Assembly (NCBI RefSeq): GCF_004214815.1
Contig: NZ_CP035926.1
Coordinates: 1,054,001 to 1,118,000, forward strand
Source: Aliarcobacter thereius LMG 24486
GTDB lineage: Bacteria; Campylobacterota; Campylobacteria; Campylobacterales; Arcobacteraceae
Direction of reading: 5' to 3'
Length of the DNA: 64,000 nt
Part shown: positions 1 through 64,000 of the stretch, piece by piece
Position numbering within the stretch: position 1 is the first letter of the stretch
How the letters are laid out: each line of letters starts with the position of its first letter
Translations under genes and position numbers: made by a program
Notes under the pieces: model-generated
What the model saw: only the letters and a program-made list of their open reading frames with translations
Database searches by the model: none
Told to the model about the DNA's origin: nothing

Positions 1-1643
1 GATATATTCACAATATTATTTTTAATATCTCCATATATATCTAGTGAATTTACTATTTTCCCATCTCTTTTTATAGGAAGTTCAAGCCCACTAACTGTTG
101 CATATAGAGTAATATTATTTTCATCATAAATAATTAGATAAATTTCTCCATCTTTTATAGAATTAGCCTGTAAAAGATTTGAATGTGGATAGATTTTCTT
201 TAAATCTTTTATATAGATATTTAATTTTGTATCATAACTTATATCTATATTTAAATCATCTAAAGAGATAGAAGTACTATTTTGAAAATCCATATTTATC
301 TTACTTTTTTGATTTTTTAGATCTATTATTGAATCATTTCCACTTTTTAAATAAACTCTTTTTATATCTACATTTCCATTTACTTTTAAAGTTGATAAAT
401 CAAATTTCATATCTCCATTTGCTTCAATCATATCTTGAAAAATAAAATTCGCATTTTTTATATTTAATTCACTATTGTTTAAAAAAAGTTCTGCTTTTTT
501 AGAATCAAATACAAAATTACCAATTGCTATTGAAGAAGGTTCTATAATAAACTCTCCTTTTGTTTGCATTGCTTTATCACTACTATATGGAATTGTTAAA
601 AAAACTTTAGCTTCTGTTTTTCCTTTAGTTTGTTCAAGTGGAATATCAACTCCATATGAAGATAAAATTTTAATTATATCTTTGTCTAAAGCACTTTTAG
701 TCTCAATATTTATTAAAACTTCTCCTCTTTCACTATCTGAAATTTGATTAATTTTTACAAAACTATTTTTTAACTCTTTATTTTTAAAGAATGCATCTTC
801 TAAATCTATTTTTAAAGAGTTATCTTCAAATTTTATTTTTAACTCTCTTGATTTAATTTTTTCAATATCTTTTTGAAACTCAATCTCTGCATTTTTAATA
901 CTTGCATGACCTTCTAGTGAACTTAAATCCAAAGTATAATTATTAAGATCAAATTCTCCATAAAATCCTTCTAATCTCATCTCACCTTTTATATTGTCAT
1001 ATATCCAAGTTTCAGCTATTTCAGGGAGGTTTAGACTCTTTTTTAAAAAGTGTAAATTGTCAAATGTTTCACTACTTATAAAAAATTTCATTAAGTTGTT
1101 TTTAAAACCAATATTTGATGATAATATTAAATTCTCATAATATATTTTTCCAATATAATTTATCTCTGAATTAAAATAATCTAACTTTGCTCGTCCAGAA
1201 GCTTTTATTTTAAAATCTTTTAAATATAGCTCTTCTATATCTAAAAATATTTGATTATAGTTTCCACTTAACTTTGCATCTATTGATACAAATTTATTTT
1301 CTAATTCAATTTTTCCATCTTTTATAAATATTTTAAAATTATTTTCATTTATAGATAGGTTTTTTATATCAATTTCTTCAAATAGTCTTAAAACTTTTGG
1401 AAGTATTGTTAAGTCATTTTTTGATGCTTCAACAGAATCTTCTACTTCACTTTGTATATATTTATATTCAATATTGTCAACTCTCAAAATCAACTTTTTA
1501 TCTAGTTTAATATAGAATTGTGAAATTTTAATACCAAATAAAGAGAAAGAGTCTATTTTGATACCCATAAACAAAAGTATAAACATTAATAAAAATGGAA
1601 AAACTATAAATAAGAAGGATGCTCTTTTAATATTTATTAACAC
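1..1643 (-). CDS. AsmA/YhdP-like (DUF3971-type) envelope protein, 3' end beyond window
   Basis: An uninterrupted minus-strand reading frame of about 547 codons runs off the left edge, so the C-terminus is missing. I place the start at GTG (1643-1641), with an AAGGA ribosome site about 10 bases upstream (complement of 1655-1659). The N-terminus has a hydrophobic segment (about residues 7-28, with the core FLFIVFPFLLMFILLFMG). After it comes a long beta-rich region of alternating short strands (for example LSINENNFKIFIKDGKIELE). This pattern is typical of the AsmA/YhdP/TamB-like bridge proteins thought to move lipid between membranes. The family call rests on architecture and on remembered Campylobacterota gene order, where a similar protein sits beside mltG. 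Its 5' end overlaps the divergent mltG start by about 86 bases. Confidence 0.6.
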   Translation of the reverse strand, partial: MLINIKRASFLFIVFPFLLMFILLFMGIKIDSFSLFGIKISQFYIKLDKKLILRVDNIEYKYIQSEVEDSVEASKNDLTILPKVLRLFEEIDIKNLSINENNFKIFIKDGKIELENKFVSIDAKLSGNYNQIFLDIEELYLKDFKIKASGRAKLDYFNSEINYIGKIYYENLILSSNIGFKNNLMKFFISSETFDNLHFLKKSLNLPEIAETWIYDNIKGEMRLEGFYGEFDLNNYTLDLSSLEGHASIKNAEIEFQKDIEKIKSRELKIKFEDNSLKIDLEDAFFKNKELKNSFVKINQISDSERGEVLINIETKSALDKDIIKILSSYGVDIPLEQTKGKTEAKVFLTIPYSSDKAMQTKGEFIIEPSSIAIGNFVFDSKKAELFLNNSELNIKNANFIFQDMIEANGDMKFDLSTLKVNGNVDIKRVYLKSGNDSIIDLKNQKSKINMDFQNSTSISLDDLNIDISYDTKLNIYIKDLKKIYPHSNLLQANSIKDGEIYLIIYDENNITLYATVSGLELPIKRDGKIVNSLDIYGDIKNNIVNI

Positions 1644-2685
1644 TATTAATTTAGTCCTTATTGCGTCAATTTTTTTACTTTATTACCTTACAATGCCTGT
1701 TGTTACTTCAAAGGTATTATTTATCCCTAAAGGTAGTACAAAATCTATTGTAACACACTTAAACAAAAACTATTACGAAGTAAATAAGATAGATGAGCTA
1801 ATTTTAGATAATTTTGGTTTTGTTCAAAGTGGTTGGATTGATATAAAAGTAAACAAACTTACAAAAATGGATTTTTTATTAAAACTTTTAAAATCAAAAG
1901 CAGCTTTAAAATCTATAACTTTAATTCCTGGAGAAACAGCTCATTTCTTCCTAAAAAAACTCGCTCTTGAATTCTCTTTAGATGAAAATAAATTAAATAA
2001 TATTTATGATAAATATGCTTATAAATTAGATGGAAATATATTAGCAGAAACATACTCTTTACCAATAGGTATGAGCGAAGAGCATCTTTTATTTTATCTT
2101 TTTTCTCATACTAATAAAAAATATGAAGAGTACTCAAATAAAATATTTGGTTTTTATGATAAAGAGCAATGGTATAAATATGTAACTTTAGCTTCAATTA
2201 TTCAAAAAGAAGCAGCAACCATAGATGAAATGCCTATTGTTTCAAGTGTTATTTATAATAGATTGAAGAAAAAAATGCCCTTACAAATGGATGGAACTTT
2301 AAATTATGGAGCATATTCAAATACAAAAATAACAGCTATGAGAATAAAAGAAGACAATAGTTCATATAATACTTATAAAAATAGAGGAATTCCTAAAAAT
2401 CCTGTTTGTGCAGTTAGCTTAAATGCAATAAAAGCAGCAATTTTTCCTGTAAAAAGTGATTATTTATATTTTGTAAGAGATAACAATAATGGTCTTCATA
2501 AATTTTCATCTTCTTATATTGAACATAAAGGAAATATTAACTCAAATATTGGAGTTATAAAAAATTACTCTAAAATAAATGATAATCCTAGTAAAATTGA
2601 TGATGAAGCAAAAAATATAATGAAAAATGATATTAGTAAACAAACCGTACCTTCAATAAAAGATTTGTTTAATAATATAAATTAA
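1558..2685 (+). CDS. mltG: Endolytic murein transglycosylase MltG (YceG-like)
   Basis: Inner-membrane enzyme that cleaves nascent peptidoglycan glycan strands and so limits their length. The 375-residue protein has one membrane segment (about residues 24-47), then a LysM-like region and the YceG catalytic domain. The active-site block ASIIQKEA places the catalytic glutamate at residue 218. The downstream blocks SSVIYNRL, MPLQMDGTLNY and the late YFVRDNNNGLHKFS are all present. The only in-frame start before the membrane segment is TTG at 1558, with a weak purine-rich site; no ATG is in frame. The start region overlaps the divergent AsmA-like gene. Length fits the family. Function is confident, the exact start less so. 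Confidence 0.9.
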   Translation: MIPINKSININKNGKTINKKDALLIFINTINLVLIASIFLLYYLTMPVVTSKVLFIPKGSTKSIVTHLNKNYYEVNKIDELILDNFGFVQSGWIDIKVNKLTKMDFLLKLLKSKAALKSITLIPGETAHFFLKKLALEFSLDENKLNNIYDKYAYKLDGNILAETYSLPIGMSEEHLLFYLFSHTNKKYEEYSNKIFGFYDKEQWYKYVTLASIIQKEAATIDEMPIVSSVIYNRLKKKMPLQMDGTLNYGAYSNTKITAMRIKEDNSSYNTYKNRGIPKNPVCAVSLNAIKAAIFPVKSDYLYFVRDNNNGLHKFSSSYIEHKGNINSNIGVIKNYSKINDNPSKIDDEAKNIMKNDISKQTVPSIKDLFNNIN

Positions 2686-2688
2686 TGT

Positions 2689-2713
2689 GAATATTTGAAA
2701 CAATCAAATATTC
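2689..2713 (+). terminator. Hairpin downstream of mltG
   Basis: Perfect 10-bp inverted repeat GAATATTTGA / TCAAATATTC with a 5-base loop, starting 3 bases after the mltG stop codon. It lacks a clear T-tract (CATTTATAC follows), so it may be a weak terminator or an mRNA 3'-end stabiliser. Confidence 0.45.
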
Positions 2714-2795
2714 CATTTATACTAAAAACCCTACTTTCAATAGCTTTAAATCAAAGTATAGATAGAATCTTCCCATATCAAATTTAAATTTATAG

Positions 2796-4997
<2,202 letters not shown>

Positions 4998-5001
4998 TTT
5001 T

Positions 5002-5034
5002 AAATAGAGAAGTTTTTACTTCTCTATTTATTTC
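5002..5034 (+). terminator. icd terminator
   Basis: Perfect 11-bp inverted repeat AAATAGAGAAG / CTTCTCTATTT around a TTTTTA loop, beginning 4 bases after the icd stop and followed by ATTTCT. A fairly strong factor-independent terminator candidate between icd and mdh. Confidence 0.7.
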
Positions 5035-5069
5035 TACTAATACAATATCTCATATAAGAGCTAAAATGA

Positions 5070-5075
5070 TATAAT
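5070..5075 (+). promoter_or_regulatory. Probable -10 box of mdh
   Basis: TATAAT 26 bases upstream of the TTG start of mdh, in the short gap after the icd terminator. No good -35 is visible, which is usual for vegetative promoters in this phylum. Confidence 0.5.
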
Positions 5076-5100
5076 TCTAAACTATTTAAAAGGATTTATT

Positions 5101-6036
5101 TTGAAAAGAGTTGGAATAATCGGAGTTGGTAATGTTGGTTCTATATTAGCTTATAATTTAGCTTTAAATAACAGTTGTGATGAAATTTTATTAAAAGATA
5201 TAAGAGAAGATTTCATAAAAGCACTTAGTTTAGACATCACACAAGCTAGTATTTCAAACAATTCAAAAACAGTTACAAAAGCTATTTTAGAAAACGATGT
5301 GTTCAAAGATTGTAATATAATAATTATAACAGCTGGAATAGCACGAACTCCATCTATGTCAAGAGAAGATTTAATTATAAAAAATGCAAATATTTTAAAA
5401 AATATTCTAAATGATATTATAAAATATAATCAAAATGCAATATATATTATAGTATCAAATCCACTTGATGCAATGGTTTATACAACACTAAAATACTCAA
5501 ATCTAAAAAATAATCAAGTTTTAGGAATGGCTGGAGAACTAGATAGTGCAAGATTTAAATATTATATAAAAAAAGCTTTAGATTTTAAAGTAAATAATAT
5601 TGAGGCTAAAGTTATTGGAGCACACTCAAACTTTATGGTTCCACTTGTTTCAAGTATAAGAATCAATGGTAAAAAAGCAAATGATTTCTTGAACAAAGCC
5701 CAACTAGAAAAGATTATTGAAAATACAAAAAATGGTGGGGCTAATATTGTAGAACTTTTAAAAACTGGTTCTGCTTATTTTGCTCCTGCAACTGCTTGTT
5801 CAAGAATTTGTAATGCAATATTAAATGATACAAAAGAGAAGTTTATTTGTAGTGTAAAACTATCAAATCAGTACTATTTAGAAGATGCAATATTAGGAAC
5901 ATCTATAATTGTGGGTAAATATGGTGTTGAAAAGATAATAGAAGAAAACATATCAGAAAACGAACTTATAGCTCTTAAAAAATCTGCTATATCCATTTCA
6001 GAAAGTATAAAAAGTATTGATTTACTCATTAAATAA
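5101..6036 (+). CDS. mdh: Malate dehydrogenase (LDH/MDH family)
   Basis: Interconverts malate and oxaloacetate with NAD(H) in the TCA cycle. The 311-residue protein starts at TTG with AAGGA just upstream. It has the Rossmann motif GVGNVG (residues 8-13), the acidic residue ending beta-strand 2 (LLKDI), and the mobile loop ARTPSMSR. The loop's first arginine sits where lactate dehydrogenases carry glutamine, favouring malate. SNPLDAMVY and LDSARF (catalytic aspartate) are present. The catalytic-histidine loop reads GAHSNFMVP rather than the commoner GGHGDTMVP; the histidine is kept, but the following Gly-Asp pair is replaced. It follows icd on the same strand. Confidence 0.9.
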   Translation: MKRVGIIGVGNVGSILAYNLALNNSCDEILLKDIREDFIKALSLDITQASISNNSKTVTKAILENDVFKDCNIIIITAGIARTPSMSREDLIIKNANILKNILNDIIKYNQNAIYIIVSNPLDAMVYTTLKYSNLKNNQVLGMAGELDSARFKYYIKKALDFKVNNIEAKVIGAHSNFMVPLVSSIRINGKKANDFLNKAQLEKIIENTKNGGANIVELLKTGSAYFAPATACSRICNAILNDTKEKFICSVKLSNQYYLEDAILGTSIIVGKYGVEKIIEENISENELIALKKSAISISESIKSIDLLIK

Positions 6037-6079
6037 ATCTTATTTGATTAATATCAAGTATATTTAACTTGTTTTAATC

Positions 6080-6085
6080 TATAAT
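6080..6085 (+). promoter_or_regulatory. Probable -10 box of the small cytochrome c gene
   Basis: TATAAT 27 bases before the ATG at 6113, with AAAGGG as ribosome site in between. It lies in the AT-rich gap after mdh. Confidence 0.5.
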
Positions 6086-6112
6086 TATTTAATTTCAATT
6101 AAAGGGAAAAAT

Positions 6113-6391
6113 ATGAAAAAAATAGTTTTATCATGTACAATTTTAGCAGCATCTTTTGCTTTTGCAAATCCTTATGCATCATGTGTTGTGTGCCATGGAG
6201 CAAATGGAGAAAAAGTTGCTTTAGGTAAATCAAAAATCATTAAAGATATGAGCAAAGAGGATTTTATTGCTTCTTTAAAAGGTTATCAAGATGGAACTTA
6301 TGGTGGACCAATGAAAGCTATGATGACAGGTCAAGTAAAAGGTATGAGTGAAGCTACTATGAAAGAATTAGCTGATTTAATCGTAAAATAA
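6113..6391 (+). CDS. Small periplasmic c-type cytochrome (c553-like)
   Basis: Soluble electron carrier. The 92-residue precursor has a Sec signal peptide ending AFANP (cleavage after about residue 18). One haem-binding motif, CVVCH, lies close to the mature N-terminus. A methionine-rich region, MKAMMTGQVKGM (about residues 66-77), can supply the distal haem ligand. Size and layout match the class I c553-type cytochromes of epsilonproteobacteria, which shuttle electrons between the bc1 complex and terminal oxidases or reductases. It stands alone between mdh and a convergent gene. The precise redox partner cannot be seen. Confidence 0.85.
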   Translation: MKKIVLSCTILAASFAFANPYASCVVCHGANGEKVALGKSKIIKDMSKEDFIASLKGYQDGTYGGPMKAMMTGQVKGMSEATMKELADLIVK

Positions 6392-6397
6392 TTTCAA

Positions 6398-6430
6398 AGA
6401 AGTAGCTAGATATATATTCTAACTACTTCT
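6398..6430. terminator. Bidirectional terminator between convergent genes
   Basis: Inverted repeat AGAAGTAG (6398-6405) / CTACTTCT (6423-6430) between the cytochrome c gene and the minus-strand gene ending at 6423. The 3' arm overlaps the end of the minus-strand coding region. Confidence 0.55.
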
Positions 6431-6812
6431 TCATCATTTTTAATTCAAGTAGAACTTTTTTTAACTCCTCTTTCTCATCTAATAACTGTTTTATAATTAA
6501 ATCTTTTTCATCATTTATATCTTCAATATTTTTTTGTTCTAAAATTTTACCCAAATGAAAAACAAAAATATTTTTATCTTTTTTATATTCTAGGTTTAAA
6601 CACTCTAAAACCATTTGTGGTCCAGATTTTTCTAATCCATTAGTTAAAATAATCTTTTCAATTTTTCTCAAATCATAGAAAATATTATCATCGATTATTT
6701 TTGGAAAGAACAACTCTTTTTTCCAATATTTTGTTGCTGGTTTTTCTATATTTTTTTCTTTTTTTAAAAAAATATTTTCAAAAAGCTCTTTAGTAATAGA
6801 TAATTTATACAA
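6423..6812 (-). CDS. Conserved hypothetical protein, possibly ASCH/PUA-like
   Basis: A 129-residue protein I do not recognise with certainty. The N-terminal part (KELFENIFLKKEKNIEKPATKYWKKEL) loosely recalls the ASCH-type pattern in which a Gly/Lys-x-Lys-x-Ile-Glu segment precedes a short basic stretch. The middle alternates short beta-strand-like segments (KIEKIILTNGL, MVLECLNLEY, IFVFHLGKIL). The last 30 residues form a charged helix (DEKDLIIKQLLDEKEELKKVLLELK). It has no signal peptide or membrane segment, so it is probably cytoplasmic. It is divergent from the NlpC/P60 gene. The ASCH idea is weak inference. Confidence 0.6.
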   Translation of the reverse strand: MYKLSITKELFENIFLKKEKNIEKPATKYWKKELFFPKIIDDNIFYDLRKIEKIILTNGLEKSGPQMVLECLNLEYKKDKNIFVFHLGKILEQKNIEDINDEKDLIIKQLLDEKEELKKVLLELKMMKK

Positions 6813-6890
6813 GATAGTACCTCTTTTAAAAGCTCTATTATATTGAAATAATTTTATAAATGGTAGAATAGTAATAAAAAAGAGGTTTTC

Positions 6891-8180
6891 ATGTCTAAAA
6901 AAAGAGTTAAAATCATACTTATATCTTTATTCTCAATATTCATTTTATATTTTATTTTTAGCGAAAATAAAGCTATAAAAACAGTATTTGAGTTTGAAGA
7001 TATCGAGCTTCTATCTCTTTCAAAGAAAGCGGATGATAGTAGTTTTGATCAAGAAAAATCTTCAAAAGAGTTTTTAGATAATTATTTTAAAGTATGGAAT
7101 CAAAATAAATTATCTATTTCAAAAGAAGATGCTATGTGGGGATTCTCTGTAAAAGATGTCACAAGATATTTAGAAAACTTAAATAGTTTTACACCTGATT
7201 GGATAGAATATATGTATTTTTATTCTGATTTTGAAAGCTTTAATACAGTTAATAAAAAAGCAATCACAATAAAAAATGCAAACTTAAGAGTATTTCCAAC
7301 TATTTCACCTCTATTTAAGAACCCTGAAATTCCGGGTGAAGGTTTTCCTTTTGATTACAATCAAAATTCTCTTTTGAAAATAAATACTCCAATCTTTATA
7401 TCTCATTACTCAAAAGATAAAGCTTGGGCTTACATTGAATCAAGTTATGTTTATGGATGGATTCAAGTTGATTATATAGCTTTTGTAGATGATGAATTTA
7501 TAAAAGATTTTAGAAATAACAACTATTATATTGCAATAAAAGAGAAATTTGCAATTTACAATCCATTCTTTGTAGAACATATAAAATCAAGTACAATCTT
7601 TCCTAAAAAAGATGATAAATTTATTATTGCAAGAAAAGATAAAAATCAAAATGCAAAAATAGATTTTGTAAATATCGAAAAAGAAAATATTACTAATTTC
7701 CCTTTAAAAAACAATTTAGAGAATAGAGCAAAAATATTAAAAGAATTTTTAAATGAGCCTTATGGTTGGGGTGGAGCTTTTTTTCATAGAGATTGTTCAA
7801 GTTTTACTCAAGATTATTTCTCAATTTTTGCAAAATCATTACCTAGAAACTCAAAAGCACAAACTTCTATTGGAACTTATCATGATATAAGCGATAAATC
7901 ACTTGAAGATAAAAAGAAATATATTAAAAAATATGCAAAACCTTTTTCAAGTTTAATTTATCTTCCTGGTCATATAGTTCTTTATTTAGGACAATATGAA
8001 GGAGAACCAATAATTGCTCATAATCTTTGGAGTATAAAACTAAAAGATAAAAATAATAATGAAAAAAGAAAAATTGTAGGAAAAACTATAATATCCACTT
8101 TAGATATAGGAAAAGAACTTGAAGAATACGATGAAGAGAATTCTATTCTAAATAAAGTATCAGGAATCTCTATATTTTAG
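6891..8180 (+). CDS. SH3-domain NlpC/P60 cysteine peptidase (cell-wall hydrolase)
   Basis: Probably cleaves peptidoglycan stem peptides in the periplasm. The 429-residue protein begins with a membrane or signal segment (IILISLFSIFILYFIF, about residues 8-23). Then come an N-terminal region, two SH3-like stretches (about 120-230; NANLRVFPT, AWAYIESSYVYGWIQVDYIAFV), and the NlpC/P60 domain. Catalytic residues are visible: cysteine 302 in HRDCSSFTQDYF, histidine 361 in LPGHIVLYLG, and a third polar residue near His377 in AHNLW. This order (SH3 modules before NlpC/P60) matches gram-negative dipeptidyl-peptidase-like hydrolases. The ATG is preceded by AGAGG. Transcribed alone. Confidence 0.85.
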   Translation: MSKKRVKIILISLFSIFILYFIFSENKAIKTVFEFEDIELLSLSKKADDSSFDQEKSSKEFLDNYFKVWNQNKLSISKEDAMWGFSVKDVTRYLENLNSFTPDWIEYMYFYSDFESFNTVNKKAITIKNANLRVFPTISPLFKNPEIPGEGFPFDYNQNSLLKINTPIFISHYSKDKAWAYIESSYVYGWIQVDYIAFVDDEFIKDFRNNNYYIAIKEKFAIYNPFFVEHIKSSTIFPKKDDKFIIARKDKNQNAKIDFVNIEKENITNFPLKNNLENRAKILKEFLNEPYGWGGAFFHRDCSSFTQDYFSIFAKSLPRNSKAQTSIGTYHDISDKSLEDKKKYIKKYAKPFSSLIYLPGHIVLYLGQYEGEPIIAHNLWSIKLKDKNNNEKRKIVGKTIISTLDIGKELEEYDEENSILNKVSGISIF

Positions 8181-8185
8181 TAAAT

Positions 8186-8218
8186 AAATCCACTTTTAAT
8201 CTTCAAAAAGTGGATTTA
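8186..8218. terminator. Bidirectional terminator between NlpC/P60 and FtsL-like genes
   Basis: Inverted repeat AAATCCACTTTT / AAAAAGTGGATTT around AATCTTC, between two convergent genes; it overlaps the 3' end of the minus-strand coding region at 8196. Confidence 0.6.
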
Positions 8219-8447
8219 CTATCATTGAATCAAGAACTTGATTCTTAAATTTTATCTCTTCTAGCTGTTTAGCTAAAAAAATGTTCTCTTCATTTAAAGA
8301 GATATATTGCGAATATAATCTATTAATATCTTTACTCACATAGTAGATATTATTTTTTACATATATTCTTGGTAAAAAGATAAAAATAGCTGTAAAAAAT
8401 ATAATATAAGCTATAAATAATGAGTTTTTACTATTTAATTTAATCAA
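8196..8447 (-). CDS. FtsL-like single-pass membrane protein downstream of rsmH
   Basis: An 83-residue protein with a short cytoplasmic N-terminus, one membrane helix (about residues 10-27, SLFIAYIIFFTAIFIFLP), and a heptad-like segment (SKDINRLYSQYISLNEENIFLAKQLEEIKF). This is the topology of FtsL/DivIC divisome proteins. Its start overlaps the end of rsmH by 8 bases, and in many bacteria ftsL directly follows rsmH (mraW). FtsL diverges too fast for confident sequence recognition, so the call rests on topology, size and position. Expected role: recruiting septal peptidoglycan synthesis to the division ring. Confidence 0.65.
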   Translation of the reverse strand: MIKLNSKNSLFIAYIIFFTAIFIFLPRIYVKNNIYYVSKDINRLYSQYISLNEENIFLAKQLEEIKFKNQVLDSMIVNPLFED

Positions 8448-9345
8448 ATTTAAATAACCTTAATTTTGCACTTCTGCTTCTTGGATTTTGTCTTATCTCT
8501 TCATTTGTAGCAATTAATGGTTTCTTTGTAAGTATTTTTCCTAAGGAGTGATTATTTCCACATTCACATCTAAATACATTTTGTGGACAAATACATTTTT
8601 GACTCCACTTCTTAAAATAGTTTTTTACAACTCTATCTTCTAAAGAGTGAAATGAGATTATTGCAATTAAACAATCTTCTATCTTACTATTTTCAATAGA
8701 CTTAAAAAGTGATTCTAAAACACCTATTTCATTATTTACTTCTATTCTTATTGCTTGAAAAATCAGTGTAGCTGGATGAATCTTTCCTTTAGGAAGTTTA
8801 TTATAAAAAAATTCTGCTAACTCTTTTGAACTATAAAAAGGTCTATTTTTTACAATTAATGAAGCAACTTTTTTATACTCTCTTATCTCTCCATAATCTT
8901 TCAAAATCTTTTCTAAATCATATTCTGAATATGTATTGATAACTTGTGCAGCATCTAAACTTTGAGTTTGATTCATTCTCATATCTAGTGTTTCTGAATT
9001 AAATGAAAAACCCCTACTTTGCTTATCTAATTGTAAGGAAGATACCCCAATATCGGCTAAAATCCCTTTTATTGGTAATTCTTTATATTTATCAATAATA
9101 TTTTCAAAGTTACCAAAAGAGAAAGTAACTCTTTGTTCAAACTCTTTTAATCTATTTTTACTAAAATCCAAAGCTTCAAGATCTTGATCATTACAAATTA
9201 AATTTACTTTGTCATTTTGTTTTAGTAATCCACTACTATGTCCTGCATAACCTGTTGTACAATCAATTATATATCCATTTTCTACATTTTTAAATGATTC
9301 TAAAACTTCATTGTATAAAACTGGAATATGTGGTATTTCTTGCAA
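8440..9345 (-). CDS. rsmH: 16S rRNA (cytosine-1402-N4)-methyltransferase RsmH
   Basis: Methylates N4 of C1402 in the decoding centre of 16S rRNA using S-adenosylmethionine. At 301 residues it has the family hallmarks: N-terminal HIPVLYNEVL, the SAM motif DCTTGYAGHSSGLL, GILADIGVSSLQLDKQSRGFSF (about residues 95-115), LDMRMN, HPATLIFQAIRIEVN, IISFHSLEDRVVK and the C-terminal NPRSRSAKLR. The ATG has no strong ribosome site. It heads a two-gene unit with the FtsL-like gene and is divergent from the aldolase-like gene (61-base gap). Confidence 0.96.
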   Translation of the reverse strand: MQEIPHIPVLYNEVLESFKNVENGYIIDCTTGYAGHSSGLLKQNDKVNLICNDQDLEALDFSKNRLKEFEQRVTFSFGNFENIIDKYKELPIKGILADIGVSSLQLDKQSRGFSFNSETLDMRMNQTQSLDAAQVINTYSEYDLEKILKDYGEIREYKKVASLIVKNRPFYSSKELAEFFYNKLPKGKIHPATLIFQAIRIEVNNEIGVLESLFKSIENSKIEDCLIAIISFHSLEDRVVKNYFKKWSQKCICPQNVFRCECGNNHSLGKILTKKPLIATNEEIRQNPRSRSAKLRLFKFD

Positions 9346-9406
9346 TATAAGCCTTTTAATTTAAATTGCAATATAATACCAAAAAACAATTTAAGGCATA
9401 AATTAT

Positions 9407-9985
9407 ATGTTAAATCAAGATACAGTAAAACTTCTATCTGAACTATCTTTATCAATGTTTACAAAAAACTTTTTTGGAATATACCAAGGTGCAATATCTG
9501 CAAAATTAGATCAAGAACATTTTATAATAAATTCAAAAGATGCCGTATTTGATAATCTTGATGAAAAATCTTTTTGTACTTTAAATATGAATAAACAAGA
9601 TTATAGATGGAATATTGCAAGTTATGATGCAATAACACATTCAACGATATATACAAATATTCATGAAGCAAAATATATAGCTTTTGCCATGCCAATATAT
9701 ACAACTGCTTATACTTTAGTTCATGATAATATAGTTTTTGAAGATTACTTAGGAAAAACAATATTTGGAGAAATCTCAATATATAATCCAGGAGATTTAA
9801 AAACTTGGAAAAAAAGATCAGCGCTAGAAATTACAAGAGAAATAAAATATACTGACCATAATTTAATGGTAATAAAAGGTGTAGGCACTTATATTTATGA
9901 TAGAAACATTCATGAACTTGTAAAAAAAATTGCTATTTTAGAAAATTCATGCAGATTACTTAGTATAAAAAGTACATTTTTATAA
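9407..9985 (+). CDS. Class II aldolase/adducin-fold protein lacking the metal ligands
   Basis: The 192-residue protein has the length and segment order of class II aldolases (L-fuculose-phosphate aldolase type). There is an N-terminal helix, a serine/threonine-rich segment, a central THSTIYTNIHEAKYI helix-strand unit, and a late strand plus long helix (NLMVIKGVGTYIYDR...ILENSCRLL). The central HxH pair expected in the strand after the THS helix is replaced (IAFAMPIYTTA). The third histidine expected in a NHG/HHG turn is replaced by IKGVG. The usual glutamate before the THS-type helix is also not seen. I therefore read it as a catalytically dead or repurposed member. Function unknown. Confidence 0.65.
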   Translation: MLNQDTVKLLSELSLSMFTKNFFGIYQGAISAKLDQEHFIINSKDAVFDNLDEKSFCTLNMNKQDYRWNIASYDAITHSTIYTNIHEAKYIAFAMPIYTTAYTLVHDNIVFEDYLGKTIFGEISIYNPGDLKTWKKRSALEITREIKYTDHNLMVIKGVGTYIYDRNIHELVKKIAILENSCRLLSIKSTFL

Positions 9986-10127
9986 TTAAAACTCTTTAAA
10001 AAATTCTACTAGATATATAAATATTAGCTTAAAAATTCTACTTATTTACTCATTTAACTCATTTTTTGAAGATTTTAAGATAAATTATTATGAAAACGTA
10101 TAGAATTTAGGAAACTTAAAGTTTAAC

Positions 10128-10133
10128 TATAAT
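10128..10133 (+). promoter_or_regulatory. Probable -10 box of the HU gene
   Basis: TATAAT 38 bases upstream of the HU start; the ribosome site GAGGAG is at 10160-10165. The preceding 140 bases (9986-10127) are AT-rich and show no gene. Confidence 0.5.
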
Positions 10134-10170
10134 AAAGTTTTCTCAATTTATTTTATATGAGGAGTTATCC

Positions 10171-10446
10171 ATGAACAAAGCTGAATTTATTGACGCAGTT
10201 GCTGCAAAAGCAGGTTTATCTAAAAAAGATGCTAAAGGTGCAGTTGATGCAGTTTTAGAAACAATTACAGAGGCACTAGTAAAAAGAGATTCTGTAAGCT
10301 TTATAGGGTTTGGAACATTCTCTACTGCTCCTAGAGCGGCTAGAGTTGCAAAAGTTCCAGGAACAGACAAAACTGTTAATGTACCTGCAACTACTGTTGC
10401 TAAATTTAAAGTTGGTAAAGCTTTAAAAGAAGCAGTAGCAAAATAA
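10171..10446 (+). CDS. hup: HU-family nucleoid DNA-binding protein
   Basis: Histone-like protein that bends and compacts DNA. It has 91 residues, the normal length. Recognisable parts are the N-terminal dimerisation helices (MNKAEFIDAVAAKAGLSKKDAK), the GFGTF turn (about residues 47-51), the DNA-clasping arm with the conserved proline (VPGTDKTVNVPA), and the C-terminal FKVGKALKEAV. The ATG is preceded by a strong GAGGAG site. It is a single-gene unit with its own promoter and terminator. Confidence 0.95.
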   Translation: MNKAEFIDAVAAKAGLSKKDAKGAVDAVLETITEALVKRDSVSFIGFGTFSTAPRAARVAKVPGTDKTVNVPATTVAKFKVGKALKEAVAK

Positions 10447-10465
10447 TTTAACTTATTTTAGTACT

Positions 10466-10498
10466 AAAGAGCCTTATCTTACGATGGGCTCTTTTTTT
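10466..10498 (+). terminator. hup terminator
   Basis: Stem AAAGAGCC / GGCTCTTT with a 13-base loop, followed by a run of seven T. Clear factor-independent terminator 19 bases after the HU stop codon. Confidence 0.85.
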
Positions 10499-10515
10499 AT
10501 TCCCTAAACTATAAT

Positions 10516-10599
10516 GGCTCTGTGGCGGAATTGGTAGACGCGTGCGATTCAAAATCGTATTCCACTGGAGTGCCGGTTCGATTCCGGCCAGGGCTACCA
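10516..10599 (+). tRNA. tRNA-Leu (anticodon CAA)
   Basis: The 84-nt sequence folds as a class II tRNA. Acceptor GGCTCTG pairs with CAGGGCT, followed by discriminator A and an encoded CCA. The D-arm contains GGCGGAATTGGTAGACGC, typical of leucine tRNAs. The anticodon loop TTCAAAA gives CAA, a variable arm follows, and the T-arm is GCCGGTTCGATTCCGGC. It reads UUG codons, which are common here. The gap 10600-10740 holds nothing I can identify. Confidence 0.95.
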
Positions 10600-10740
10600 T
10601 TACTTAATTAATTATATAATCAATTAATCTTTTATTACTTATAATTTGGCTCAATATTTCACTAAATTAAAATTATATTTCTTATTCTCTACTCAAATCT
10701 TTATTATCTTATAAGATTAATATATAACTCTCTATTAAAA

Positions 10741-12693
<1,953 letters not shown>

Positions 12694-12785
12694 TCATTTC
12701 TTTTACATTTTATTTTCTAGATTATATCATTCTTTGGTAGTTAATTAAATAAAAGAGATTAGGGGAAGTTGTTGGGGTATGGGTA

Positions 12786-12839
12786 TAAAAAAAGCTTAGC
12801 TTGCTTTATAAAAAGACATATAAAGAAAGCTAAGCTTTT
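12786..12839 (-). terminator. rRNA operon terminator
   Basis: On the minus strand, just past 5S: a 13-bp stem of AAAAGCTTAGCTT pairing with AAGCTAAGCTTTT, an inner stem CTTTATA/TATAAAG, then seven T. A strong factor-independent terminator that ends the rRNA transcript and insulates ligA. Confidence 0.85.
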
Positions 12840-12864
12840 GTAAAATATAAAATAAATACTCAAG

Positions 12865-12981
12865 AGTTGGCAGTGACCTACGTTTCCACAGGGGGACCCT
12901 GCAGTATTATCGGCGATGAAGTGCTTGACTACCAGGTTCGGAATGGGGTCTGGGTATTTCCACTTCTCTTTAACCACCAAC
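12865..12981 (-). rRNA. rrf: 5S ribosomal RNA
   Basis: Last gene of the rRNA operon. On the minus strand it opens with TTGGTGGTTAAAGAGAAG, contains the conserved CCCATTCCGAAC loop and CGCCGATAATACTGC segment, and closes with TGGAAACGTAGGTCACTGCC. Ends are estimated to within a few bases. Confidence 0.92.
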
Positions 12982-13098
12982 AAATTTGAGTAGTAAAAGC
13001 TTATATCAAACTCTTAATACTCAAATCAGATTGAGTTAAATCTAATGCTAAAGTCTTCTTCATATAATATTGTCTAAAACAAACTACTAAGTATACAC

Positions 13099-13125
13099 TT
13101 AATAAGATAGTAAAACCAAAGAATT
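13099..13125. repeat. 3' arm of the 23S rRNA processing stem
   Basis: TTAATAAGATAGTA and CCAAAGAAT here are complementary to 16087-16112 at the other end of the 23S gene. Base pairing would loop out pre-23S rRNA, the typical RNase III substrate. One short internal mismatch separates the two blocks. Confidence 0.6.
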
Positions 13126-13134
13126 CATAAAAAA

Positions 13135-16040
<2,906 letters not shown>

Positions 16041-16086
16041 TTTTGCCTATAAATATATATACTTAATATATATTTATAATTTGATA

Positions 16087-16112
16087 ATATTCTTTGGCTA
16101 CTATCTTATTAA
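16087..16112. repeat. 5' arm of the 23S rRNA processing stem
   Basis: Partner of 13099-13125. It lies in the spacer between tRNA-Ala and 23S. The rest of that spacer (16041-16311) is AT-rich with no other recognisable element. Confidence 0.6.
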
Positions 16113-16311
16113 ACATACATCTAATAATCTAGTTGTGTTATATCATTATTGATATGAAATTTATTTTTAAACTCAAATATCTCTATTTAAATTTACGAAA
16201 AAATTTTAAAGACTTTAACATTATATTTTTAAATATCACTCTAGTTATGAAACCAGATATAAATTCTTAATCTCTCTTAAAAACTTATATCTAATCTCTT
16301 TTTCACATATA

Positions 16312-16387
16312 TGGTGGAGAATAGCGGGATCGAACCGCTGACCTCCTGCGTGCAAAGCAGGCGCTCTCCCAGCTGAGCTAATTCCCC
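16312..16387 (-). tRNA. tRNA-Ala (anticodon TGC)
   Basis: 76 nt on the minus strand. Acceptor GGGGAAT pairs with ATTCTCC, then discriminator A and encoded CCA. The anticodon stem-loop CTGCTTTGCACGCAG gives TGC, and the T-arm is AGCGGTTCGATCCCGCT. It lies in the 16S-23S spacer after tRNA-Ile. Confidence 0.96.
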
Positions 16388-16401
16388 AAAAGATTATTTA
16401 A

Positions 16402-16478
16402 TGGTGGGCCTATCAGGACTTGAACCTGAGACCTCACGATTATCAGTCGAGCGCTCTAGCCAGCTGAGCTATAGGCCC
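16402..16478 (-). tRNA. tRNA-Ile (anticodon GAT)
   Basis: 77 nt on the minus strand. Acceptor GGGCCTA pairs with TAGGCCC, then A and encoded CCA. The anticodon loop CTGATAA gives GAT. First tRNA of the 16S-23S spacer, 14 bases before tRNA-Ala. Confidence 0.96.
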
Positions 16479-16507
16479 CTTCACCTACATGTGTTTCTCT
16501 AAATAAC

Positions 16508-16534
16508 CTTTATAAACCGAACATATATTGTTAA
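16508..16534. repeat. 3' arm of the 16S rRNA processing stem
   Basis: CTTTATAAACCGAA followed by CATATATTGTTAA. The reverse complement matches 18233-18260 upstream of 16S with one substitution and one extra base. Together they form a long stem enclosing pre-16S rRNA. Confidence 0.7.
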
Positions 16535-16576
16535 TTGTTTATCTATTAATAAGCAAATATTAATAGTTTTTCTTTG

Positions 16577-18095
<1,519 letters not shown>

Positions 18096-18232
18096 TTTTA
18101 TTTATTGATGTCTGAATCTGACTTTTTTGTTTTTAATTACTTAATTACAAAATTATCACTCAAAAGTTTATAGACAAGTTTCTATCATATTTATATCTCT
18201 ATAAATACTAACTTGTACAAATTTTTATTTTT

Positions 18233-18260
18233 TTAACAATTATATATTCGGTTTATAAAG
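18233..18260. repeat. 5' arm of the 16S rRNA processing stem
   Basis: Complementary partner of 16508-16534, located in the rRNA leader between the promoter and 16S. Confidence 0.7.
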
Positions 18261-18285
18261 ATTACTCTCTAAAAAAAACCTATCA

Positions 18286-18300
18286 GATTTTAAAGAACTT
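18286..18300 (-). promoter_or_regulatory. boxA-like antitermination element in the rRNA leader
   Basis: The minus-strand sequence AAGTTCTTTAAAATC about 30 bases downstream of the rRNA start site resembles boxA (consensus around TGCTCTTTAAC), which binds NusB/S10. Similarity-based; not proven. Confidence 0.45.
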
Positions 18301-18330
18301 ATTTAACCGCTCTGGTCAAATTGGACGGGA

Positions 18331-18359
18331 ATTATAATAGGAAAATTCTCCTTTGTCAA
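18331..18359 (-). promoter_or_regulatory. rRNA operon promoter, perfect sigma-70 consensus
   Basis: On the minus strand: TTGACA (complement of 18354-18359), exactly 17 bases, then TATAAT (complement of 18331-18336). A GC-rich discriminator TCCCGTCC follows, as expected for growth-rate and ppGpp control. An AT-rich upstream region could act as an UP element. The remainder of the 18361-18527 gap holds only AT-rich leader for the divergent manB-like gene. Confidence 0.85.
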
Positions 18360-18527
18360 GAGCTTAACGCTTAATTGAAGCTTAAATTTGAAAATTCGTC
18401 CCTCTACCCATAAATATTACCCCTAATTGCCCTTAAATCAAGGACTCTCTAAATGTAATACTTATAAAGTATTTATTTGATAGAATATTAATTCAAATTT
18501 ACATATGTTTTAGGAGTGATAATAGTT

Positions 18528-19919
18528 ATGAGTTTATCTATATTTAGAGAGTATGATATTAGAGGAGTATTTAATAAAGAATTAAATGAGGATATAGTTA
18601 AAAAGATTGGATTTCATTTAGCAAAAAAACTACTAGTAAGAATTCCAAATGCAAAATATATATCTGTTGGTTATGATGCAAGACTTCATTCACCTATTTT
18701 AAAAGATTGGTTAAGCTCTGGAATAAACAAAGCTGGAATAAAAGTTTTGGATATGGGTCTTGTACCAACTCCAACAAACTATTTTACAAACTTTTCTAAT
18801 TCGTATAATGATAAAAATGAAATATTTCAAGCTGATGGTTCTATTATGATCACAGGTTCACATAATCCGCCTGAGTATAATGGATTTAAAATTACTTTAA
18901 ATAAGGAACCTTTTTTTGGTGAAGATATTTATGCTTTAGGTAGAGATATTTTAAATGATCAATCTTTAATAGAAGATAATTTCAATTCAATTAAAATAGA
19001 TGCAAAAAAAAGATATATTGACTATATAGTAGAACATTTTAAACATCTAAAACTAGAAAACAAAAAGTTTGTTTTTGATTGTGGAAATGGTGTTGCAGGA
19101 GTTGTATTAAGTGATATATTAACAAAATTAAATATTAAACATAAAATATTATTTGAAACTCCTGATGGAAACTTCCCAAATCACCATCCTGATCCAAGTG
19201 ATGAAAAAAATTTAGAAGATATAAAAAAAGAGCTAGATTCAAATGAGTTTGATTTTGGTTTTGCTTATGATGGCGATGCAGACAGAATAGCATTACTTTC
19301 TAAGAAATATAATTTCAAAGGTGATATTCTTGCAATATTTTTCTCTAAATTTATGCAAAATCCTACAATAATTGGTGAAGTAAAATGTTCACAAGTTATG
19401 TATGACACAATAAACTCTTATGGTAAAGCTATTATGTATAAAACTGGTCACTCAAATTTAAAAGTAAAAATAAAAGAGACAAATGCAGATTTTGCAGCTG
19501 AAGTATCTGGTCATCTATTTTTTAATGATAGGTACTTTGGTTATGATGATGCTATATACGCTACATTTAGAACTCTTGAATTAATTGATAAAGATTTTGA
19601 TTTTGATAAAGAGTATGAAGACTTACCAAAAGTATATTCAACACCTGAAATTAATATTACAGTAACAGAAGATACAAAGTTTAAAATTATTGAGGATTTA
19701 AAACTTGCTTTACAAAATACAGATTCTACTTTTCCAAAAATAAGAGAAATTATAACAATTGATGGAGTAAGAGTTATTTTTGAAAAAGGTTGGGGCTTAG
19801 TAAGAGCTAGTAATACAACTCCAAAACTAGTAACAAGATTTGAAGCAGATACAAAAGAGAATGCAAAGATATATGAAGATGCATTAATTAAACTATTTAA
19901 TGAGATAAAAAACAAGTAA
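18528..19919 (+). CDS. manB: Phosphomannomutase/phosphoglucomutase
   Basis: Interconverts hexose 1- and 6-phosphates, feeding sugar-nucleotide and LPS/LOS synthesis. It has 463 residues when started at ATG 18528, which has TAGGAG 11 bases upstream; an in-frame GTG at 18516 overlaps that ribosome site and is unlikely. The four alpha-D-phosphohexomutase domains are marked by the N-terminal FREYDIRG, the phosphoserine loop SIMITGSHNPPEYNGFK (about residues 105-121), the metal loop YDGDADRIALL, the sugar loop EVSGHLFF and the C-terminal phosphate-binding VRASNTTPKLVTRFEA. First of manB-galU-pgi. Confidence 0.92.
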   Translation: MSLSIFREYDIRGVFNKELNEDIVKKIGFHLAKKLLVRIPNAKYISVGYDARLHSPILKDWLSSGINKAGIKVLDMGLVPTPTNYFTNFSNSYNDKNEIFQADGSIMITGSHNPPEYNGFKITLNKEPFFGEDIYALGRDILNDQSLIEDNFNSIKIDAKKRYIDYIVEHFKHLKLENKKFVFDCGNGVAGVVLSDILTKLNIKHKILFETPDGNFPNHHPDPSDEKNLEDIKKELDSNEFDFGFAYDGDADRIALLSKKYNFKGDILAIFFSKFMQNPTIIGEVKCSQVMYDTINSYGKAIMYKTGHSNLKVKIKETNADFAAEVSGHLFFNDRYFGYDDAIYATFRTLELIDKDFDFDKEYEDLPKVYSTPEINITVTEDTKFKIIEDLKLALQNTDSTFPKIREIITIDGVRVIFEKGWGLVRASNTTPKLVTRFEADTKENAKIYEDALIKLFNEIKNK

Positions 19920-19932
19920 AAGGAAAAACAAT

Positions 19933-20790
19933 ATGAAAAACCCAATAAAGAAATGCCTATTCCCAGCTGCTGGTTATGGTACAAGATTTTTACCAGCAAC
20001 AAAAGCAACACCAAAAGAGATGTTACCAATTTTAACTAAACCTTTAATTCAATATGGGGTTGAAGAAGCTTTATCAGCTGGAATTGAAAATATGGCAATA
20101 GTAACTGGTCGTGGTAAAAGAGCAATTGAAGATCACTTTGATATATCTTATGAACTTGAACATCAAATAAAAGGTACAAGTAAAGAGCACTATTTAAATG
20201 AAATTAGAAATGTTATTACAAAATGCACTTTCTCTTACACAAGACAAATTGAGATGAAAGGATTAGGTCATGCTATTTTATCTGGTGAAAATCTTATAGG
20301 AAATCAACCTTTTGCTGTTTTACTTGCAGATGATTTATGTGATGCACCTGATAATGGTGTTTTATCTCAAATGGTTGAACTTTATAAAAAATATACTTGT
20401 TCAATAGTTGCAATAGAAGAAATCCCAAAAGAAGATACAAATAAATATGGAGTAATTGCTGGAAATGAGATTGAACCTGGAATTTTTATGGTAAAAGACA
20501 TGGTTGAAAAACCAGAACCACAAGATGCACCATCTAATTTAGCAATTATTGGAAGATATATTTTAACTCCTGATATCTTTGATATCTTAAGAGAGACAAA
20601 ACCAGGCAAAGGTGGAGAGATTCAAATTACAGATGCTCTACTTACTCAAGCAAAAAAAGGAATGGTTTTAGCATTTAAATTTAAAGGTCAAAGATTTGAT
20701 TGTGGAAGTATTGATGGTTTTGTAAAAGCTACAAACTATTTTTATGATAAATCTATAAAAGATGAGAAAAAAGAGAAGGCGAAGAAATAA
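19933..20790 (+). CDS. galU: UTP-glucose-1-phosphate uridylyltransferase
   Basis: Makes UDP-glucose from UTP and glucose 1-phosphate. It has 285 residues, normal for bacterial GalU. The nucleotidyltransferase signature KCLFPAAGYGTRFLPATKATPKEMLPI is at the N-terminus. LLADDLCD (metal-binding Asp), MVEKPEPQDAPSNLAIIGRYIL and GGEIQITDALL follow. It lies 13 bases after the phosphohexomutase gene. Its TAA shares one base with the ATG of pgi (TAATG), implying translational coupling. Confidence 0.96.
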   Translation: MKNPIKKCLFPAAGYGTRFLPATKATPKEMLPILTKPLIQYGVEEALSAGIENMAIVTGRGKRAIEDHFDISYELEHQIKGTSKEHYLNEIRNVITKCTFSYTRQIEMKGLGHAILSGENLIGNQPFAVLLADDLCDAPDNGVLSQMVELYKKYTCSIVAIEEIPKEDTNKYGVIAGNEIEPGIFMVKDMVEKPEPQDAPSNLAIIGRYILTPDIFDILRETKPGKGGEIQITDALLTQAKKGMVLAFKFKGQRFDCGSIDGFVKATNYFYDKSIKDEKKEKAKK

Positions 20791-22022
20791 TGCAAAACAC
20801 TCTTTATTATCCAAAGGTATCTTTAAAAGATGAAGATATTTTTAATGCAATAAAACAAGAAAGAGATAGCATTGGATATTACTCTTTAGCTTTTTGTGAA
20901 ACTCAAGAGTTGAAATCAAAACTTGATTCTTTAAATTTTAAACAAAATAAGATTGCTATTATTGGAATTGGTGGAAGTACTTTAGGAACATATGCTATTT
21001 ATAATTTTCTAAAATACCATAAGCAAAATAATCAAACTTTAAAAAAAGAGATTCTATTTTTTGAAAGTACAGATCCTGTAAATTTAAATGGAACAATTTC
21101 ACAACTAGATTTAGAAGATACTCTTTTTATAATAATCTCTAAATCTGGAACTACAATTGAGACTATTTCTATTTTTAAGTATCTTAGTTCTATTGTGGAT
21201 ATGAATAAAGATAATCTTTTAGTAATTACAGAATATGATAGTAAATTAAATAGCTTTGCAAAAACAAACAATCTTATTACATTTGAAATACCAAAAAATG
21301 TAGGTGGAAGATTTTCTGTTTTATCAAATGTTGGTTTAGTTCCTTTATATTTAGCTGGTTTTGATATTGATGAACTTTTAAGAGGTGCAAGATATATATC
21401 TACTTCATTTTTTGAACAAAACTCTTTATATGACACAATTTTAAAAAAAGCAAGAACATATTATGAGTATAAAGATATTTATAATATAAATGCTGTTTTC
21501 TCATATTCTCAACTTCTTGAAGGCTTTAATAAATGGTATGTGCAACTTTGGGGAGAAAGCCTTGGTAAAATTGATATAAATAATGCAAACCAAGGTTTAA
21601 CTCCAATTGGACTTCTTGGTCCTGTTGACCAACACTCTTTTTTACAACTAATTGTAGAAGGTAAAAGAGATAAAAGTGTAACATTTATAAAAATTAAAGA
21701 TTTTAAAGATGATACGAAAATATCATCAATATCTTTAGAAGCTTTGGAAGAACTTGATTATATAAATAATATTGATTTCAAAGAGCTTATAAATCTTCAA
21801 GCAGATGCAACTATTGCTTCAGTTAAAGAGTATCAAAAAGATATTCCTATTGATATTATTGAAATTGAAGAAATAAGCGAATATGAAATAGGTAAACTTC
21901 TATTTTATTATGAACTTTTAACATCTGTTGTTGGACAATTCTTAAGAATTGACACTTATAATCAACCAGGAGTTGAAGGTGGTAAAATTATTTTAAAAGA
22001 GTTATTAAAATCAAAAAAATAA
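20790..22022 (+). CDS. pgi: Glucose-6-phosphate isomerase (short form)
   Basis: Interconverts glucose 6-phosphate and fructose 6-phosphate. At 410 residues it is shorter than the roughly 550-residue E. coli type and matches the compact Campylobacterota form. Sugar isomerase blocks are visible: GIGGSTLGTYAIYNF (about residues 50-64), IISKSGTTIETI, GGRFSVLSNVGLVPL, GLTPIGLLGPVDQHSFLQLI, and the C-terminal NQPGVEGGK containing the active-site lysine. It is coupled to galU and probably serves gluconeogenesis toward cell-surface sugars. Confidence 0.95.
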   Translation: MQNTLYYPKVSLKDEDIFNAIKQERDSIGYYSLAFCETQELKSKLDSLNFKQNKIAIIGIGGSTLGTYAIYNFLKYHKQNNQTLKKEILFFESTDPVNLNGTISQLDLEDTLFIIISKSGTTIETISIFKYLSSIVDMNKDNLLVITEYDSKLNSFAKTNNLITFEIPKNVGGRFSVLSNVGLVPLYLAGFDIDELLRGARYISTSFFEQNSLYDTILKKARTYYEYKDIYNINAVFSYSQLLEGFNKWYVQLWGESLGKIDINNANQGLTPIGLLGPVDQHSFLQLIVEGKRDKSVTFIKIKDFKDDTKISSISLEALEELDYINNIDFKELINLQADATIASVKEYQKDIPIDIIEIEEISEYEIGKLLFYYELLTSVVGQFLRIDTYNQPGVEGGKIILKELLKSKK

Positions 22023-22032
22023 AGAATAATTT

Positions 22033-22944
22033 ATGGAACATATATTTACAAGTTTAATACCAATTTTCTCTCTAATAATGATTGGTTACTTATTTAAAAA
22101 AATAAGTTTCCCTTCAAATGATTTTTGGCCAATGGCTGATAAGCTTACATACTATATTTTAATGCCATCTTTATTAATAATTACTCTTTCAAAAGCTAAA
22201 TTTGAAGCAAATAGTATAACTTTAATTTTTGTTTCACTTCTTGCTATTTTATTAACAATGATATCTCTTATGATTTTTAATAAAATAAGTTCTACATCAA
22301 ATAGCTCTTTTACTTCAATAGTTCAAGGTGGAATAAGATTTAATACTTATGTGTTTTTAGCTTTAAGTGGCTCTATATTTGGAAAAGATGGTTTAGTTTT
22401 GGCAGCAATTATAATAACTTTTGCAATACCTTTTTTAAATGTTTTATCTATTTCTACTTTTGCTTTATATTCACAAAACAATAAAATTGATTTTGTGTAT
22501 TTAGTAAAATCTATTTTCAAAAATCCTTTGATAATATCTTGTATTATTGGAGCAGGAATAAACTTTGTAGGCGTTTCTCTTCCTATTAGTATAGAAAACT
22601 TATTAAAAATTTTAAGTAGTGCAGCTCTTCCTTTAGGTCTTTTATCAATAGGTTATACATTAGTTTTAAAAGATATAACAAGTGCAAAAAAAGATTTGAC
22701 TATAACTATGTTTGCAAAATTTATAGTTTTACCTTTATTTATGTTTTTTCTAGCAAAAGCTTTTCATTTAGATGAAATAATGATATCTATTTTAGTTCTA
22801 TTTGCAATTATGCCAACAGCACCAAGTGCATTTATACTTGCAAGGCAACTTGGAGGAGATTTATCTTTAATGACAACTATTATTACAGTGCAAACAATAA
22901 TATCTGCACTTTTTTTAATAGTTTTTTTAAACTACTTTAACTAA
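22033..22944 (+). CDS. AEC-family (auxin efflux carrier-like) transporter
   Basis: Inner-membrane protein of 303 residues with about ten hydrophobic helices in two five-helix halves. The N-terminal ISLIMIGYLFKK-type start, LMPSLLIITLSK and the C-terminal MPTAPSAFILARQLGGD block are typical of the AEC family. Known members move organic acids such as malate or malonate; the substrate here cannot be told. It follows pgi by 10 bases and may be read through from that operon. Confidence 0.85.
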   Translation: MEHIFTSLIPIFSLIMIGYLFKKISFPSNDFWPMADKLTYYILMPSLLIITLSKAKFEANSITLIFVSLLAILLTMISLMIFNKISSTSNSSFTSIVQGGIRFNTYVFLALSGSIFGKDGLVLAAIIITFAIPFLNVLSISTFALYSQNNKIDFVYLVKSIFKNPLIISCIIGAGINFVGVSLPISIENLLKILSSAALPLGLLSIGYTLVLKDITSAKKDLTITMFAKFIVLPLFMFFLAKAFHLDEIMISILVLFAIMPTAPSAFILARQLGGDLSLMTTIITVQTIISALFLIVFLNYFN

Positions 22945-23669
22945 ATAATAGAAGATTTTAAAACAACTTCTATTATTAGTTTTACTGCTAAAATTGTTAA
23001 TAATATTTTTAAAATTATTGAAAATCTTTTTCCATCAATTAAATTTCTAGCTTTTGTTCCCACATAACTTCCTAAAACTGCTCCACAAATCATAGAGATA
23101 ATTATCCAAATATAATCAAAAAAGACAAAGCCAAAATATATAAAAACTAAAACTTTAAGGAAATGAGTTAAACTCATAAGTAAAGCACCTGTTGCAACAA
23201 CTTTATCTTTATCTTTAAAATCTTTTAATAAAAGTGTCATTGTAAGTGGTCCTGTTGCTCCCACAACCATAGAAAGTCCTGTTTGGAAAAATCCAGCAAT
23301 ATAATAGTTTTCATATCTTTTTATCTTTTCATTAAATTTTTGACTCCATAATGAAAGCAAAATATAAATACCAATAAATAAAGGAACATATTCTAAAGAG
23401 ATTAGAGTTAAAATTCCAGCAAAAAATGATATTCCAACAAAAGAACCTATTAAGAACTTTGGAACAACACTATATTCTATATCTTTTCTTCCAAAAAAAG
23501 CACGACTTAAATTACTTGAAACTTGAGTAAGTCCATGCACAGGTATTAGTGCATTTGTTGGTAAAAATGAAGGTAAAATGGCTATAAGCATCATTCCACC
23601 ACCAATTCCAACAATAGCAGCAACAACAGATGTAAAAAAAGTAAGAAAACCTAAAAATAACTCTTCCAA
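22941..23669 (-). CDS. TSUP-family (TauE/SafE) membrane transporter
   Basis: Inner-membrane protein of 242 residues with seven to eight hydrophobic helices. It has the family's N-terminal glycine-rich helix (VVAAIVGIGGGMMLIAILPS), HGLTQVSSNLSRAFFGRKDI in the first half, and GSYVGTKARN near the end of the second. TSUP proteins are linked to export or uptake of sulfite, sulfonates and other organic anions; the substrate is not deducible. Convergent with the AEC gene and divergent from the small secreted protein. Confidence 0.85.
   Translation of the reverse strand: MEELFLGFLTFFTSVVAAIVGIGGGMMLIAILPSFLPTNALIPVHGLTQVSSNLSRAFFGRKDIEYSVVPKFLIGSFVGISFFAGILTLISLEYVPLFIGIYILLSLWSQKFNEKIKRYENYYIAGFFQTGLSMVVGATGPLTMTLLLKDFKDKDKVVATGALLMSLTHFLKVLVFIYFGFVFFDYIWIIISMICGAVLGSYVGTKARNLIDGKRFSIILKILLTILAVKLIIEVVLKSSII
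22944..22981. terminator. Bidirectional terminator between AEC and TSUP transporter genes
   Basis: Perfect 11-bp repeat AATAATAGAAG / CTTCTATTATT with a 12-base loop, between convergent genes whose ends nearly touch (22944 and 22941); the stem overlaps the TSUP stop region. Confidence 0.6.
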
Positions 23670-23766
23670 AACTAATCCTAATTAAAAAATTATAGAAAAA
23701 TACCCAATAATAGCTTTATTATACAAATCAAGATAAAATATATCCTTTAATTAAAAGGAAAAACAA

Positions 23767-24009
23767 ATGAGAATATTTTTAATACTTACTATATTTTTAT
23801 CAAATTTTTTACTAGCAAACTACAATTACACTGGTCAAAATAGTGGAAAAATTGATATGCATGGAAAGAAAAATAATAGTTTTATAGAAGGTTCAAACTC
23901 TTTTGGAAATAAAAACCTAAATAATATTGGAATAGCAAAACCAAAGAATCCAGAAGAACCAAAAAAACCAAATAGTTTAATAGATGAAAAAAAGGATAAT
24001 AAAAAATGA
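23767..24009 (+). CDS. Small secreted hypothetical protein upstream of xth
   Basis: 80 residues with a signal peptide (RIFLILTIFLSNFLLANY; cleavage after about residue 17). The short polar tail is rich in Asn, Gly, Lys and Pro (PKNPEEPKKP) and looks disordered. I recognise no family. Its TGA overlaps the ATG of the exonuclease III gene by four bases (24006-24009), so the two are coupled. An AAAGGAAA ribosome site precedes it. Confidence 0.6.
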   Translation: MRIFLILTIFLSNFLLANYNYTGQNSGKIDMHGKKNNSFIEGSNSFGNKNLNNIGIAKPKNPEEPKKPNSLIDEKKDNKK

Positions 24010-24794
24010 AAAAAACTTATAAATTTATATCATGGAATGTAAATGGAATAAGAGCTGTTGATAAAAAAGATGCTCTAAAATGGATAGATGATGATAATAT
24101 TGATATTTTAGGAGTACAAGAGACAAAATCACAAATAGATCAAATTCCAAAATCAATATTTACAAAAGAGTTTAACTTCAAATTAGCTAGTCAATCTGCT
24201 ATAAAAGGCAGAAGTGGAACTGCACTTTTTAGTGATATTGAACCATTTTTTGAATCAACTTGTCAAAAAATAGATATTTTAGACGAAGGAAGAATAAACG
24301 AAATTCATTTTAATATAAAAGATAAAAAGATTGCATATTTTAATATATATTTTCCAAATGGACAAAGCAATGAAGATAGATTAAATTATAAAATGGAATT
24401 TTATGATAGATTTTTAGAATATTGCAAAGAGCTTAGAAATGATGGTTTTTCTATAATTGTTTGTGGTGATGTAAATACAGCTCACGAGCCAATAGATTTA
24501 GCAAGACCAAAAGCAAATGAAAACACAAGTGGATTTTTACAAATGGAAAGAGATTGGATAAGTAAATTTATAGATGAAGGTTTTTTAGATACTTTTAGAC
24601 TTATAAATGGTGATTTAAAAGATAAATACTCTTGGTGGAGTTATAGAGCAAATGCAAGAGAAAATAATGTTGGCTGGAGAATTGATTACTTTTTTGTAAG
24701 TAAAGATTTAGAAACTTTTGTAAAAGATGCTTATATTATGGATGATATTTTTGGAAGTGATCACTGCCCTGTTGCCTTAACAATGGAGTTCTAA
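24006..24794 (+). CDS. xth: Exodeoxyribonuclease III / AP endonuclease
   Basis: Base-excision repair nuclease that cuts at abasic sites. It has 262 residues, full length. Family signatures are KFISWNVNGIRAV (metal-binding Asn), ILGVQETKSQ (catalytic Glu), GRSGTALF, YFPNGQ, CGDVNTAHEPIDLARP (catalytic Asp/Asn), WWSYRANARENNVGWRIDYFFVS, and the terminal GSDHCPVALTM (catalytic Asp-His). Coupled to the small secreted protein gene. Confidence 0.96.
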   Translation: MKKTYKFISWNVNGIRAVDKKDALKWIDDDNIDILGVQETKSQIDQIPKSIFTKEFNFKLASQSAIKGRSGTALFSDIEPFFESTCQKIDILDEGRINEIHFNIKDKKIAYFNIYFPNGQSNEDRLNYKMEFYDRFLEYCKELRNDGFSIIVCGDVNTAHEPIDLARPKANENTSGFLQMERDWISKFIDEGFLDTFRLINGDLKDKYSWWSYRANARENNVGWRIDYFFVSKDLETFVKDAYIMDDIFGSDHCPVALTMEF

Positions 24795-24801
24795 AATTTA
24801 T

Positions 24802-24832
24802 AAAAGAAGTAAAATTTATTTATACTTCTTTT
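24802..24832. terminator. Bidirectional terminator between xth and the EamA gene
   Basis: Inverted repeat AAAAGAAGTA / TACTTCTTTT with an 11-base loop, just after xth and overlapping the end of the convergent transporter gene. Confidence 0.6.
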
Positions 24833-25707
24833 AGTGTTTTAAAACTATTTATTAATCCTGCTAATACTACAAATAAAAGTCCTACAAAATATATCATTAA
24901 TATTGCTTCATCAAAAACTATTACTAAAAAAAATGCTGATAAAATTGGTATTAAAAATGTAAATGGTGCCACTTTTGAAGCATCAAAAATCTGAAGTCCT
25001 TTTATCCAAAATAGATATGAAATTCCATTTATAAAAACTCCATTTACTAAAATAGCAATCCAATCTTTTGATTCCGGGATTACAAAACTTGAGAAAGTTT
25101 GCATTGTAAAAAATGAATATATTGTTGCACTAAGAAAATAAATCATAACTGCATTTACAGCATCAATTCTTACTTTTTTACTTAAAACTGAAAAAAGAGC
25201 AAAACAAAAAGCAGATAACAAAACTACAAGCAATACATCAATATTTTCAAAATTCAGATTTGAAATATCTCCTTTACTTATAACTAAAAAAACTCCTATA
25301 AAACCGAAAGTTACAGCGAAAAGCTTTCTTTTTGTAAACTTCTCTTTTAAAATAAACAAAGATAAAACAACTATAAATATTGGCCAAGTATATTGAATAA
25401 CCAAAACTTCAATAGAATTTGCACTATGGTAACCAAAATATAAAAGAAGGTAAAACATAAAATCTAAAAAACCTAAAGCAAATAAAACAAAAAAAATCTT
25501 TTTTGTGTAGCTTAAAATCTCTTTTAAATTTTTATTTACAAGTGCTACAAATAATAAAGATAAAAAAGAGAATAAAGATGAATAAAACATATATTGATAA
25601 TGATCCAAATTTGATTGAGCTAATTTTACAAAAATCCCAAGTAAAGACCAAAGAAAAATACATAAAGCTATATATATGACTCCTAGTTTTGTTTGTGAAA
25701 TAATCAT
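24820..25707 (-). CDS. EamA/DMT-superfamily transporter
   Basis: Inner-membrane protein of 295 residues with about ten helices forming two EamA repeats (roughly 7-140 and 150-290). Conserved features are IQYTWPIFIVVLSLFILKEKFTKRK at the end of the first repeat, and the equivalent SKVAPFTFLIPILSAFFLVIVFDE in the second. The family exports amino acids and other metabolites; the substrate is not deducible. Its start overlaps the end of tex by four bases, so the two form one minus-strand unit. Confidence 0.85.
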   Translation of the reverse strand: MIISQTKLGVIYIALCIFLWSLLGIFVKLAQSNLDHYQYMFYSSLFSFLSLLFVALVNKNLKEILSYTKKIFFVLFALGFLDFMFYLLLYFGYHSANSIEVLVIQYTWPIFIVVLSLFILKEKFTKRKLFAVTFGFIGVFLVISKGDISNLNFENIDVLLVVLLSAFCFALFSVLSKKVRIDAVNAVMIYFLSATIYSFFTMQTFSSFVIPESKDWIAILVNGVFINGISYLFWIKGLQIFDASKVAPFTFLIPILSAFFLVIVFDEAILMIYFVGLLFVVLAGLINSFKTLKEV

Positions 25708-27803
25708 TTTAAACTAAGCCCTACTCTTTGTTTTTCCAAATCTATACTCAATACTTTTAAGTTTTCTAAATTTTGATTTATACTTAAAACCTCACTTGGA
25801 TGAGATAACCTTTTTTGTGAAATTTGTGAAATATGTAAAAGAGCATCATTTTTTAATCCAATATCTACAAATGCACCAAAATCTGTAATATTTCTTACAA
25901 TTCCACTCAAGATAAATCCCTCTTTTAAATCATTTATATCTAAAATATCATTTGCAAACTTTATTTGATTAAACTCCAATCTTACATCATATCCAGGTTT
26001 TAAAAGTTCATTTACTATATCTTTTACTTTTATACTTGTTGTATTTAAATCATTTGCCACTTCTTCAAAATCTTTAATTTCTTCAATTTTGTAATCTTTT
26101 TGAAGTTTTAAGCTTATTTCATAATCTTCTGGATGAATTGCTGTATTATCTAAAATAGTATCTCCATCTTTTATTCTTAAAAAACCCACGCTTTGTTCAT
26201 AAGATTTTGTTCCAAGTCCTTTTACTTTAAGAAGTTGTGATTTTGTTTTAAAGTTCTTAATCTTTTCTCTATATTCAACTATATTTTGTGCAAGTTTTTC
26301 ACTAATTCCTGATACAAAAGATAGAAGTTTATATGAAGCTGAGTTTAAATCCACACCAACTTTATTTACTAAATCTATTGTAGTATTCTCTAATTTTTTT
26401 GCTAACTCTTTTTGATTTACATCATGTTGATACTGCCCAATTCCTAATGATTTAGGATCGATTTTTACAAGTGCAGCCATTGGGTCACGAAGTCTTTGAG
26501 CAATAGAAATTGCACCTCTTATTGTAACATCAATATTTGGATACTCTTGCGAAGCTATTTTTGAAGCTGAATATACACTAGCTCCTATTTCACTAACTAT
26601 TGCATAAGATATATCTAGTTTTTCTTCTTTTATTAAATTATCAATAAATATTGCTGCTTCTCTTGAAGCTGTTCCATTTCCTATTGCAATTGCTGTAATT
26701 TTATATTTATTTATAACTTCCAAAATAATTTTTTTTGAGTTTATAAAATCCTCTCTTGGTTTTGTAGGATATATAATTCCACTATCCAAATATAGTCCAT
26801 TTTCATCAATTACAGCCAGTTTACAACCTGTTTTATATCCAGGATCAACTCCTAAAATAACTTGATTAACCAAAGGTGCTGTTTGTAAAAGCTCTTTTAA
26901 ATTCTTACCAAAAAGTTCAATAGCTTCACTCTCTGCTCTTTGTTTCAAATCAGATATTGCCTCTTTTTTCAAAGAAGGAAGTAATAGCCTTTTTAATCCA
27001 TCTTTATATGCATCAAAGACAAACTCACTTGAATTTTGTGCAAAGCTTGGTATTTTGTATTTTTTTATATTTTCTAAAATATTCTTTTCATCTATTTCTA
27101 TTTTTATCTTTAATTCATTTTCATTTACAGCTCTTAAAATAGCTAAAATTCTATGAGATTTTATATATCTTAATTTTTCATTTGTATTTTCAAAAGAGCT
27201 ATAAAGTCCATCTTTTTTGAACTCTTTTCCAGCACTTATTTCTAAACTTGCCCAATTGTTTATAGAATTTCTTATTATCTCTTTTGACTTTACATCATCA
27301 GCATATCTTTGTGCAATTATATCTTTTGCACCATTTATAACATCATCTTCTGTTAGTACATCTTTATTTAAAAACTGTTTTGCTTTATTAAAACACTCAT
27401 CTTTTGTATATTTCATACTTTGTATAATATTTGCCATTGGTTCAAGTCCATTTTCAATAGCTTTTAAAGTTCTTGAAGATTTTTTCTCTTTAAATACTGA
27501 ATATATATCTTCTAAATTTGTCAAAGTTTCAGATAATTCTATATCTTTTAAAGTTTTCTCATCTAAAAAACCTCTTTCTTTTAAAATATCTTTTATCTCT
27601 TCTTTTCTATTTAAAAGTTTTTTTGAATACTCATAAATATCTTCAAATTTTCTAAGCTGTTCATCTGTTGCACTATTTGTATAATCTTTTCTATATCTTG
27701 CAATAAAAGGGATAGTACATCCATCTTCAAGTAGTTTTATTATATTTTCTATAATAGTTTTTTCTAGTTTTGTTTTTTCTTCTAATATTTTAATTAAGTT
27801 CAT
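25704..27803 (-). CDS. tex: Tex-family S1 RNA-binding transcription accessory protein
   Basis: Nucleic-acid-binding protein related to eukaryotic Spt6. The 699-residue protein shows the Tex N-terminal helical region (CTIPFIARYRKDYT, EQLRKFEDIYEYSKKLLNRKEEI), a YqgF/RNase H-like domain (QVILGVDPGYKTGCKLAVID at about 310-330, and IGNGTASREAA), helix-hairpin-helix repeats (GISEKLAQNIVEYREKIKNF, KGLGTKSYEQSVGFLRI), and a C-terminal S1 domain (GFILSGIVRNITDFGAFVDIG). Slightly shorter than the usual 750 or so residues but complete in domains. Confidence 0.94.
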   Translation of the reverse strand: MNLIKILEEKTKLEKTIIENIIKLLEDGCTIPFIARYRKDYTNSATDEQLRKFEDIYEYSKKLLNRKEEIKDILKERGFLDEKTLKDIELSETLTNLEDIYSVFKEKKSSRTLKAIENGLEPMANIIQSMKYTKDECFNKAKQFLNKDVLTEDDVINGAKDIIAQRYADDVKSKEIIRNSINNWASLEISAGKEFKKDGLYSSFENTNEKLRYIKSHRILAILRAVNENELKIKIEIDEKNILENIKKYKIPSFAQNSSEFVFDAYKDGLKRLLLPSLKKEAISDLKQRAESEAIELFGKNLKELLQTAPLVNQVILGVDPGYKTGCKLAVIDENGLYLDSGIIYPTKPREDFINSKKIILEVINKYKITAIAIGNGTASREAAIFIDNLIKEEKLDISYAIVSEIGASVYSASKIASQEYPNIDVTIRGAISIAQRLRDPMAALVKIDPKSLGIGQYQHDVNQKELAKKLENTTIDLVNKVGVDLNSASYKLLSFVSGISEKLAQNIVEYREKIKNFKTKSQLLKVKGLGTKSYEQSVGFLRIKDGDTILDNTAIHPEDYEISLKLQKDYKIEEIKDFEEVANDLNTTSIKVKDIVNELLKPGYDVRLEFNQIKFANDILDINDLKEGFILSGIVRNITDFGAFVDIGLKNDALLHISQISQKRLSHPSEVLSINQNLENLKVLSIDLEKQRVGLSLK

Positions 27804-27874
27804 TATATCTTCTTCTTAGTTTTTTGAAATTGTAGATGATAATTGTGAATAAAGAGCTTATGTTAGTTTAAATA

Positions 27875-27958
27875 TGGTGCAGATGGAGGGATTTGAACCC
27901 TCACAGCTGTTGCCACTACCACCTCAAGATAGCGTGTCTACCGTTCCACCACATCTGC
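27875..27958 (-). tRNA. tRNA-Leu (anticodon GAG)
   Basis: 84 nt on the minus strand. Acceptor GCAGATG pairs with CATCTGC, then A and encoded CCA. The leucine-type D-arm contains GGTGGAACGGTAGACACG. The anticodon loop TTGAGGT gives GAG, followed by a long variable arm and T-arm GAGGGTTCAAATCCCTC. It reads CUC/CUU codons and stands alone upstream of tex. Confidence 0.95.
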
Positions 27959-28007
27959 TTTAAGAAAATTAAGATTGTGATTATATCTATTTTTTCTTAA
28001 AGCTTAT

Positions 28008-28514
28008 TTATATATATTTATAATCATTTTTATATTCAACATAGTGCAAAGCATGTTCTTTAAGACCTTTTACTTCATCATCACTTAATTCTCTTACAAC
28101 TTTAGCAGGACTTCCCATAATTAAACTTTTAGGTGGAAAAACTTTTCCATAAGTTACAAGTGAATTTGCTCCAACAATACTTCCTTCTCCTATAACTGCA
28201 TTATCTAAAATAGTGGCTCCCATTCCTATTAAGCAATTATCTTCTATTTTACAACCATGAAGTATAACTTTATGCCCTACTGTAACATTTTCTCCAATAA
28301 TTGTTTTAGAATCTTTATCTGTGTGAATACATGATAAATCTTGAATATTTGAATTTTTACCTATTATAACTTCATTTACATCTGCTCTAATAACACAACC
28401 AAACCATACAGAAACATCTTCTGCAAGTTTAACTCTTCCTATTACATCAGCACTTGGTGCAATCCAAGCTTTTGTATGAATTTCTGGATAAAACTCTTTA
28501 TAATTTAGTATCAT
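28008..28514 (-). CDS. Gamma-class carbonic anhydrase family protein (left-handed beta-helix)
   Basis: 168-residue hexapeptide-repeat protein (YrdA/CaiE-like). Repeats such as VIIGKNSNIQDLSCIHTD, IIGENVTVGHKVILHGCKI and LIGMGATILDNAVIGEGSIVGANSLV form the triangular beta-helix. The three metal-ligand histidines expected in this family are visible in CIHTD and GHKVILHGC. VWFGCVIRAD carries the conserved Arg-x-Asp. It may hydrate CO2 or have another small-ligand role; activity in this subgroup is uncertain. It is a single-gene unit between tRNA-Leu and argG. Confidence 0.88.
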   Translation of the reverse strand: MILNYKEFYPEIHTKAWIAPSADVIGRVKLAEDVSVWFGCVIRADVNEVIIGKNSNIQDLSCIHTDKDSKTIIGENVTVGHKVILHGCKIEDNCLIGMGATILDNAVIGEGSIVGANSLVTYGKVFPPKSLIMGSPAKVVRELSDDEVKGLKEHALHYVEYKNDYKYI

Positions 28515-28585
28515 ATCTTCTCCTTTTTGTTATTAACAAATTTTAAGAGATGATTTTAATAAAAGTAAGTAGCAAATAAGTTGCA

Positions 28586-28612
28586 ATTCTAGGAAAATTC
28601 CTAGAATATACA
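28586..28612 (-). terminator. Hairpin downstream of argG
   Basis: Palindrome ATTCTAGG-AAAATT-CCTAGAAT between argG and the gamma carbonic anhydrase gene. There is no strong T-tract on the minus strand, so it could be a weak terminator or a processing site. Confidence 0.4.
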
Positions 28613-28625
28613 TTTTTATGTAGTA

Positions 28626-29861
28626 TTATTTCTGTTTTTTACCTGCAATAACAAGTCTTAATGCATTTAGTCTAATAAACCCTTCTGCATCTTTTTGATT
28701 ATATACTTCATCTTTTTCAAATGTAGAATAAGCATCATCATATAGTGATTTGCTAGATTCTCTTCCTACAACCATTATATTTCCTTTGTAAAGTTTTAAT
28801 TTTACTTTACCTTCTACATTCTTTTGTGTTGCATCAATAGATGCTTGTAACATCTCTCTTTCTGGACTGAACCAATATCCTTGATAGATAAGTTTTGCAT
28901 ATTTTGGCATTAATTCATCTTTTAAATGTGCAGCTTCTCTATCTAAAGTCAATGATTCAATAGCTCTGTGAGCTTTTAGCATAATTGTTCCACCTGGAGT
29001 TTCATAACAACCTCTTGCCTTCATACCAACATATCTATTTTCAACAATATCTACTCTTCCAATACCATGTTTATTTCCAAGTTCATTTAAAGCTAAAAGT
29101 AAATTTGCTGGAGATAATTTTTCACCATTTAGTGCAATTGGATCTCCATTTTTATACTCTATTTCAATATATTCAGCCTTATTTGGAGCATTTTCAGGAC
29201 TTGTTGTCCAAAGCCACATTGATTCTTCAGGTTCATTTGCAGGATTTTCTAAATGTAAACCTTCATAAGAGATATGTAAAAGATTGGCATCCATTGAATA
29301 TGGGCTTATTTTTGGATTTCCATTTTCATCAACATGTTTTTGAGAAATTTCTATTCCATTTTTTCTAGCATATTCAAGTAAGCTCTCTCTTGAGTTTAAT
29401 TCCCACTCTCTCCAAGGTGCAATAACTTTTAAATCTGGATTTAAAGCCAAAGCTCCAAGCTCAAATCTTACTTGGTCATTTCCTTTTCCTGTTGCTCCAT
29501 GAGATACAGCTTGTGCACCTTTCTCATTTGCAATTTCAACAAGTTTTTTTGCAATTAATGGTCTAGCTATTGATGTTCCTAAAAGATACTCTCCCTCATA
29601 AATAGCATTTGCTCTAAACATTGGGAAAACATAATCTTTTACAAACTCTTCTTTTAAATCTAAAATATATACATTTTCAGGTTTTATTCCACAAGCTATT
29701 GCTTTTTTTCTAGCTGGTTCAACCTCTTCACCTTGTCCTAAATCAGCTGTAAATGTAATAACTTCAGCACTATATTCATCTTGAAGCCATTTTAAAATAA
29801 TAGATGTATCAAGTCCACCACTATATGCAAGTACTACTTTTTTTATATCTTTTTTGCTCAT
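28626..29861 (-). CDS. argG: Argininosuccinate synthase
   Basis: Condenses citrulline and aspartate with ATP, the penultimate step of arginine synthesis. It has 411 residues, full length. The N-terminal ATP pyrophosphatase loop [18 protein letters not shown] is intact, as are [56 protein letters not shown] and the C-terminal synthetase region [10 protein letters not shown]. No other arginine genes are nearby. TAGGAAAG precedes the ATG. Divergent from the S4-domain gene. Confidence 0.97.
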
Positions 29862-29948
29862 AATCTTTCCTAATTTTGGTAAATATTGGTGCGGATAATA
29901 CCAAAGTTTTACTATAAAACCATTTAAACAAATTTAATTTTATTTTGT

Positions 29949-29954
29949 TATAAT
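29949..29954 (+). promoter_or_regulatory. -10 box placing transcription start next to the S4-gene ATG
   Basis: TATAAT ends 7 bases before the ATG at 29962. The predicted start site (about 29960-29962) leaves essentially no 5' leader, and no ribosome-binding sequence lies between. Confidence 0.55.
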
Positions 29955-29961
29955 CTTGCCT

Positions 29962-30210
29962 ATGAGAATAGATAAATTTTTAAATAGTGTAAATATCACA
30001 AAAAGAAGAGCAATAGCTGAAGATATGTTGGAGCATAAAGTTGTTTTTTTAAATAATATTGCAGTTAAAAAAGCTAAAGAGGTAAAAGTTGGAGATATTA
30101 TAGAGATAAAATATCTTGAAAATAGTGAAAAATTCAAGATTTTACAAATCCCAACAACAAAATCAACACCAAAATCAAAAATAGATGAATATGTACAAAG
30201 GATAAATTAG
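29962..30210 (+). CDS. S4-domain RNA-binding protein (Hsp15/RqcP-like)
   Basis: 82-residue protein made almost entirely of an S4 RNA-binding fold (MRIDKFLNSVNITKRRAIAEDMLEHKVVFLNN...KVGDIIEIKY). Small S4 proteins of this type bind 23S rRNA or stalled 50S-peptidyl-tRNA complexes in ribosome recycling (Hsp15, RqcP). The start is set at ATG 29962 because the N-terminal MRIDKFL matches the family; an in-frame TTG six bases earlier is possible. It seems to be leaderless. It is followed after one base by trpD, so the two are probably co-transcribed. Confidence 0.82.
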   Translation: MRIDKFLNSVNITKRRAIAEDMLEHKVVFLNNIAVKKAKEVKVGDIIEIKYLENSEKFKILQIPTTKSTPKSKIDEYVQRIN

Positions 30211-30211
30211 T

Positions 30212-31198
30212 ATGTTTTTAGAAACAAAAGCAAAATTTGATGAGATTTTCCAAAATAAATTACAATCTGAAGATATAAGAGAGTATTTTTTAGAGTTATA
30301 CAATAGAGGAGAAACTGCTTCTGAATTTGCAGGAGCTGCAAGTTCTATGAGAGATTATCTAATTCCACTTCCAATAGATGAAGAGTTAAGAAAAAAATCT
30401 ATTGATATTGTTGGAACTGGTGGAGATAAAAGTTATAGTTTTAATATATCAACAACAGTTTCAATTCTTTTAGCTTCAGCTGGGTGCTATGTAGCAAAAC
30501 ATGGAAATAGAAGTGTTACAAGTAAAAGTGGAAGTGCTGATATGCTAGAAGCTTTGGGTATAAATTTAAATATTAGTTTAGAAAATAGTGCAAAAATGTT
30601 AAAAGATACTGGTTTTGCTTTTATGTTTGCAGCTAATCATCATCCAGCTATGAAATATATAACTCCTGTTAGAAAAACTATTGATCATAGAACAATTATG
30701 AATATAATTGGTCCACTTTGTAGTCCAGCTGGAGTTGAAAAGATAGTTTTAGGTGTATATAGTAAAGAGTTTATCAATAAAATAGCAAGTGCTCTTGATA
30801 TGCTTGATTGCAAAAGAGCTATGGTTGTAGCTTCAAAAGATGGTATGGATGAGATTTCAATATCTGATATTACATATGCAAGTACTTTAAATAATGGTAA
30901 GCTAAATGAATTTGAGATAAACCCTGAAAACTATGGTTTAAAATTAGCTTCAAAAGATGATATTGTAGGAGAAGGTCCAAAAGAGAATGCTCTAATTACA
31001 AAAAATATTTTAGAAGGAAAAGAATTTGGGGCTAAACTTGATATTGTTTTACTAAATGCTGCTGCTGCTCTTTTTGTTGATGAAAAAGCAAGAGATATAA
31101 AAGAAGGTATAGAAATAGCAAGAGATGCAATTTCTAGTGGAAAATCAAAGAAAAAACTAGAAGAGATAATATCATTTTCAAAAAGGCTAAACTCTTGA
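30212..31198 (+). CDS. trpD: Anthranilate phosphoribosyltransferase
   Basis: Second step of tryptophan synthesis: joins anthranilate to phosphoribosyl pyrophosphate. The 328-residue protein has the PRPP-binding glycine-rich loop DIVGTGGDKSYSFNISTTVS (about residues 64-83), KHGNRSVTSKSGSADMLEALG, FAANHHPAMKYITPVRK, TIMNIIGPLCSPA and the late metal-binding DEISI. It is stand-alone, not fused to trpG, and away from other trp genes. Its TGA overlaps the TTG start of tsaE. Confidence 0.95.
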   Translation: MFLETKAKFDEIFQNKLQSEDIREYFLELYNRGETASEFAGAASSMRDYLIPLPIDEELRKKSIDIVGTGGDKSYSFNISTTVSILLASAGCYVAKHGNRSVTSKSGSADMLEALGINLNISLENSAKMLKDTGFAFMFAANHHPAMKYITPVRKTIDHRTIMNIIGPLCSPAGVEKIVLGVYSKEFINKIASALDMLDCKRAMVVASKDGMDEISISDITYASTLNNGKLNEFEINPENYGLKLASKDDIVGEGPKENALITKNILEGKEFGAKLDIVLLNAAAALFVDEKARDIKEGIEIARDAISSGKSKKKLEEIISFSKRLNS

Positions 31199-31614
31199 AA
31201 ATAAAAGAGTTTTTACTAAAAGAAGATGAAATATTAGATTTAATAGATTACTTAAAATCTATTCTAGAAAATCAAGATAAAATTATTCTTTTAAAAGGTG
31301 ATTTAGCAAGTGGAAAAACAACTCTTGTAAGAAACTTTGTAAAATCTTTAGATATAGAAGATTATGTAAACTCCCCTACTTTTTCACTTCAAGTAGTTTA
31401 TTCAGACAATATTTTTCACTATGATTTATATAATAAAACTTTACAAGATTTTATAGCCTTAGGAATGCTTGAAGAGTTTGAAAAAGATGGTTTACATTTT
31501 ATAGAGTGGGCAGATGAAAGTTTAGAAAATATTTTAAGTGATTATGGATTTTCATTTTTAAAAATAGAGATTGAAAAAAAAGATAATAAAAGGTTGTATA
31601 AAGTTTATGAATAA
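31195..31614 (+). CDS. tsaE: tRNA t6A biosynthesis ATPase TsaE
   Basis: ATPase of the TsaBDE complex that makes N6-threonylcarbamoyladenosine at position 37 of ANN-decoding tRNAs. The 139-residue protein starts at TTG overlapping the trpD stop (TTGA). The Walker A motif is GDLASGKTT (about residues 39-47). SPTFSLQVVY, HYDLYN and IEWAD (the Walker-B-like end) are present. It overlaps lptB, an order I recall from Campylobacter and Helicobacter. Confidence 0.93.
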   Translation: MKIKEFLLKEDEILDLIDYLKSILENQDKIILLKGDLASGKTTLVRNFVKSLDIEDYVNSPTFSLQVVYSDNIFHYDLYNKTLQDFIALGMLEEFEKDGLHFIEWADESLENILSDYGFSFLKIEIEKKDNKRLYKVYE

Positions 31615-32332
31615 TCTAAGAATAGAAAATATCAAAAAAAATATTAAAAAAACACAAATACTACACGGAATAAGTCTTGAAGTAAATACAGGTGAAATAG
31701 TTGGTCTTTTAGGACCAAATGGTGCTGGAAAAACAACAACTTTTTATACAGTTTGTGGTCTTGTAAAACCAAGTAGTGGAAATGTTTTTTTCGACAATGA
31801 AGATATAACAGCTCTTCCTCTTCATAAAAGAGCATTAAAAGGAATTGGTTATTTACCTCAAGAGTCATCAATTTTTAAAGAGTTAAGTGTTGAAGACAAT
31901 CTTTTATTGGCAGCTGAAATTGCTTATAAAGATAAAGAGACTCAAGAAAAAAGAGTAGAAGAACTTTTACAACTACTAAATATTGAACCAATTAGACAAA
32001 GAAAAGGTGTATCTTTATCAGGTGGAGAAAGAAGAAGAACTGAAATAGCAAGAGCTTTGGTTTCAAATCCAAAATTTCTTTTACTAGATGAACCATTTGC
32101 AGGAGTTGATCCAATAGCTGTAAAAGATATTCAAGATTTAGTAAAAGAGCTAACTTCTTTTAATATTGGAGTTTTAATAACAGACCATAATGTAAGAGAA
32201 ACTCTACAAATTTGTGATAGAGCTTATGTTATGAAAAGTGGTGCTTTACTTGCAAGTGGAACTTCTGAAGAGATAAAAAATGATCAAAGAGTAAAAGAGC
32301 ACTATTTAGGCGAAGATTTTAGATTTAGTTAA
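31607..32332 (+). CDS. lptB: LPS export ABC transporter ATPase LptB
   Basis: Cytoplasmic ATPase that powers LPS extraction from the inner membrane (LptB2FG). It has 241 residues when started at ATG 31607, which fits the family N-terminus and overlaps tsaE by eight bases; an earlier in-frame ATG at 31571 would add 12 unusual residues. Walker A is GPNGAGKTT, the Q-loop LPQESSIFKELSVEDNL, the signature LSGGERRR, Walker B FLLLDEPFAGVDP, and the H-loop TDHNVRE. Immediately downstream begins the pilus-like locus, instead of the rpoN found there in Campylobacter and Helicobacter. Confidence 0.95.
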   Translation: MNNLRIENIKKNIKKTQILHGISLEVNTGEIVGLLGPNGAGKTTTFYTVCGLVKPSSGNVFFDNEDITALPLHKRALKGIGYLPQESSIFKELSVEDNLLLAAEIAYKDKETQEKRVEELLQLLNIEPIRQRKGVSLSGGERRRTEIARALVSNPKFLLLDEPFAGVDPIAVKDIQDLVKELTSFNIGVLITDHNVRETLQICDRAYVMKSGALLASGTSEEIKNDQRVKEHYLGEDFRFS

Positions 32333-32346
32333 TATTAGGAGAAAAC

Positions 32347-33009
32347 ATGGCATATATTTTATCATCACTTATAGCTATTGCAGCAGCAATTATTATTTTT
32401 CTTACAAAATATGATGCAGACGATAGTACATTTTTAACAAAATTAGAGTTAGCAGAAAAAAGTTTTAAAATAATAAATGATAATTATACTCCTTTGTATA
32501 ATGACTTTACAACAATGAATTTTGCAACACTTTATGCAAATGACAATTTACCAGCAAATATAAGTGCAGTTGGAAATAATGCAAATATTGTTTCAAGTAA
32601 TGGTGCTTCTTATGGAAGTGTTGAAAAAGATATAAAAGCAAATATCTTAAAAGCTTTTCAAGAAGAAAATAAAACTGAAATAGATAAATACACTACAACA
32701 ATACTTATTTTACCAAATCAAAGAGATATAAGATATCAGCTTCTTCCTATTGTTTCAGGAGATAAAAGCAGACAAGGTTTAGATATAACAGCTTCTTCAG
32801 GAACTGGTTATAAAATTATTGTAGATTTTAGTTTAGATAAAACACTTTTAAATAAATCTGCTTTTACTGAAAATAGATATAAAGAGATATGCCAAAATGA
32901 GCTTTTTGGGGATTTCTTTGCAGATTACTCTTCTATAAACCAAAATTTTAACTTAGTTTTAGGTGGATCGAAAAGTGATGGAAAAATCGCTTGTATAGTA
33001 TATAAATAA
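32347..33009 (+). CDS. Membrane-anchored pilin-like protein, first gene of the pilus-like locus
   Basis: 220 residues of unknown family. An N-terminal hydrophobic helix (MAYILSSLIAIAAAIIIFLT, residues 1-20) is followed by a helical segment and a globular, Asn/Ser-rich domain with two cysteines (EICQNEL and KIACIVYK, near the C-terminus) that could form a disulfide. This is the overall design of a type IV pilin or minor pilin. No prepilin cleavage site (Gly or Ala before Phe/Met, with Glu at +5) is visible. It starts 14 bases after lptB with AGGAG, so it may be co-transcribed with lptB. Confidence 0.6.
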   Translation: MAYILSSLIAIAAAIIIFLTKYDADDSTFLTKLELAEKSFKIINDNYTPLYNDFTTMNFATLYANDNLPANISAVGNNANIVSSNGASYGSVEKDIKANILKAFQEENKTEIDKYTTTILILPNQRDIRYQLLPIVSGDKSRQGLDITASSGTGYKIIVDFSLDKTLLNKSAFTENRYKEICQNELFGDFFADYSSINQNFNLVLGGSKSDGKIACIVYK

Positions 33010-33076
33010 TTTGATTTTTTCTTTTAAAATAATTTTTTTATTATTTAATTTAATTAAAATATAAGAATAAATTCTT

Positions 33077-33109
33077 TATAATTCCACCAAATAGTTTAAA
33101 AACTATAAT
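33077..33109 (+). promoter_or_regulatory. Candidate promoter(s) of the major pilin-like gene
   Basis: Two TATAAT hexamers (33077-33082 and 33104-33109) lie in the 122-base gap before the ATG at 33132, followed by AGGGG as ribosome site. Either could give this gene its own strong transcription start inside the operon. Confidence 0.45.
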
Positions 33110-33131
33110 TTAAAATTATGAGGGGTTTATT

Positions 33132-33836
33132 ATGCCACAATTGATAGCTATGATTATTATTGTTGTTGGAGCTATGATTTATATGTTCCAAACATTTGGT
33201 GGAACTGGAGATAAAATTACAGGTGTTGCTCAAAAAACAAGTGTTATTACTGAGATTAACAATATAAAAAGTGGATTACAATTTGCAGCAAGAGATGGAG
33301 TTATTCTATCTGCTATTGATGCAACTGCAACTCAAGGTGTAGATTATGCTTTAAATCTTCAAGATTTAGCAAAAATGGCTTATTTTGCAGACCAAATAAA
33401 TGGACAACTTGCTGACCCAAATAATAAACAACCTAATGTTTATAATGCTATATCTTTTGGTGGTGGAGTTATTACAGAAGCTAATTTAATAGATTCAAAA
33501 GGTGCTATGGAACTTTCACTTGTAAAAGTTAAAGATAAAACACCTGGTATATTTGTTGATTTAAGTAAAGGTTCTTTAAAAGATAATGCTGGTTTTTTAG
33601 AGAATCAACTAGCAAATGATTTAAAAGCGATTGCATTTATTGATAGAGGAGCTACTAGTGATACTGCTGGAGCTGTTGCATTAACTGCTGATGATAAAAA
33701 AGCAATTGGTGAGGCATTTGCTAACAAAATACCTGGTAAAACAGCAACAGATGCAGACAAAAATAAAGATGGAAAATTCATAATATATTTTGGTGATTTT
33801 TCTTCAGCTGAATCTGTAAAAGAAAAACTTAATTAA
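33132..33836 (+). CDS. Putative major pilin-like subunit
   Basis: 234 residues. The N-terminus is a hydrophobic helix (MPQLIAMIIIVVGAMIYMFQTF, residues 1-22) running into an amphipathic helix (SVITEINNIKSGLQFAARDG). This is the alpha1 architecture of type IV pilins, and the NNIKSGLQ segment recalls type IVb (TcpA/PilS) subunits. The rest is a Gly/Ala-rich globular domain with no cysteine. There is no canonical prepilin leader and no Glu5. It has its own candidate promoter, a strong AGGGG site and two hairpins downstream, as expected for the most abundant subunit. Major-pilin status is inference. Confidence 0.6.
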   Translation: MPQLIAMIIIVVGAMIYMFQTFGGTGDKITGVAQKTSVITEINNIKSGLQFAARDGVILSAIDATATQGVDYALNLQDLAKMAYFADQINGQLADPNNKQPNVYNAISFGGGVITEANLIDSKGAMELSLVKVKDKTPGIFVDLSKGSLKDNAGFLENQLANDLKAIAFIDRGATSDTAGAVALTADDKKAIGEAFANKIPGKTATDADKNKDGKFIIYFGDFSSAESVKEKLN

Positions 33837-33847
33837 GTTTATTTAAA

Positions 33848-33878
33848 AATATTTAAAGGGTTTTCCCCTTTAAATATT
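33848..33878 (+). terminator. First hairpin after the pilin-like gene
   Basis: Perfect 13-bp inverted repeat AATATTTAAAGGG / CCCTTTAAATATT with a 5-base loop, 12 bases after the stop codon. There is no T-tract. It is probably a 3'-end stabiliser or attenuator. Confidence 0.6.
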
Positions 33879-33884
33879 AAAATT

Positions 33885-33923
33885 AAAGCAAAGTTTTATA
33901 TCTAAAATTTTGCTTTGCTTTTA
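33885..33923 (+). terminator. Second hairpin after the pilin-like gene, terminator-like
   Basis: AAAGCAAAG / CTTTGCTTT, 9 bp, with an inner TTTTA/TAAAA pairing, ending in TTTT. It lies between the pilin-like gene and the next gene, so transcription may be reduced here. Confidence 0.6.
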
Positions 33924-33943
33924 CCACAATATAGGGAGTAGCT

Positions 33944-34666
33944 TTGTTTAGTAATATCTTTATAAAATCAGCCTTTATAATAGCCACGATTTTTACTATA
34001 TCTAGCTTATACCATGCACTAAACACTTCAAGACAGGTAAGACATATTCAAGAAAACTATGAAATAGTAAGTAAAGCAAAAGAAGAATATATAAAAACAT
34101 ATAATATTGAAGATATAAACGATATCAAAAGAGAAGATATTATAACTTTCTTACCAAATGGAAACTATGAGAAATCTATGCTTTTAAATAGAGATAATGA
34201 TAAAAACCTATCAAACAATAGCTTTATAGATAAAGATGTAAATATTGATATAAGTAAAGAAGAGAGATTAAAAATATTTGCTCTTAAAGCAAAAATATCA
34301 AAAGAGGAGTTTGTTTCAGATGGAGAAAATTATAAAATAACTCTTGGTAAAGAAGCAACCAGCAATTATGATATACAAAAAGATTATAAAAAAGCTCTAC
34401 AAAATGCAAGAACTTTTTTATACTCTTTAATTATGAAAGATATTATGGATAGTTCAAAAGATATAAACAATAATGAAATAAAAGCAACTATAAAAGATTT
34501 TAAAGATAATAAAGTAATAGATTTTATACCAAATTATGAAAAAACTAAAGATAGTGAGAAACAAACACTAAAAGATAATTTTATTTTATTATTAAAAGAT
34601 AGTTTAAACTCTTATTCAAGTGGTTATGAAGCAAGAGTTTATAAAGTATTAGAGGAGAATTTATGA
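33944..34666 (+). CDS. Single-pass exported protein of the pilus-like locus
   Basis: 240 residues from a TTG start with GGGAG upstream. One N-terminal hydrophobic helix (about 7-25, IKSAFIIATIFTISSLYHAL) is followed by a long charged helix (RQVRHIQENYEIVSKAKEEYIKTY). A Lys/Asp/Asn-rich soluble domain follows. The helix after the membrane segment resembles the KEE..A...Y module of the next four secreted proteins, but it is weaker. No prepilin site. It may be a minor pilin-like or assembly protein; function unknown. It overlaps the next gene by four bases. Confidence 0.55.
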   Translation: MFSNIFIKSAFIIATIFTISSLYHALNTSRQVRHIQENYEIVSKAKEEYIKTYNIEDINDIKREDIITFLPNGNYEKSMLLNRDNDKNLSNNSFIDKDVNIDISKEERLKIFALKAKISKEEFVSDGENYKITLGKEATSNYDIQKDYKKALQNARTFLYSLIMKDIMDSSKDINNNEIKATIKDFKDNKVIDFIPNYEKTKDSEKQTLKDNFILLLKDSLNSYSSGYEARVYKVLEENL

Positions 34667-35403
34667 TAAAAAATATTACTATTTTTATGTTTTTAACAAC
34701 TCTTCTATATAGCAATAGTTTTGATGATATTCAAAGAAAAGGTAAAGAAGTTAAGAAAATCGTAGAAGCTGAAGAACGATTTATAAATGCTTTTGAAAAT
34801 AATATCTTACAAAACTTTAAAATTGTAGATGCAAATTATATAAATAGTAGTGGATTAATTCCAGCAGATATAAATATATCTGGTTTAAATAATAAAGAGT
34901 TATATTTTAATTCTAATTTAAATAAAGATTTTAAAGATGATAGTTTTTTAAATGAACTATATAAAAGCAATACTTTTAGACAAAGAAGCTATTTTAATGA
35001 TGATAAGATATATTTTAATATAGAAAATTCTCTAGCAAAACTACTTTATACTCTTATGATTTATAAAAAAACCGATGAAATAAAAGTTTGTCCAAGTAGT
35101 TTTTCATCAAAAATTGATATTTGTACTTTCGAGAATAGTATTTATGTTGATATTAAAAAATATGGGAATTTATTTGAAGATTCTAGTTCAGAAAAAAAAC
35201 CAAGTGAATTTTTACTAGCATTTAACCTAAATTCATATGAAAAAGGTCCAATTATTGTAGATAAAATTGATGAAGATGAGCCAATTTTAAACTTTTTTTC
35301 AAATGGAACTCATTTTTTTGATAAAGATGGAATAAAATTTGTAAAAGTTGGCGATGAAGGTGCTAAAGATAAAAAATTTGTTAATCTAACAAATGAGGAG
35401 TAG
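34663..35403 (+). CDS. Secreted protein with the shared N-terminal module (A)
   Basis: 246 residues with a Sec signal peptide (MIKNITIFMFLTTLLYSNS). The N-terminal module (EVKKIVEAEERFINAFENNIL, about residues 30-50) also occurs in three neighbours. A region of alternating short strands follows, with a cysteine pair (CPSSFSSKIDIC). No known domain is recognised. Probably a periplasmic or surface component of the pilus-like machine. Start and end overlap or touch the flanking genes, so it is a genuine operon member. Confidence 0.6.
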   Translation: MIKNITIFMFLTTLLYSNSFDDIQRKGKEVKKIVEAEERFINAFENNILQNFKIVDANYINSSGLIPADINISGLNNKELYFNSNLNKDFKDDSFLNELYKSNTFRQRSYFNDDKIYFNIENSLAKLLYTLMIYKKTDEIKVCPSSFSSKIDICTFENSIYVDIKKYGNLFEDSSSEKKPSEFLLAFNLNSYEKGPIIVDKIDEDEPILNFFSNGTHFFDKDGIKFVKVGDEGAKDKKFVNLTNEE

Positions 35404-35405
35404 TT

Positions 35406-36158
35406 TTGAGATATTTAGTTTTTATTATATTTATACTAAATTTAAATCTATTTGCAATAGATAATAAAACTATTTTAGCTCTTTCAAATATTATAGAAAG
35501 AGAAGAAGAGATTGCAAAAAACTATGAAAAATATATTTTAAATGAATACAAGCTTCCTACTATGGAAGATTTAATCAAAGAAGATATAGAAAATAGTGAT
35601 TCTTACTATTTAGGCAGTAATTTTTCAAGAAAAAATATCTTTGGCAAAAGCTTGTCTTTTTATGATACAAATGCTAGATTAAATAGCTCTTTTGATGAAA
35701 ATAAATTTTCAAATGAGTATTTAAAACTATATTATAAAAGAGATTTATATAGAGATAGAACTTCTGTTTATGAAGAAAATGGAAAACTAAAATATGTTCA
35801 AATAGTTTTAAAAACTAAAGAAGCTCAAAATATATTTAAAATATTAAGTTCTGGAAATGAGATAGTAAAAGTAGAAAAGTATGCTGATTGTAAGACAAAT
35901 AAATATTGTATAAATCCAAGTGATAATATAAAAACAATTAGAAAATATACAGCAAGTGATGCTTACTTGATATACAATATAAAAGATTTGGAAAAAGGAA
36001 ATATATATATTAGTAAAAAAATAAACAATCCACCTTTAAAACAGAATGACCCAATTTATATTGAAATGGAGTTTAATAAATTAAATATTGGCACTATTAT
36101 TTTTTCTGATAGTAAGAAATATATAAAACTTGATAATGGTATTTATGGAGTTGAATGA
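35406..36158 (+). CDS. Secreted protein with the shared N-terminal module (B)
   Basis: 250 residues from a TTG start preceded by GAGGAG. Signal peptide MRYLVFIIFILNLNLFAID. The shared module LSNIIEREEEIAKNYEKYILNEYKLPTMEDL (about residues 27-57) is clearest here and in the two RCC1 proteins. A globular part with two cysteines (CKTNKYC) follows. No recognised family. It ends overlapping the start of the 931-residue RCC1 protein, suggesting balanced synthesis. Confidence 0.6.
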   Translation: MRYLVFIIFILNLNLFAIDNKTILALSNIIEREEEIAKNYEKYILNEYKLPTMEDLIKEDIENSDSYYLGSNFSRKNIFGKSLSFYDTNARLNSSFDENKFSNEYLKLYYKRDLYRDRTSVYEENGKLKYVQIVLKTKEAQNIFKILSSGNEIVKVEKYADCKTNKYCINPSDNIKTIRKYTASDAYLIYNIKDLEKGNIYISKKINNPPLKQNDPIYIEMEFNKLNIGTIIFSDSKKYIKLDNGIYGVE

Positions 36159-38950
36159 TGTTTAAATATATTTTTATTTCACTAAGTTTTATCTCTATTT
36201 TATTTTCTAATAGTTCAAAAGAGTCAATTATAAATGATGTTAAAATTTTAATCACAAAAGAAGAGAGATTGGCTTTAACTATAAATAGATATATTTTAGA
36301 AAATCTAAAACCACCAATTACAAGTGATTCTAAAATAAATTATGAAGATGAAGAGTTTAAAAAGCTTTTGGGAAATAGTTTTGAAATTTTCAAAAATCCT
36401 ATAACAAATAAAAATCTACAAATTGAGTATTTAAAAAATGGAAGATTTGTGATAAATTCAATGATAAATGAAGATTCTAAATACAATGATAAAAATAAGT
36501 TTGCTTATAATTTCTATATAGATCCAAATTATAGAGTAAATACTCAAGCACCTTTAACTAATAACGAAGATGATATGAGCAAAGGAACTTTTATAAAATA
36601 TAATAATCTCCAAAAAAGAATTATGGATTTATATTTAAAAGGTGAAAGAATTCAAAAAAGTTCTGAATGTAAAAGCAATGGTTATTTTTGGCAATTAGTA
36701 AACAATGATTTAATATATAAATATTGCAACAACTTAAATAAAACTATTACTGTTTATCAAAAATATCCTTTATATCTTGAAGATGCAAAACAAAGAGATT
36801 ATCTAAAAGCTGAAATTGGAGATAAGATATATACAAAAGATGGTTTATGGGGAGAGTTCTTTTTTGGTGTTGATAATGATGGTTGGAGTAATGTAAGTAG
36901 AAGAAATGATAAAAAAAATAGTGATATGTGTCTTGAAGAGAGAATTTTAAACTATATTCCTGAATCAAAAGATTTACTTATAAGAAAAGATGGTGGATGT
37001 ATGTTGGCAAATGGTGATATATTTTGCTGGGGAGATAATAGTTTTAAAAAAGCTGGAATTGAAAATCATGGACAATTGGATAAAAATATAAATCCTGATT
37101 ATGTAAATATTCCAATAATGCTTAAATCAGATTTAGAAAACTTAGGCGATATAAAAGTAAAAGATAAAAAGTGGTACAACTCTCCATATAGAGTAAAGTT
37201 CGAAAAAATGGCTATGAATAGCAAGATGGTTTGTGGAATTTCTCCTATATTTGAAACAAATTTTACTTTAAATGAAGATGAACTTGAAGATGAAATTTGT
37301 GGAAATATATCAAAACCAAAACAAGATACAAATGATAAAGATAAAAAGATAGTAAAATCTGCTGGGAACTTATATTGCAATGGAGATATAAATAGAAGTG
37401 AATTTTTAATAGAAAATGAAACAACAGCAGAATCTATACTTAGAAAGAATATTGAATTTGATTTAAATAAAAATGATTTAAATCAAAATAAAGATGCAAT
37501 ATTTCTAAAAGATATTGCAATGATTGAAGATGCAATTTTACTTTTAAGTGATAAAGGTGATTTATTTACTATTGGTACAAATACAAATGGAGTTTTAGGA
37601 ATTAATAGTGATGATTTCAACTTTTATAGTAAAAAGGCAAAAATAAATATTGATAATCTAGCAAAAGTTAAATTTGTATCAATAGCTGCAACAAGAGATA
37701 AAAATATTTTTGCTGCTATTGATGAAAGTGACAATTTTTATATTTGGGGAGAAACTTTTAAAGGTAACTTTACAAAACCAACAATTATTTCAAGCTCAAT
37801 AAAACTATCTGAAAACTATCTTTTACCACAATCAGAAACTTTTGTAGTAAGAGATAATAAAGGAAGATTTTACTACTTAAATGAAGAGAATAACTTGATT
37901 TTAATTCCAACAAAAACTGATGAAAAAATGACTTCAGCAACAGTTTATAAAGCAGGAAACAGTTGGAAAATAGCTTATGTGAACAATGAAGGTGTTTTAG
38001 TATCTAAAGAGAGCAATTCAGTTGCACTTTCTTGTAAAAATAAAGATGCTAGTTCTTGTACAGGAGTTGATAAAACTATTTTTGAAGACTCTTTAAATAG
38101 CTTAAATGAGCCTTCTATTGCAGTTGGTAATAAATATTATGCTTGGTTTAAAAATCTTAGTTATTTTAGTCCAAATGTATTCAAAAATAAAAAAGAGAAT
38201 TTTGAAAATAGAGTTTTAAACTCTTGGAAAGGTGATTTTCATAATGGAAGATTAAATTCTCAAAATATTGTTTCTCCATTTTTAGGGATTTTTGGAAAAA
38301 ATCATAATAATCCAAATCTAAATATCTCTATTTTAGATGGTTCTCAAAGCATAAGCAAGAACTACTCTTTTGTAGATGCAAAAAACAGTAGAACAAACAT
38401 AAAAATCAAAATATATGAACTTGGAATTTGGAATAATAGTGATTTTAATATATATATAAATGATAATAAAGTTTTATCACAAGATTTTAATAATAGTTCA
38501 AATTCTGAACAAATCTCTTATGATAGTAGTCATACTATGAATTTAAAAGAGCATATTATTGATATAAAAACTCAATTTGATGAGAATGGAAATCTAAAAT
38601 TAGGCTTTGGAGCTGTATTAAATAGTGATGCCAAAAATCAAGGTTTTGGTATAGCTTCGATTGAGTTTAATTATGAAAAAGATTCATCTGAACCATTTTT
38701 ATGTACAATTACAGGTGTAAAAGGATTGGATCAAATGTATTGTTGGGGAAATACAGGAAGAAGTTTACCAATAATAAATACAGGACTTTATGATATAAAT
38801 AAAATTTCATCTGTTAATAGATTGTTTGTAACTCCAAAAGAAGATTTTGAAAAGCAGATGGCTTTTGATAAATTCAATAAAGATGGAAGCTTGTTTTTAC
38901 AATATCCAACATATATAAATAGTTTCGACTATCCATTTAAATTTAAATAA
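36155..38950 (+). CDS. Large secreted RCC1-repeat (beta-propeller) protein 1
   Basis: 931 residues. After a signal peptide (about 1-20, ending LFSNS) come the shared module (DVKILITKEERLALTINRYIL), a mixed domain to about residue 260, and then RCC1/ATS1-type blades. GGCMLANGDIFCWGDN (about 280-295), ILLLSDKGDLFTIGTN, IFAAIDESDNFYIWGE and LCTITGVKGLDQMYCWGN are clear blade motifs with the Gly-Asp-aromatic-x-x-Trp-Gly core. A beta-sandwich-like insertion (about 690-860) precedes the last blade. The C-terminus is YPTYINSFDYPFKFK. Several cysteines fit an oxidising compartment. By analogy with PilY1, it may be a pilus-tip adhesin. Confidence 0.7.
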   Translation: MMFKYIFISLSFISILFSNSSKESIINDVKILITKEERLALTINRYILENLKPPITSDSKINYEDEEFKKLLGNSFEIFKNPITNKNLQIEYLKNGRFVINSMINEDSKYNDKNKFAYNFYIDPNYRVNTQAPLTNNEDDMSKGTFIKYNNLQKRIMDLYLKGERIQKSSECKSNGYFWQLVNNDLIYKYCNNLNKTITVYQKYPLYLEDAKQRDYLKAEIGDKIYTKDGLWGEFFFGVDNDGWSNVSRRNDKKNSDMCLEERILNYIPESKDLLIRKDGGCMLANGDIFCWGDNSFKKAGIENHGQLDKNINPDYVNIPIMLKSDLENLGDIKVKDKKWYNSPYRVKFEKMAMNSKMVCGISPIFETNFTLNEDELEDEICGNISKPKQDTNDKDKKIVKSAGNLYCNGDINRSEFLIENETTAESILRKNIEFDLNKNDLNQNKDAIFLKDIAMIEDAILLLSDKGDLFTIGTNTNGVLGINSDDFNFYSKKAKINIDNLAKVKFVSIAATRDKNIFAAIDESDNFYIWGETFKGNFTKPTIISSSIKLSENYLLPQSETFVVRDNKGRFYYLNEENNLILIPTKTDEKMTSATVYKAGNSWKIAYVNNEGVLVSKESNSVALSCKNKDASSCTGVDKTIFEDSLNSLNEPSIAVGNKYYAWFKNLSYFSPNVFKNKKENFENRVLNSWKGDFHNGRLNSQNIVSPFLGIFGKNHNNPNLNISILDGSQSISKNYSFVDAKNSRTNIKIKIYELGIWNNSDFNIYINDNKVLSQDFNNSSNSEQISYDSSHTMNLKEHIIDIKTQFDENGNLKLGFGAVLNSDAKNQGFGIASIEFNYEKDSSEPFLCTITGVKGLDQMYCWGNTGRSLPIINTGLYDINKISSVNRLFVTPKEDFEKQMAFDKFNKDGSLFLQYPTYINSFDYPFKFK

Positions 38951-38958
38951 GGAAGAAA

Positions 38959-40620
38959 ATGAAAAAAAATATCCTAATATCAATTGGTCTATCTTTTTTA
39001 TTATTTCAAGGATGTACTCCAAAGAGTTATCATAATGAAATGTTAGAAAAGCAAAAAGAGGCATTAAATAAAGATGATTTTAATCAAATTAAAGACTCTT
39101 ATTCTGAATCATTGATTGATACAAAAACTGTAAAACAAAAATATGTATCTATTTTAGAAGATAAATCTCTAAGCGATGTTTTAAAAGAGCTAGAAAATAT
39201 TGATGGAAAAATATATTTTTTAAAATCTAGCGATATTTTAATTCCTAAAAGTAGATTAAAGATTAAAAACTTTAATGATTTAAACAACTATTTAAATGCT
39301 GTTTTAGATAAAACATTGGTTTTAGAAAAGAGTTCATCTTTAAATTTAGTATCAATTTTAAGTACAAGTGAAAGTAAAAAATTATCTATAAATAATAAGA
39401 AATTTAATTTAGATGGTCAATTAAGTGTTGAAGAGTTACTTAAATTAATCACAAAAACAACTTCTTATCAAGTAAATATTGGATCATATATTGAAAATAG
39501 AAATGATTTTCAAAATAGTATTATTACTATTAAATCTAATATCTTAAAAGATGCTCTAAATCAACTTGCAAGTGCAAAAAATGTTTATGTAGATATTGAT
39601 TATGAAAAAGAGTCTATAAATATAAGTAGATATAAAGATGTTGTAATTGAGCTTAATATTCCACTTCTTGATATGAGTTCATCTAGTAAAACATCAAATC
39701 AAGAAAATACAGGCGAAAGTAAAATTGAGAATAAACAACAAATAGTTTTATATGAAGAGCTTGATAAAATGCTAAAAAACATAATATCAAATGACAAAAT
39801 ATCAACTTATCATATAGATAAAGCAAGTGGTTTAGTATTTTTAAAATCTACAAAAAATATTGAAAGTGCTGTAAGAACTCTTGCAAAAGCTTATGAAGCA
39901 AGTTTTGCAAAAGAAGCAATAATTGAGTTTGAAAGAATAGAACTAATTTTAAATAAAGATAGAAAATTTGGAATTCTAGGTGCAAATTTTGCAAGTATAG
40001 ATGGAGGTAGAGGAACAGGTGCAAATATAGGAAATATTGTTCCTGAAATGACAAGTGATATAGCTATTAATAGTATTACTAGAAATCTTCAAGTATTAGC
40101 TCAATCAAACAATAATATAGGAAGAGTTTTAAATTATAGTAAAAATATGTTAATTCTTAAAAATAATCTTCCAACAGTTCAAGCAATTACAGAAAATACT
40201 GATTATGTAGAGAAGATTGAAGTAACAATAGACACAGATACAAAAGTAAGAACTTCTGATGTTACAGTTAATACAATTAAAGAAGGTACAAGCATAACAG
40301 CTCTTGCAAAAATATCAAGAGATAAGATATTTCTAAATATTAATCCAAGTATAAAAAAACTTCTTGCTCTTGATGAAAAAACAATAGATGGAAGTACAAT
40401 TCAACTTCCAAAATATAATGACCAAGGTTATAATGTATCAAAAGAGATTAGACTTGGAGAGACTTCAATTGTTGGATCTATTATTGTTCATGATGATGCA
40501 AAAGAGTATCAAGGAATTATACCAATAGATGGTTTTGCAGTTGGTGGTAGCGATTCTAAATCTTATATAAGAAGAGAAATTGTTTATGTTGTAACTCTAA
40601 GAGAAATTAAAGGATTTTAA
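38959..40620 (+). CDS. Lipoprotein secretin (PilN/BfpB-type outer-membrane channel)
   Basis: 553 residues. The signal sequence ends in a lipobox-like LLFQGC, so the mature protein is probably lipidated, as in type IVb pilus secretins. N0/N1-like periplasmic modules follow (SLSDVLKELENIDGKIYFL, LSVEELLKLITKTTSYQVN, ILKDALNQLASAKNVYVDID). The C-terminal secretin domain (about 320-553) shows EFERIELILNKDRKFGILGANF, IGRVLNYSKNMLILKNNLPTVQAI and ETSIVGSIIVHDDAKEYQGIIP, and closes REIVYVVTLREI. It is expected to form the multimeric outer-membrane gate. It lies 8 bases after the RCC1 protein gene and 5 bases before the platform gene. Confidence 0.82.
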   Translation: MKKNILISIGLSFLLFQGCTPKSYHNEMLEKQKEALNKDDFNQIKDSYSESLIDTKTVKQKYVSILEDKSLSDVLKELENIDGKIYFLKSSDILIPKSRLKIKNFNDLNNYLNAVLDKTLVLEKSSSLNLVSILSTSESKKLSINNKKFNLDGQLSVEELLKLITKTTSYQVNIGSYIENRNDFQNSIITIKSNILKDALNQLASAKNVYVDIDYEKESINISRYKDVVIELNIPLLDMSSSSKTSNQENTGESKIENKQQIVLYEELDKMLKNIISNDKISTYHIDKASGLVFLKSTKNIESAVRTLAKAYEASFAKEAIIEFERIELILNKDRKFGILGANFASIDGGRGTGANIGNIVPEMTSDIAINSITRNLQVLAQSNNNIGRVLNYSKNMLILKNNLPTVQAITENTDYVEKIEVTIDTDTKVRTSDVTVNTIKEGTSITALAKISRDKIFLNINPSIKKLLALDEKTIDGSTIQLPKYNDQGYNVSKEIRLGETSIVGSIIVHDDAKEYQGIIPIDGFAVGGSDSKSYIRREIVYVVTLREIKGF

Positions 40621-40625
40621 GAAAA

Positions 40626-41642
40626 ATGACACTATTTAAAGATCCATATGAGATGTTTTTACTAGATTATCTTGTAACAAAACTTGAAACTGGTTCAAAT
40701 ACAAGAAGAGCTTTAGTTTTATATAGCGATCAAATCACAAAAAAGACTAGATTTAAAAAAAGACTTCTTGCAGCAATAAAAGATCTTGAAAGTGGAAAAC
40801 AAAGGCTTGAAGAAGTACTTTTTAAACACAAATTCTTAAATACTTTTCAATATAGTATTATTGCAAATAGTACAAGTACAGTTGAAGGTTTAAAACTTGT
40901 TTTATCTTTTACAAAAGGTAATCCAAATTTAATTGCAAGAATGATAAATCCTATATTTATACCTCTATCAATAATTATTGGTTCTTTTTATAGTTTGATT
41001 TTATATATGGAGTATTTGGATAAAGATATAATTTATCTTAAAAAACTAAACCCTGATGTAGAGCAGTTTTTAGGAATTCCAAGTTATTTTACATATCCAT
41101 TTGCATATAGTGGTCTTGCAATTTCTATATTTATCACTATTTTTATTTTTGTTTTTTATATGTATAGTGAAAAGTATAAACCTTCTTGGATTTATAAAAT
41201 ATTCAAAACTCAAGCTTATAGTGATGGAAGATATATGTTTAGAATATTAAATGGTATGTTAAGTGCTGGAATATCTTTTCATAAAACATCTGCTATTTTA
41301 GCAAATGAGTATTTTAAATTAGGTCTAAGACCTTTTTTCAAAAGCCTAAGTATTATGATTGAAAAAAACAAAAAACTATATGTAATGTTTGAAAAATACA
41401 ATTTTCCACCATTAATAACTGCTGAAATAAAACTAGCTGAACTTAGTAAATCAAATTTCCCAGAGCTTACAAAAGCACTATATTTAACTTGCGATACTAT
41501 GTTTGAGAAAAACATAGATTATGTTGTTTTACAATGGAAATTTTTATTTTGGCTATTAGCTATGCTTGTAACTGTTGTAATTGGTTCTGATATTATAAAT
41601 TTAGTTATTAGTACATTTACATTTAAAACACTATATCAATAA
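40626..41642 (+). CDS. GspF/PilR-family inner-membrane platform protein
   Basis: 338 residues. Two cytoplasmic four-helix T2SSF domains (about 25-95 and 205-285) are separated by hydrophobic helices (about 105-125 and 155-180), with a final helix (about 305-328). The second repeat shows the typical FRILNGMLSAGISFHKTSAILANEYF and LAELSKSNFPELTKALYLTCDTM. It is the rotating platform on which the ATPase acts during pilus polymerisation. It follows the secretin and precedes the ATPase, the order expected of a type IVb pilus or type II secretion core. Confidence 0.85.
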   Translation: MTLFKDPYEMFLLDYLVTKLETGSNTRRALVLYSDQITKKTRFKKRLLAAIKDLESGKQRLEEVLFKHKFLNTFQYSIIANSTSTVEGLKLVLSFTKGNPNLIARMINPIFIPLSIIIGSFYSLILYMEYLDKDIIYLKKLNPDVEQFLGIPSYFTYPFAYSGLAISIFITIFIFVFYMYSEKYKPSWIYKIFKTQAYSDGRYMFRILNGMLSAGISFHKTSAILANEYFKLGLRPFFKSLSIMIEKNKKLYVMFEKYNFPPLITAEIKLAELSKSNFPELTKALYLTCDTMFEKNIDYVVLQWKFLFWLLAMLVTVVIGSDIINLVISTFTFKTLYQ

Positions 41643-41653
41643 AGAGAGGAAAA

Positions 41654-43345
41654 ATGTTAAAAAAATTCTCATTAAGAAAATATAAAATAAAAAAAACAAA
41701 GTTTAGCTCTTTAAAAAATATATTTGATTTTAAGAAATTTAAAAAATTAAAAGAGTTTAATCTAGAAGATTTTATTAAAAAAAACAAAGAAAAAGTTGAA
41801 AATATTTTAAATAATGATGAAAATAACCAAGCTAATCTTCAATCAATAATTGAAAATATGATTAAAGATAAATACAATTTAAAAGGTGGATTTTCTGATT
41901 TAATTGTAAATGAAGAGAAATATGCAAACTTTGTAAAGAATATGGGTTATGAATATTTTGATAGCTATAAAGAGTTGCAAAAACACTATATTGATACAAC
42001 TGGTTTTTTAGATGATAAGAAACAAGAACTGTGTTCATCTATGTATATGATAACTCTTGAAGATATAAAAAATAAAAATAAAGTTATTGGAATAAGAGAT
42101 GTTGTAAATTTAGATTTTGAAGTTTTAAGTAAATTTTACTTTACAAAAATCATAGTTTTAGGTGAAGGTGTTTTATCTGCAATTTTTGGAGAAGATAGAG
42201 AGATTATATTTAGTCAAAAAGCTGATACAGAAAGTGATGAAGAGATTGATAAATATTTTGAAAAGCTAATGGGTCAAGCTATTTTACTTGGTGCTAGTGA
42301 TATTCACATTCAAAAAACATCAAGAAGTGCTTTTTTATGGTTTAGAATTGATGGTATAAAAGTAGATATGGGTTCTATGCCAATTCCTATTGCTAAAACT
42401 TTAAAAAGAAGACTTGTTACAATGGCTGATCAAGAGGATTCAGATTTTGAATCTATTAATGGTGTTATTAGTTATGAGTATGCAAAGAAACCTATTAAAT
42501 TTAGAATTGGTTTAATAAACTCAAAACAAAATTTCTCTTTGGTTATGAGGATGATTGGTGGTAAAGGTGTTGTTTCTCATGATTTAGGTGGATTAAACTA
42601 TCCAAAAGAGACAATAGATATTCTAAACAATCTTACAAAATATGCAAATGGAATGATATTAATAACAGGTCAAGTTGGAAGTGGTAAAACTCACTTAATG
42701 TATGCCCTACTTCAAAAACTTGCAAAACAACAACAATATGTTGTAACTATTGAAGATCCTGTTGAATATGTTGATGAATCTTTCTTCCAAATTGATTTAT
42801 CTGAATTCTCAACAGCTAGTGAAGAGTTTAAATATGGTTATCCTGAAGCTGTTGTTGATATTTTAAGACAAGATTCAAATATTATATTAATTGGGGAAAC
42901 AAGAGAACCACAAACAGCTTCACAACTTGTAAATGCTTCAAACTTAGGACAACTTGTATTTTCTACAATGCATACAAACTCTGCTCCTGCAACAGTTTCA
43001 AGGATGACAAGTTCACTTGGAATAAATGAAGGAGATGTTGTAGATAACTTAAGAGGAATAGTATCTCAAAGATTAGTTAGAAAGCTATGTACTAGTTGTT
43101 GTGTTCCAGATGGAAAAGGTGGAAATAAAAAAGTTGGTTGTGAGCATTGTGCAAATAGTGGATTTAAAGGTAGGGTTCCAATTGCAGAAGTTGTAAGATT
43201 TAAAATTGGTTCTGGTGGAGATTTTGAAAATCCTGCTGAATATATGACTGTTGAAAAAGCAACTATGTCTCAATATTATGCTGGTTTCATAACATATGAA
43301 GATGCACAAGCTATTGTAAGAGGAGAAGAAGTATGGTACGACTAG
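41654..43345 (+). CDS. GspE/PilQ-type pilus assembly or secretion ATPase
   Basis: 563 residues. The lysine-rich N-terminal extension (about 1-60) is unusual. Then come an N2-like domain with GASDIHIQKTSRSAFLWFRIDG and the ATPase core: Walker A GQVGSGKT (339-346), Asp box TIEDPVEY, Walker B ILIGETRE (Glu415), His box STMHTNS. A C-terminal four-cysteine zinc element CTSCC...CEHCANSGFKGR is intact. It powers subunit addition. The overlap of 13 bases with the next gene indicates coupling. All catalytic elements are present, so the machine is probably functional. Confidence 0.92.
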   Translation: MLKKFSLRKYKIKKTKFSSLKNIFDFKKFKKLKEFNLEDFIKKNKEKVENILNNDENNQANLQSIIENMIKDKYNLKGGFSDLIVNEEKYANFVKNMGYEYFDSYKELQKHYIDTTGFLDDKKQELCSSMYMITLEDIKNKNKVIGIRDVVNLDFEVLSKFYFTKIIVLGEGVLSAIFGEDREIIFSQKADTESDEEIDKYFEKLMGQAILLGASDIHIQKTSRSAFLWFRIDGIKVDMGSMPIPIAKTLKRRLVTMADQEDSDFESINGVISYEYAKKPIKFRIGLINSKQNFSLVMRMIGGKGVVSHDLGGLNYPKETIDILNNLTKYANGMILITGQVGSGKTHLMYALLQKLAKQQQYVVTIEDPVEYVDESFFQIDLSEFSTASEEFKYGYPEAVVDILRQDSNIILIGETREPQTASQLVNASNLGQLVFSTMHTNSAPATVSRMTSSLGINEGDVVDNLRGIVSQRLVRKLCTSCCVPDGKGGNKKVGCEHCANSGFKGRVPIAEVVRFKIGSGGDFENPAEYMTVEKATMSQYYAGFITYEDAQAIVRGEEVWYD

Positions 43346-44082
43346 CAATAACTGATTTTTCTTCACAAGAAGAGAGTGAACATTTTTATTTAGATAATGA
43401 TCTTGAGAATTCAAAAAGATTATTTACTTATAACTCTTTCAAAAAAAATGAAGTATATGTTTCAAAAAACAGTGTATATGATTTCTACTCTTTAAATTTA
43501 TTATCAAAAGAGTATTTAGATGGAAATGAATTTTTAATATATATTGCAGATGAAGAGTTTGTATTACTTTTTAATCATAAAACAATATATAGTGTAAAAT
43601 TAAATTTAAACTTTATAACAGATGATATTATAAAGTCAATTCTTATGACAAATCATATAACAATGCTTAGTAGTGGTGGAAAGATAAATAAAATAAACTA
43701 TATTATTGATTCAAAATTTAGAGCTGCTATTGAAGTTTTACTTCAAGAAAATATAAAAAATGATATTAAAGAGATAATATGTTTTAAACTAGGAGATTCA
43801 AAAGATTTAGTAGAAAATTTAAATGAGCTTGATACAACAAATAGTTTTTACTCAAAGATATCTATTCTTTTTATATTAGCTTTTGCAATTTTTTACGGTA
43901 TGTTTTTTGGACTCAATGATTTAAAAGAAGATTATCTGACACATCCTAGTTTGGAACCTATAAAACAAGAGTTAGAATTTGAAAATAGATTTATAACTAG
44001 ACAAGATAAAACTTTGATTAATGTTCAAAAAGAGTATGATGATTTAATTTCATGTATTTCAAATAAAGAAGATATAAAATGA
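43333..44082 (+). CDS. GspL/PilM-N-like bitopic assembly protein
   Basis: 249 residues. A cytoplasmic domain of about 175 residues is followed by one membrane helix (ISILFILAFAIFYGMFFGL, about 176-194) and a short periplasmic helical tail. This topology matches GspL or BfpC/PilM-PilN fusions that link the ATPase to periplasmic partners. The position directly after the ATPase and before a PilO/GspM-like gene supports this. No sequence motif proves the family. ATGA overlap with the next gene. Confidence 0.6.
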   Translation: MVRLAITDFSSQEESEHFYLDNDLENSKRLFTYNSFKKNEVYVSKNSVYDFYSLNLLSKEYLDGNEFLIYIADEEFVLLFNHKTIYSVKLNLNFITDDIIKSILMTNHITMLSSGGKINKINYIIDSKFRAAIEVLLQENIKNDIKEIICFKLGDSKDLVENLNELDTTNSFYSKISILFILAFAIFYGMFFGLNDLKEDYLTHPSLEPIKQELEFENRFITRQDKTLINVQKEYDDLISCISNKEDIK

Positions 44083-44561
44083 TTAGTTTTAGCAGAAAAA
44101 AAGTAAAAAATATTACAAAGATTTCGATTATTGTTTTGGCTATATATTCATCTATTTTTTTCCTATACTCTGGTTTTGAATATTATCAAACTATGCAAGA
44201 AAAAAATGAATTATTAAAAGAATTAGATATAAAAAAGCTACAAACAGAGCAAATAAAAGATAATATAAAAGATATTGATAATAAAAAATCTCAACTAAAA
44301 GCAAGATTTTTAAATAAAGAAGAGTTAGATAAAAAACTAAAATCTGTATTTAAAAACTACTCTTTGGCTGATTATAGATTAAGTCTTGTAGATAGTAAAA
44401 TGATTTGTGTAGATAGATTTATGCTAATAGTTAATTTGGATGCTAGTTCAAAAGAGGGAATACAAGCTGGAGAAAGAATACTTGGATATTTAGGTAAAGT
44501 CCAAAGAAAAAAGGGTTTTGATACTCTTTATTTTGTTGATTATATTCAAAAAGCGAGGTAA
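44079..44561 (+). CDS. GspM/PilO-like bitopic assembly protein
   Basis: 160 residues. There is a short basic cytoplasmic tail, one membrane helix (about 13-32, ISIIVLAIYSSIFFLYSGFEYY), a coiled coil (MQEKNELLKELDIKKLQTEQIKDNIKDIDNKKSQLKARFL), and a small ferredoxin-like C-terminal domain. This is the PilO/GspM architecture. It overlaps the GspL-like gene by four bases, as pilN-pilO or gspL-gspM pairs do. Probably forms the inner-membrane alignment complex. Confidence 0.65.
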   Translation: MISFSRKKVKNITKISIIVLAIYSSIFFLYSGFEYYQTMQEKNELLKELDIKKLQTEQIKDNIKDIDNKKSQLKARFLNKEELDKKLKSVFKNYSLADYRLSLVDSKMICVDRFMLIVNLDASSKEGIQAGERILGYLGKVQRKKGFDTLYFVDYIQKAR

Positions 44562-44566
44562 TAATT

Positions 44567-46870
44567 TTGAAAAAAGTATCTATTTTTATTTTAATAATAT
44601 CTTTAAATTTGTTTGCAAATAGTAGTATTGAATCACTAAATGAGAAGAAAATAGAAAAACTTATTCAAAAAGAAGAACAACTAGCTATTGCTTATAGAAA
44701 ATATCTTGTAGTAGAAGCAAAAAAAGCCACAAGAATTGAAGATTTGAAAGATTATTTAGTGGATGGATTTGATTTTATAAACCCTTTTGGAATAAAAATG
44801 AATTTAGATTTTGAAAATGGACAAATAGTAAGTTTCAAACCAAGAAATGAGACTATTTTAAATAGTATGATTCTTCACTATTATTCAAATAAAAATAGAA
44901 ATAATACTTTAGCTCCATTAGATACAAAAAATAATGTAATTATAGAGTTAAATAATATTGAAAATTTTATTCAAAACAACTCTTCTAAAATAGTTAAATA
45001 TAATCAAAATAGAGAATCTAGTAAATTTAGAGTTAAATTAAATAAAGAAGATGAAGAGAACAAAAAAACAAATGATAATCTTTTAAATAATGTATCTCTT
45101 GAATATTTTGGAAGTGATGGAAAATCAAAATATTCATATAGTCCTCTTTTTGGAATAACTTTTGCTTCTGGAATTAGCTTCCAAGATGATAATTTACAAG
45201 TAACAAAAGAGGTAAAAGATTTAAATATTCCTTCTGAATTTATGACTCTTGGAGTATCTGTTTTCGATTGTGTTTATGGAGATGTAAATAAAACTGAGTG
45301 TAGAACTGTAAAAGAGTCAATAGCTATTGGTCCAAATAACTTTGTAAGAGTGAATCCAGATGAAGTAAATGTAGGAAAAACTGTAATTCAGTTTTATAGA
45401 AGAGCTGGTGGAATGTTAGTAAATGGAGATATATATGCTTGGGGAAACAATGGTAAAGGAATTACAGGAATAGAAGGTAATAAAAGTTTTACAGGAAAAG
45501 TAAAAACCAATTCTGAACCTGTAATAAATGCTATTATGCCTTTAAGAGCAAAATTATATACAAATATAAATGATGTAAGTTCAAATGAAAATAATAAATA
45601 TTATGTACAAAACTATTTTAATTCACCAAAAAGACCAAAATTTATTGATTTTTTTATTTCTGTTTATCATGGTGCTTGTGGAATTAGCACAAAAGGTGAA
45701 CTTTATTGTAATGGAACAACAGGAGGAAGTAGTAGTTCTTGGTATAGTGACTTAGATGGAGTTAATAGACAAGGAGAGTTACTTTATAGAAGTAATCGTT
45801 TTGATGGAAGTACTGAAAGCAAAAGATTAAAAAAAGTTTTTGCAAATAATCAAATATGGCATTTTTTAAGCGAAGATGGAAAAGTTTATAGATGGGGAAC
45901 ACCTTCAAGTGGATTTGCAGGAAATGATTCCTTCTACAAGTCATTTAGTAATTATTCATCTATTGATAATCTTTCAAATATAGATGATATTACATATATT
46001 TTGACTATTGGTTTTAGGAGAATTGGTGCAATAGATAAAAATGGCGATATTTTCATTTGGGGTGCTGAAGGTGTAAATGGTAATAGTTGTACTAGAAATT
46101 TTAATGGTAAATCTTATAATTTTTGTTCTGCTCAAAAGGTTGTAAGTGGAAATTCAAATATGAGTAATATCCCAAAATTTGTATCATTAAGAGGTGGAGT
46201 TGATGCCTTTATAGCTCAAGATGTAAATGGTGATTTTTATAAAATCAAACAAGGCAATAATACAAATGATAAAATAGAATTAGAATCAATAAAAGAGAAA
46301 ATAAAGTCTTATAATGACACAAATTCTATTAGAAAATATGATCCAAAAAAAGATAATAGAATTATTTCAGCAGATATAGCAAGAACAATAGATGATTTAA
46401 ATAATCCTTCAAGATTTAGTTCGGGTGTTGTTTGGGTAAATGAACACAATGAACTAAAAGGTGATATATTTTTTAATAATACTCACAAAAATGATAAACA
46501 CTTTAATGAATCTATAAAAAAAATAAAATGGACACAAGTAAAGGTAATTCAAGAGGAAAATGGTATTTGTGGAATAGATGTAAATCATCAGATGTATTGT
46601 TGGGGAATTCAAGCTTATTATAGAAATTCAAGTGGAAGCACTAGCTGGGGAAATACTTATATGATCCCAGTTTTTAATACAAATTTATATGATTTAAATA
46701 AAGATTTTTTAGTTCTTGAAGGAGCAAGTGATTATCTTACAGCTATATCATCAGGAGAATGGGTAGATAATGTAAAAGGTGCAGATGGTGGTAAAGAGCA
46801 CAAAGATGCCTTTTTTATGAAATACCCAACATATATTGGAGGTTTTAACTATGAATACGAATTTAAATAA
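44567..46870 (+). CDS. Large secreted RCC1-repeat (beta-propeller) protein 2
   Basis: 767 residues from a TTG start. The signal peptide ends LNLFANS. The shared module EKLIQKEEQLAIAYRKYLVVEA is at about 27-48. A mixed domain with two cysteines follows, then RCC1-like blades: GGMLVNGDIYAWGNNG, GACGISTKGELYCNG, WHFLSEDGKVYRWGTP, RIGAIDKNGDIFIWGAEG and GICGIDVNHQMYCWGIQ. The C-terminus PVFNTNLYDLNK...YPTYIGGFNYEYEFK matches that of the 931-residue protein. The two are clearly paralogues placed on either side of the secretin-platform-ATPase core. Likely surface or tip protein; role inferred. Confidence 0.7.
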   Translation: MKKVSIFILIISLNLFANSSIESLNEKKIEKLIQKEEQLAIAYRKYLVVEAKKATRIEDLKDYLVDGFDFINPFGIKMNLDFENGQIVSFKPRNETILNSMILHYYSNKNRNNTLAPLDTKNNVIIELNNIENFIQNNSSKIVKYNQNRESSKFRVKLNKEDEENKKTNDNLLNNVSLEYFGSDGKSKYSYSPLFGITFASGISFQDDNLQVTKEVKDLNIPSEFMTLGVSVFDCVYGDVNKTECRTVKESIAIGPNNFVRVNPDEVNVGKTVIQFYRRAGGMLVNGDIYAWGNNGKGITGIEGNKSFTGKVKTNSEPVINAIMPLRAKLYTNINDVSSNENNKYYVQNYFNSPKRPKFIDFFISVYHGACGISTKGELYCNGTTGGSSSSWYSDLDGVNRQGELLYRSNRFDGSTESKRLKKVFANNQIWHFLSEDGKVYRWGTPSSGFAGNDSFYKSFSNYSSIDNLSNIDDITYILTIGFRRIGAIDKNGDIFIWGAEGVNGNSCTRNFNGKSYNFCSAQKVVSGNSNMSNIPKFVSLRGGVDAFIAQDVNGDFYKIKQGNNTNDKIELESIKEKIKSYNDTNSIRKYDPKKDNRIISADIARTIDDLNNPSRFSSGVVWVNEHNELKGDIFFNNTHKNDKHFNESIKKIKWTQVKVIQEENGICGIDVNHQMYCWGIQAYYRNSSGSTSWGNTYMIPVFNTNLYDLNKDFLVLEGASDYLTAISSGEWVDNVKGADGGKEHKDAFFMKYPTYIGGFNYEYEFK

Positions 46871-46897
46871 ATCAATAGGAAGAGGAAAAAAATAGAG

Positions 46898-47935
46898 ATG
46901 AAAAGATTTAAATTATTAGCTTTTTTACTACTTTTTGTAGTAAATATTTTCGCAAATGAGACTACAAAAGATGAAAATACTCAAAATAAACAAGAAGAGA
47001 TAGATAAACTTGATATGCTTGATAAGCAATCAAAAGATTTTTATATGGCAGTTACTGGTTTAGAAAAAGAGTATTTAGAAGAGCAATTAAATAAAACAAA
47101 AGAGCAAAATGAAAAAGATGGTTTAAATAAACAAAAAAATACAAATGCTCAAGGTATATTCATAACTAAAGAAGAACAAGAAAAAAATCTTTTCAATCAT
47201 CAAAATGAACTTGCTAGAATTACAACTGATTTTACAAGAACAAAAAAACTAAAAGACCTAAAAATCAAAGGTATGTACAACTTCAATGATACATCTTATG
47301 TTGTTTTACTTTTAGATGATGAGTCATTAAGAGCAAAACAGACAACAGAACTTAGTGGAAATATTGAAGGAAGATATATTTTAGGAGATAAAATCCTAGG
47401 TCATAAAATAGTAAATATAAACACTAGAACAAAAAGTGTTGAATTATTTAAAGATTTAGATAAAAGCGTCGGTTATACAGTTTATTTAAGTAATTATGGA
47501 ATAACTTTAAGTAATCTTGAAAAGATAGATAAAAATCATCCTAGATATTTTCAGATTACAGGTGAAAAAGAGATTAAAAAAGTAGTATCAGTAGCAAAAG
47601 ATAAAGAGTTAGAAAAAGTAAAAAAGAATGAAGAAAAAACTCCAATAAAAGAAATAATAGAGAAGAAATCTCAAAACATAGCTAAAAAAGAGAGTCTAAA
47701 ATGTTATAAAGTAAATAAAAATAGATTAAATGTAAGATCTAACTCAAATTTAAAATCTAGAGTTCTTAAAATCTTAGAACAAGGTGATATTGTAAAAGTA
47801 TCATTTGAAAAAAAGCCTTGGGTAAATCTTGATACTATTTATTATAAAGATAGTAAAAGAGAAATAAAGGTTAAAAATCAAAACAATTGGATACAAAATT
47901 TGAATAATAATCTTGTTCCAACAAAGTGTAAATAG
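46898..47935 (+). CDS. Periplasmic PilP/GspC-like protein with C-terminal SH3b domain
   Basis: 345 residues. The signal peptide ends LFVVNIFANE. A long charged helical linker follows (about 25-115). Next is a beta-rich module (LKIKGMYNFNDTSYVVLLL...YILGDKILGHKIVNINTRTKSVELF, about 122-190), whose order of strands matches the GspC/PilP homology region that docks onto the secretin N0 domain. A lysine-rich linker leads to a bacterial SH3 domain (CYKVNKNRLNVRSNSNLKSRVLKILEQGDIVKV, about 269-345), which could bind peptidoglycan. The family call is structural inference. Confidence 0.6.
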   Translation: MKRFKLLAFLLLFVVNIFANETTKDENTQNKQEEIDKLDMLDKQSKDFYMAVTGLEKEYLEEQLNKTKEQNEKDGLNKQKNTNAQGIFITKEEQEKNLFNHQNELARITTDFTRTKKLKDLKIKGMYNFNDTSYVVLLLDDESLRAKQTTELSGNIEGRYILGDKILGHKIVNINTRTKSVELFKDLDKSVGYTVYLSNYGITLSNLEKIDKNHPRYFQITGEKEIKKVVSVAKDKELEKVKKNEEKTPIKEIIEKKSQNIAKKESLKCYKVNKNRLNVRSNSNLKSRVLKILEQGDIVKVSFEKKPWVNLDTIYYKDSKREIKVKNQNNWIQNLNNNLVPTKCK

Positions 47936-47943
47936 GAATAAAT

Positions 47944-49020
47944 TTGGAAAATATTAATTTTAAAGAGCTAGTAGATAATAAAATAGTAAATTCTTTAGAT
48001 AAGATTATGAAATTAAAAAGTGATTTTACCTATTTATTCAATATTGATAATATTTTTTCAAATGAAGCTGGTGGAAAATCTAGATTAAATAGAGATTTAT
48101 TTAATCAATATAATCAAAAAATTCAAACAGATATTTCTGATTTAAGAAAAATATTTGTTGAATCAAATATGCTTTGTTTTGATGAATTTAAATCTATTTT
48201 ATCAAATCTAAATCTTTTTGATAGTTTAAAATTAAATGAGTTTTTTATAGATGATAAAATATTAATAAATGATTTATCTTCTCATCTTAGTGATATAAAA
48301 ATACCAAATAAGAAAATTGATGAGATTATAAGTTCTATACAAGAAACAATTGATTTAAAAAATAAATTAAATAATCTTGAGTTCTATTTAAATATTTTTG
48401 ATACTTCAAGCTTAAATAAAAATTTAGATAAATATACTCCTGAAGAGCTTATAAATAGCTCTTTAATATTTGAAACTATAAACTCTTATGCACTTTTATA
48501 TGAACAATTAATAAAATTTGAAGAAGAGATTTTAAGTTATATAGAAGAGAATTCTTCAAATTCTAATCATATTTTTAAAAATATTGAAAAACTTTTAGAA
48601 GTATTAAATAAAAGAGCTGATACTTACTATTATCTTGACAATAGATATAAAATATCTCTTGATTATGATTTAAATTTTGATACAAAAAAAGATATTAATC
48701 TAGAATCTTCTATTATTGAGAATATAATTTTTAATCTTATAGAACAATCTTGTTTAGATACTATAAAAAAAGATATTAAAAAAGGTAAAATCCAAAAACA
48801 GATTCAAATATCTTTCAATTTAAGAAAAGATTTATTAGAAGTAGTTATTTCTAATAATGGTTTTGAAGTAGGAAATATAGATGATATTGTTGTTTTAAAT
48901 AGTGAAAATAAACTTATAATTGATACAATAAACCTATTAAATATATTTAATCAAGAACTTTTTATTGAATCGAAAGAGAATGAAGGAATGAGCTATAATT
49001 TTAGTTTAAATTTAAACTAA
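47944..49020 (+). CDS. Degenerate histidine-kinase-type ATPase (HATPase-like) protein, last gene of the locus
   Basis: 358 residues from a TTG start. The N-terminal two thirds are helical and leucine/asparagine-rich. The last 110 residues resemble a GHKL ATPase: an N-box-like IENIIFNLIEQS, then strands QIQISFNLRKDLLEVVISNNG where the G1 box (DxGxG) should be, and a terminal ENEGMSYNFSLNLN like the G3/F end. The G1 glycines and aspartate are not recognisable, nor is a phospho-acceptor histidine block. It may be a pseudo-kinase or scaffold controlling the pilus system. Cytoplasmic. Confidence 0.5.
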   Translation: MENINFKELVDNKIVNSLDKIMKLKSDFTYLFNIDNIFSNEAGGKSRLNRDLFNQYNQKIQTDISDLRKIFVESNMLCFDEFKSILSNLNLFDSLKLNEFFIDDKILINDLSSHLSDIKIPNKKIDEIISSIQETIDLKNKLNNLEFYLNIFDTSSLNKNLDKYTPEELINSSLIFETINSYALLYEQLIKFEEEILSYIEENSSNSNHIFKNIEKLLEVLNKRADTYYYLDNRYKISLDYDLNFDTKKDINLESSIIENIIFNLIEQSCLDTIKKDIKKGKIQKQIQISFNLRKDLLEVVISNNGFEVGNIDDIVVLNSENKLIIDTINLLNIFNQELFIESKENEGMSYNFSLNLN

Positions 49021-49036
49021 TTTATAGCTCCAAAAG

Positions 49037-50803
49037 TTAAGAAAGTTCACTCATTTTCTCTTCAAACTCTTGATTTATATTTTCAATTTTTTGCATAAGT
49101 TCCAAAATAGAGTTTTCAACTTTAGTTTTATCAACTCCAAATAAAGATGAAGCTTCTTTTTCAAGCTCTTCAATTTTTGCTTTTAAAGGTTTTAAATCTT
49201 GACTCTTTTTAGCTACTAATTCAGCTCTTAATCTTTTACTCTCTTTTTTATTTATTTTTGGTTTATCTTTATTCTCTTTAGTTTTATTATCTGTTTTTGT
49301 AGGTTTCTTATCATCAATATCATCACCCCAACCTATTTTCTCTAAAAACTCATCATAAGTTCCATTAAAATAATCTGCTCCATCATTTGTAAATACAATT
49401 AATCTATCACAAACAGCTCTTAAAAGTTCTTCACTGTGAGTTACTATAATACTTGAACCTGAAAACTCTTTTATAGCATTTGTAAGTGCTTCTATTGATT
49501 CAATATCAAGGTGATTTGTAGGTTCATCAAGGAAAAGAAGGTTTACATCTTTTGCCATAATTTTTCCAAGCATTACTCTTGATTTTTCTCCACCTGAAAG
49601 TAGTGAGATTTTTTTCTTTGCATTATCTCCACTAAACATCATAATTCCACATATATTTCTTATAACAGATTCTGGAATTTTGTTATTTACACTTTGTATC
49701 TCTTCAATAATTGTATTGTTTTGATTTAAATGATTTATATTTGTTTGCCCAAAATGCCCAAAAACTGTACTTGGATGAAAATTCACATCTCCACTAAGAG
49801 TTTTTAACTCTTCAGCAATCACATTTAAAAGTGTTGATTTTCCTTTACCATTTTTTCCTATAATTCCAAGAGTTTCTCCACGACTAAGAGCAAAAGTAAT
49901 ATCTTTAAACAGTAAATTATCTTTTTCATATCCAAAACTTACATCTTTTACTTCAAGCAGATATTTTGCACTTGTATCTTTATAGTTGAAATCAAATTTT
50001 AAATCTTTTTCAAAAACCAAATCATCCATAATTTCCATTTTTTCTAATATTTTTACTTTTGATTGTGCTAAATTTGCAGTTGCAGCCCTTGCTTTATTTT
50101 TTGCAATAAACTCTTCAAGATCTTTTATCTTTTTCTCTTGAGCAATCTTTTGTTTTTCATAATGCTCTTCATTTGAAGCTAATTGTTCAAAAAACTTTTC
50201 TGTACTTCCAGCAATTATAAATGCATTTTTTCTTACAATTCCCATTGTATGAGTACAAACACTATTCATAAAATCTCTATCGTGAGTAATAAGTATAACT
50301 TCTCCATCAAAAGATTTTAAAAACTCTCTAAGCCATCTAATTGAAAGAATATCAAGATAGTTTGTAGGTTCATCAAGAAGTAGCATATTTGGTTCTGTTA
50401 AAAGAAGTTTTGCAAGATTTATTCTTATTTGGTAACCACCTGAAAAACTCTTTGGCTCTTTTTGTAAATCTTCTTCACTAAATCCAAGTCCAAATAGTAT
50501 CTTTTCTGCTTTATAAATATTATATTTATCATCTTCACTCAAAGCTAAAGCTGTTTCATCTAAAAGTGTTTTCTCTGTAAAATCAAAATATTGTTTTAGT
50601 GCACCTATTTTATAATTTTTTGGTGTTGATATCTCTCCACTATCAGCTTGTTCTTCACCTAAAATAAGTTTAAAAAGTGTTGATTTTCCAGTACCATTTC
50701 TTCCTACAAGCCCTACTTTATCACCTTTATTTAATCTTAGATTTAAATCTTGATATAGGGTTTGTGTTGGGTAGGTTTTCTGAATATTTATTAGTTCTAT
50801 CAT
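49037..50803 (-). CDS. ABC-F family translation factor/ATPase
   Basis: 588 residues with two ABC ATPase domains on one chain and no membrane part. Domain 1 has GRNGTGKST, signature FSGGYQIR and LLLDEPTNYLDI. The linker (about 205-260) is the charged P-site-tRNA interaction motif region (EKKIKDLEEFIAKNKARAATANLAQSK). Domain 2 has GKNGKGKST, LSGGEKSRVMLG and LFLDEPTNHLDIES. A lysine/glutamate-rich coiled coil forms the C-terminus, as in Uup/YheS-type members. Such proteins bind the ribosomal E site; the exact subfamily is uncertain. Confidence 0.9.
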   Translation of the reverse strand: MIELINIQKTYPTQTLYQDLNLRLNKGDKVGLVGRNGTGKSTLFKLILGEEQADSGEISTPKNYKIGALKQYFDFTEKTLLDETALALSEDDKYNIYKAEKILFGLGFSEEDLQKEPKSFSGGYQIRINLAKLLLTEPNMLLLDEPTNYLDILSIRWLREFLKSFDGEVILITHDRDFMNSVCTHTMGIVRKNAFIIAGSTEKFFEQLASNEEHYEKQKIAQEKKIKDLEEFIAKNKARAATANLAQSKVKILEKMEIMDDLVFEKDLKFDFNYKDTSAKYLLEVKDVSFGYEKDNLLFKDITFALSRGETLGIIGKNGKGKSTLLNVIAEELKTLSGDVNFHPSTVFGHFGQTNINHLNQNNTIIEEIQSVNNKIPESVIRNICGIMMFSGDNAKKKISLLSGGEKSRVMLGKIMAKDVNLLFLDEPTNHLDIESIEALTNAIKEFSGSSIIVTHSEELLRAVCDRLIVFTNDGADYFNGTYDEFLEKIGWGDDIDDKKPTKTDNKTKENKDKPKINKKESKRLRAELVAKKSQDLKPLKAKIEELEKEASSLFGVDKTKVENSILELMQKIENINQEFEEKMSELS

Positions 50804-50890
50804 TGTTTCTCTTTAGTTTTTTAGAATTTTAGGGCAAAAGTATATTATATTAAGAGTTATATTTTCATAAATTATTCAAAATCAAGTATC

Positions 50891-50911
50891 AAAGTAGCAA
50901 AAAGCTACTTT
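50891..50911 (-). terminator. Terminator overlapping the end of the DapD-like gene
   Basis: AAAGTAGC-AAAAA-GCTACTTT, an 8-bp perfect stem, spans the stop codon of the minus-strand gene that ends at 50905. It indicates a true 3' end there. Confidence 0.6.
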
Positions 50912-51597
50912 AACAACTCTTTTTCACAAATACTCTCATCTTTATTTGGAATTATATGTCTTAAAACTTTTGAATATTTCCCTACATACTCAATTTGTGG
51001 AAATTTATTTGCAATTTTTAACATAATTTCATTTTCTCTTAAAAGATCTAGTTCCATTGGAGTTCCATCTATCCAAGCACAATTTGTAAGTAATTCATCT
51101 ATATTTTCAAGATTTAAATTTTTAATTTTTTTACTATATTTTGCATATAGTTTTAAATATGCACTCTCAACACTCTTTGGTTTTTCATCTTCAAAGATAA
51201 ATACAACTCTAAAATCATCTGCTTCAAGACCACTATTTATTGGTAAAGATGATAAAGTTGAAACTACTTGAAGATTTTTATGCTTCTCTTTTTCATCATA
51301 AAATGGCTTATATGCTTCTATACAAAACCCTAGAAAACCATCTGTTATAGTATAAATTCCTTCACTTTGAAAACAATCAACATTTTGTCCATTTTGCTTT
51401 AATGCTGCTAAAAAAACAGATGCACTTTTCTCATTTTCATCCCAGTTTATATAAGGAAAAGTAGCATCTAAAGTAAGATTAGGATTTAAAACTCCTCTAG
51501 TTATTCTTGCAATTCCAAAAGCCAAAGGTTTTCTATACCATTTTTCATTTTTTATGCTCTCTACAAGATTATCAAAGTCCTCTTTTGTCTTAATCAT
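50905..51597 (-). CDS. Stand-alone DapD N-terminal-domain protein
   Basis: 230 residues from ATG 51597, chosen because AAGGAG is 6 bases upstream; a frame extension to 51618 adds seven residues lacking such a site. It resembles the N-terminal half of Campylobacter-type tetrahydrodipicolinate N-succinyltransferase (DapD) as I remember it: MIKTKEDFDNLV, KPLAFGIARITRGVLN, SVESAYLKLYAKYSKK, ENEIMLKIANKFPQIEYVGKY and LRHIIPNKD. DapD should continue into a left-handed beta-helix acyltransferase domain, but the protein stops there. It therefore lacks the catalytic half and is probably regulatory, a decoy, or a partner of a full DapD elsewhere. Confidence 0.6.
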   Translation of the reverse strand: MIKTKEDFDNLVESIKNEKWYRKPLAFGIARITRGVLNPNLTLDATFPYINWDENEKSASVFLAALKQNGQNVDCFQSEGIYTITDGFLGFCIEAYKPFYDEKEKHKNLQVVSTLSSLPINSGLEADDFRVVFIFEDEKPKSVESAYLKLYAKYSKKIKNLNLENIDELLTNCAWIDGTPMELDLLRENEIMLKIANKFPQIEYVGKYSKVLRHIIPNKDESICEKELLK

Positions 51598-51633
51598 TTT
51601 ATCTCCTTTTAATTTCAAGATTGTACATAATTT

Positions 51634-53481
51634 TTAATAAATAGTGTCCATATCAATAGTAGCATTTGGGCTATTTATGGTATGAAGTGCATTTAAGAGT
51701 GCTTTTGTATTTTTTGATCTTAAAACTATCTCATATCTATACTTATTTGCAATTCTAAAAACTCCACATTCTCCAAACCCTACAATTTCAAGCTCTTTGA
51801 TTGTTTTAAATATTTCAATATATCCTCTTAACTCTTCTTGAACTTTAATACCATTTTTATGAGCAAAAATAACTCTTGCAAGTTTCACAAAAGGTGGATA
51901 AAGCTCTTTTCTAAATTCAAGTTCATCTTTTAAAAACTCTAAATAGTTGCTTTTTTCTAAATAATACTTAAAAAACTCTTCATTTTTTGTCTCAATTACA
52001 ACTTCACCAAAACCATTTCTTCCACTTCTTCCAGAGATTTGAATAAGAAGACTTAAGGCATTTTCTCTTGCTTTATATGAATTCATATTTAATAAACTAT
52101 CAATTCCTAAAACAACTGCTAGTTTAACATTATGATAATCATGACCTTTTGAAAGCATTTGTGTTCCAACTAAGATATCAATTTTATTTTTATTAAACTC
52201 TTCAAGTGTTTTTTTCAAAGCACTTTCTGTTTTTATACTATCTTTATCAAATCTTTTTATAATATTATTTGGAAAACACTCTTTTAAAAGTTCTTCAATC
52301 TCAGCAGTTCCAACTCTATGATTTTTTATAATTCCACTATTACAAGATGGACAAGTTTCAGGTATTTTCTGAGCAAATCCACAATAATGGCACTTTAAAG
52401 CCAAATCATTTCTATGTAAACTCATAGAAACACTACAAAATGGGCACTCAACACTTTTTCCACAATCTGAACAAATCTGGTGCTTAAAGTTTGCTCTTGT
52501 AGGCAAAAAAACTATAACTTGATTTTTATTTTCAAGATTTTTTGATATTTTTTCAAGTGAACTAGAAGAGATTTTTAAACTAGAATTTTCATATATATAA
52601 TCTTTTTTTGTTTCATAAAAAGTTTTGTCCAAAATAAAATATGGAATTTTATCAAAGCTATTTATAGATGGTGTTGCACTTCCTAAAATCAGTCTAATAT
52701 CAAACTTTTTTGCTATAAATATAGCTAAATCTTTTGCACTATATCTAGGAGTACTATCACTTTTATAAGAGTCATCATGCTCTTCATCTACAACAATTAA
52801 TCCCAAATTATTAAAAGGTAAAAAAAGAGCAGATCTTGCACCTGCAATTAACTTTATCTCTCCTTTTTGTAACTTTTCTAAAATATCTGCTCTTTTTTTT
52901 GGTGTAACTTTTGAGTGCCATATTGCAACACTATTTCCAAAAACTTCTTCAAGTCTTTTTTGCATTTGTGGAGTTAAAGAGATTTCAGGCATCAATAATA
53001 CAGCCTCTTTATTCTGTTTTAAAATCTCTTTTATAGTTTTAATATATATTTCTGTTTTTCCAGCACCTGTTCTTGCAAATAAAAGTGCCTGTTTTTTACT
53101 ATCTAAAAAAGTTTTTGCCTTCTCTTGATAGTCTGATAGTTTTATCTCTTTTTTGAACTCTATTTTAGAATTTTTATGCTCAAATTCTTTATTAAAAGAT
53201 TGAAACAAAGATATACTTTGCCCAAATGAACAAACATAATATTTACTTATAAATAGAGCTATTTCCATCATAAATGAATCAAAGTTTCTATTTGTATTTA
53301 CTAATATATCACTACATTTAAAATCTGGTTTATCTACCTCTTTTACAACAACTGCTTCAACACTATTTTTTATTTTTGCTAAAGCTACTTCAACAATATT
53401 TCCAATTTCAAGTTCTAGTTCACTTTGATATGTTAAGTTTTTTAAAGGGGATTTTAAAATAGCAAGTTCATAATATTTCAA
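51634..53481 (-). CDS. priA: Primosomal replication protein N' (PriA helicase)
   Basis: Restarts stalled replication forks. It has 615 residues, shorter than the E. coli protein but normal for the phylum. Visible elements: helicase motif I ARTGAGKTEIY (about 140-150), DEEHDDSYK (motif II), GSATPSI (motif III), the zinc-binding repeats CSDCGKSVECPFC and CHYCGFAQKIPETCPSC, motifs IV-VI LVGTQMLSKGHDY and LIQISGRSGR. It overlaps the pseudopilin gene by four bases. Confidence 0.96.
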   Translation of the reverse strand: MKYYELAILKSPLKNLTYQSELELEIGNIVEVALAKIKNSVEAVVVKEVDKPDFKCSDILVNTNRNFDSFMMEIALFISKYYVCSFGQSISLFQSFNKEFEHKNSKIEFKKEIKLSDYQEKAKTFLDSKKQALLFARTGAGKTEIYIKTIKEILKQNKEAVLLMPEISLTPQMQKRLEEVFGNSVAIWHSKVTPKKRADILEKLQKGEIKLIAGARSALFLPFNNLGLIVVDEEHDDSYKSDSTPRYSAKDLAIFIAKKFDIRLILGSATPSINSFDKIPYFILDKTFYETKKDYIYENSSLKISSSSLEKISKNLENKNQVIVFLPTRANFKHQICSDCGKSVECPFCSVSMSLHRNDLALKCHYCGFAQKIPETCPSCNSGIIKNHRVGTAEIEELLKECFPNNIIKRFDKDSIKTESALKKTLEEFNKNKIDILVGTQMLSKGHDYHNVKLAVVLGIDSLLNMNSYKARENALSLLIQISGRSGRNGFGEVVIETKNEEFFKYYLEKSNYLEFLKDELEFRKELYPPFVKLARVIFAHKNGIKVQEELRGYIEIFKTIKELEIVGFGECGVFRIANKYRYEIVLRSKNTKALLNALHTINSPNATIDMDTIY

Positions 53482-53912
53482 TCTAAATTCTCACATATCT
53501 CTTTTTGACTAATACATTCAAAAAAACCATCATTTAATGAAAACTTATACTCTTGTGTTTTTGTAAAGAAAATATAATCTTTGTTTCCAATCTTTGCCCA
53601 AGAACCACTTTGTTTTTCTACTGTTGTTGTAGATTTTATATCTTTTTTTAAAATATTTGAAAAGAGTTTTTCATTTTTTATATTTACTCTTGCACTATCA
53701 AGTTGGTTTAAATCTATACTATTTTGTAATAAATTATTTTTTGCTCTATTTTGTGATAAAGCAGAATTTATAAGTGCAAAATCAACTTTTAATTGACTTT
53801 TTTCTCCAAAATTTATAAATTGAATCATCTTTGGAGAGAAAAATGCAAAAACTACTGCTAGGATTATTATTACAATTAAAACTTCTAATAGAGAAAAAGC
53901 TTTTATTTTAAT
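53478..53912 (-). CDS. Pseudopilin / type IV prepilin-like protein with an apparent ATT start
   Basis: The frame upstream of the first ATG (53828) continues for 28 codons that encode a textbook prepilin N-terminus: KIKA, then FSLLEVLIVIIILAVVFAFFSP, with cleavage expected between Ala and Phe and Glu at +5. That frame is bounded by a stop only one codon before ATT at 53912-53910, so the start must be ATT (or the later ATA). ATG 53828 would lose the whole pilin helix. The 144-residue product has a C-terminal globular part with two cysteines. The ATT overlaps the TAA of the preceding gene. Probably a minor pseudopilin for DNA uptake or type II-like export. Confidence 0.7.
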   Translation of the reverse strand: MKIKAFSLLEVLIVIIILAVVFAFFSPKMIQFINFGEKSQLKVDFALINSALSQNRAKNNLLQNSIDLNQLDSARVNIKNEKLFSNILKKDIKSTTTVEKQSGSWAKIGNKDYIFFTKTQEYKFSLNDGFFECISQKEICENLD

Positions 53913-54135
53913 ATCCTATAAGTTTATTTGATATCTCTAAAAGTTCTTCTTCTAATCTTCTTTTTAACTCTTTATTATGTTGTAATGCTGTGATATAAGC
54001 TTTTATAAGTACTTTTGTATCATTGTTTTTTGTTAAATCAAAATTGTTTTTAAACTCTTCTTGCATCTCTTCATCTAAAGTAAAAGTATATGCCATATTA
54101 TTTATATGAACTGTTATCTCTTTATGATTGCTCAT
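53908..54135 (-). CDS. Small helical protein, possibly ZapA-like
   Basis: 75 residues: a short beta-strand pair (KEITVHINNMAYTFTLDEEMQ) then a long helix (TKVLIKAYITALQHNKELKRRLEEELLEISNKL). Strand-hairpin followed by a helix is the ZapA layout, though shorter than usual. It overlaps the coiled-coil gene upstream by 14 bases, and its stop overlaps the ATT start of the pseudopilin. No motif proves function. Confidence 0.55.
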   Translation of the reverse strand: MSNHKEITVHINNMAYTFTLDEEMQEEFKNNFDLTKNNDTKVLIKAYITALQHNKELKRRLEEELLEISNKLIGY

Positions 54136-54322
54136 TTAACTTCTCCTTTTTCAAAAGAGTATCTATTTTTAAAATCATATCTTGGTTGTTTCTTTCTAGT
54201 TTATCATTTTCATTTACTAGCTCTTTTATTTTTTCTTCCAAAGCAAATTTTTCAGCTTTTAGATTTTTATAATCCAAAAGAAGTTTATCAACTTGTTTGC
54301 TTATTGTTTCTACTATTTTCAT
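54122..54322 (-). CDS. Small coiled-coil protein, possibly ZapB-like
   Basis: 66 residues, almost entirely one predicted coiled coil (ISKQVDKLLLDYKNLKAEKFALEEKIKELVNENDKLERNNQDM). Size and structure resemble ZapB-type division proteins. The overlap with the ZapA-like gene and the one-base gap from the TerB-like gene show a tight operon. Function is inferred only. Confidence 0.55.
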   Translation of the reverse strand: MKIVETISKQVDKLLLDYKNLKAEKFALEEKIKELVNENDKLERNNQDMILKIDTLLKKEKLNEQS

Positions 54323-54323
54323 T

Positions 54324-54749
54324 TTATGAAATCATCTCTTGGCTATAATTATCATTTATATAAACTTTTGCAACTTCATTTAATACTGCAACAGATTTTC
54401 CCCAAGCAGAGAAATCTTGCATATCTTTTTCAGAAATTTCAAAATATTGTGCTATTTTTTCTATTAAAACTTGTTCATTTATATTAAATACTTTATCTAT
54501 ATGAACAAGTATCATTAGCTCTAAAATAACAATTTTTCTACTTCTTATACTCTTGAAATTTCTTAAAATAGCTTCTAAATCACATTTTGATACATCAAAA
54601 GAGTCAATATTTTCAACTCCCATTTCTAAGCAATAATCTAAGATAATATCTTCTTCATCTTTTCCAAAATTATTATCAGCTCTAGCTAAATAGTGAGCCA
54701 GTTGTAAAAAGGCGAATTTTTCTCTTGCTTCTAGTTTCATTAATAACAT
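54324..54749 (-). CDS. TerB-like helical protein
   Basis: 141 residues, all-helical. It has the TerB/DjlA-N type pattern: AFLQLAHYLARADNNFGKDEEDIILDYCLEMG near the N-terminus and, after 40 residues, ILELMILVHIDKVFNINEQVLIEKIAQYFEIS. These two acidic helix-loop units (ADNNFGKDEED, DKVFNINEQ) are characteristic of the fold, which binds metal in some members. It has no signal peptide. First gene of the unit leading through the small coiled-coil genes and the pseudopilin to priA. The specific role is unknown. Confidence 0.65.
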   Translation of the reverse strand: MLLMKLEAREKFAFLQLAHYLARADNNFGKDEEDIILDYCLEMGVENIDSFDVSKCDLEAILRNFKSIRSRKIVILELMILVHIDKVFNINEQVLIEKIAQYFEISEKDMQDFSAWGKSVAVLNEVAKVYINDNYSQEMIS

Positions 54750-54833
54750 AATTTACATTCCTATTTTTTTAATCAATCTGTATTATATTATAATTTCTCT
54801 TTATTTGAAAATCTATATTTTAATATAATAATT

Positions 54834-56063
54834 TTAAACTCTTAACTTTCCTGCTAAATATCCACTTGAAAAAGACCATTGAAGATTGTATCCACCACAA
54901 GGTCCATCTATATCTACAATTTCTCCACAAAAATATAATCCATTTAAAACTTTACTTTGCATTGTTTTTGAATCAATCTCTTTTAAACTTATTCCACCTC
55001 TTGTAATCATAGCTTGTCTAAAACCATCGTGCCCAATAATTGTAAATGGTGTCCAAGCTAAAGTTTTCACAAGTTTTTCTCTTTTGATTCCATCAATTTG
55101 TTTAAATCTTAAACTATTTTTAATTTCACAAATATTTAAAATCTCATTTGCAACTGAATTTGCCAAAAGTTTTTCTAAATTTTGTAAAATATTATCTTCA
55201 GGATTTTTAGCTATTTCATCTTTTAAAGTTTTATAAATTTCATCTTCATTTCTTCCTTTTAAAAAACTAATCAACAAAGGAACTTCATCATATTTTTCTA
55301 AAATAGGAGTAATTTCTCTTGCAAAATCTAAAATCACAGGTCCTCTTAATCCATCTTTTGTGAAAATTAAATCTCCTATTAGTTTAAGATTCTTATACTT
55401 TTTTATATCAACTTTTAAAATAGCTTTTGCAATTGTATCAGCTTTGCAAGATGCAAAGTTTTTCTCTTTTGTAAAAAGTGGCATCATAGCTGGATGTGTT
55501 TTTGTAACACTATGTCCTAAAGATTCTGCAAAAATATATCCATCTCCTGTTGCACCTAAAGTTGGATAACCTTTTCCTCCACATGCAAGAATAATATTTT
55601 TTGATTTAATTATTTCAATATCTGTATTTATAAAAAAAATTTCTTCTTCTTTTTTTATACTTTTTATTTTTATTGAAGTTTTTACTTCAACTTTTACTCT
55701 AACCAACTCACTATTTAGTGCTTCTAAAATAAGAGTTGAACTGTGATTTATAGGGAATATCCTAAATCCATCTCTTGCAATAGTTTCTACTCCAATTGAA
55801 GCAAAAAAACCAAGCAAATCATCTCTTGAAAATGTATCTAAAGCATCTTTTATAAATCTTCCACTTTTTCCAAACTTCTCACAAAATTCATCTTTTTCAA
55901 GAGTATTTGTAAGATTACATTTTCCTCCACCTGTTGCTTTTAGTTTTAGTGCAATTTGTGGCATTTTTTCTAAAAGTAGAACTCTTTTTCCATCATTTGC
56001 AGCACTTATACTTGCCATTATTCCAGATGGTCCTGCACCAACTACTATTAAATCATATATCAT
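54834..56063 (-). CDS. HI0933/BaiN-family FAD-dependent oxidoreductase
   Basis: 409 residues. The N-terminal FAD-binding motif is VVGAGPSGIMASISAANDGKRVLLLEKM, then the family-specific LKATGGGKCNLTNT (about 38-51). ACGGKGYPTLGATGDGY lies in the middle. The C-terminal LNGLYFCGEIVDIDGPCGGYNLQWSFSSGYLAG binds the flavin again. Members are flavoproteins of uncertain physiological substrate. The start overlaps the stop of a possible 26-codon membrane micro-ORF upstream. Confidence 0.9.
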   Translation of the reverse strand: MIYDLIVVGAGPSGIMASISAANDGKRVLLLEKMPQIALKLKATGGGKCNLTNTLEKDEFCEKFGKSGRFIKDALDTFSRDDLLGFFASIGVETIARDGFRIFPINHSSTLILEALNSELVRVKVEVKTSIKIKSIKKEEEIFFINTDIEIIKSKNIILACGGKGYPTLGATGDGYIFAESLGHSVTKTHPAMMPLFTKEKNFASCKADTIAKAILKVDIKKYKNLKLIGDLIFTKDGLRGPVILDFAREITPILEKYDEVPLLISFLKGRNEDEIYKTLKDEIAKNPEDNILQNLEKLLANSVANEILNICEIKNSLRFKQIDGIKREKLVKTLAWTPFTIIGHDGFRQAMITRGGISLKEIDSKTMQSKVLNGLYFCGEIVDIDGPCGGYNLQWSFSSGYLAGKLRV

Positions 56064-56140
56064 TTTATAAAATATGTATTGAAGATATCTGCTAAGATAT
56101 AAAGCACTAAAAGTGCAAAAATTATATTTCTGTAACTCAT
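56060..56140 (-). CDS. Possible 26-residue membrane micropeptide upstream of the flavoprotein
   Basis: An ATG (56140-56138) opens 26 codons encoding a single hydrophobic helix (MSYRNIIFALLVLYILADIF...), and its TGA overlaps the ATG of the flavoprotein gene (ATGA). The exact overlap and the membrane-helix composition argue for a translated, coupled micro-ORF. No clear ribosome site is visible, and the length is short enough to arise by chance. Confidence 0.35.
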   Translation of the reverse strand: MSYRNIIFALLVLYILADIFNTYFIK

Positions 56141-56281
56141 AAAAGTATTTTAACTAAGTAATCTAAAATGTTTTATTTAAGAAATATCTATTAATATTAA
56201 TTTATCAATTCAACTAATAAAAACTAAAAACTTAAATTTACCATCTTCATTTACTTATAGAAACTCATTAATAATTAATTT

Positions 56282-56296
56282 TAATAGTAATTATCA
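56282..56296. promoter_or_regulatory. Probable Fur box upstream of the DUF4198 gene
   Basis: The minus-strand reading TGATAATTACTATTA matches the 7-1-7 Fur pattern TGATAATnATTATCA at all but two positions. It lies just upstream of the TATAAT at 56301, where a bound repressor would block polymerase. The rest of the 56141-56281 gap is AT-rich without other features. Confidence 0.55.
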
Positions 56297-56300
56297 TTAA

Positions 56301-56306
56301 TATAAT
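56301..56306 (+). promoter_or_regulatory. -10 box of the DUF4198 gene
   Basis: TATAAT between the Fur-like site and the ATG at 56355; ribosome site AAAGGAG at about 56343-56349. Confidence 0.5.
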
Positions 56307-56354
56307 ATTAAGATTATGATAGTAATATTCATCTCTAATTTTAAAGGAGTTTAT

Positions 56355-57014
56355 ATGAAAAAATTTGTTTATAGCATGATGCTATCATCAGCAGTAGTTT
56401 TAGGTGCAAATGCTCATGAAATCTGGCTAGAGCTAGATCAAAATAAAAAAGAAGCAAAATTATATTTTGGTCATTATGCAGAAAATGAAAAAGAGAGTGG
56501 TAAAGACTTTGAAAGAATTCAAGAAGGTATTGCTTATCCTAAAGAGTTTGTAAAAAGTACAAAAAGAAATGACAATAACATAACATATTCTTTAACAAAA
56601 AACAGTGATATTGTTGTAGTTCAAGAAGGAGAACCAAGATTAAGTAAAGCTACAAATATTACTACAAAAAGAGTAATTTATTCAAAAGCTGGTATTTCAA
56701 GCAAAAAAGCTATTACAAAATTTGATATTGTAGCTGTTGATGCTAATAAAAATATTTTTAAACTAGTTTTAGATGGTAAAGCATTGGCAAAAAAGGAGAT
56801 AAATGTAATCTCTCCATCATCTTGGACAAAAAAATTTATGACAGATGATAAAGGTGAATTTACAATAAACACTCCTTGGAAAGGTGGATATTTAATCCAA
56901 GCAAAATATGAGGATGATACAAAAGGCGAATCAAATGGTAAAGCTTTTGATAAAACTGTTCATTTCTTAACTCTTAACTTAAATATAGACAAAGGTTTAG
57001 ATTGGAAAAACTAA
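56355..57014 (+). CDS. DUF4198-type periplasmic protein, probably metal-related
   Basis: 219 residues from ATG 56355, which has AAAGGAG before it; an in-frame ATG at 56316 lies between promoter and ribosome site and is unlikely. Signal peptide KKFVYSMMLSSAVVLGANA, then HEIWLELDQNKKEAKLYFGHYAENEKESG at the mature N-terminus, a hallmark of DUF4198 proteins. The mid region carries an Ig-like strand set (GKALAKKEINVISPSSWTKKFMTDDKGEFTINTPWKGGYLIQAKY). The family often accompanies iron, cobalt or nickel uptake. The Fur-like operator supports an iron link. Confidence 0.78.
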   Translation: MKKFVYSMMLSSAVVLGANAHEIWLELDQNKKEAKLYFGHYAENEKESGKDFERIQEGIAYPKEFVKSTKRNDNNITYSLTKNSDIVVVQEGEPRLSKATNITTKRVIYSKAGISSKKAITKFDIVAVDANKNIFKLVLDGKALAKKEINVISPSSWTKKFMTDDKGEFTINTPWKGGYLIQAKYEDDTKGESNGKAFDKTVHFLTLNLNIDKGLDWKN

Positions 57015-57022
57015 TTAGTTTT

Positions 57023-57050
57023 AAGTAAAAGAGATTTTTCTCTTTTACTT
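57023..57050. terminator. Bidirectional terminator between DUF4198 and DUF481 genes
   Basis: Perfect 12-bp stem AAGTAAAAGAGA / TCTCTTTTACTT with a four-T loop between convergent genes. Confidence 0.7.
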
Positions 57051-57057
57051 TATAAAA

Positions 57058-57762
57058 TCAAAATTCGTATTTTATAGATGTTAAAAACTTCTTATCTGTT
57101 TTCTCTTTTTCTGTTTGATTTACATAATCTATTTTATAAGATAGTCCCAAAGATAACTTATCAATAATCTCAATATTTATCTCTGTTTCACTTGTGATAA
57201 AGTATCTCTCTTTTACTTTTAATGATTTTAAATAGCTAATCATCTGTTTAAACTCAATATCATCTTTTATCTTATATTTATAGTTTAATTCACTTCTTGA
57301 AGCAAAATACTCCTCTTGTTCTTTATCTTTAAATTTATCAATAGAGTAGTCAAAACCACTTTGAATATCTAAAAGATGTCTATCTGTATTTATAAACTTA
57401 TATCCAACTCCTGGACCAATATTTAATCTTGAATCATAATCAGAAAACTCATCTTTTACAAAATTTGTTCCTAAATATATATAAAATTTTTCACCTAGCA
57501 TAAGATCATATTTTAATTCGGCATCATATTTATTTGCTGATTTTTCATTATTATCTTTGCTTCTTAAGATAGAAGCTTTTGCTTTTATTTCAGCTTTGTT
57601 TATCTTTTTATTTGTCTCAATTTTTCCTGAAAGAGAGCTTGTATTTGTGTTACCACTTGTTTCTATGAAAGAGAGTTCTAGTTTTGTTGTAAGATTTTCT
57701 GCATATAAGGAGTTGATAAAAATTGTTATAAATAACAACTTTTTATAATTACTCACTGGCAT
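57058..57762 (-). CDS. DUF481 (YdiY-like) outer-membrane beta-barrel protein
   Basis: About 234 residues. After a signal peptide (KKLLFITIFINSLYAENL) comes a series of amphipathic beta-strands: TTKLELSFIETSGNTNTSSLSGKIETNKK opens the barrel, and the chain ends in a C-terminal Tyr-Glu-Phe as outer-membrane barrels do. The ETSGNTNTSS motif with alternating strands is typical of DUF481 'salt-induced outer membrane protein' homologues. The start is ATG 57762; TTG just before it is possible. It overlaps the 3' end of the radical SAM gene. Confidence 0.75.
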   Translation of the reverse strand: MPVSNYKKLLFITIFINSLYAENLTTKLELSFIETSGNTNTSSLSGKIETNKKINKAEIKAKASILRSKDNNEKSANKYDAELKYDLMLGEKFYIYLGTNFVKDEFSDYDSRLNIGPGVGYKFINTDRHLLDIQSGFDYSIDKFKDKEQEEYFASRSELNYKYKIKDDIEFKQMISYLKSLKVKERYFITSETEINIEIIDKLSLGLSYKIDYVNQTEKEKTDKKFLTSIKYEF

Positions 57763-59275
57763 CAAGCCTCAAAACTTGTCTTTTATTTGCTCTTTTTAAT
57801 TCAACTTGTATAAACTCTTTTTCATATTTTTTAAATTTCTTCAAAAATGGCGGTACTTTTCTTCCATCAACTGCCATAACATCTTCTAATATTGTATTTA
57901 CCAAAATTTCCTCTTCATAATCACGGCTTAAGTATTCAAATAGATACTCTGCAACTCTATCAAGCGAGATTTTAAATGTACTTTCACTTCTTTTGTAAAT
58001 CCATTTTGAAAAAGCAAAAAAACCATCAAAAACCTTGCCATCTTTGAATAATAGTTTAGATGTTTTTATAAAATTCCCACTATTGTAAACTATATCCCAA
58101 AATCTTGCAAAGCGTTTCATATCTTGCATTAAATCAAAATTTATCAAATTATTTTTTAAAATATCATAAGGCGGATTTGGATTATATACCATTCCATGCA
58201 GTTCATCATGCCTATTTAAGGTCGTTCCAGAAAGTTTTTTTAATATTCCAATTTGTATTTCTCCAGAACTTAAAGTGTACAATAAATCAAGATTTTCTCT
58301 AAAACTCTCAATAGTTTCACTAGGAAGTCCTACAATCAAATCTATATGCATATGAGCTTTTGTCTCTTGGCTTAGGAATTTTAGATTATCTTTTATTTTT
58401 TCAATTCTAAGATTTCTATTTATATTTTTTGCAACATCTAAGTTTAGAGTTTGTATTCCTACTTCAAGCTGTAAACTCCCAGCTTTAAACTGTTTTAATC
58501 TCTCCCTTAACTCAAGAGGAAAATTATCAGGAATTACTTCAAAGTGTAAAAAATAGTCCTCATCTTTTGCCAAAAAATAGTCCAAAATAGCTTTTGCAAA
58601 AGATATTTTAAGATTAAAAGTTCTATCTATAAACTTATAATTTCTTGCTCCCCTATTCCAAAGCTTATCAATCTCATTTAAAAAAACATCAATAGGCAAA
58701 TATCTCATTGATGAATCAATACTAGAAAGACAAAACTCACAAGTAAATGGACATCCTCGGCTACTTTCTATATAAATATGTCTATTTTGTATATCAAAAT
58801 CTGTATAATAATCATAAGGCAAAGCAATTTTGTCAAACTCAACAGGTTTTGCACTTATTATTTTATCCTTTGGTCTAATTCCACCTAAAATATTTTTACA
58901 TAAGTTATAAACACTTACTTCACCCTCTCCAAACATAAAATAATCTGCTTTTTCAAAATCAACTCTATGTGGTAAATGGCTAATTTCTGGACCACCCAAA
59001 GCAACTATTGTTTGTGGGCTTATTAGTTTTATATATTTTACGAGTTCTGCTACATCATTTGCATTCCAAATATATGTTGAGATTAATACAATTTTTGGTT
59101 TATATGCCAAAATCTCTTCAACCAAAGTTTGATTTTGACTATTTATTACAAACTCCAATATCTTTGCTTCATCTTTTAGCTCTTTTAAGTTTGCAAATAG
59201 ATATCGTAAAGATAGACTTGAGTGCGAAAATCTTGAGTTTAGTGTTGTTAATATTATTTTCTTTTCTATATTCAA
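57749..59275 (-). CDS. B12-binding-domain radical SAM protein (DUF4080-type)
   Basis: 508 residues. An N-terminal cobalamin-binding-like Rossmann domain (IVLISTYIWNANDVAELVKYI, VALGGPEISHLP) lacks the DxHxxG histidine. The radical SAM core has the 4Fe-4S cysteines 175, 179 and 182 in RGCPFTCEFC, followed by RGARNYKFIDRTFNL and MHIDLIVGLPSET. A C-terminal DUF4080-like domain follows. It probably modifies a nucleic-acid or small-molecule substrate; reaction unknown. Its start overlaps the end of the WYL regulator gene by four bases, so the two are co-expressed. Confidence 0.85.
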   Translation of the reverse strand: MNIEKKIILTTLNSRFSHSSLSLRYLFANLKELKDEAKILEFVINSQNQTLVEEILAYKPKIVLISTYIWNANDVAELVKYIKLISPQTIVALGGPEISHLPHRVDFEKADYFMFGEGEVSVYNLCKNILGGIRPKDKIISAKPVEFDKIALPYDYYTDFDIQNRHIYIESSRGCPFTCEFCLSSIDSSMRYLPIDVFLNEIDKLWNRGARNYKFIDRTFNLKISFAKAILDYFLAKDEDYFLHFEVIPDNFPLELRERLKQFKAGSLQLEVGIQTLNLDVAKNINRNLRIEKIKDNLKFLSQETKAHMHIDLIVGLPSETIESFRENLDLLYTLSSGEIQIGILKKLSGTTLNRHDELHGMVYNPNPPYDILKNNLINFDLMQDMKRFARFWDIVYNSGNFIKTSKLLFKDGKVFDGFFAFSKWIYKRSESTFKISLDRVAEYLFEYLSRDYEEEILVNTILEDVMAVDGRKVPPFLKKFKKYEKEFIQVELKRANKRQVLRLDASE

Positions 59276-60195
59276 TTTAAATACTCTCTTAATTCATTTT
59301 CCAACTGATCTTTTAAATTTTTTGGAGATATTATTTTTATATTTGGTAACCATTTTTTAACAAGAGGTAATATTTCCATACTATTTGTAACTTTAAAACT
59401 CAAAATCAAATCTTCTTTATTTTCTACTATTTTTTGTGAAGATAGAAACTTCTTATTTATAAAAAATCTTTTAATTTTATTATCTACTTTTAAAACTACC
59501 TCAAATGGCTCTTTTTTATAGTTTGAAAATAGTGTTTGAAAATTCTTTAAAAAATCTTCTGCTTCATAATCTTTTTTAAAACTATTTGGATATAAAATAA
59601 TTTTATCCAAAAAGCTTAATCTTAAAAATTTAAAACCATTATTTATATCTTCATTTGTCAAAATAGCTAAATAGAAATTTCCTTCAGCAAATACTATTTT
59701 TAAAATCTTTGCTTGTTCATAAATATATTTTTTATCACTTGTGTACTCTATTTTTGTATATCTTCTATTTTTTATTGCATCTTTAATATCAAACAACAAA
59801 TCTTTTTTTTGTGTAAATTGTTCAAATGGATTTTGCTTTATCATATAAACTTGAGAATACTTTTTCTCCATCTTTTGAAGTATAGTTTTATCTTTTTCAT
59901 CTAAATTTCTTGAAAAATCAAAATCAAGTAAAGAGTATAAATCTACAAAATTTTCTAGCTCTTTTTTATTGAAATTTAAAATATTTGTCTCTAATATTGA
60001 ATTTGAAATAAAACTATAATATTCACTATCTTTTATAAGATTTTCTTCAAAAATTTCAATTATATCTTCAATATATCTTTGAGCTGTTCTAATACTTAAA
60101 TCATATTTTGAAGAGAAAACTTTAAGAGAGATCTTTTTTCCCTCTAAAAGCTCTTTTAAAAGTTGTAGTTGAAGTATTGATTTTTTTGTTTGCAA
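59272..60195 (-). CDS. WYL-domain transcriptional regulator
   Basis: 307 residues. The N-terminal helix-turn-helix (QLLKELLEGKKISLKVFSSKYDLSIRTAQRYIEDI, about 10-45) is followed by a WYL domain (IKNRRYTKIEYTSDKKYIYEQAKILKIVFAEGNFYLAILTNED, about 135-180) and a WYL C-terminal extension. WYL domains bind single-stranded nucleic acid or nucleotides and often regulate defence or DNA-damage genes. It lies about 2.2 kb from the CRISPR array and next to genes preceded by a common dyad. A link to either is speculative. Confidence 0.85.
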   Translation of the reverse strand: MQTKKSILQLQLLKELLEGKKISLKVFSSKYDLSIRTAQRYIEDIIEIFEENLIKDSEYYSFISNSILETNILNFNKKELENFVDLYSLLDFDFSRNLDEKDKTILQKMEKKYSQVYMIKQNPFEQFTQKKDLLFDIKDAIKNRRYTKIEYTSDKKYIYEQAKILKIVFAEGNFYLAILTNEDINNGFKFLRLSFLDKIILYPNSFKKDYEAEDFLKNFQTLFSNYKKEPFEVVLKVDNKIKRFFINKKFLSSQKIVENKEDLILSFKVTNSMEILPLVKKWLPNIKIISPKNLKDQLENELREYLN

Positions 60196-60244
60196 GTTTT
60201 TACCTCTTTTTTAAAAGTTTGTATTATACCTATTTGAGACTAAA

Positions 60245-60427
60245 TTATGTAAATAGCCATTTAAAAAGTAACTCAATCAATATTGAAATTGTCATAGAGA
60301 AAATTGGTTCAAACTCTTCTGTTTTGTATGAAGATATAATAAATGCAAGAGGAATTGTTTGAATATAAACTATTTTGAAATAGTGTTTTCTTACAAAATC
60401 ATAAAAAAACTTTGATAAAAGCTTCAT
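60245..60427 (-). CDS. Possible small two-helix membrane protein
   Basis: 60 codons from ATG 60427. A basic N-terminus is followed by two hydrophobic segments (KIVYIQTIPLAFIISSY and SMTISILIELLFKWLF). No family is recognised and the ribosome site is weak (TAGAG). It is the only plausible gene in the 357-base gap between the WYL regulator and the barrel gene. The dyad at 60475-60486 is 48 bases upstream. Confidence 0.45.
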   Translation of the reverse strand: MKLLSKFFYDFVRKHYFKIVYIQTIPLAFIISSYKTEEFEPIFSMTISILIELLFKWLFT

Positions 60428-60474
60428 CTCTAAACGAACAACTATATAAATATAAAACCAAATACAAAAAGTTT

Positions 60475-60486
60475 GACAAATTTGTC
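60475..60486. promoter_or_regulatory. Dyad operator candidate, site A
   Basis: GACAAATTTGTC, a perfect 12-base palindrome within TTTGACA...TGTCGTTTTAT. It is 48 bases upstream of the small membrane ORF at 60427, with an extra half-site TTTGTCAGTT at 60501. Same motif as sites B and C. Confidence 0.5.
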
Positions 60487-60524
60487 GTTTTATCTTTTTA
60501 TTTGTCAGTTATTATTATTTTTTT

Positions 60525-60556
60525 AATTAGTCAAACTTTTGTTTGACTAATTTTAA
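60525..60556. terminator. Hairpin downstream of the outer-membrane barrel gene
   Basis: Perfect 12-bp stem AATTAGTCAAAC / GTTTGACTAATT with a four-T loop. The T-tract follows on the plus strand; for the minus-strand barrel gene it may act as a 3' stabiliser or weak terminator. Confidence 0.5.
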
Positions 60557-61074
60557 TATCTATATTTAAGTGAAAATCCAACTCTGTTTAAATCATAATC
60601 AACTAAACCTTCGAAATCCATATCATATTTTCTATAATCAGCTGCTACTGCCCAATGCTCAGCAAAGTTATATTGAATCCCAGCACCATAACCTAAACCA
60701 GCAGCATTTGATTCACCATTGTCAAATCCTTGTCCACCGTAACCAATAGCAGCATAAAGATCAAGTTTTCTATCAAAAAAAGAATAACCAGCTCTTGCTT
60801 CTGCTGATAATCCTGTCATTAATATAGATTTAGTCTCTCCACCTGAAGTGAAATCCATACTACCAAATGTAACTGAAGCATCAACTCCAAGTAAAATATT
60901 TGAATCAAAATATTTTGTAGCACCAAAAGTAAATCCATACTCTGTAAATTTATCTCCATTTTCCAATTTTACATCTGAATTCACTGCTGTAATACCAAAG
61001 TGTGCAACTGAATTTGCACTTAAAGAACCTGCAAAAAGCATAGATGCTAAAGCTACTTTTGTAATTATTTTCAT
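60553..61074 (-). CDS. Small outer-membrane beta-barrel protein
   Basis: 173 residues. Signal peptide KIITKVALASMLFAGSLSANS, then about eight amphipathic beta-strands (HFGITAVNSDVKLEN, EYGFTFGATKYF, LLGVDASVTFGSMDF, LSAEARAGYSF, LDLYAAIGYGGQGF, GLGYGAGIQYNF, WAVAADYRKYDMDF). The C-terminus LKYRY ends in an aromatic residue, the BAM recognition signature. It is of the OmpA-barrel/opacity-protein type (eight strands). The AAGGAAAAA ribosome site lies upstream, and the dyad (site B) and a TATAAT box lie about 40-55 bases upstream. Confidence 0.85.
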   Translation of the reverse strand: MKIITKVALASMLFAGSLSANSVAHFGITAVNSDVKLENGDKFTEYGFTFGATKYFDSNILLGVDASVTFGSMDFTSGGETKSILMTGLSAEARAGYSFFDRKLDLYAAIGYGGQGFDNGESNAAGLGYGAGIQYNFAEHWAVAADYRKYDMDFEGLVDYDLNRVGFSLKYRY

Positions 61075-61112
61075 ATTTTTTCCTTTTTGTGTTTAATTTT
61101 TTTGTAAAGAAT

Positions 61113-61141
61113 TATATTTTATTTTCTTGACAAAATTTGTC
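61113..61141 (-). promoter_or_regulatory. Promoter with dyad operator, site B
   Basis: On the minus strand: dyad GACAAATTTTGTC (complement of 61129-61141), then AA, ten bases, then TATAAT (complement of about 61113-61118). The dyad covers the -35 position, suiting a repressor or class II activator of the barrel gene. Confidence 0.55.
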
Positions 61142-61150
61142 GTTTTATAT

Positions 61151-61522
61151 TTATTTAATATAATTTAATGTTGCTGCAAAATAGTAATATCTTTCATCTA
61201 TTTGAAACTTAATATCTACATTTGCAATCTCTTTATAACCACCCTCTTTACAATCTTCTATAGCACTATCTCTTACATATCTAAAAAATTCACCATATGC
61301 ATCTGTAAATGATTTTATCTGCATTTTGTTTTTTGAATCATAGTATGCAATAGGCTTTGAAGCACTATAAGCATTGTAGTTCACAACTTTTGGTACTTCA
61401 TTTGTTCCAAGTAATTTTATAGGATTTTGGTTTGGTTCTCCAAAATTTAAAACTTCACAATCTGCAAACAAAGTTGTAGATAGTGTTGTTGTAAGTAGTA
61501 GTGTTGAGATAATTTTTTTCAT
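61151..61522 (-). CDS. Small periplasmic protein of unknown function (Cys-containing)
   Basis: 123 residues. The signal peptide IISTLLLTTTLSTTLFA is followed by DCEVLNFGEPNQNPIK and, later, DCKEGGYKEIANVDIKFQIDERYYYFAATLNY. Two cysteines (about 22 and 93) could form a disulfide. The Gly-Tyr-x-x-Ile-x-Asn-Val and YYYF strands are loosely reminiscent of the YbjQ/DUF74 or RcsF fold, but I would not assign it. AAGGAAA precedes the start. Probably the last gene of the site C transcript. Confidence 0.6.
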   Translation of the reverse strand: MKKIISTLLLTTTLSTTLFADCEVLNFGEPNQNPIKLLGTNEVPKVVNYNAYSASKPIAYYDSKNKMQIKSFTDAYGEFFRYVRDSAIEDCKEGGYKEIANVDIKFQIDERYYYFAATLNYIK

Positions 61523-61569
61523 ATTTTTCCTTTTGTGTGTTTTATTTTATTAATTTAAATCCCTATTAT

Positions 61570-61737
61570 TTAAAAAGAGTTATCATCTTCTTGTCTTCTT
61601 CTTTCTTCTTCCATCATATACCATATCCAATAATCATCATCAGAATCATCACTGTTTCCAGAAATTATATTTGATATTATTCTGTAAACAACAAATATAG
61701 CAAAGCATATAAAACTACCTATTATAAGTATTTCCAT
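61570..61737 (-). CDS. 55-residue acidic-tailed membrane protein
   Basis: ATG at 61737-61735 with AAGG 8 bases upstream. 55 codons encode a membrane helix (ILIIGSFICFAIFVVYRII), a Ser/Asp-rich linker (SGNSDDSDDDYWIWYMM) and a charged tail (EEERRRQEDDNSF). It lies 12 bases after the 127-residue gene and 47 bases before the 123-residue gene on the same strand, forming a three-gene unit. Position, ribosome site and composition support it. No family recognised. Confidence 0.6.
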   Translation of the reverse strand: MEILIIGSFICFAIFVVYRIISNIISGNSDDSDDDYWIWYMMEEERRRQEDDNSF

Positions 61738-61749
61738 CTTTTTACCTTT

Positions 61750-62133
61750 TTATTTCTTTTTATCTTTAAGTGCTGGATCTTTAAGATCTTTATATGTTTT
61801 TGCATCAAGCTTTTTTGCATCCATTTTTTTTATAACAATATCTTCAAATAATCTACAAGCACCATAAGAAGTCATCATTGAAAAATATGAATTTTTGCTT
61901 GTTGTTATTTCTATAATATCTCCTGCATCTGTAAAGAATTCATCTTCTTTATATGCTTCACCCTCATTAAGCATATTCATAATCTCTCTTTTTGCTGAGA
62001 AATCTGTTTTTAAACATTTTTTATTACCATAATTATAGTGATACTCTAAATTAGTACTATATACTTTATTACTTGCAAATAATAGATTTGAACTTCCTAT
62101 TAAAACGAGTGATAAGATAATTGATTTTTTCAT
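61750..62133 (-). CDS. Small exported protein of unknown function
   Basis: 127 residues. Signal peptide KKSIILSLVLIGSSNLLFAS, then STNLEYHYNYGNKKCLKTDFSAKREIMNMLNEGEAYKEDEFFTDAGDIIEI, with a second cysteine in SYGACRLFEDIVIKK and a lysine-rich tail (DPALKDKKK). No family is recognised. It is preceded by an AAAAGGGAG site. First gene of a unit with the 55-residue and 123-residue proteins, under the site C promoter. Confidence 0.6.
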   Translation of the reverse strand: MKKSIILSLVLIGSSNLLFASNKVYSTNLEYHYNYGNKKCLKTDFSAKREIMNMLNEGEAYKEDEFFTDAGDIIEITTSKNSYFSMMTSYGACRLFEDIVIKKMDAKKLDAKTYKDLKDPALKDKKK

Positions 62134-62161
62134 TTTTTCTCCCTTTTAATTTGGAAGAATT

Positions 62162-62189
62162 CTAATATATCTTTTTGACAGAAACTGTC
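62162..62189 (-). promoter_or_regulatory. Promoter with dyad operator, site C
   Basis: On the minus strand: dyad GACAGTTTCTGTC (complement of 62177-62189), then AA, ten bases, then TAGAAT, the same spacing as at site B. It is 44 bases upstream of the gene starting at 62133. The 62190-62426 gap beyond it is AT-rich, with no gene; it is the left flank of the CRISPR array. Confidence 0.5.
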
Positions 62190-62426
62190 GTTAAATTTAT
62201 TTTATATAATTTTACCTCAAGAAAAAAATTAATTCTTAGTTTCGAAATTAGACTTTAGTCAAATCTTTATTTTAATTTCACCACCTGCTTTATTGATAGA
62301 ATAGCTTAGAAGGAAATATTGCAAAGCAAGTATTGATAAAAATTCCATTTCTATAAATCCCCTCTTCTGAGTCCTAAAAATAGAATAAGCTTTAGCTTTT
62401 CGTAATTTTTAGTGATGACTGAATTT

Positions 62427-62463
62427 GCCAAAGGCAAAAATAATCGGGTCATTGTTATTGAAT
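62427..62463. repeat. Degenerate terminal CRISPR repeat
   Basis: The last 22 bases are identical to the repeat consensus (AATCGGGTCATTGTTATTGA then AT). The first 15 are unrelated and form, with the adjoining bases, the small palindrome TTTGCC-AAA-GGCAAA. A degenerate terminal repeat usually marks the leader-distal end. Confidence 0.8.
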
Positions 62464-64000
62464 AGTCTTAAAGGTTGCAGATTATTTCGCGAAAAGCGTC
62501 TTAATCCCCTTAAATCGGGTCATTGTTATTGAATTTATAGACACAATCTATAATAAGCTTTTTGAAATAGGTCTTAATCCCCTTAAATCGGGTCATTGTT
62601 ATTGAATATATAAACTTTGGCTCATATGCTAACAACGAGGATGGTCTTAATCCCCTTAAATCGGGTCATTGTTATTGAATAACTTTATGATAGTTGGTAA
62701 CGACATTTGGCTTCAAGTCTTAATCCCCTTAAATCGGGTCATTGTTATTGAATGTGGTTGGAAGAGATATTTGGCTTCAAGCCAAAGTTAAAGTCTTAAT
62801 CCCCTTAAATCGGGTCATTGTTATTGAATCAGTTTGTGAAATGTTAGATATAATTTGGTTATTATCGTCTTAATCCCCTTAAATCGGGTCATTGTTATTG
62901 AATCTTCTAAATGATACTCAGTATGTCGTAGAAATCTACGAAGTCTTAATCCCCTTAAATCGGGTCATTGTTATTGAATTTATTAACGCATCTTCGACAT
63001 CAAAAAATTTTTTTGATACATTGTCTTAATCCCCTTAAATCGGGTCATTGTTATTGAATCTAGAGAAGAGACAATAAGGCTTGAAGAAAAATTTGAGTCT
63101 TAATCCCCTTAAATCGGGTCATTGTTATTGAATTTTTTCTCAAATATAATTAACGAGGATGCTTACGAGCAAAGTCTTAATCCCCTTAAATCGGGTCATT
63201 GTTATTGAATAAGTTTGATAGAAAAACTTTTGAGGCAAAGTTCAGAACGTCTTAATCCCCTTAAATCGGGTCATTGTTATTGAATGTATTAGAGCAAATA
63301 GCTAAAATTAATTTAAGCATGTCTTAATCCCCTTAAATCGGGTCATTGTTATTGAATAGAATTGGGAAGAACAGATTGCATTGCCCCTGATACAAAGTCT
63401 TAATCCCCTTAAATCGGGTCATTGTTATTGAATGTATGCAACAACTTGCATATCAAAAAGGATTCTTCGTCTTAATCCCCTTAAATCGGGTCATTGTTAT
63501 TGAATCCACAAAAACATAGGATAAATTCTATAAAAGTAGTCTTAATCCCCTTAAATCGGGTCATTGTTATTGAATAAGCAAATAGCTTACGCATTATCTT
63601 TTTCATAGTTGTCTTAATCCCCTTAAATCGGGTCATTGTTATTGAATTCAAAAAGTGTTAAAGATGAGGATTTATTCTCTTGTCTTAATCCCCTTAAATC
63701 GGGTCATTGTTATTGAATAAGATTTATATCTTCTTTTAAAACTGCTGGATGAAGTCTTAATCCCCTTAAATCGGGTCATTGTTATTGAATAGAACTAAAA
63801 GAAATAAAAGAGGATTTATATCTTGTCTTAATCCCCTTAAATCGGGTCATTGTTATTGAATCGTAAAAGAAGCAAACTTCTTTTATGGAACAGATGTGTC
63901 TTAATCCCCTTAAATCGGGTCATTGTTATTGAATTTTCTGGCTTCCCTATATCTTCTGAGATTGTGGAGGGAAATGTCTTAATCCCCTTAAATCGGGTCA
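62427..64000. CRISPR. CRISPR array: 20 full repeats, one truncated by window end, one degenerate
   Basis: The repeat unit is 37 bases, beginning GTCTTAATCCCCTTAAATCG and ending GGTCATTGTTATTGAAT, with no base differences among full copies. Full repeats start at 62498, 62571, 62644, 62717, 62793, 62867, 62943, 63023, 63097, 63174, 63249, 63321, 63397, 63469, 63539, 63611, 63682, 63754, 63825 and 63898; one cut by the window starts at 63976. The 21 spacers are 33-43 bases and all different. The length scatter is more usual for type III than for type I-E/F or II. No cas gene is visible, so type is inference. The degenerate repeat at the left suggests the leader and cas genes lie to the right, beyond 64000. 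The TATTGAAT end of the plus-strand repeat resembles the ATTGAAAC-type crRNA handle and argues the opposite, so I leave direction open. Many spacers contain hairpins. Confidence 0.97.

Follow-up and report, generated by a model that had tools for sequence, protein, structure and literature searches.

The 14 open reading frames at positions 32347-49020 of the window (the whole 64,000-nucleotide stretch of Aliarcobacter thereius LMG 24486 DNA that was analysed) are best read, with moderate confidence, as the genes for a surface filament that resembles a type IVb pilus and bears RCC1 proteins at its tip. Its fibre proteins, g1 and g2, seem to be synthesized in mature form, lacking the leader that defines their known relatives, and by analogy two large exported propeller proteins probably act as gripping tips. 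All 14 frames lie on the + strand, to which every coordinate below refers, with neighbors such as g3/g4, g9/g10 and g10/g11 overlapping by a few bases. The products comprise a lipoprotein secretin and a GspF-like platform, an ATPase of the GspE/PilB class, bitopic proteins for assembly, proteins of pilin size and a pair of exported RCC1-like proteins. About 22 further Arcobacteraceae genomes keep the unit with almost every gene in place, and the recurrence of an identical gene order in these excludes chance. This synteny, together with the shared strand, establishes as real the co-oriented type IVb-pilus/secretion-like locus of the original prediction. A scan of genome contigs returned nine named loci, none recognizable by name as outside Arcobacteraceae, a Helicobacter pylori-labelled record being a MAG that coincides with genome G049.

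Among the core components, the extension ATPase g9 (41654..43345, 563 aa) gave the strongest matches, with PF00437 at an e-value of 6e-62, above its cut-off, and GspE/PilB structures at 2e-41 to 4e-37. The secretin lipoprotein g7 (38959..40620, 553 aa; alignment A5) carries a lipobox cysteine, Cys19, that is invariant in the family, and matched the PilN-type model TIGR02520 of NCBIfam (E 9e-8; 31 bits, where the model requires 288) and, among PDB structures, BfpB (E 5e-4). The platform g8 (40626..41642, 338 aa; alignment A6), which averages 82% identity across loci, matched PF00482 in two stretches below the Pfam cut-off (E 0.0097), and has the correct place and size for such a protein. By layout alone, g10 (43333..44082, 249 aa; alignment A12), a bitopic protein with a big cytoplasmic part followed by a TM segment and no confident match in Pfam, is BfpC/GspL-like, and g11 (44079..44561, 160 aa), with a TM segment, a coiled coil and a weak DivIC match, is PilO/GspM-like. 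The exported g13 (46898..47935, 345 aa; alignment A11), with an HR-like middle and an SH3-like end for which Pfam gave a weak SH3_3 match alone (E 0.003), may be the PilP/GspC analogue. Of the identities proposed earlier, that of the ATPase is supported above the Pfam cut-off, the platform and secretin matches lie below the cut-offs of their models, and the 'PilP/GspC-like' label of g13 is one of resemblance only. The bitopic, helix-first g3 (33944..34666, 240 aa; alignment A7) has neither a leader nor a Pfam family. The ATPase g9 scored 193 bits with the GspE model and 35 bits with the TadA model, and thus lacks the TadA-type hallmark of Tad/Flp (T4cP) systems; likewise, Pfam found no GspG/H/I/J/K pseudopilin or N_methyl match in g1-g5 that would mark a T2SS. 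A second GspE system in this genome resembles the Cts competence/T2SS cluster and is distinct from the RCC1-associated machine, which, as had been proposed, is type IVb-pilus-like.

The candidate pilins are g1 (32347..33009, 220 aa, minor), which starts MAYILSS and has a TM helix from residue 3 followed by an acidic TKYDADDS segment, and g2 (33132..33836, 234 aa, major), with the N-terminus MPQLIAMIIIVVGAMIYMFQTFGGTGDKI. The two are related to each other (hhalign E 3e-7, probability 93), and their sequence-profile searches of Pfam, NCBIfam and the PDB recovered no pilin family or solved pilin, which counts against pilin identity. The AF2 model of g2 (pLDDT 88) nevertheless resembles a pilin: in VIA, where a Z of 8 was taken as the safe level, its best match was TcpA of the toxin-coregulated pilus (TCP) at a Z of 7.4 over 151 residues, below that level. 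The top four matches were all type IV pilins, with PilS fourth at 4.7 and the next, unrelated row at 3.3. Pilins ranked first in VIA alone, Foldseek giving no significant match. Residues 4-220 of the model align on residues 2-198 of the mature TcpA chain, that is, from the fourth residue of g2. Residues 1-52 of g2 average 82% identity and the remainder 44%, its dN is the highest in the locus, and in the nearest relative of the window the ATPase is 98% identical whereas the g2 head is only 53% identical. The 107-nt gap between g2 and g3 is predicted to fold at -30.6 kcal/mol (z -5.7) into a hairpin at 33848..33878 and another at 33885..33916, the latter a terminator-like, long AU-rich stem with a T-rich end, and of 20 further loci examined for comparison, most have tandem hairpins at this position. 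With its constant N-terminal helix, diversified head and conserved 3' hairpins, g2 resembles a major pilin exposed at the surface.

The class III signal peptide, a leader ending in Gly/Ala before a hydrophobic stretch that usually bears Glu5, is the defining feature of type IV filament pilins (PMC4471445, PMC10191384), and neither g1 nor g2 has it. In every locus checked (23 of 23 for each gene) the protein starts directly at the hydrophobic helix and a Shine-Dalgarno sequence precedes the start codon, spaced 5-11 nt from it in every member of the g1 family. The residue at -1 is Gly or Ala in none of the 23 loci for either gene, and an in-frame stop lies as near as one codon upstream. Position 5 of g2 is an invariant Ile in place of Glu5, and the N-methylation motif is also absent. 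The original prediction did not mention leaderless pilins, and we found no report of them in the literature. None of the 14 genes encodes a prepilin peptidase, the sole copy in the genome adjoining uppS at 1784737; every locus-bearing genome searched keeps one elsewhere, which counts against independence from leader cleavage. Because the two proteins start without a leader and carry a small second residue, it is probably methionine aminopeptidase, not prepilin peptidase, that defines their N-termini. We advance, tentatively and as slightly short of an even call, a more specific reading in which the system lost the class III signal. Its pilins would be made directly mature, inserted N-in by means of the acidic segment after the helix, trimmed by methionine aminopeptidase alone, and polymerized without prepilin peptidase, N-methylation or a Glu5 salt bridge, and they would carry duplicated RCC1-propeller tip proteins.

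The two large exported RCC1-repeat proteins seen earlier were borne out, g12 by a structural model and g6 by sequence. The 767-aa g12 (44567..46870) consists of an N-terminal module (44624-45286), termed here the N-module, and an RCC1 propeller with a ring-closing C-tail (about 45344-46867). Its model (m45781440e013, pLDDT 79.5) retrieved HERC2/UVR8 in Foldseek (E 2e-11), and residues 271-762 matched UVR8 (Z 19.6) and human RCC1 (Z 17.6) in VIA, so that the C-terminal half is clearly predicted to be an RCC1-like seven-bladed propeller. The 931-aa g6 (36155..38950; alignment A4) has an N-module at about residues 20-240, an RCC1-like region and a C-tail (YPTYINSFDYPFKFK), and is predicted from sequence to carry an RCC1-like propeller as well; its C-terminus is related to that of g12 (hhalign E 3e-25). 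PF25390 matched g6 and g12 far below its cut-off (E 6e-11 and 1e-11), an RCC1_2 match was borderline (22.0 bits at a cut-off of 22), and the PilC-type propeller PF05567 matched neither protein. We set aside the notion that the invariant C-terminal YPTYIGGFNYEFxFK stretch of these proteins is a secretion signal; a structural role is likelier because in the model it falls within the last, propeller-closing strands and the divergent RCC1 proteins of genome G051 lack it.

The N-module, which the original prediction had overlooked, is common to the RCC1 proteins and to two exported proteins without a propeller, g4 (34663..35403, 246 aa) and g5 (35406..36158, 250 aa; alignment A8). Profile comparisons place g4, g5 and the N-termini of g6 and g12 in one paralogous family (g4 to g5 E 6e-33, g4 to g12 E 3e-14, g5 to g12 E 1e-22). 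Among 397 Campylobacterota genomes it occurs only in the 13 that also have g2. Its profile matched neither g1, g2 and g3 by hhalign nor any solved structure, pilins included, which counts against the filament reading.

The locus core and N-module RCC1 proteins occur together in 24 of 104 genomes, each occurs alone in one, and 78 have neither (Fisher p 3e-21, a value not corrected for relatedness). N-module RCC1 proteins are found essentially only with this core, and the outcome that the original prediction had named as refuting it, RCC1 genes mostly lacking the core, did not arise. G051 has a divergent core (secretin identity 33%), and directly downstream of the pilins of that core lie two different RCC1 proteins (PF25390 E 1e-49 and 4e-37), both with the N-module. 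One locus, L087, has the core without RCC1 proteins, which counts against the RCC1-pilus reading; the machine is therefore not confined to RCC1-bearing forms. The cytosolic g14 (47944..49020, 358 aa) is confined to loci with a g12-type RCC1 protein and is missing from L087 and L089. A by-eye likeness to kinases was dropped, as none of its 24 members has a plausible Pfam match. Our literature searches found nothing linking Arcobacter RCC1 proteins to pili.

In the filament we favor, g9, g8 and the inner-membrane and periplasmic coupling proteins g10, g11 and g13 would polymerize the pilins, with g2 (major) and g1 (minor) passing through the secretin g7. The N-module proteins g4, g5, g6 and g12 would assemble on the filament or at its tip, and the propellers of g6 and g12 would be exposed outwards to serve as adhesins or as heads that bind receptors. 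A rather unlikely alternative is that g1 and g2 form a short pseudopilus-like piston of a secretion system, with the RCC1 proteins and g4/g5 as soluble cargo. The ordinary Sec-type signal peptides and invariant cysteines of g4, g5, g6 and g12 suit such cargo, as do the GspE-type ATPase and the failure to find a PilT-type retraction ATPase in the genome. For TcpF, too, secretion runs through a type IVb pilus, by way of an N-terminus that binds a minor pilin (PMC9565799), and the common part here is likewise an N-terminal module. However, the hairpins and variable head of g2 point to an abundant, surface-diversified subunit, and the module-only paralogues g4 and g5 suit a structural complex better than cargo.

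We consider it improbable that g1 and g2 are fixed inner-membrane parts of a machine other than a pilus, for example one for DNA or vesicle export, with the true pilin elsewhere. The class III motif occurs nowhere in the locus and the pilin identity of the two proteins is weakly supported by sequence, but the TcpA/PilS-like model of g2, its constant helix and variable head, and the operon position and hairpins argue otherwise. Least probable, and very much so, is an ordinary type IVb pilus whose leaders were missed because translation begins at a non-standard upstream codon. Distant sister loci do have true class III pilins, and some loci show KKG-like codons in frame before the start; these codons, however, are the Shine-Dalgarno sequence itself. 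The upstream open frame can be as short as one codon (g2 of L068; g1 of L066, L072 and L073) to three (g2 of L067), is unconserved and never offers Gly/Ala at -1, and the TcpA alignment is in register from the encoded N-terminus of g2.

If the leaderless filament is real, a conserved lineage without class III signal and peptidase would imply that filaments do not inherently need leader cleavage to assemble, and the roles of N-methylation and Glu5 could be tested in this natural exception. Searches by signature, whether with N_methyl or with PilFind-like tools, would overlook systems of this kind, and other surface fibres may therefore be hidden. Aliarcobacter and its relatives, including emerging gut pathogens, gain a concrete candidate surface organelle, and by analogy RCC1 propellers become a plausible class of bacterial adhesin.

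The original prediction knew of no described pilus with RCC1 propellers, but a precedent exists in the type IV pili of Saccharibacteria TM7x, where PilX2 has a hepta-bladed RCC1-repeat propeller and is reported to lack a PilD signal peptide (PMC12206443). That system is type IVa-like, belongs to an episymbiont and has canonical major pilins, whereas here the major-pilin candidate is itself leaderless; compared by description rather than homology, PilX2 is a pilin with a C-terminal propeller, whereas the RCC1 proteins of this locus carry a different N-module and are preceded by Sec signals. Tip adhesins such as PilY1/PilC, and modular minor pilins (PMC8179133), with a propeller or other head on a type IV filament, offer a functional analogy, as TcpF/CofJ may for g6 and g12, though the PilC-type propeller (PF05567/IPR008707) of PilY1 is undetected here and the propeller is RCC1-like instead. 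In Campylobacterota, three class III sister loci (L162 in G043, L163 in G141 and L164 in G051) carry relatives of the secretin, the platform and the ATPase (E 1e-12 to 1e-65), and L162 has weak N-module relatives; their pilins, however, bear KKGFSLVEL-type class III signals (N_methyl E 1e-8), and no RCC1 proteins were seen in them. With respect to the PilV shufflon and Rci of the R64 thin pilus, no recombinase was noticed among the 14 genes. The closest parallel is with the type IVb pili (V. cholerae TCP, ETEC CFA/III and Longus, EPEC BFP, R64/S. Typhi PilS), which, as this locus appears to, combine in one operon a lipoprotein secretin (a BfpB/PilN relative), a platform, a GspE-type ATPase and bitopic proteins. 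The g2 model is TcpA-like, TCP has no retraction ATPase and none was found in the present genome, and the operon-encoded TcpF/CofJ resemble the exported putative tip or secreted proteins here. Against these pili, the present pilins lack leader, Glu5 and N_methyl motif and the locus lacks a prepilin peptidase, and it adds two RCC1 proteins, two module-only paralogues and the family-specific g14.

All fourteen genes of the original prediction (g1-g14) were found on a single strand at positions 32347-49020 of the window, flanked by lptB and an ABC-F gene. Gene g9 encodes an ATPase of the GspE/PilB class (PF00437, E 6e-62), which matches GspE and PilB structures and is much nearer to GspE than to TadA (193 versus 35 bits). 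The secretin lipoprotein g7 matches TIGR02520 (E 9e-8, well below the model cut-off), and its closest named relatives are of the PilN/BfpB type (BfpB, E 5e-4); the candidate platform protein g8 gave a weak GspF-like match. Besides g9, the window genome (1.915 Mb, one contig) has a single further full GspE, encoded in what resembles the Cts competence/type II secretion gene cluster, and no PilT-like ATPase was found in it. Its single prepilin peptidase, of 165 aa, adjoins uppS, an arrangement like that of the surroundings of Campylobacter jejuni pilD.

Orthologues of the g9 ATPase (E below 1e-140) were detected in 25 of 104 Arcobacteraceae genomes and the RCC1 protein g12 in 24. Comparison of gene order across the 25 retrieved loci revealed the full 14-gene set, with its order kept, in about 22, a few loci being disrupted or cut by contig ends. 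One locus (L087) has the core genes g1, g2, g7-g11 and g13 with the RCC1 proteins absent, and another (L089) has a divergent core with a secretin 33% identical. In a systematic survey of Campylobacterota, pilins of the g2 family and the N-module, the N-terminal module common to g4, g5, g6 and g12, were confined to the same 13 of 397 genomes, all 13 Arcobacteraceae. The last gene, g14 (47944-49020), belongs to a family that is conserved across 24 members (58% mean column identity), none of them with a plausible match in Pfam; the family is restricted to loci that encode RCC1 proteins of the g12 type. In the nearest relative (G015), an insertion element encoding a 400-aa protein that resembles IS256-type transposases interrupts g8 (L066:8895-10097), and the machine of this genome is probably off owing to the split gene. 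Given that a frameshift breaks g9 in G006 (L088:11941-13582), and that only the end of the locus from part of g10 to g14 is left as a remnant in G093 (L090:6289-7485), the organelle appears to have been lost repeatedly.

A family-wide search with the RCC1-like Pfam model found matches in 31 of the 104 genomes, mostly inside the 14-gene locus. In G051, two RCC1 proteins of 634 and 896 aa (PF25390, E 4e-37 and 1e-49) lie immediately downstream of the pilins of the divergent core, and both begin with the N-module (E 4e-18 and 4e-24). The RCC1 proteins inspected outside the locus in the remaining genomes are unrelated, single and large, and do not contain the N-module. Core and N-module RCC1 proteins occur together in 24 genomes, the core alone in one (G049), the RCC1 proteins alone in one (the remnant-bearing G093) and neither in 78 (Fisher p 3e-21, uncorrected for shared ancestry). 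Because the two co-occur in this manner, RCC1 genes residing mostly apart from the secretion core, which would have told against the original prediction, is not the pattern observed.

Profile comparisons placed g4, g5 and the N-terminal ~230 residues of both g6 and g12 in a single family of paralogues (E 3e-12 to 6e-33); the locus therefore encodes four exported proteins with the N-module, and two of these bear a propeller. The N-module profile found no match to a solved structure. At their C-terminal ends, g6 and g12 are likewise related over ~80 residues (E 3e-25). Residues ~270-767 of the g12 AlphaFold model (pLDDT 79.5) match the RCC1-fold proteins HERC2 and UVR8 in Foldseek (E 2e-11), and VIA comparisons gave Z 19.6 with UVR8 and 17.6 with human RCC1. 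The C-terminal peptide YPTYIGGFNYE.FK, which is almost invariant (mean identity of 86% versus 47% for the propeller), is located in the ring-closing strands of this model. Weaker matches of the model to propeller lectins (Z ~14) fit a predicted binding role. Elsewhere, a 750-aa RCC1 lipoprotein and a paralogue that shares its N-terminal repeats (L118:8688-12982, G010) adjoin a complete-looking type II secretion cluster, and in G068 (L119:3875-11755, L120:8985-11114) large proteins, some with RCC1 repeats, end identically in TDDILNGFIGSQEFIQLAASYGINP, which may be a shared tail for export or anchoring.

Profile comparison showed a relationship between the pilin candidates g1 and g2 (E 3e-7, probability 93). 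In all 23 loci, for each gene, a Shine-Dalgarno sequence lies 5-11 nt 5' of the start codon, and the open frame upstream is unconserved and as short as one codon. Prepilin peptidase requires Gly or Ala at -1, and neither was ever seen upstream of these starts in any of the 23 loci for either gene. The hydrophobic helix starts at residues 2-4, and position 2 holds Pro, Ala or Gly, small residues that permit removal of Met1 by methionine aminopeptidase. Position 5 of g2 is an invariant Ile, not Glu, and the acidic stretch TRYEADDS that follows the g1 helix would promote an N-in orientation in the absence of a charged leader. These start sites suggest that the pilins may be independent of prepilin peptidase; the enzyme is kept in all locus-bearing genomes searched. 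No published report of a leaderless major pilin was found in the literature searched, which left out most subscription journals.

The model of g2 (pLDDT 88) consists of a single long helix (residues 2-54) followed by an alpha/beta head. Its best VIA match is TcpA of the toxin-coregulated pilus (Z 7.4 over 151 residues, with residues 4-220 of the model aligned to 2-198 of the chain), followed by two C. difficile pilins and S. Typhi PilS, with unrelated entries from 3.3; with Z under 8 and no significant Foldseek match for the model, the similarity is suggestive of a pilin fold. Residues 1-52 of g2 have a mean pairwise identity of 82%, the remainder one of 44%. When the window is compared with its nearest relative, the g2 head is 53% identical as against 98% for the ATPase, and g2 has a dN of 0.32, at least three times the value for every other gene of the locus. 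In the window, the gap 3' of g2 is predicted to fold into a tandem pair of hairpins (z -5.7); these also occur in most other loci, the second being followed by a T-rich stretch, as expected of an abundant, separately regulated transcript. By these traits, g2 behaves like a major, surface-exposed subunit.

Three distant sister loci, L164:6478-15163 (G051), L162:1541-15194 (G043) and L163:2584-12579 (G141), combine the same types of secretin, platform and ATPase with class III pilins of the textbook kind (KKGFSLVEL, N_methyl E 1e-8). They are the natural comparison set for the leaderless family, and G051 holds both systems in one genome. Loss of the leader in the ancestor of the leaderless family would be the simplest history.

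The best-supported reading is a type IVb-pilus-like filament, in which g2 would form the shaft, g1 would be a minor subunit, and the N-module proteins would form a complex presenting the two RCC1 propellers. Alternatively, the RCC1 proteins may be released cargo. In two reviews, a class III signal peptide is what defines a type IV pilin (PMC4471445, PMC10191384). Since g1 and g2 fail this defining test, we do not class the locus as a canonical type IVb pilus, and the predicted machine is best regarded as a variant that would work like one.

As functional analogues of a propeller-presenting N-module complex we would cite PilY1 and the modular minor pilins (PMC8179133). TcpF, bound via its own N-terminus to the minor pilin TcpB (PMC9565799) and riding on it, is likewise analogous to the N-module RCC1 proteins. 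The original prediction was aware of no described pilus with RCC1 propellers; however, in the minor pilin PilX2 of the Saccharibacteria type IV pilus, RCC1 repeats form a hepta-bladed propeller and no PilD signal is predicted (PMC12206443), and RCC1 in a pilus therefore has a precedent.

Follow-up and report, generated by a model that had tools for sequence, protein, structure and literature searches.

Enrichment of hairpins in the spacers of a type III-D CRISPR array beside RT-Cas1 in Aliarcobacter thereius

The closest experimental parallels to the array described here come from the type III-A systems of Streptococcus thermophilus and Staphylococcus (Zhang et al., Aviram et al., reviewed in PMC9048733), in which spacer uptake in the absence of a reverse transcriptase (RT) is enriched at structure-forming sequences and on the coding strand, while the type II system of the same host shows no such preference. 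These are experimental hot spots obtained with unfused Cas1, and the review, from which the experimental structure preference is taken here, records the suggestion that a single strand folded into a hairpin provides the duplex on which adaptation acts (PMC9048733). The closest enzyme is the RT-Cas1/Cas2 of Marinomonas mediterranea, which acquires spacers from both RNA and DNA and in which the RT-Cas1 fusion is additionally joined to Cas6 in a type III-B system (PMC11014452). RT-linked arrays have also been surveyed, and their spacers are mostly untraceable (PMC5513706).

We analyzed a window of 64,000 nucleotides of the A. thereius LMG 24486 genome, the right end of which enters a CRISPR array adjoining an RT-Cas1 gene. 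As in the type III-A experiments, the spacers of this array are rich in hairpins and read mainly in coding sense, apparently as true fragments of foreign and host genes; unlike in those experiments, the hairpins lie inside natural spacers and at their ends, and they occur in RT-Cas1 type III-D as well as in unfused-Cas1 arrays. The RT-Cas1 fusion is shared with Marinomonas, whereas Cas6 is separate here and the effector is of type III-D. Few protospacers could be identified, as for the surveyed RT-linked arrays, but in contrast to those, a conjugative-type element in a congener could be matched to two of the spacers, and the host rpsU gene to one insert. No earlier report of hairpin-rich natural spacers was found in the open-access literature, which is a weak sign of novelty.

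The array and its cas operon

The array starts at window position 62427 and runs to 64897 on the window scale (L017:4897, where coordinate p of L017 is window position p+60000), about 900 bases past the window end. It comprises 33 repeats and 32 usable spacers, 21 in the window and 11 beyond position 64000. The 37-nt repeats are accompanied by unique spacers and a leader, and the repeat is unchanged throughout except for the degenerate left (trailer-end) copy and one interrupted unit. Since the degenerate repeat lies at the left, the space separating the array from cas2 at the right is an AT-rich leader, and the repeat has GGGGATTAAGAC as its 3′ end, array transcription probably runs from right to left, with the repeats then reading ATTCAATAACAATGACCCGATTTAAGGGGATTAAGAC. 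The leader (L017:4930-5310) contains several copies of a GTTCGCAAAC-like motif in both orientations, which are possible binding sites.

Past the leader, the minus strand encodes Cas2, the RT-Cas1 fusion, a Csx1-type CARF-HEPN protein and all parts of a type III-D effector, together with a separate Cas6. RT-Cas1 is a single 768-aa ORF in which the RVT_1 domain spans residues 91-299 (PF00078, E=5e-38) and the Cas1 domain residues 451-720 (PF01867, E=2e-57), and a FADD motif is readable around residue 247; the neighboring Cas2 matches with E=8e-25. The effector genes match the PADLOC models for Cas10d (6e-157), Csx19 (4e-40), Cas7_IIId (3e-170 and 5e-161) and Cas5_IIId (2e-134). An earlier note on the window had suggested looking for RT-Cas1 or RT genes to its right, and the fusion is found immediately beyond the window together with Cas2. 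The same note had raised the alternative of a non-CRISPR array with structured RNA inserts, which the 33 repeats and the complete type III-D operon speak against. The array belongs to a CRISPR system of type III-D whose Cas1 is fused to an RT. Separately, a 189-kb plasmid of Arcobacter cloacae (NZ_CP053834; L104, G402:C2) carries an RT-like gene close to an array whose repeat, ATTCAAATACAAAGACCCGATTTAAGGGGATTAAGAC, is almost identical.

Table 1. Array features and individual spacers, in window coordinates
Feature	Position	Strand	Remark
In-window part of array: degenerate distal repeat, then 37-nt repeats and 21 spacers	62427..64000	-	crRNA-sense repeat ATTCAATAACAATGACCCGATTTAAGGGGATTAAGAC
Degenerate terminal repeat, trailer end	62427..62463	-	consensus matched by right 22 nt only
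Spacer, 7-bp hairpin 62535-62553	62535..62570	.	hairpin abuts spacer end
Spacer containing ATTTGGCTTCAA in frame (DIWLQ)	62681..62716	.	ATTTGGCTTCAA common to next spacer; frame read by eye
Spacer, hairpin 62770-62786	62754..62792	.	7 bp, loop 3
Spacer, 6-bp hairpin 62926-62941	62904..62942	.	1 nt off spacer end
Spacer, 8-bp hairpin 62999-63017	62980..63022	.	
Spacer, 6-bp hairpin 63211-63229	63211..63248	.	hairpin abuts spacer end
Spacer, 7-bp hairpin 63435-63452	63434..63468	.	
Spacer, terminal hairpin 63719-63732	63719..63753	.	GATTTATATCTT common, in frame, to 3′ end of neighbor spacer
Spacer ending in GATTTATATCTT	63791..63824	.	same hairpin sequence on its other side
Spacer, longest stem, 63864-63885	63862..63897	.	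9 bp, loop 4
Spacer, outer stem TTCCCT/AGGGAA	63935..63975	.	encloses ATCT/AGAT

Hairpin excess in this array and across CRISPR types

We defined a hairpin spacer as one with a perfect stem of 7 bp or more and a loop of 3-8 nt, and compared the array with 1000 sets of dinucleotide shuffles and of same-length fragments of its own genome. Eight of the 32 spacers contain such a hairpin, where 0.54 (shuffles) or 0.99 (own-genome fragments) are expected, and none of the 1000 sets reached eight. The inverted repeats listed in the earlier note are all present where it placed them, and its count of five in-window spacers among 21 with perfect stems of 7 bp or longer is exact (0.28 and 0.67 expected; P<0.001 for both nulls). 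The 11 spacers beyond the window, which served as a held-out set, repeat the excess with three hairpin spacers against 0.26 and 0.32 expected (P=0.001 and 0.003). The enrichment that the note had proposed is therefore real, exceeding both nulls and recurring in held-out spacers, and the shuffled controls, on which the proposal could have failed, fall far below what is observed. Within the list of stems, the excess at 7 bp and above stands, while the 4-5 bp and imperfect stems taken singly are near chance. The folding z averages about −0.75, which is only moderate, and roughly one spacer in three accounts for the excess. Chance or base composition, with a handful of fortuitous palindromes in an AT-rich array, would account for the single short AT-rich stems of 4-5 bp, which are at chance level, but as an explanation of the whole it is refuted by the held-out replication, the two nulls and group P values down to 2e-9, and we regard it as practically eliminated.

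For comparison, arrays were gathered beside RT-Cas1 genes and beside unfused Cas1 genes of the same order; among the latter, type III-A status rests on Cas10/Csm1 identified by Pfam in two loci (L292, L294) and on repeat and Cas1 similarity in the other loci. Hairpin spacers make up 1.2% of type I/II spacers of the same order (22/1796), 3.0% in type III-A arrays with unfused Cas1 (10/331; at the first separation of this group, 10 against 3.2 expected in 311 spacers) and 6.3% in the RT-Cas1 arrays of Campylobacterota with the A. thereius array left out (32/504). The RT-Cas1 arrays of Bacteroidota and others stand at 1.5% (6/396), 1.6-fold over shuffles, an excess that is not clear. Group P values, which are somewhat optimistic because spacers within one array are not fully independent, are 2e-9 for RT-Cas1 Campylobacterota against type I/II, 0.023 for unfused type III-A against type I/II, and 0.035 for RT-Cas1 Campylobacterota against unfused type III. 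The A. thereius array itself, at 25% (8/32), lies about 4-fold above its RT-Cas1 relatives and differs from them at P=0.001, a value to be read knowing that this array was picked for looking extreme.

In the natural arrays of unfused type III-A and of RT-Cas1 Campylobacterota, spacers are enriched for self-complementarity relative to type I/II, in the direction of a type III structure preference. The premise of the earlier note that ordinary adaptation does not select palindromes agrees with the type I/II controls, but for type III adaptation a preference for structure is reported (PMC9048733). An apparent specificity for RT arose from pooling the unfused type III-A arrays with type I/II and was superseded once they were separated; RT-Cas1 as the sole cause of the excess was weakened when the unfused-Cas1 type III-A arrays proved to be enriched. 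Because those arrays are enriched at 3.0% and the RT-Cas1 arrays outside Campylobacterota, at 1.5%, are not, an RT is neither necessary nor sufficient for the hairpin excess. Unfused-Cas1 type III arrays (L300, L308, L312) contain striking terminal palindromes, such as TTGGACGCTTTT-gagaa-AAAAGCGTCCAA, a 12-bp stem starting from the first spacer base, and two short Campylobacter arrays (L342, L350) have stems of at least 7 bp in 2/3 and 2/5 of their spacers.

Source, strand and position of the hairpins

Codon usage assigns the mRNA sense to 26 of 31 A. thereius spacers (26:5), so that the crRNA is antisense. The other RT-Cas1 arrays of the phylum show a similar bias (353:116), as do the unfused type III arrays (235:76); both lie near 75%, against about 50% in a mixed, mainly type I/II control set (1030:957). 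Hairpin spacers are coding-sense at 43:16, like all spacers of these arrays. This count bears on the idea, also raised in the earlier note, that intrinsic terminators, origins or further specialized dyads supply the spacers. Such elements are favored in type III-A uptake by S. thermophilus according to the review (PMC9048733), yet here the hairpin spacers are as coding-sense as the rest, and a T-rich tail on either strand accompanies just 2/11 hairpins of this array and 2/64 in other RT-Cas1 arrays, which speaks against such a source and leaves it very improbable.

No exact protospacer of any hairpin spacer was found. Searches of phage and plasmid collections with the contiguous array returned hits of E about 0.7-10 or other arrays and no convincing protospacer, and degenerate protein-motif patterns of four hairpin spacers had no match in viral_contigs. 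Homologues were located. In a congener, a conjugative-type element has a gene that the spacer at 62535..62570 matches in sense orientation (89% over 35 nt), and the spacer's hairpin is fully present in the homologue as an 8-bp stem (TTATAGAT-AAA-ATCTATAA). The spacer at 63434..63468 matches, also in sense, a gene of the same element encoding ..MQQLAYQKGF.. (94% over 34 nt), with 11/11 residues identical in a second congener; its hairpin is partly present in the homologue, and the single arm difference is synonymous. The two matches are 5.7 kb apart in the congener, on an element that carries a TraG-like protein, a DnaG-type primase and a recombinase-like nuclease. In a Campylobacter RT-Cas1 array, one hairpin spacer has a sense match to a conserved chromosomal gene bearing most of the hairpin. 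Three hairpin spacers thus have homologues whose sequence continues on both sides of the hairpin, which places these hairpins within the natural coding sequence of the source genes. A further candidate, the spacer CCTATGTCTCAAAGAGTTGAATCATGAAGATTCAA as a copy of frdB, was dropped since the host's own frdB does not match.

To locate the hairpins within spacers, stems of at least 6 bp were counted, again leaving the A. thereius array out of the RT-Cas1 Campylobacterota set. In that set the outer pair falls on the terminal base 16 times against 2.8 expected, one base in 7 times against 1.8, and six or more bases in 13 times against 8.1; internal hairpins are enriched as well. Unfused type III-A arrays give 7 against 1.7 at the terminal base and 4 against 1.2 one base in, and type I/II arrays are near expectation at all positions (at the terminal base, 14 against 9.5), their end clustering being weak or absent. 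The excess is strongest at the spacer ends, and both ends bear hairpins.

An excess that peaks at spacer ends is what snap-back synthesis could leave, in which the 3′ end of an RNA or cDNA folds back and the RT copies it, creating a palindrome absent from the source. A terminal arm produced by snap-back would be the inner arm copied in reverse. In 44 codons, the terminal arms score as ordinary in-frame coding sequence, at 0.08 ± 0.18 bits per codon where control ends give −0.07 ± 0.04; simulated snap-back copies score −0.42 ± 0.05, a difference of P=0.001. The homologues of three hairpin spacers carry all or most of the hairpin with both flanks matching, internal hairpins are enriched, and arrays without an RT show the same pattern. 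Marinomonas RT-Cas1 performs snap-back synthesis in vitro (PMC11014452), and the hairpins seen here differ from its products. The coding scores of the arms and the mapped homologues rule against snap-back products as the source, and we consider this origin very unlikely.

The hairpin excess could also reflect selection after uptake, if crRNAs with a terminal hairpin are more stable or effective and hence persist. The excess is confined to arrays serving type III effectors in Campylobacterota, and a sense bias is expected from selecting mRNA targets; against this, hairpins are found at both ends although the 5′ and 3′ ends of a crRNA are treated differently, and the type III arrays of Bacteroidota show no excess. 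We view such selection as an improbable cause, though less so than snap-back.

Neighboring spacers of the A. thereius array add detail. Two of them share GATTTATATCTT in frame, one closing and the other opening with the hairpin, as if one hairpin had bounded both. The common ATTTGGCTTCAA of two adjacent spacers (window 62681-62792) suggests repeated uptake at a hairpin from the same gene family. Beyond the window, a 32-nt insert at L017:4453-4555 (64453-64555 on the window scale) is identical to the host rpsU leader and start (G000:C1, L102). It is flanked by a 36-bp direct duplication made up of 28 nt of spacer and 8 nt of repeat, close to the 37-nt repeat length that normal integration duplicates, and is an apparent off-register integration by Cas1.

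Such an insert, which copies 32 nt exactly from a gene whose transcription is expected to be strong, would fit an RNA-specific route in which RT-Cas1 favors reverse transcription and integration of hairpin-bounded fragments from mRNA decay; exonucleases would stall at the hairpin base, and the array would record stable pieces of mRNA. The higher frequency in RT-Cas1 Campylobacterota than in unfused type III arrays (6.3% against 3.0%), the clustering at both spacer ends and the sense bias point the same way. Unfused-Cas1 type III arrays, however, have the same excess, end clustering and sense bias, the RT-Cas1 arrays of other phyla are without excess, and the RNA-strand signature does not exceed the coding background. 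We had also considered a folding asymmetry of the mRNA strand as proof of RNA origin, and set it aside because a small asymmetry is found in ordinary coding fragments too. We hold this route as a possible but minority explanation, and give similarly tentative standing to its specific form, in which the RT-Cas1 of Campylobacterota takes up folded pieces of mRNA severed at the hairpin base and hairpin recognition is intrinsic to RNA-derived acquisition. If true, natural arrays would be a record of RNA structure and decay.

A proposed preference for folded strands and what it would mean

The explanation we favor, at somewhat better than even confidence, is that type III adaptation prefers single strands that fold, as reported, and does so unusually strongly in this array. 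The counts given above agree with such a preference as a trait of natural arrays, RT-Cas1 systems included. Type III Cas1-Cas2 would take up single-stranded nucleic acid, which could be mRNA or its cDNA made by the RT, or ssDNA exposed by transcription or conjugation. Since a self-folded strand would supply the duplex that Cas1-Cas2 needs, we propose that fragments bearing hairpins, cut near the hairpin base, would be captured more often. Two observations count against this explanation. A clear excess is absent from the RT-Cas1 arrays of Bacteroidota and others (6/396), and for that reason the preference is not universal in type III; and the 4-fold elevation of the A. thereius array over its relatives is not accounted for by it.

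The hairpin imprint would bear on what type III adaptation modules, and RT-Cas1 in particular, use as substrate. The imprint is graded from type I/II through type III to the RT-Cas1 arrays of one phylum and is sited at spacer ends, and the A. thereius array is the strongest example found. With it, genome sequence alone would suffice to test whether folded single strands are the substrate, and transcript recorders built on RT-Cas1 would be expected to over-sample structured RNA.
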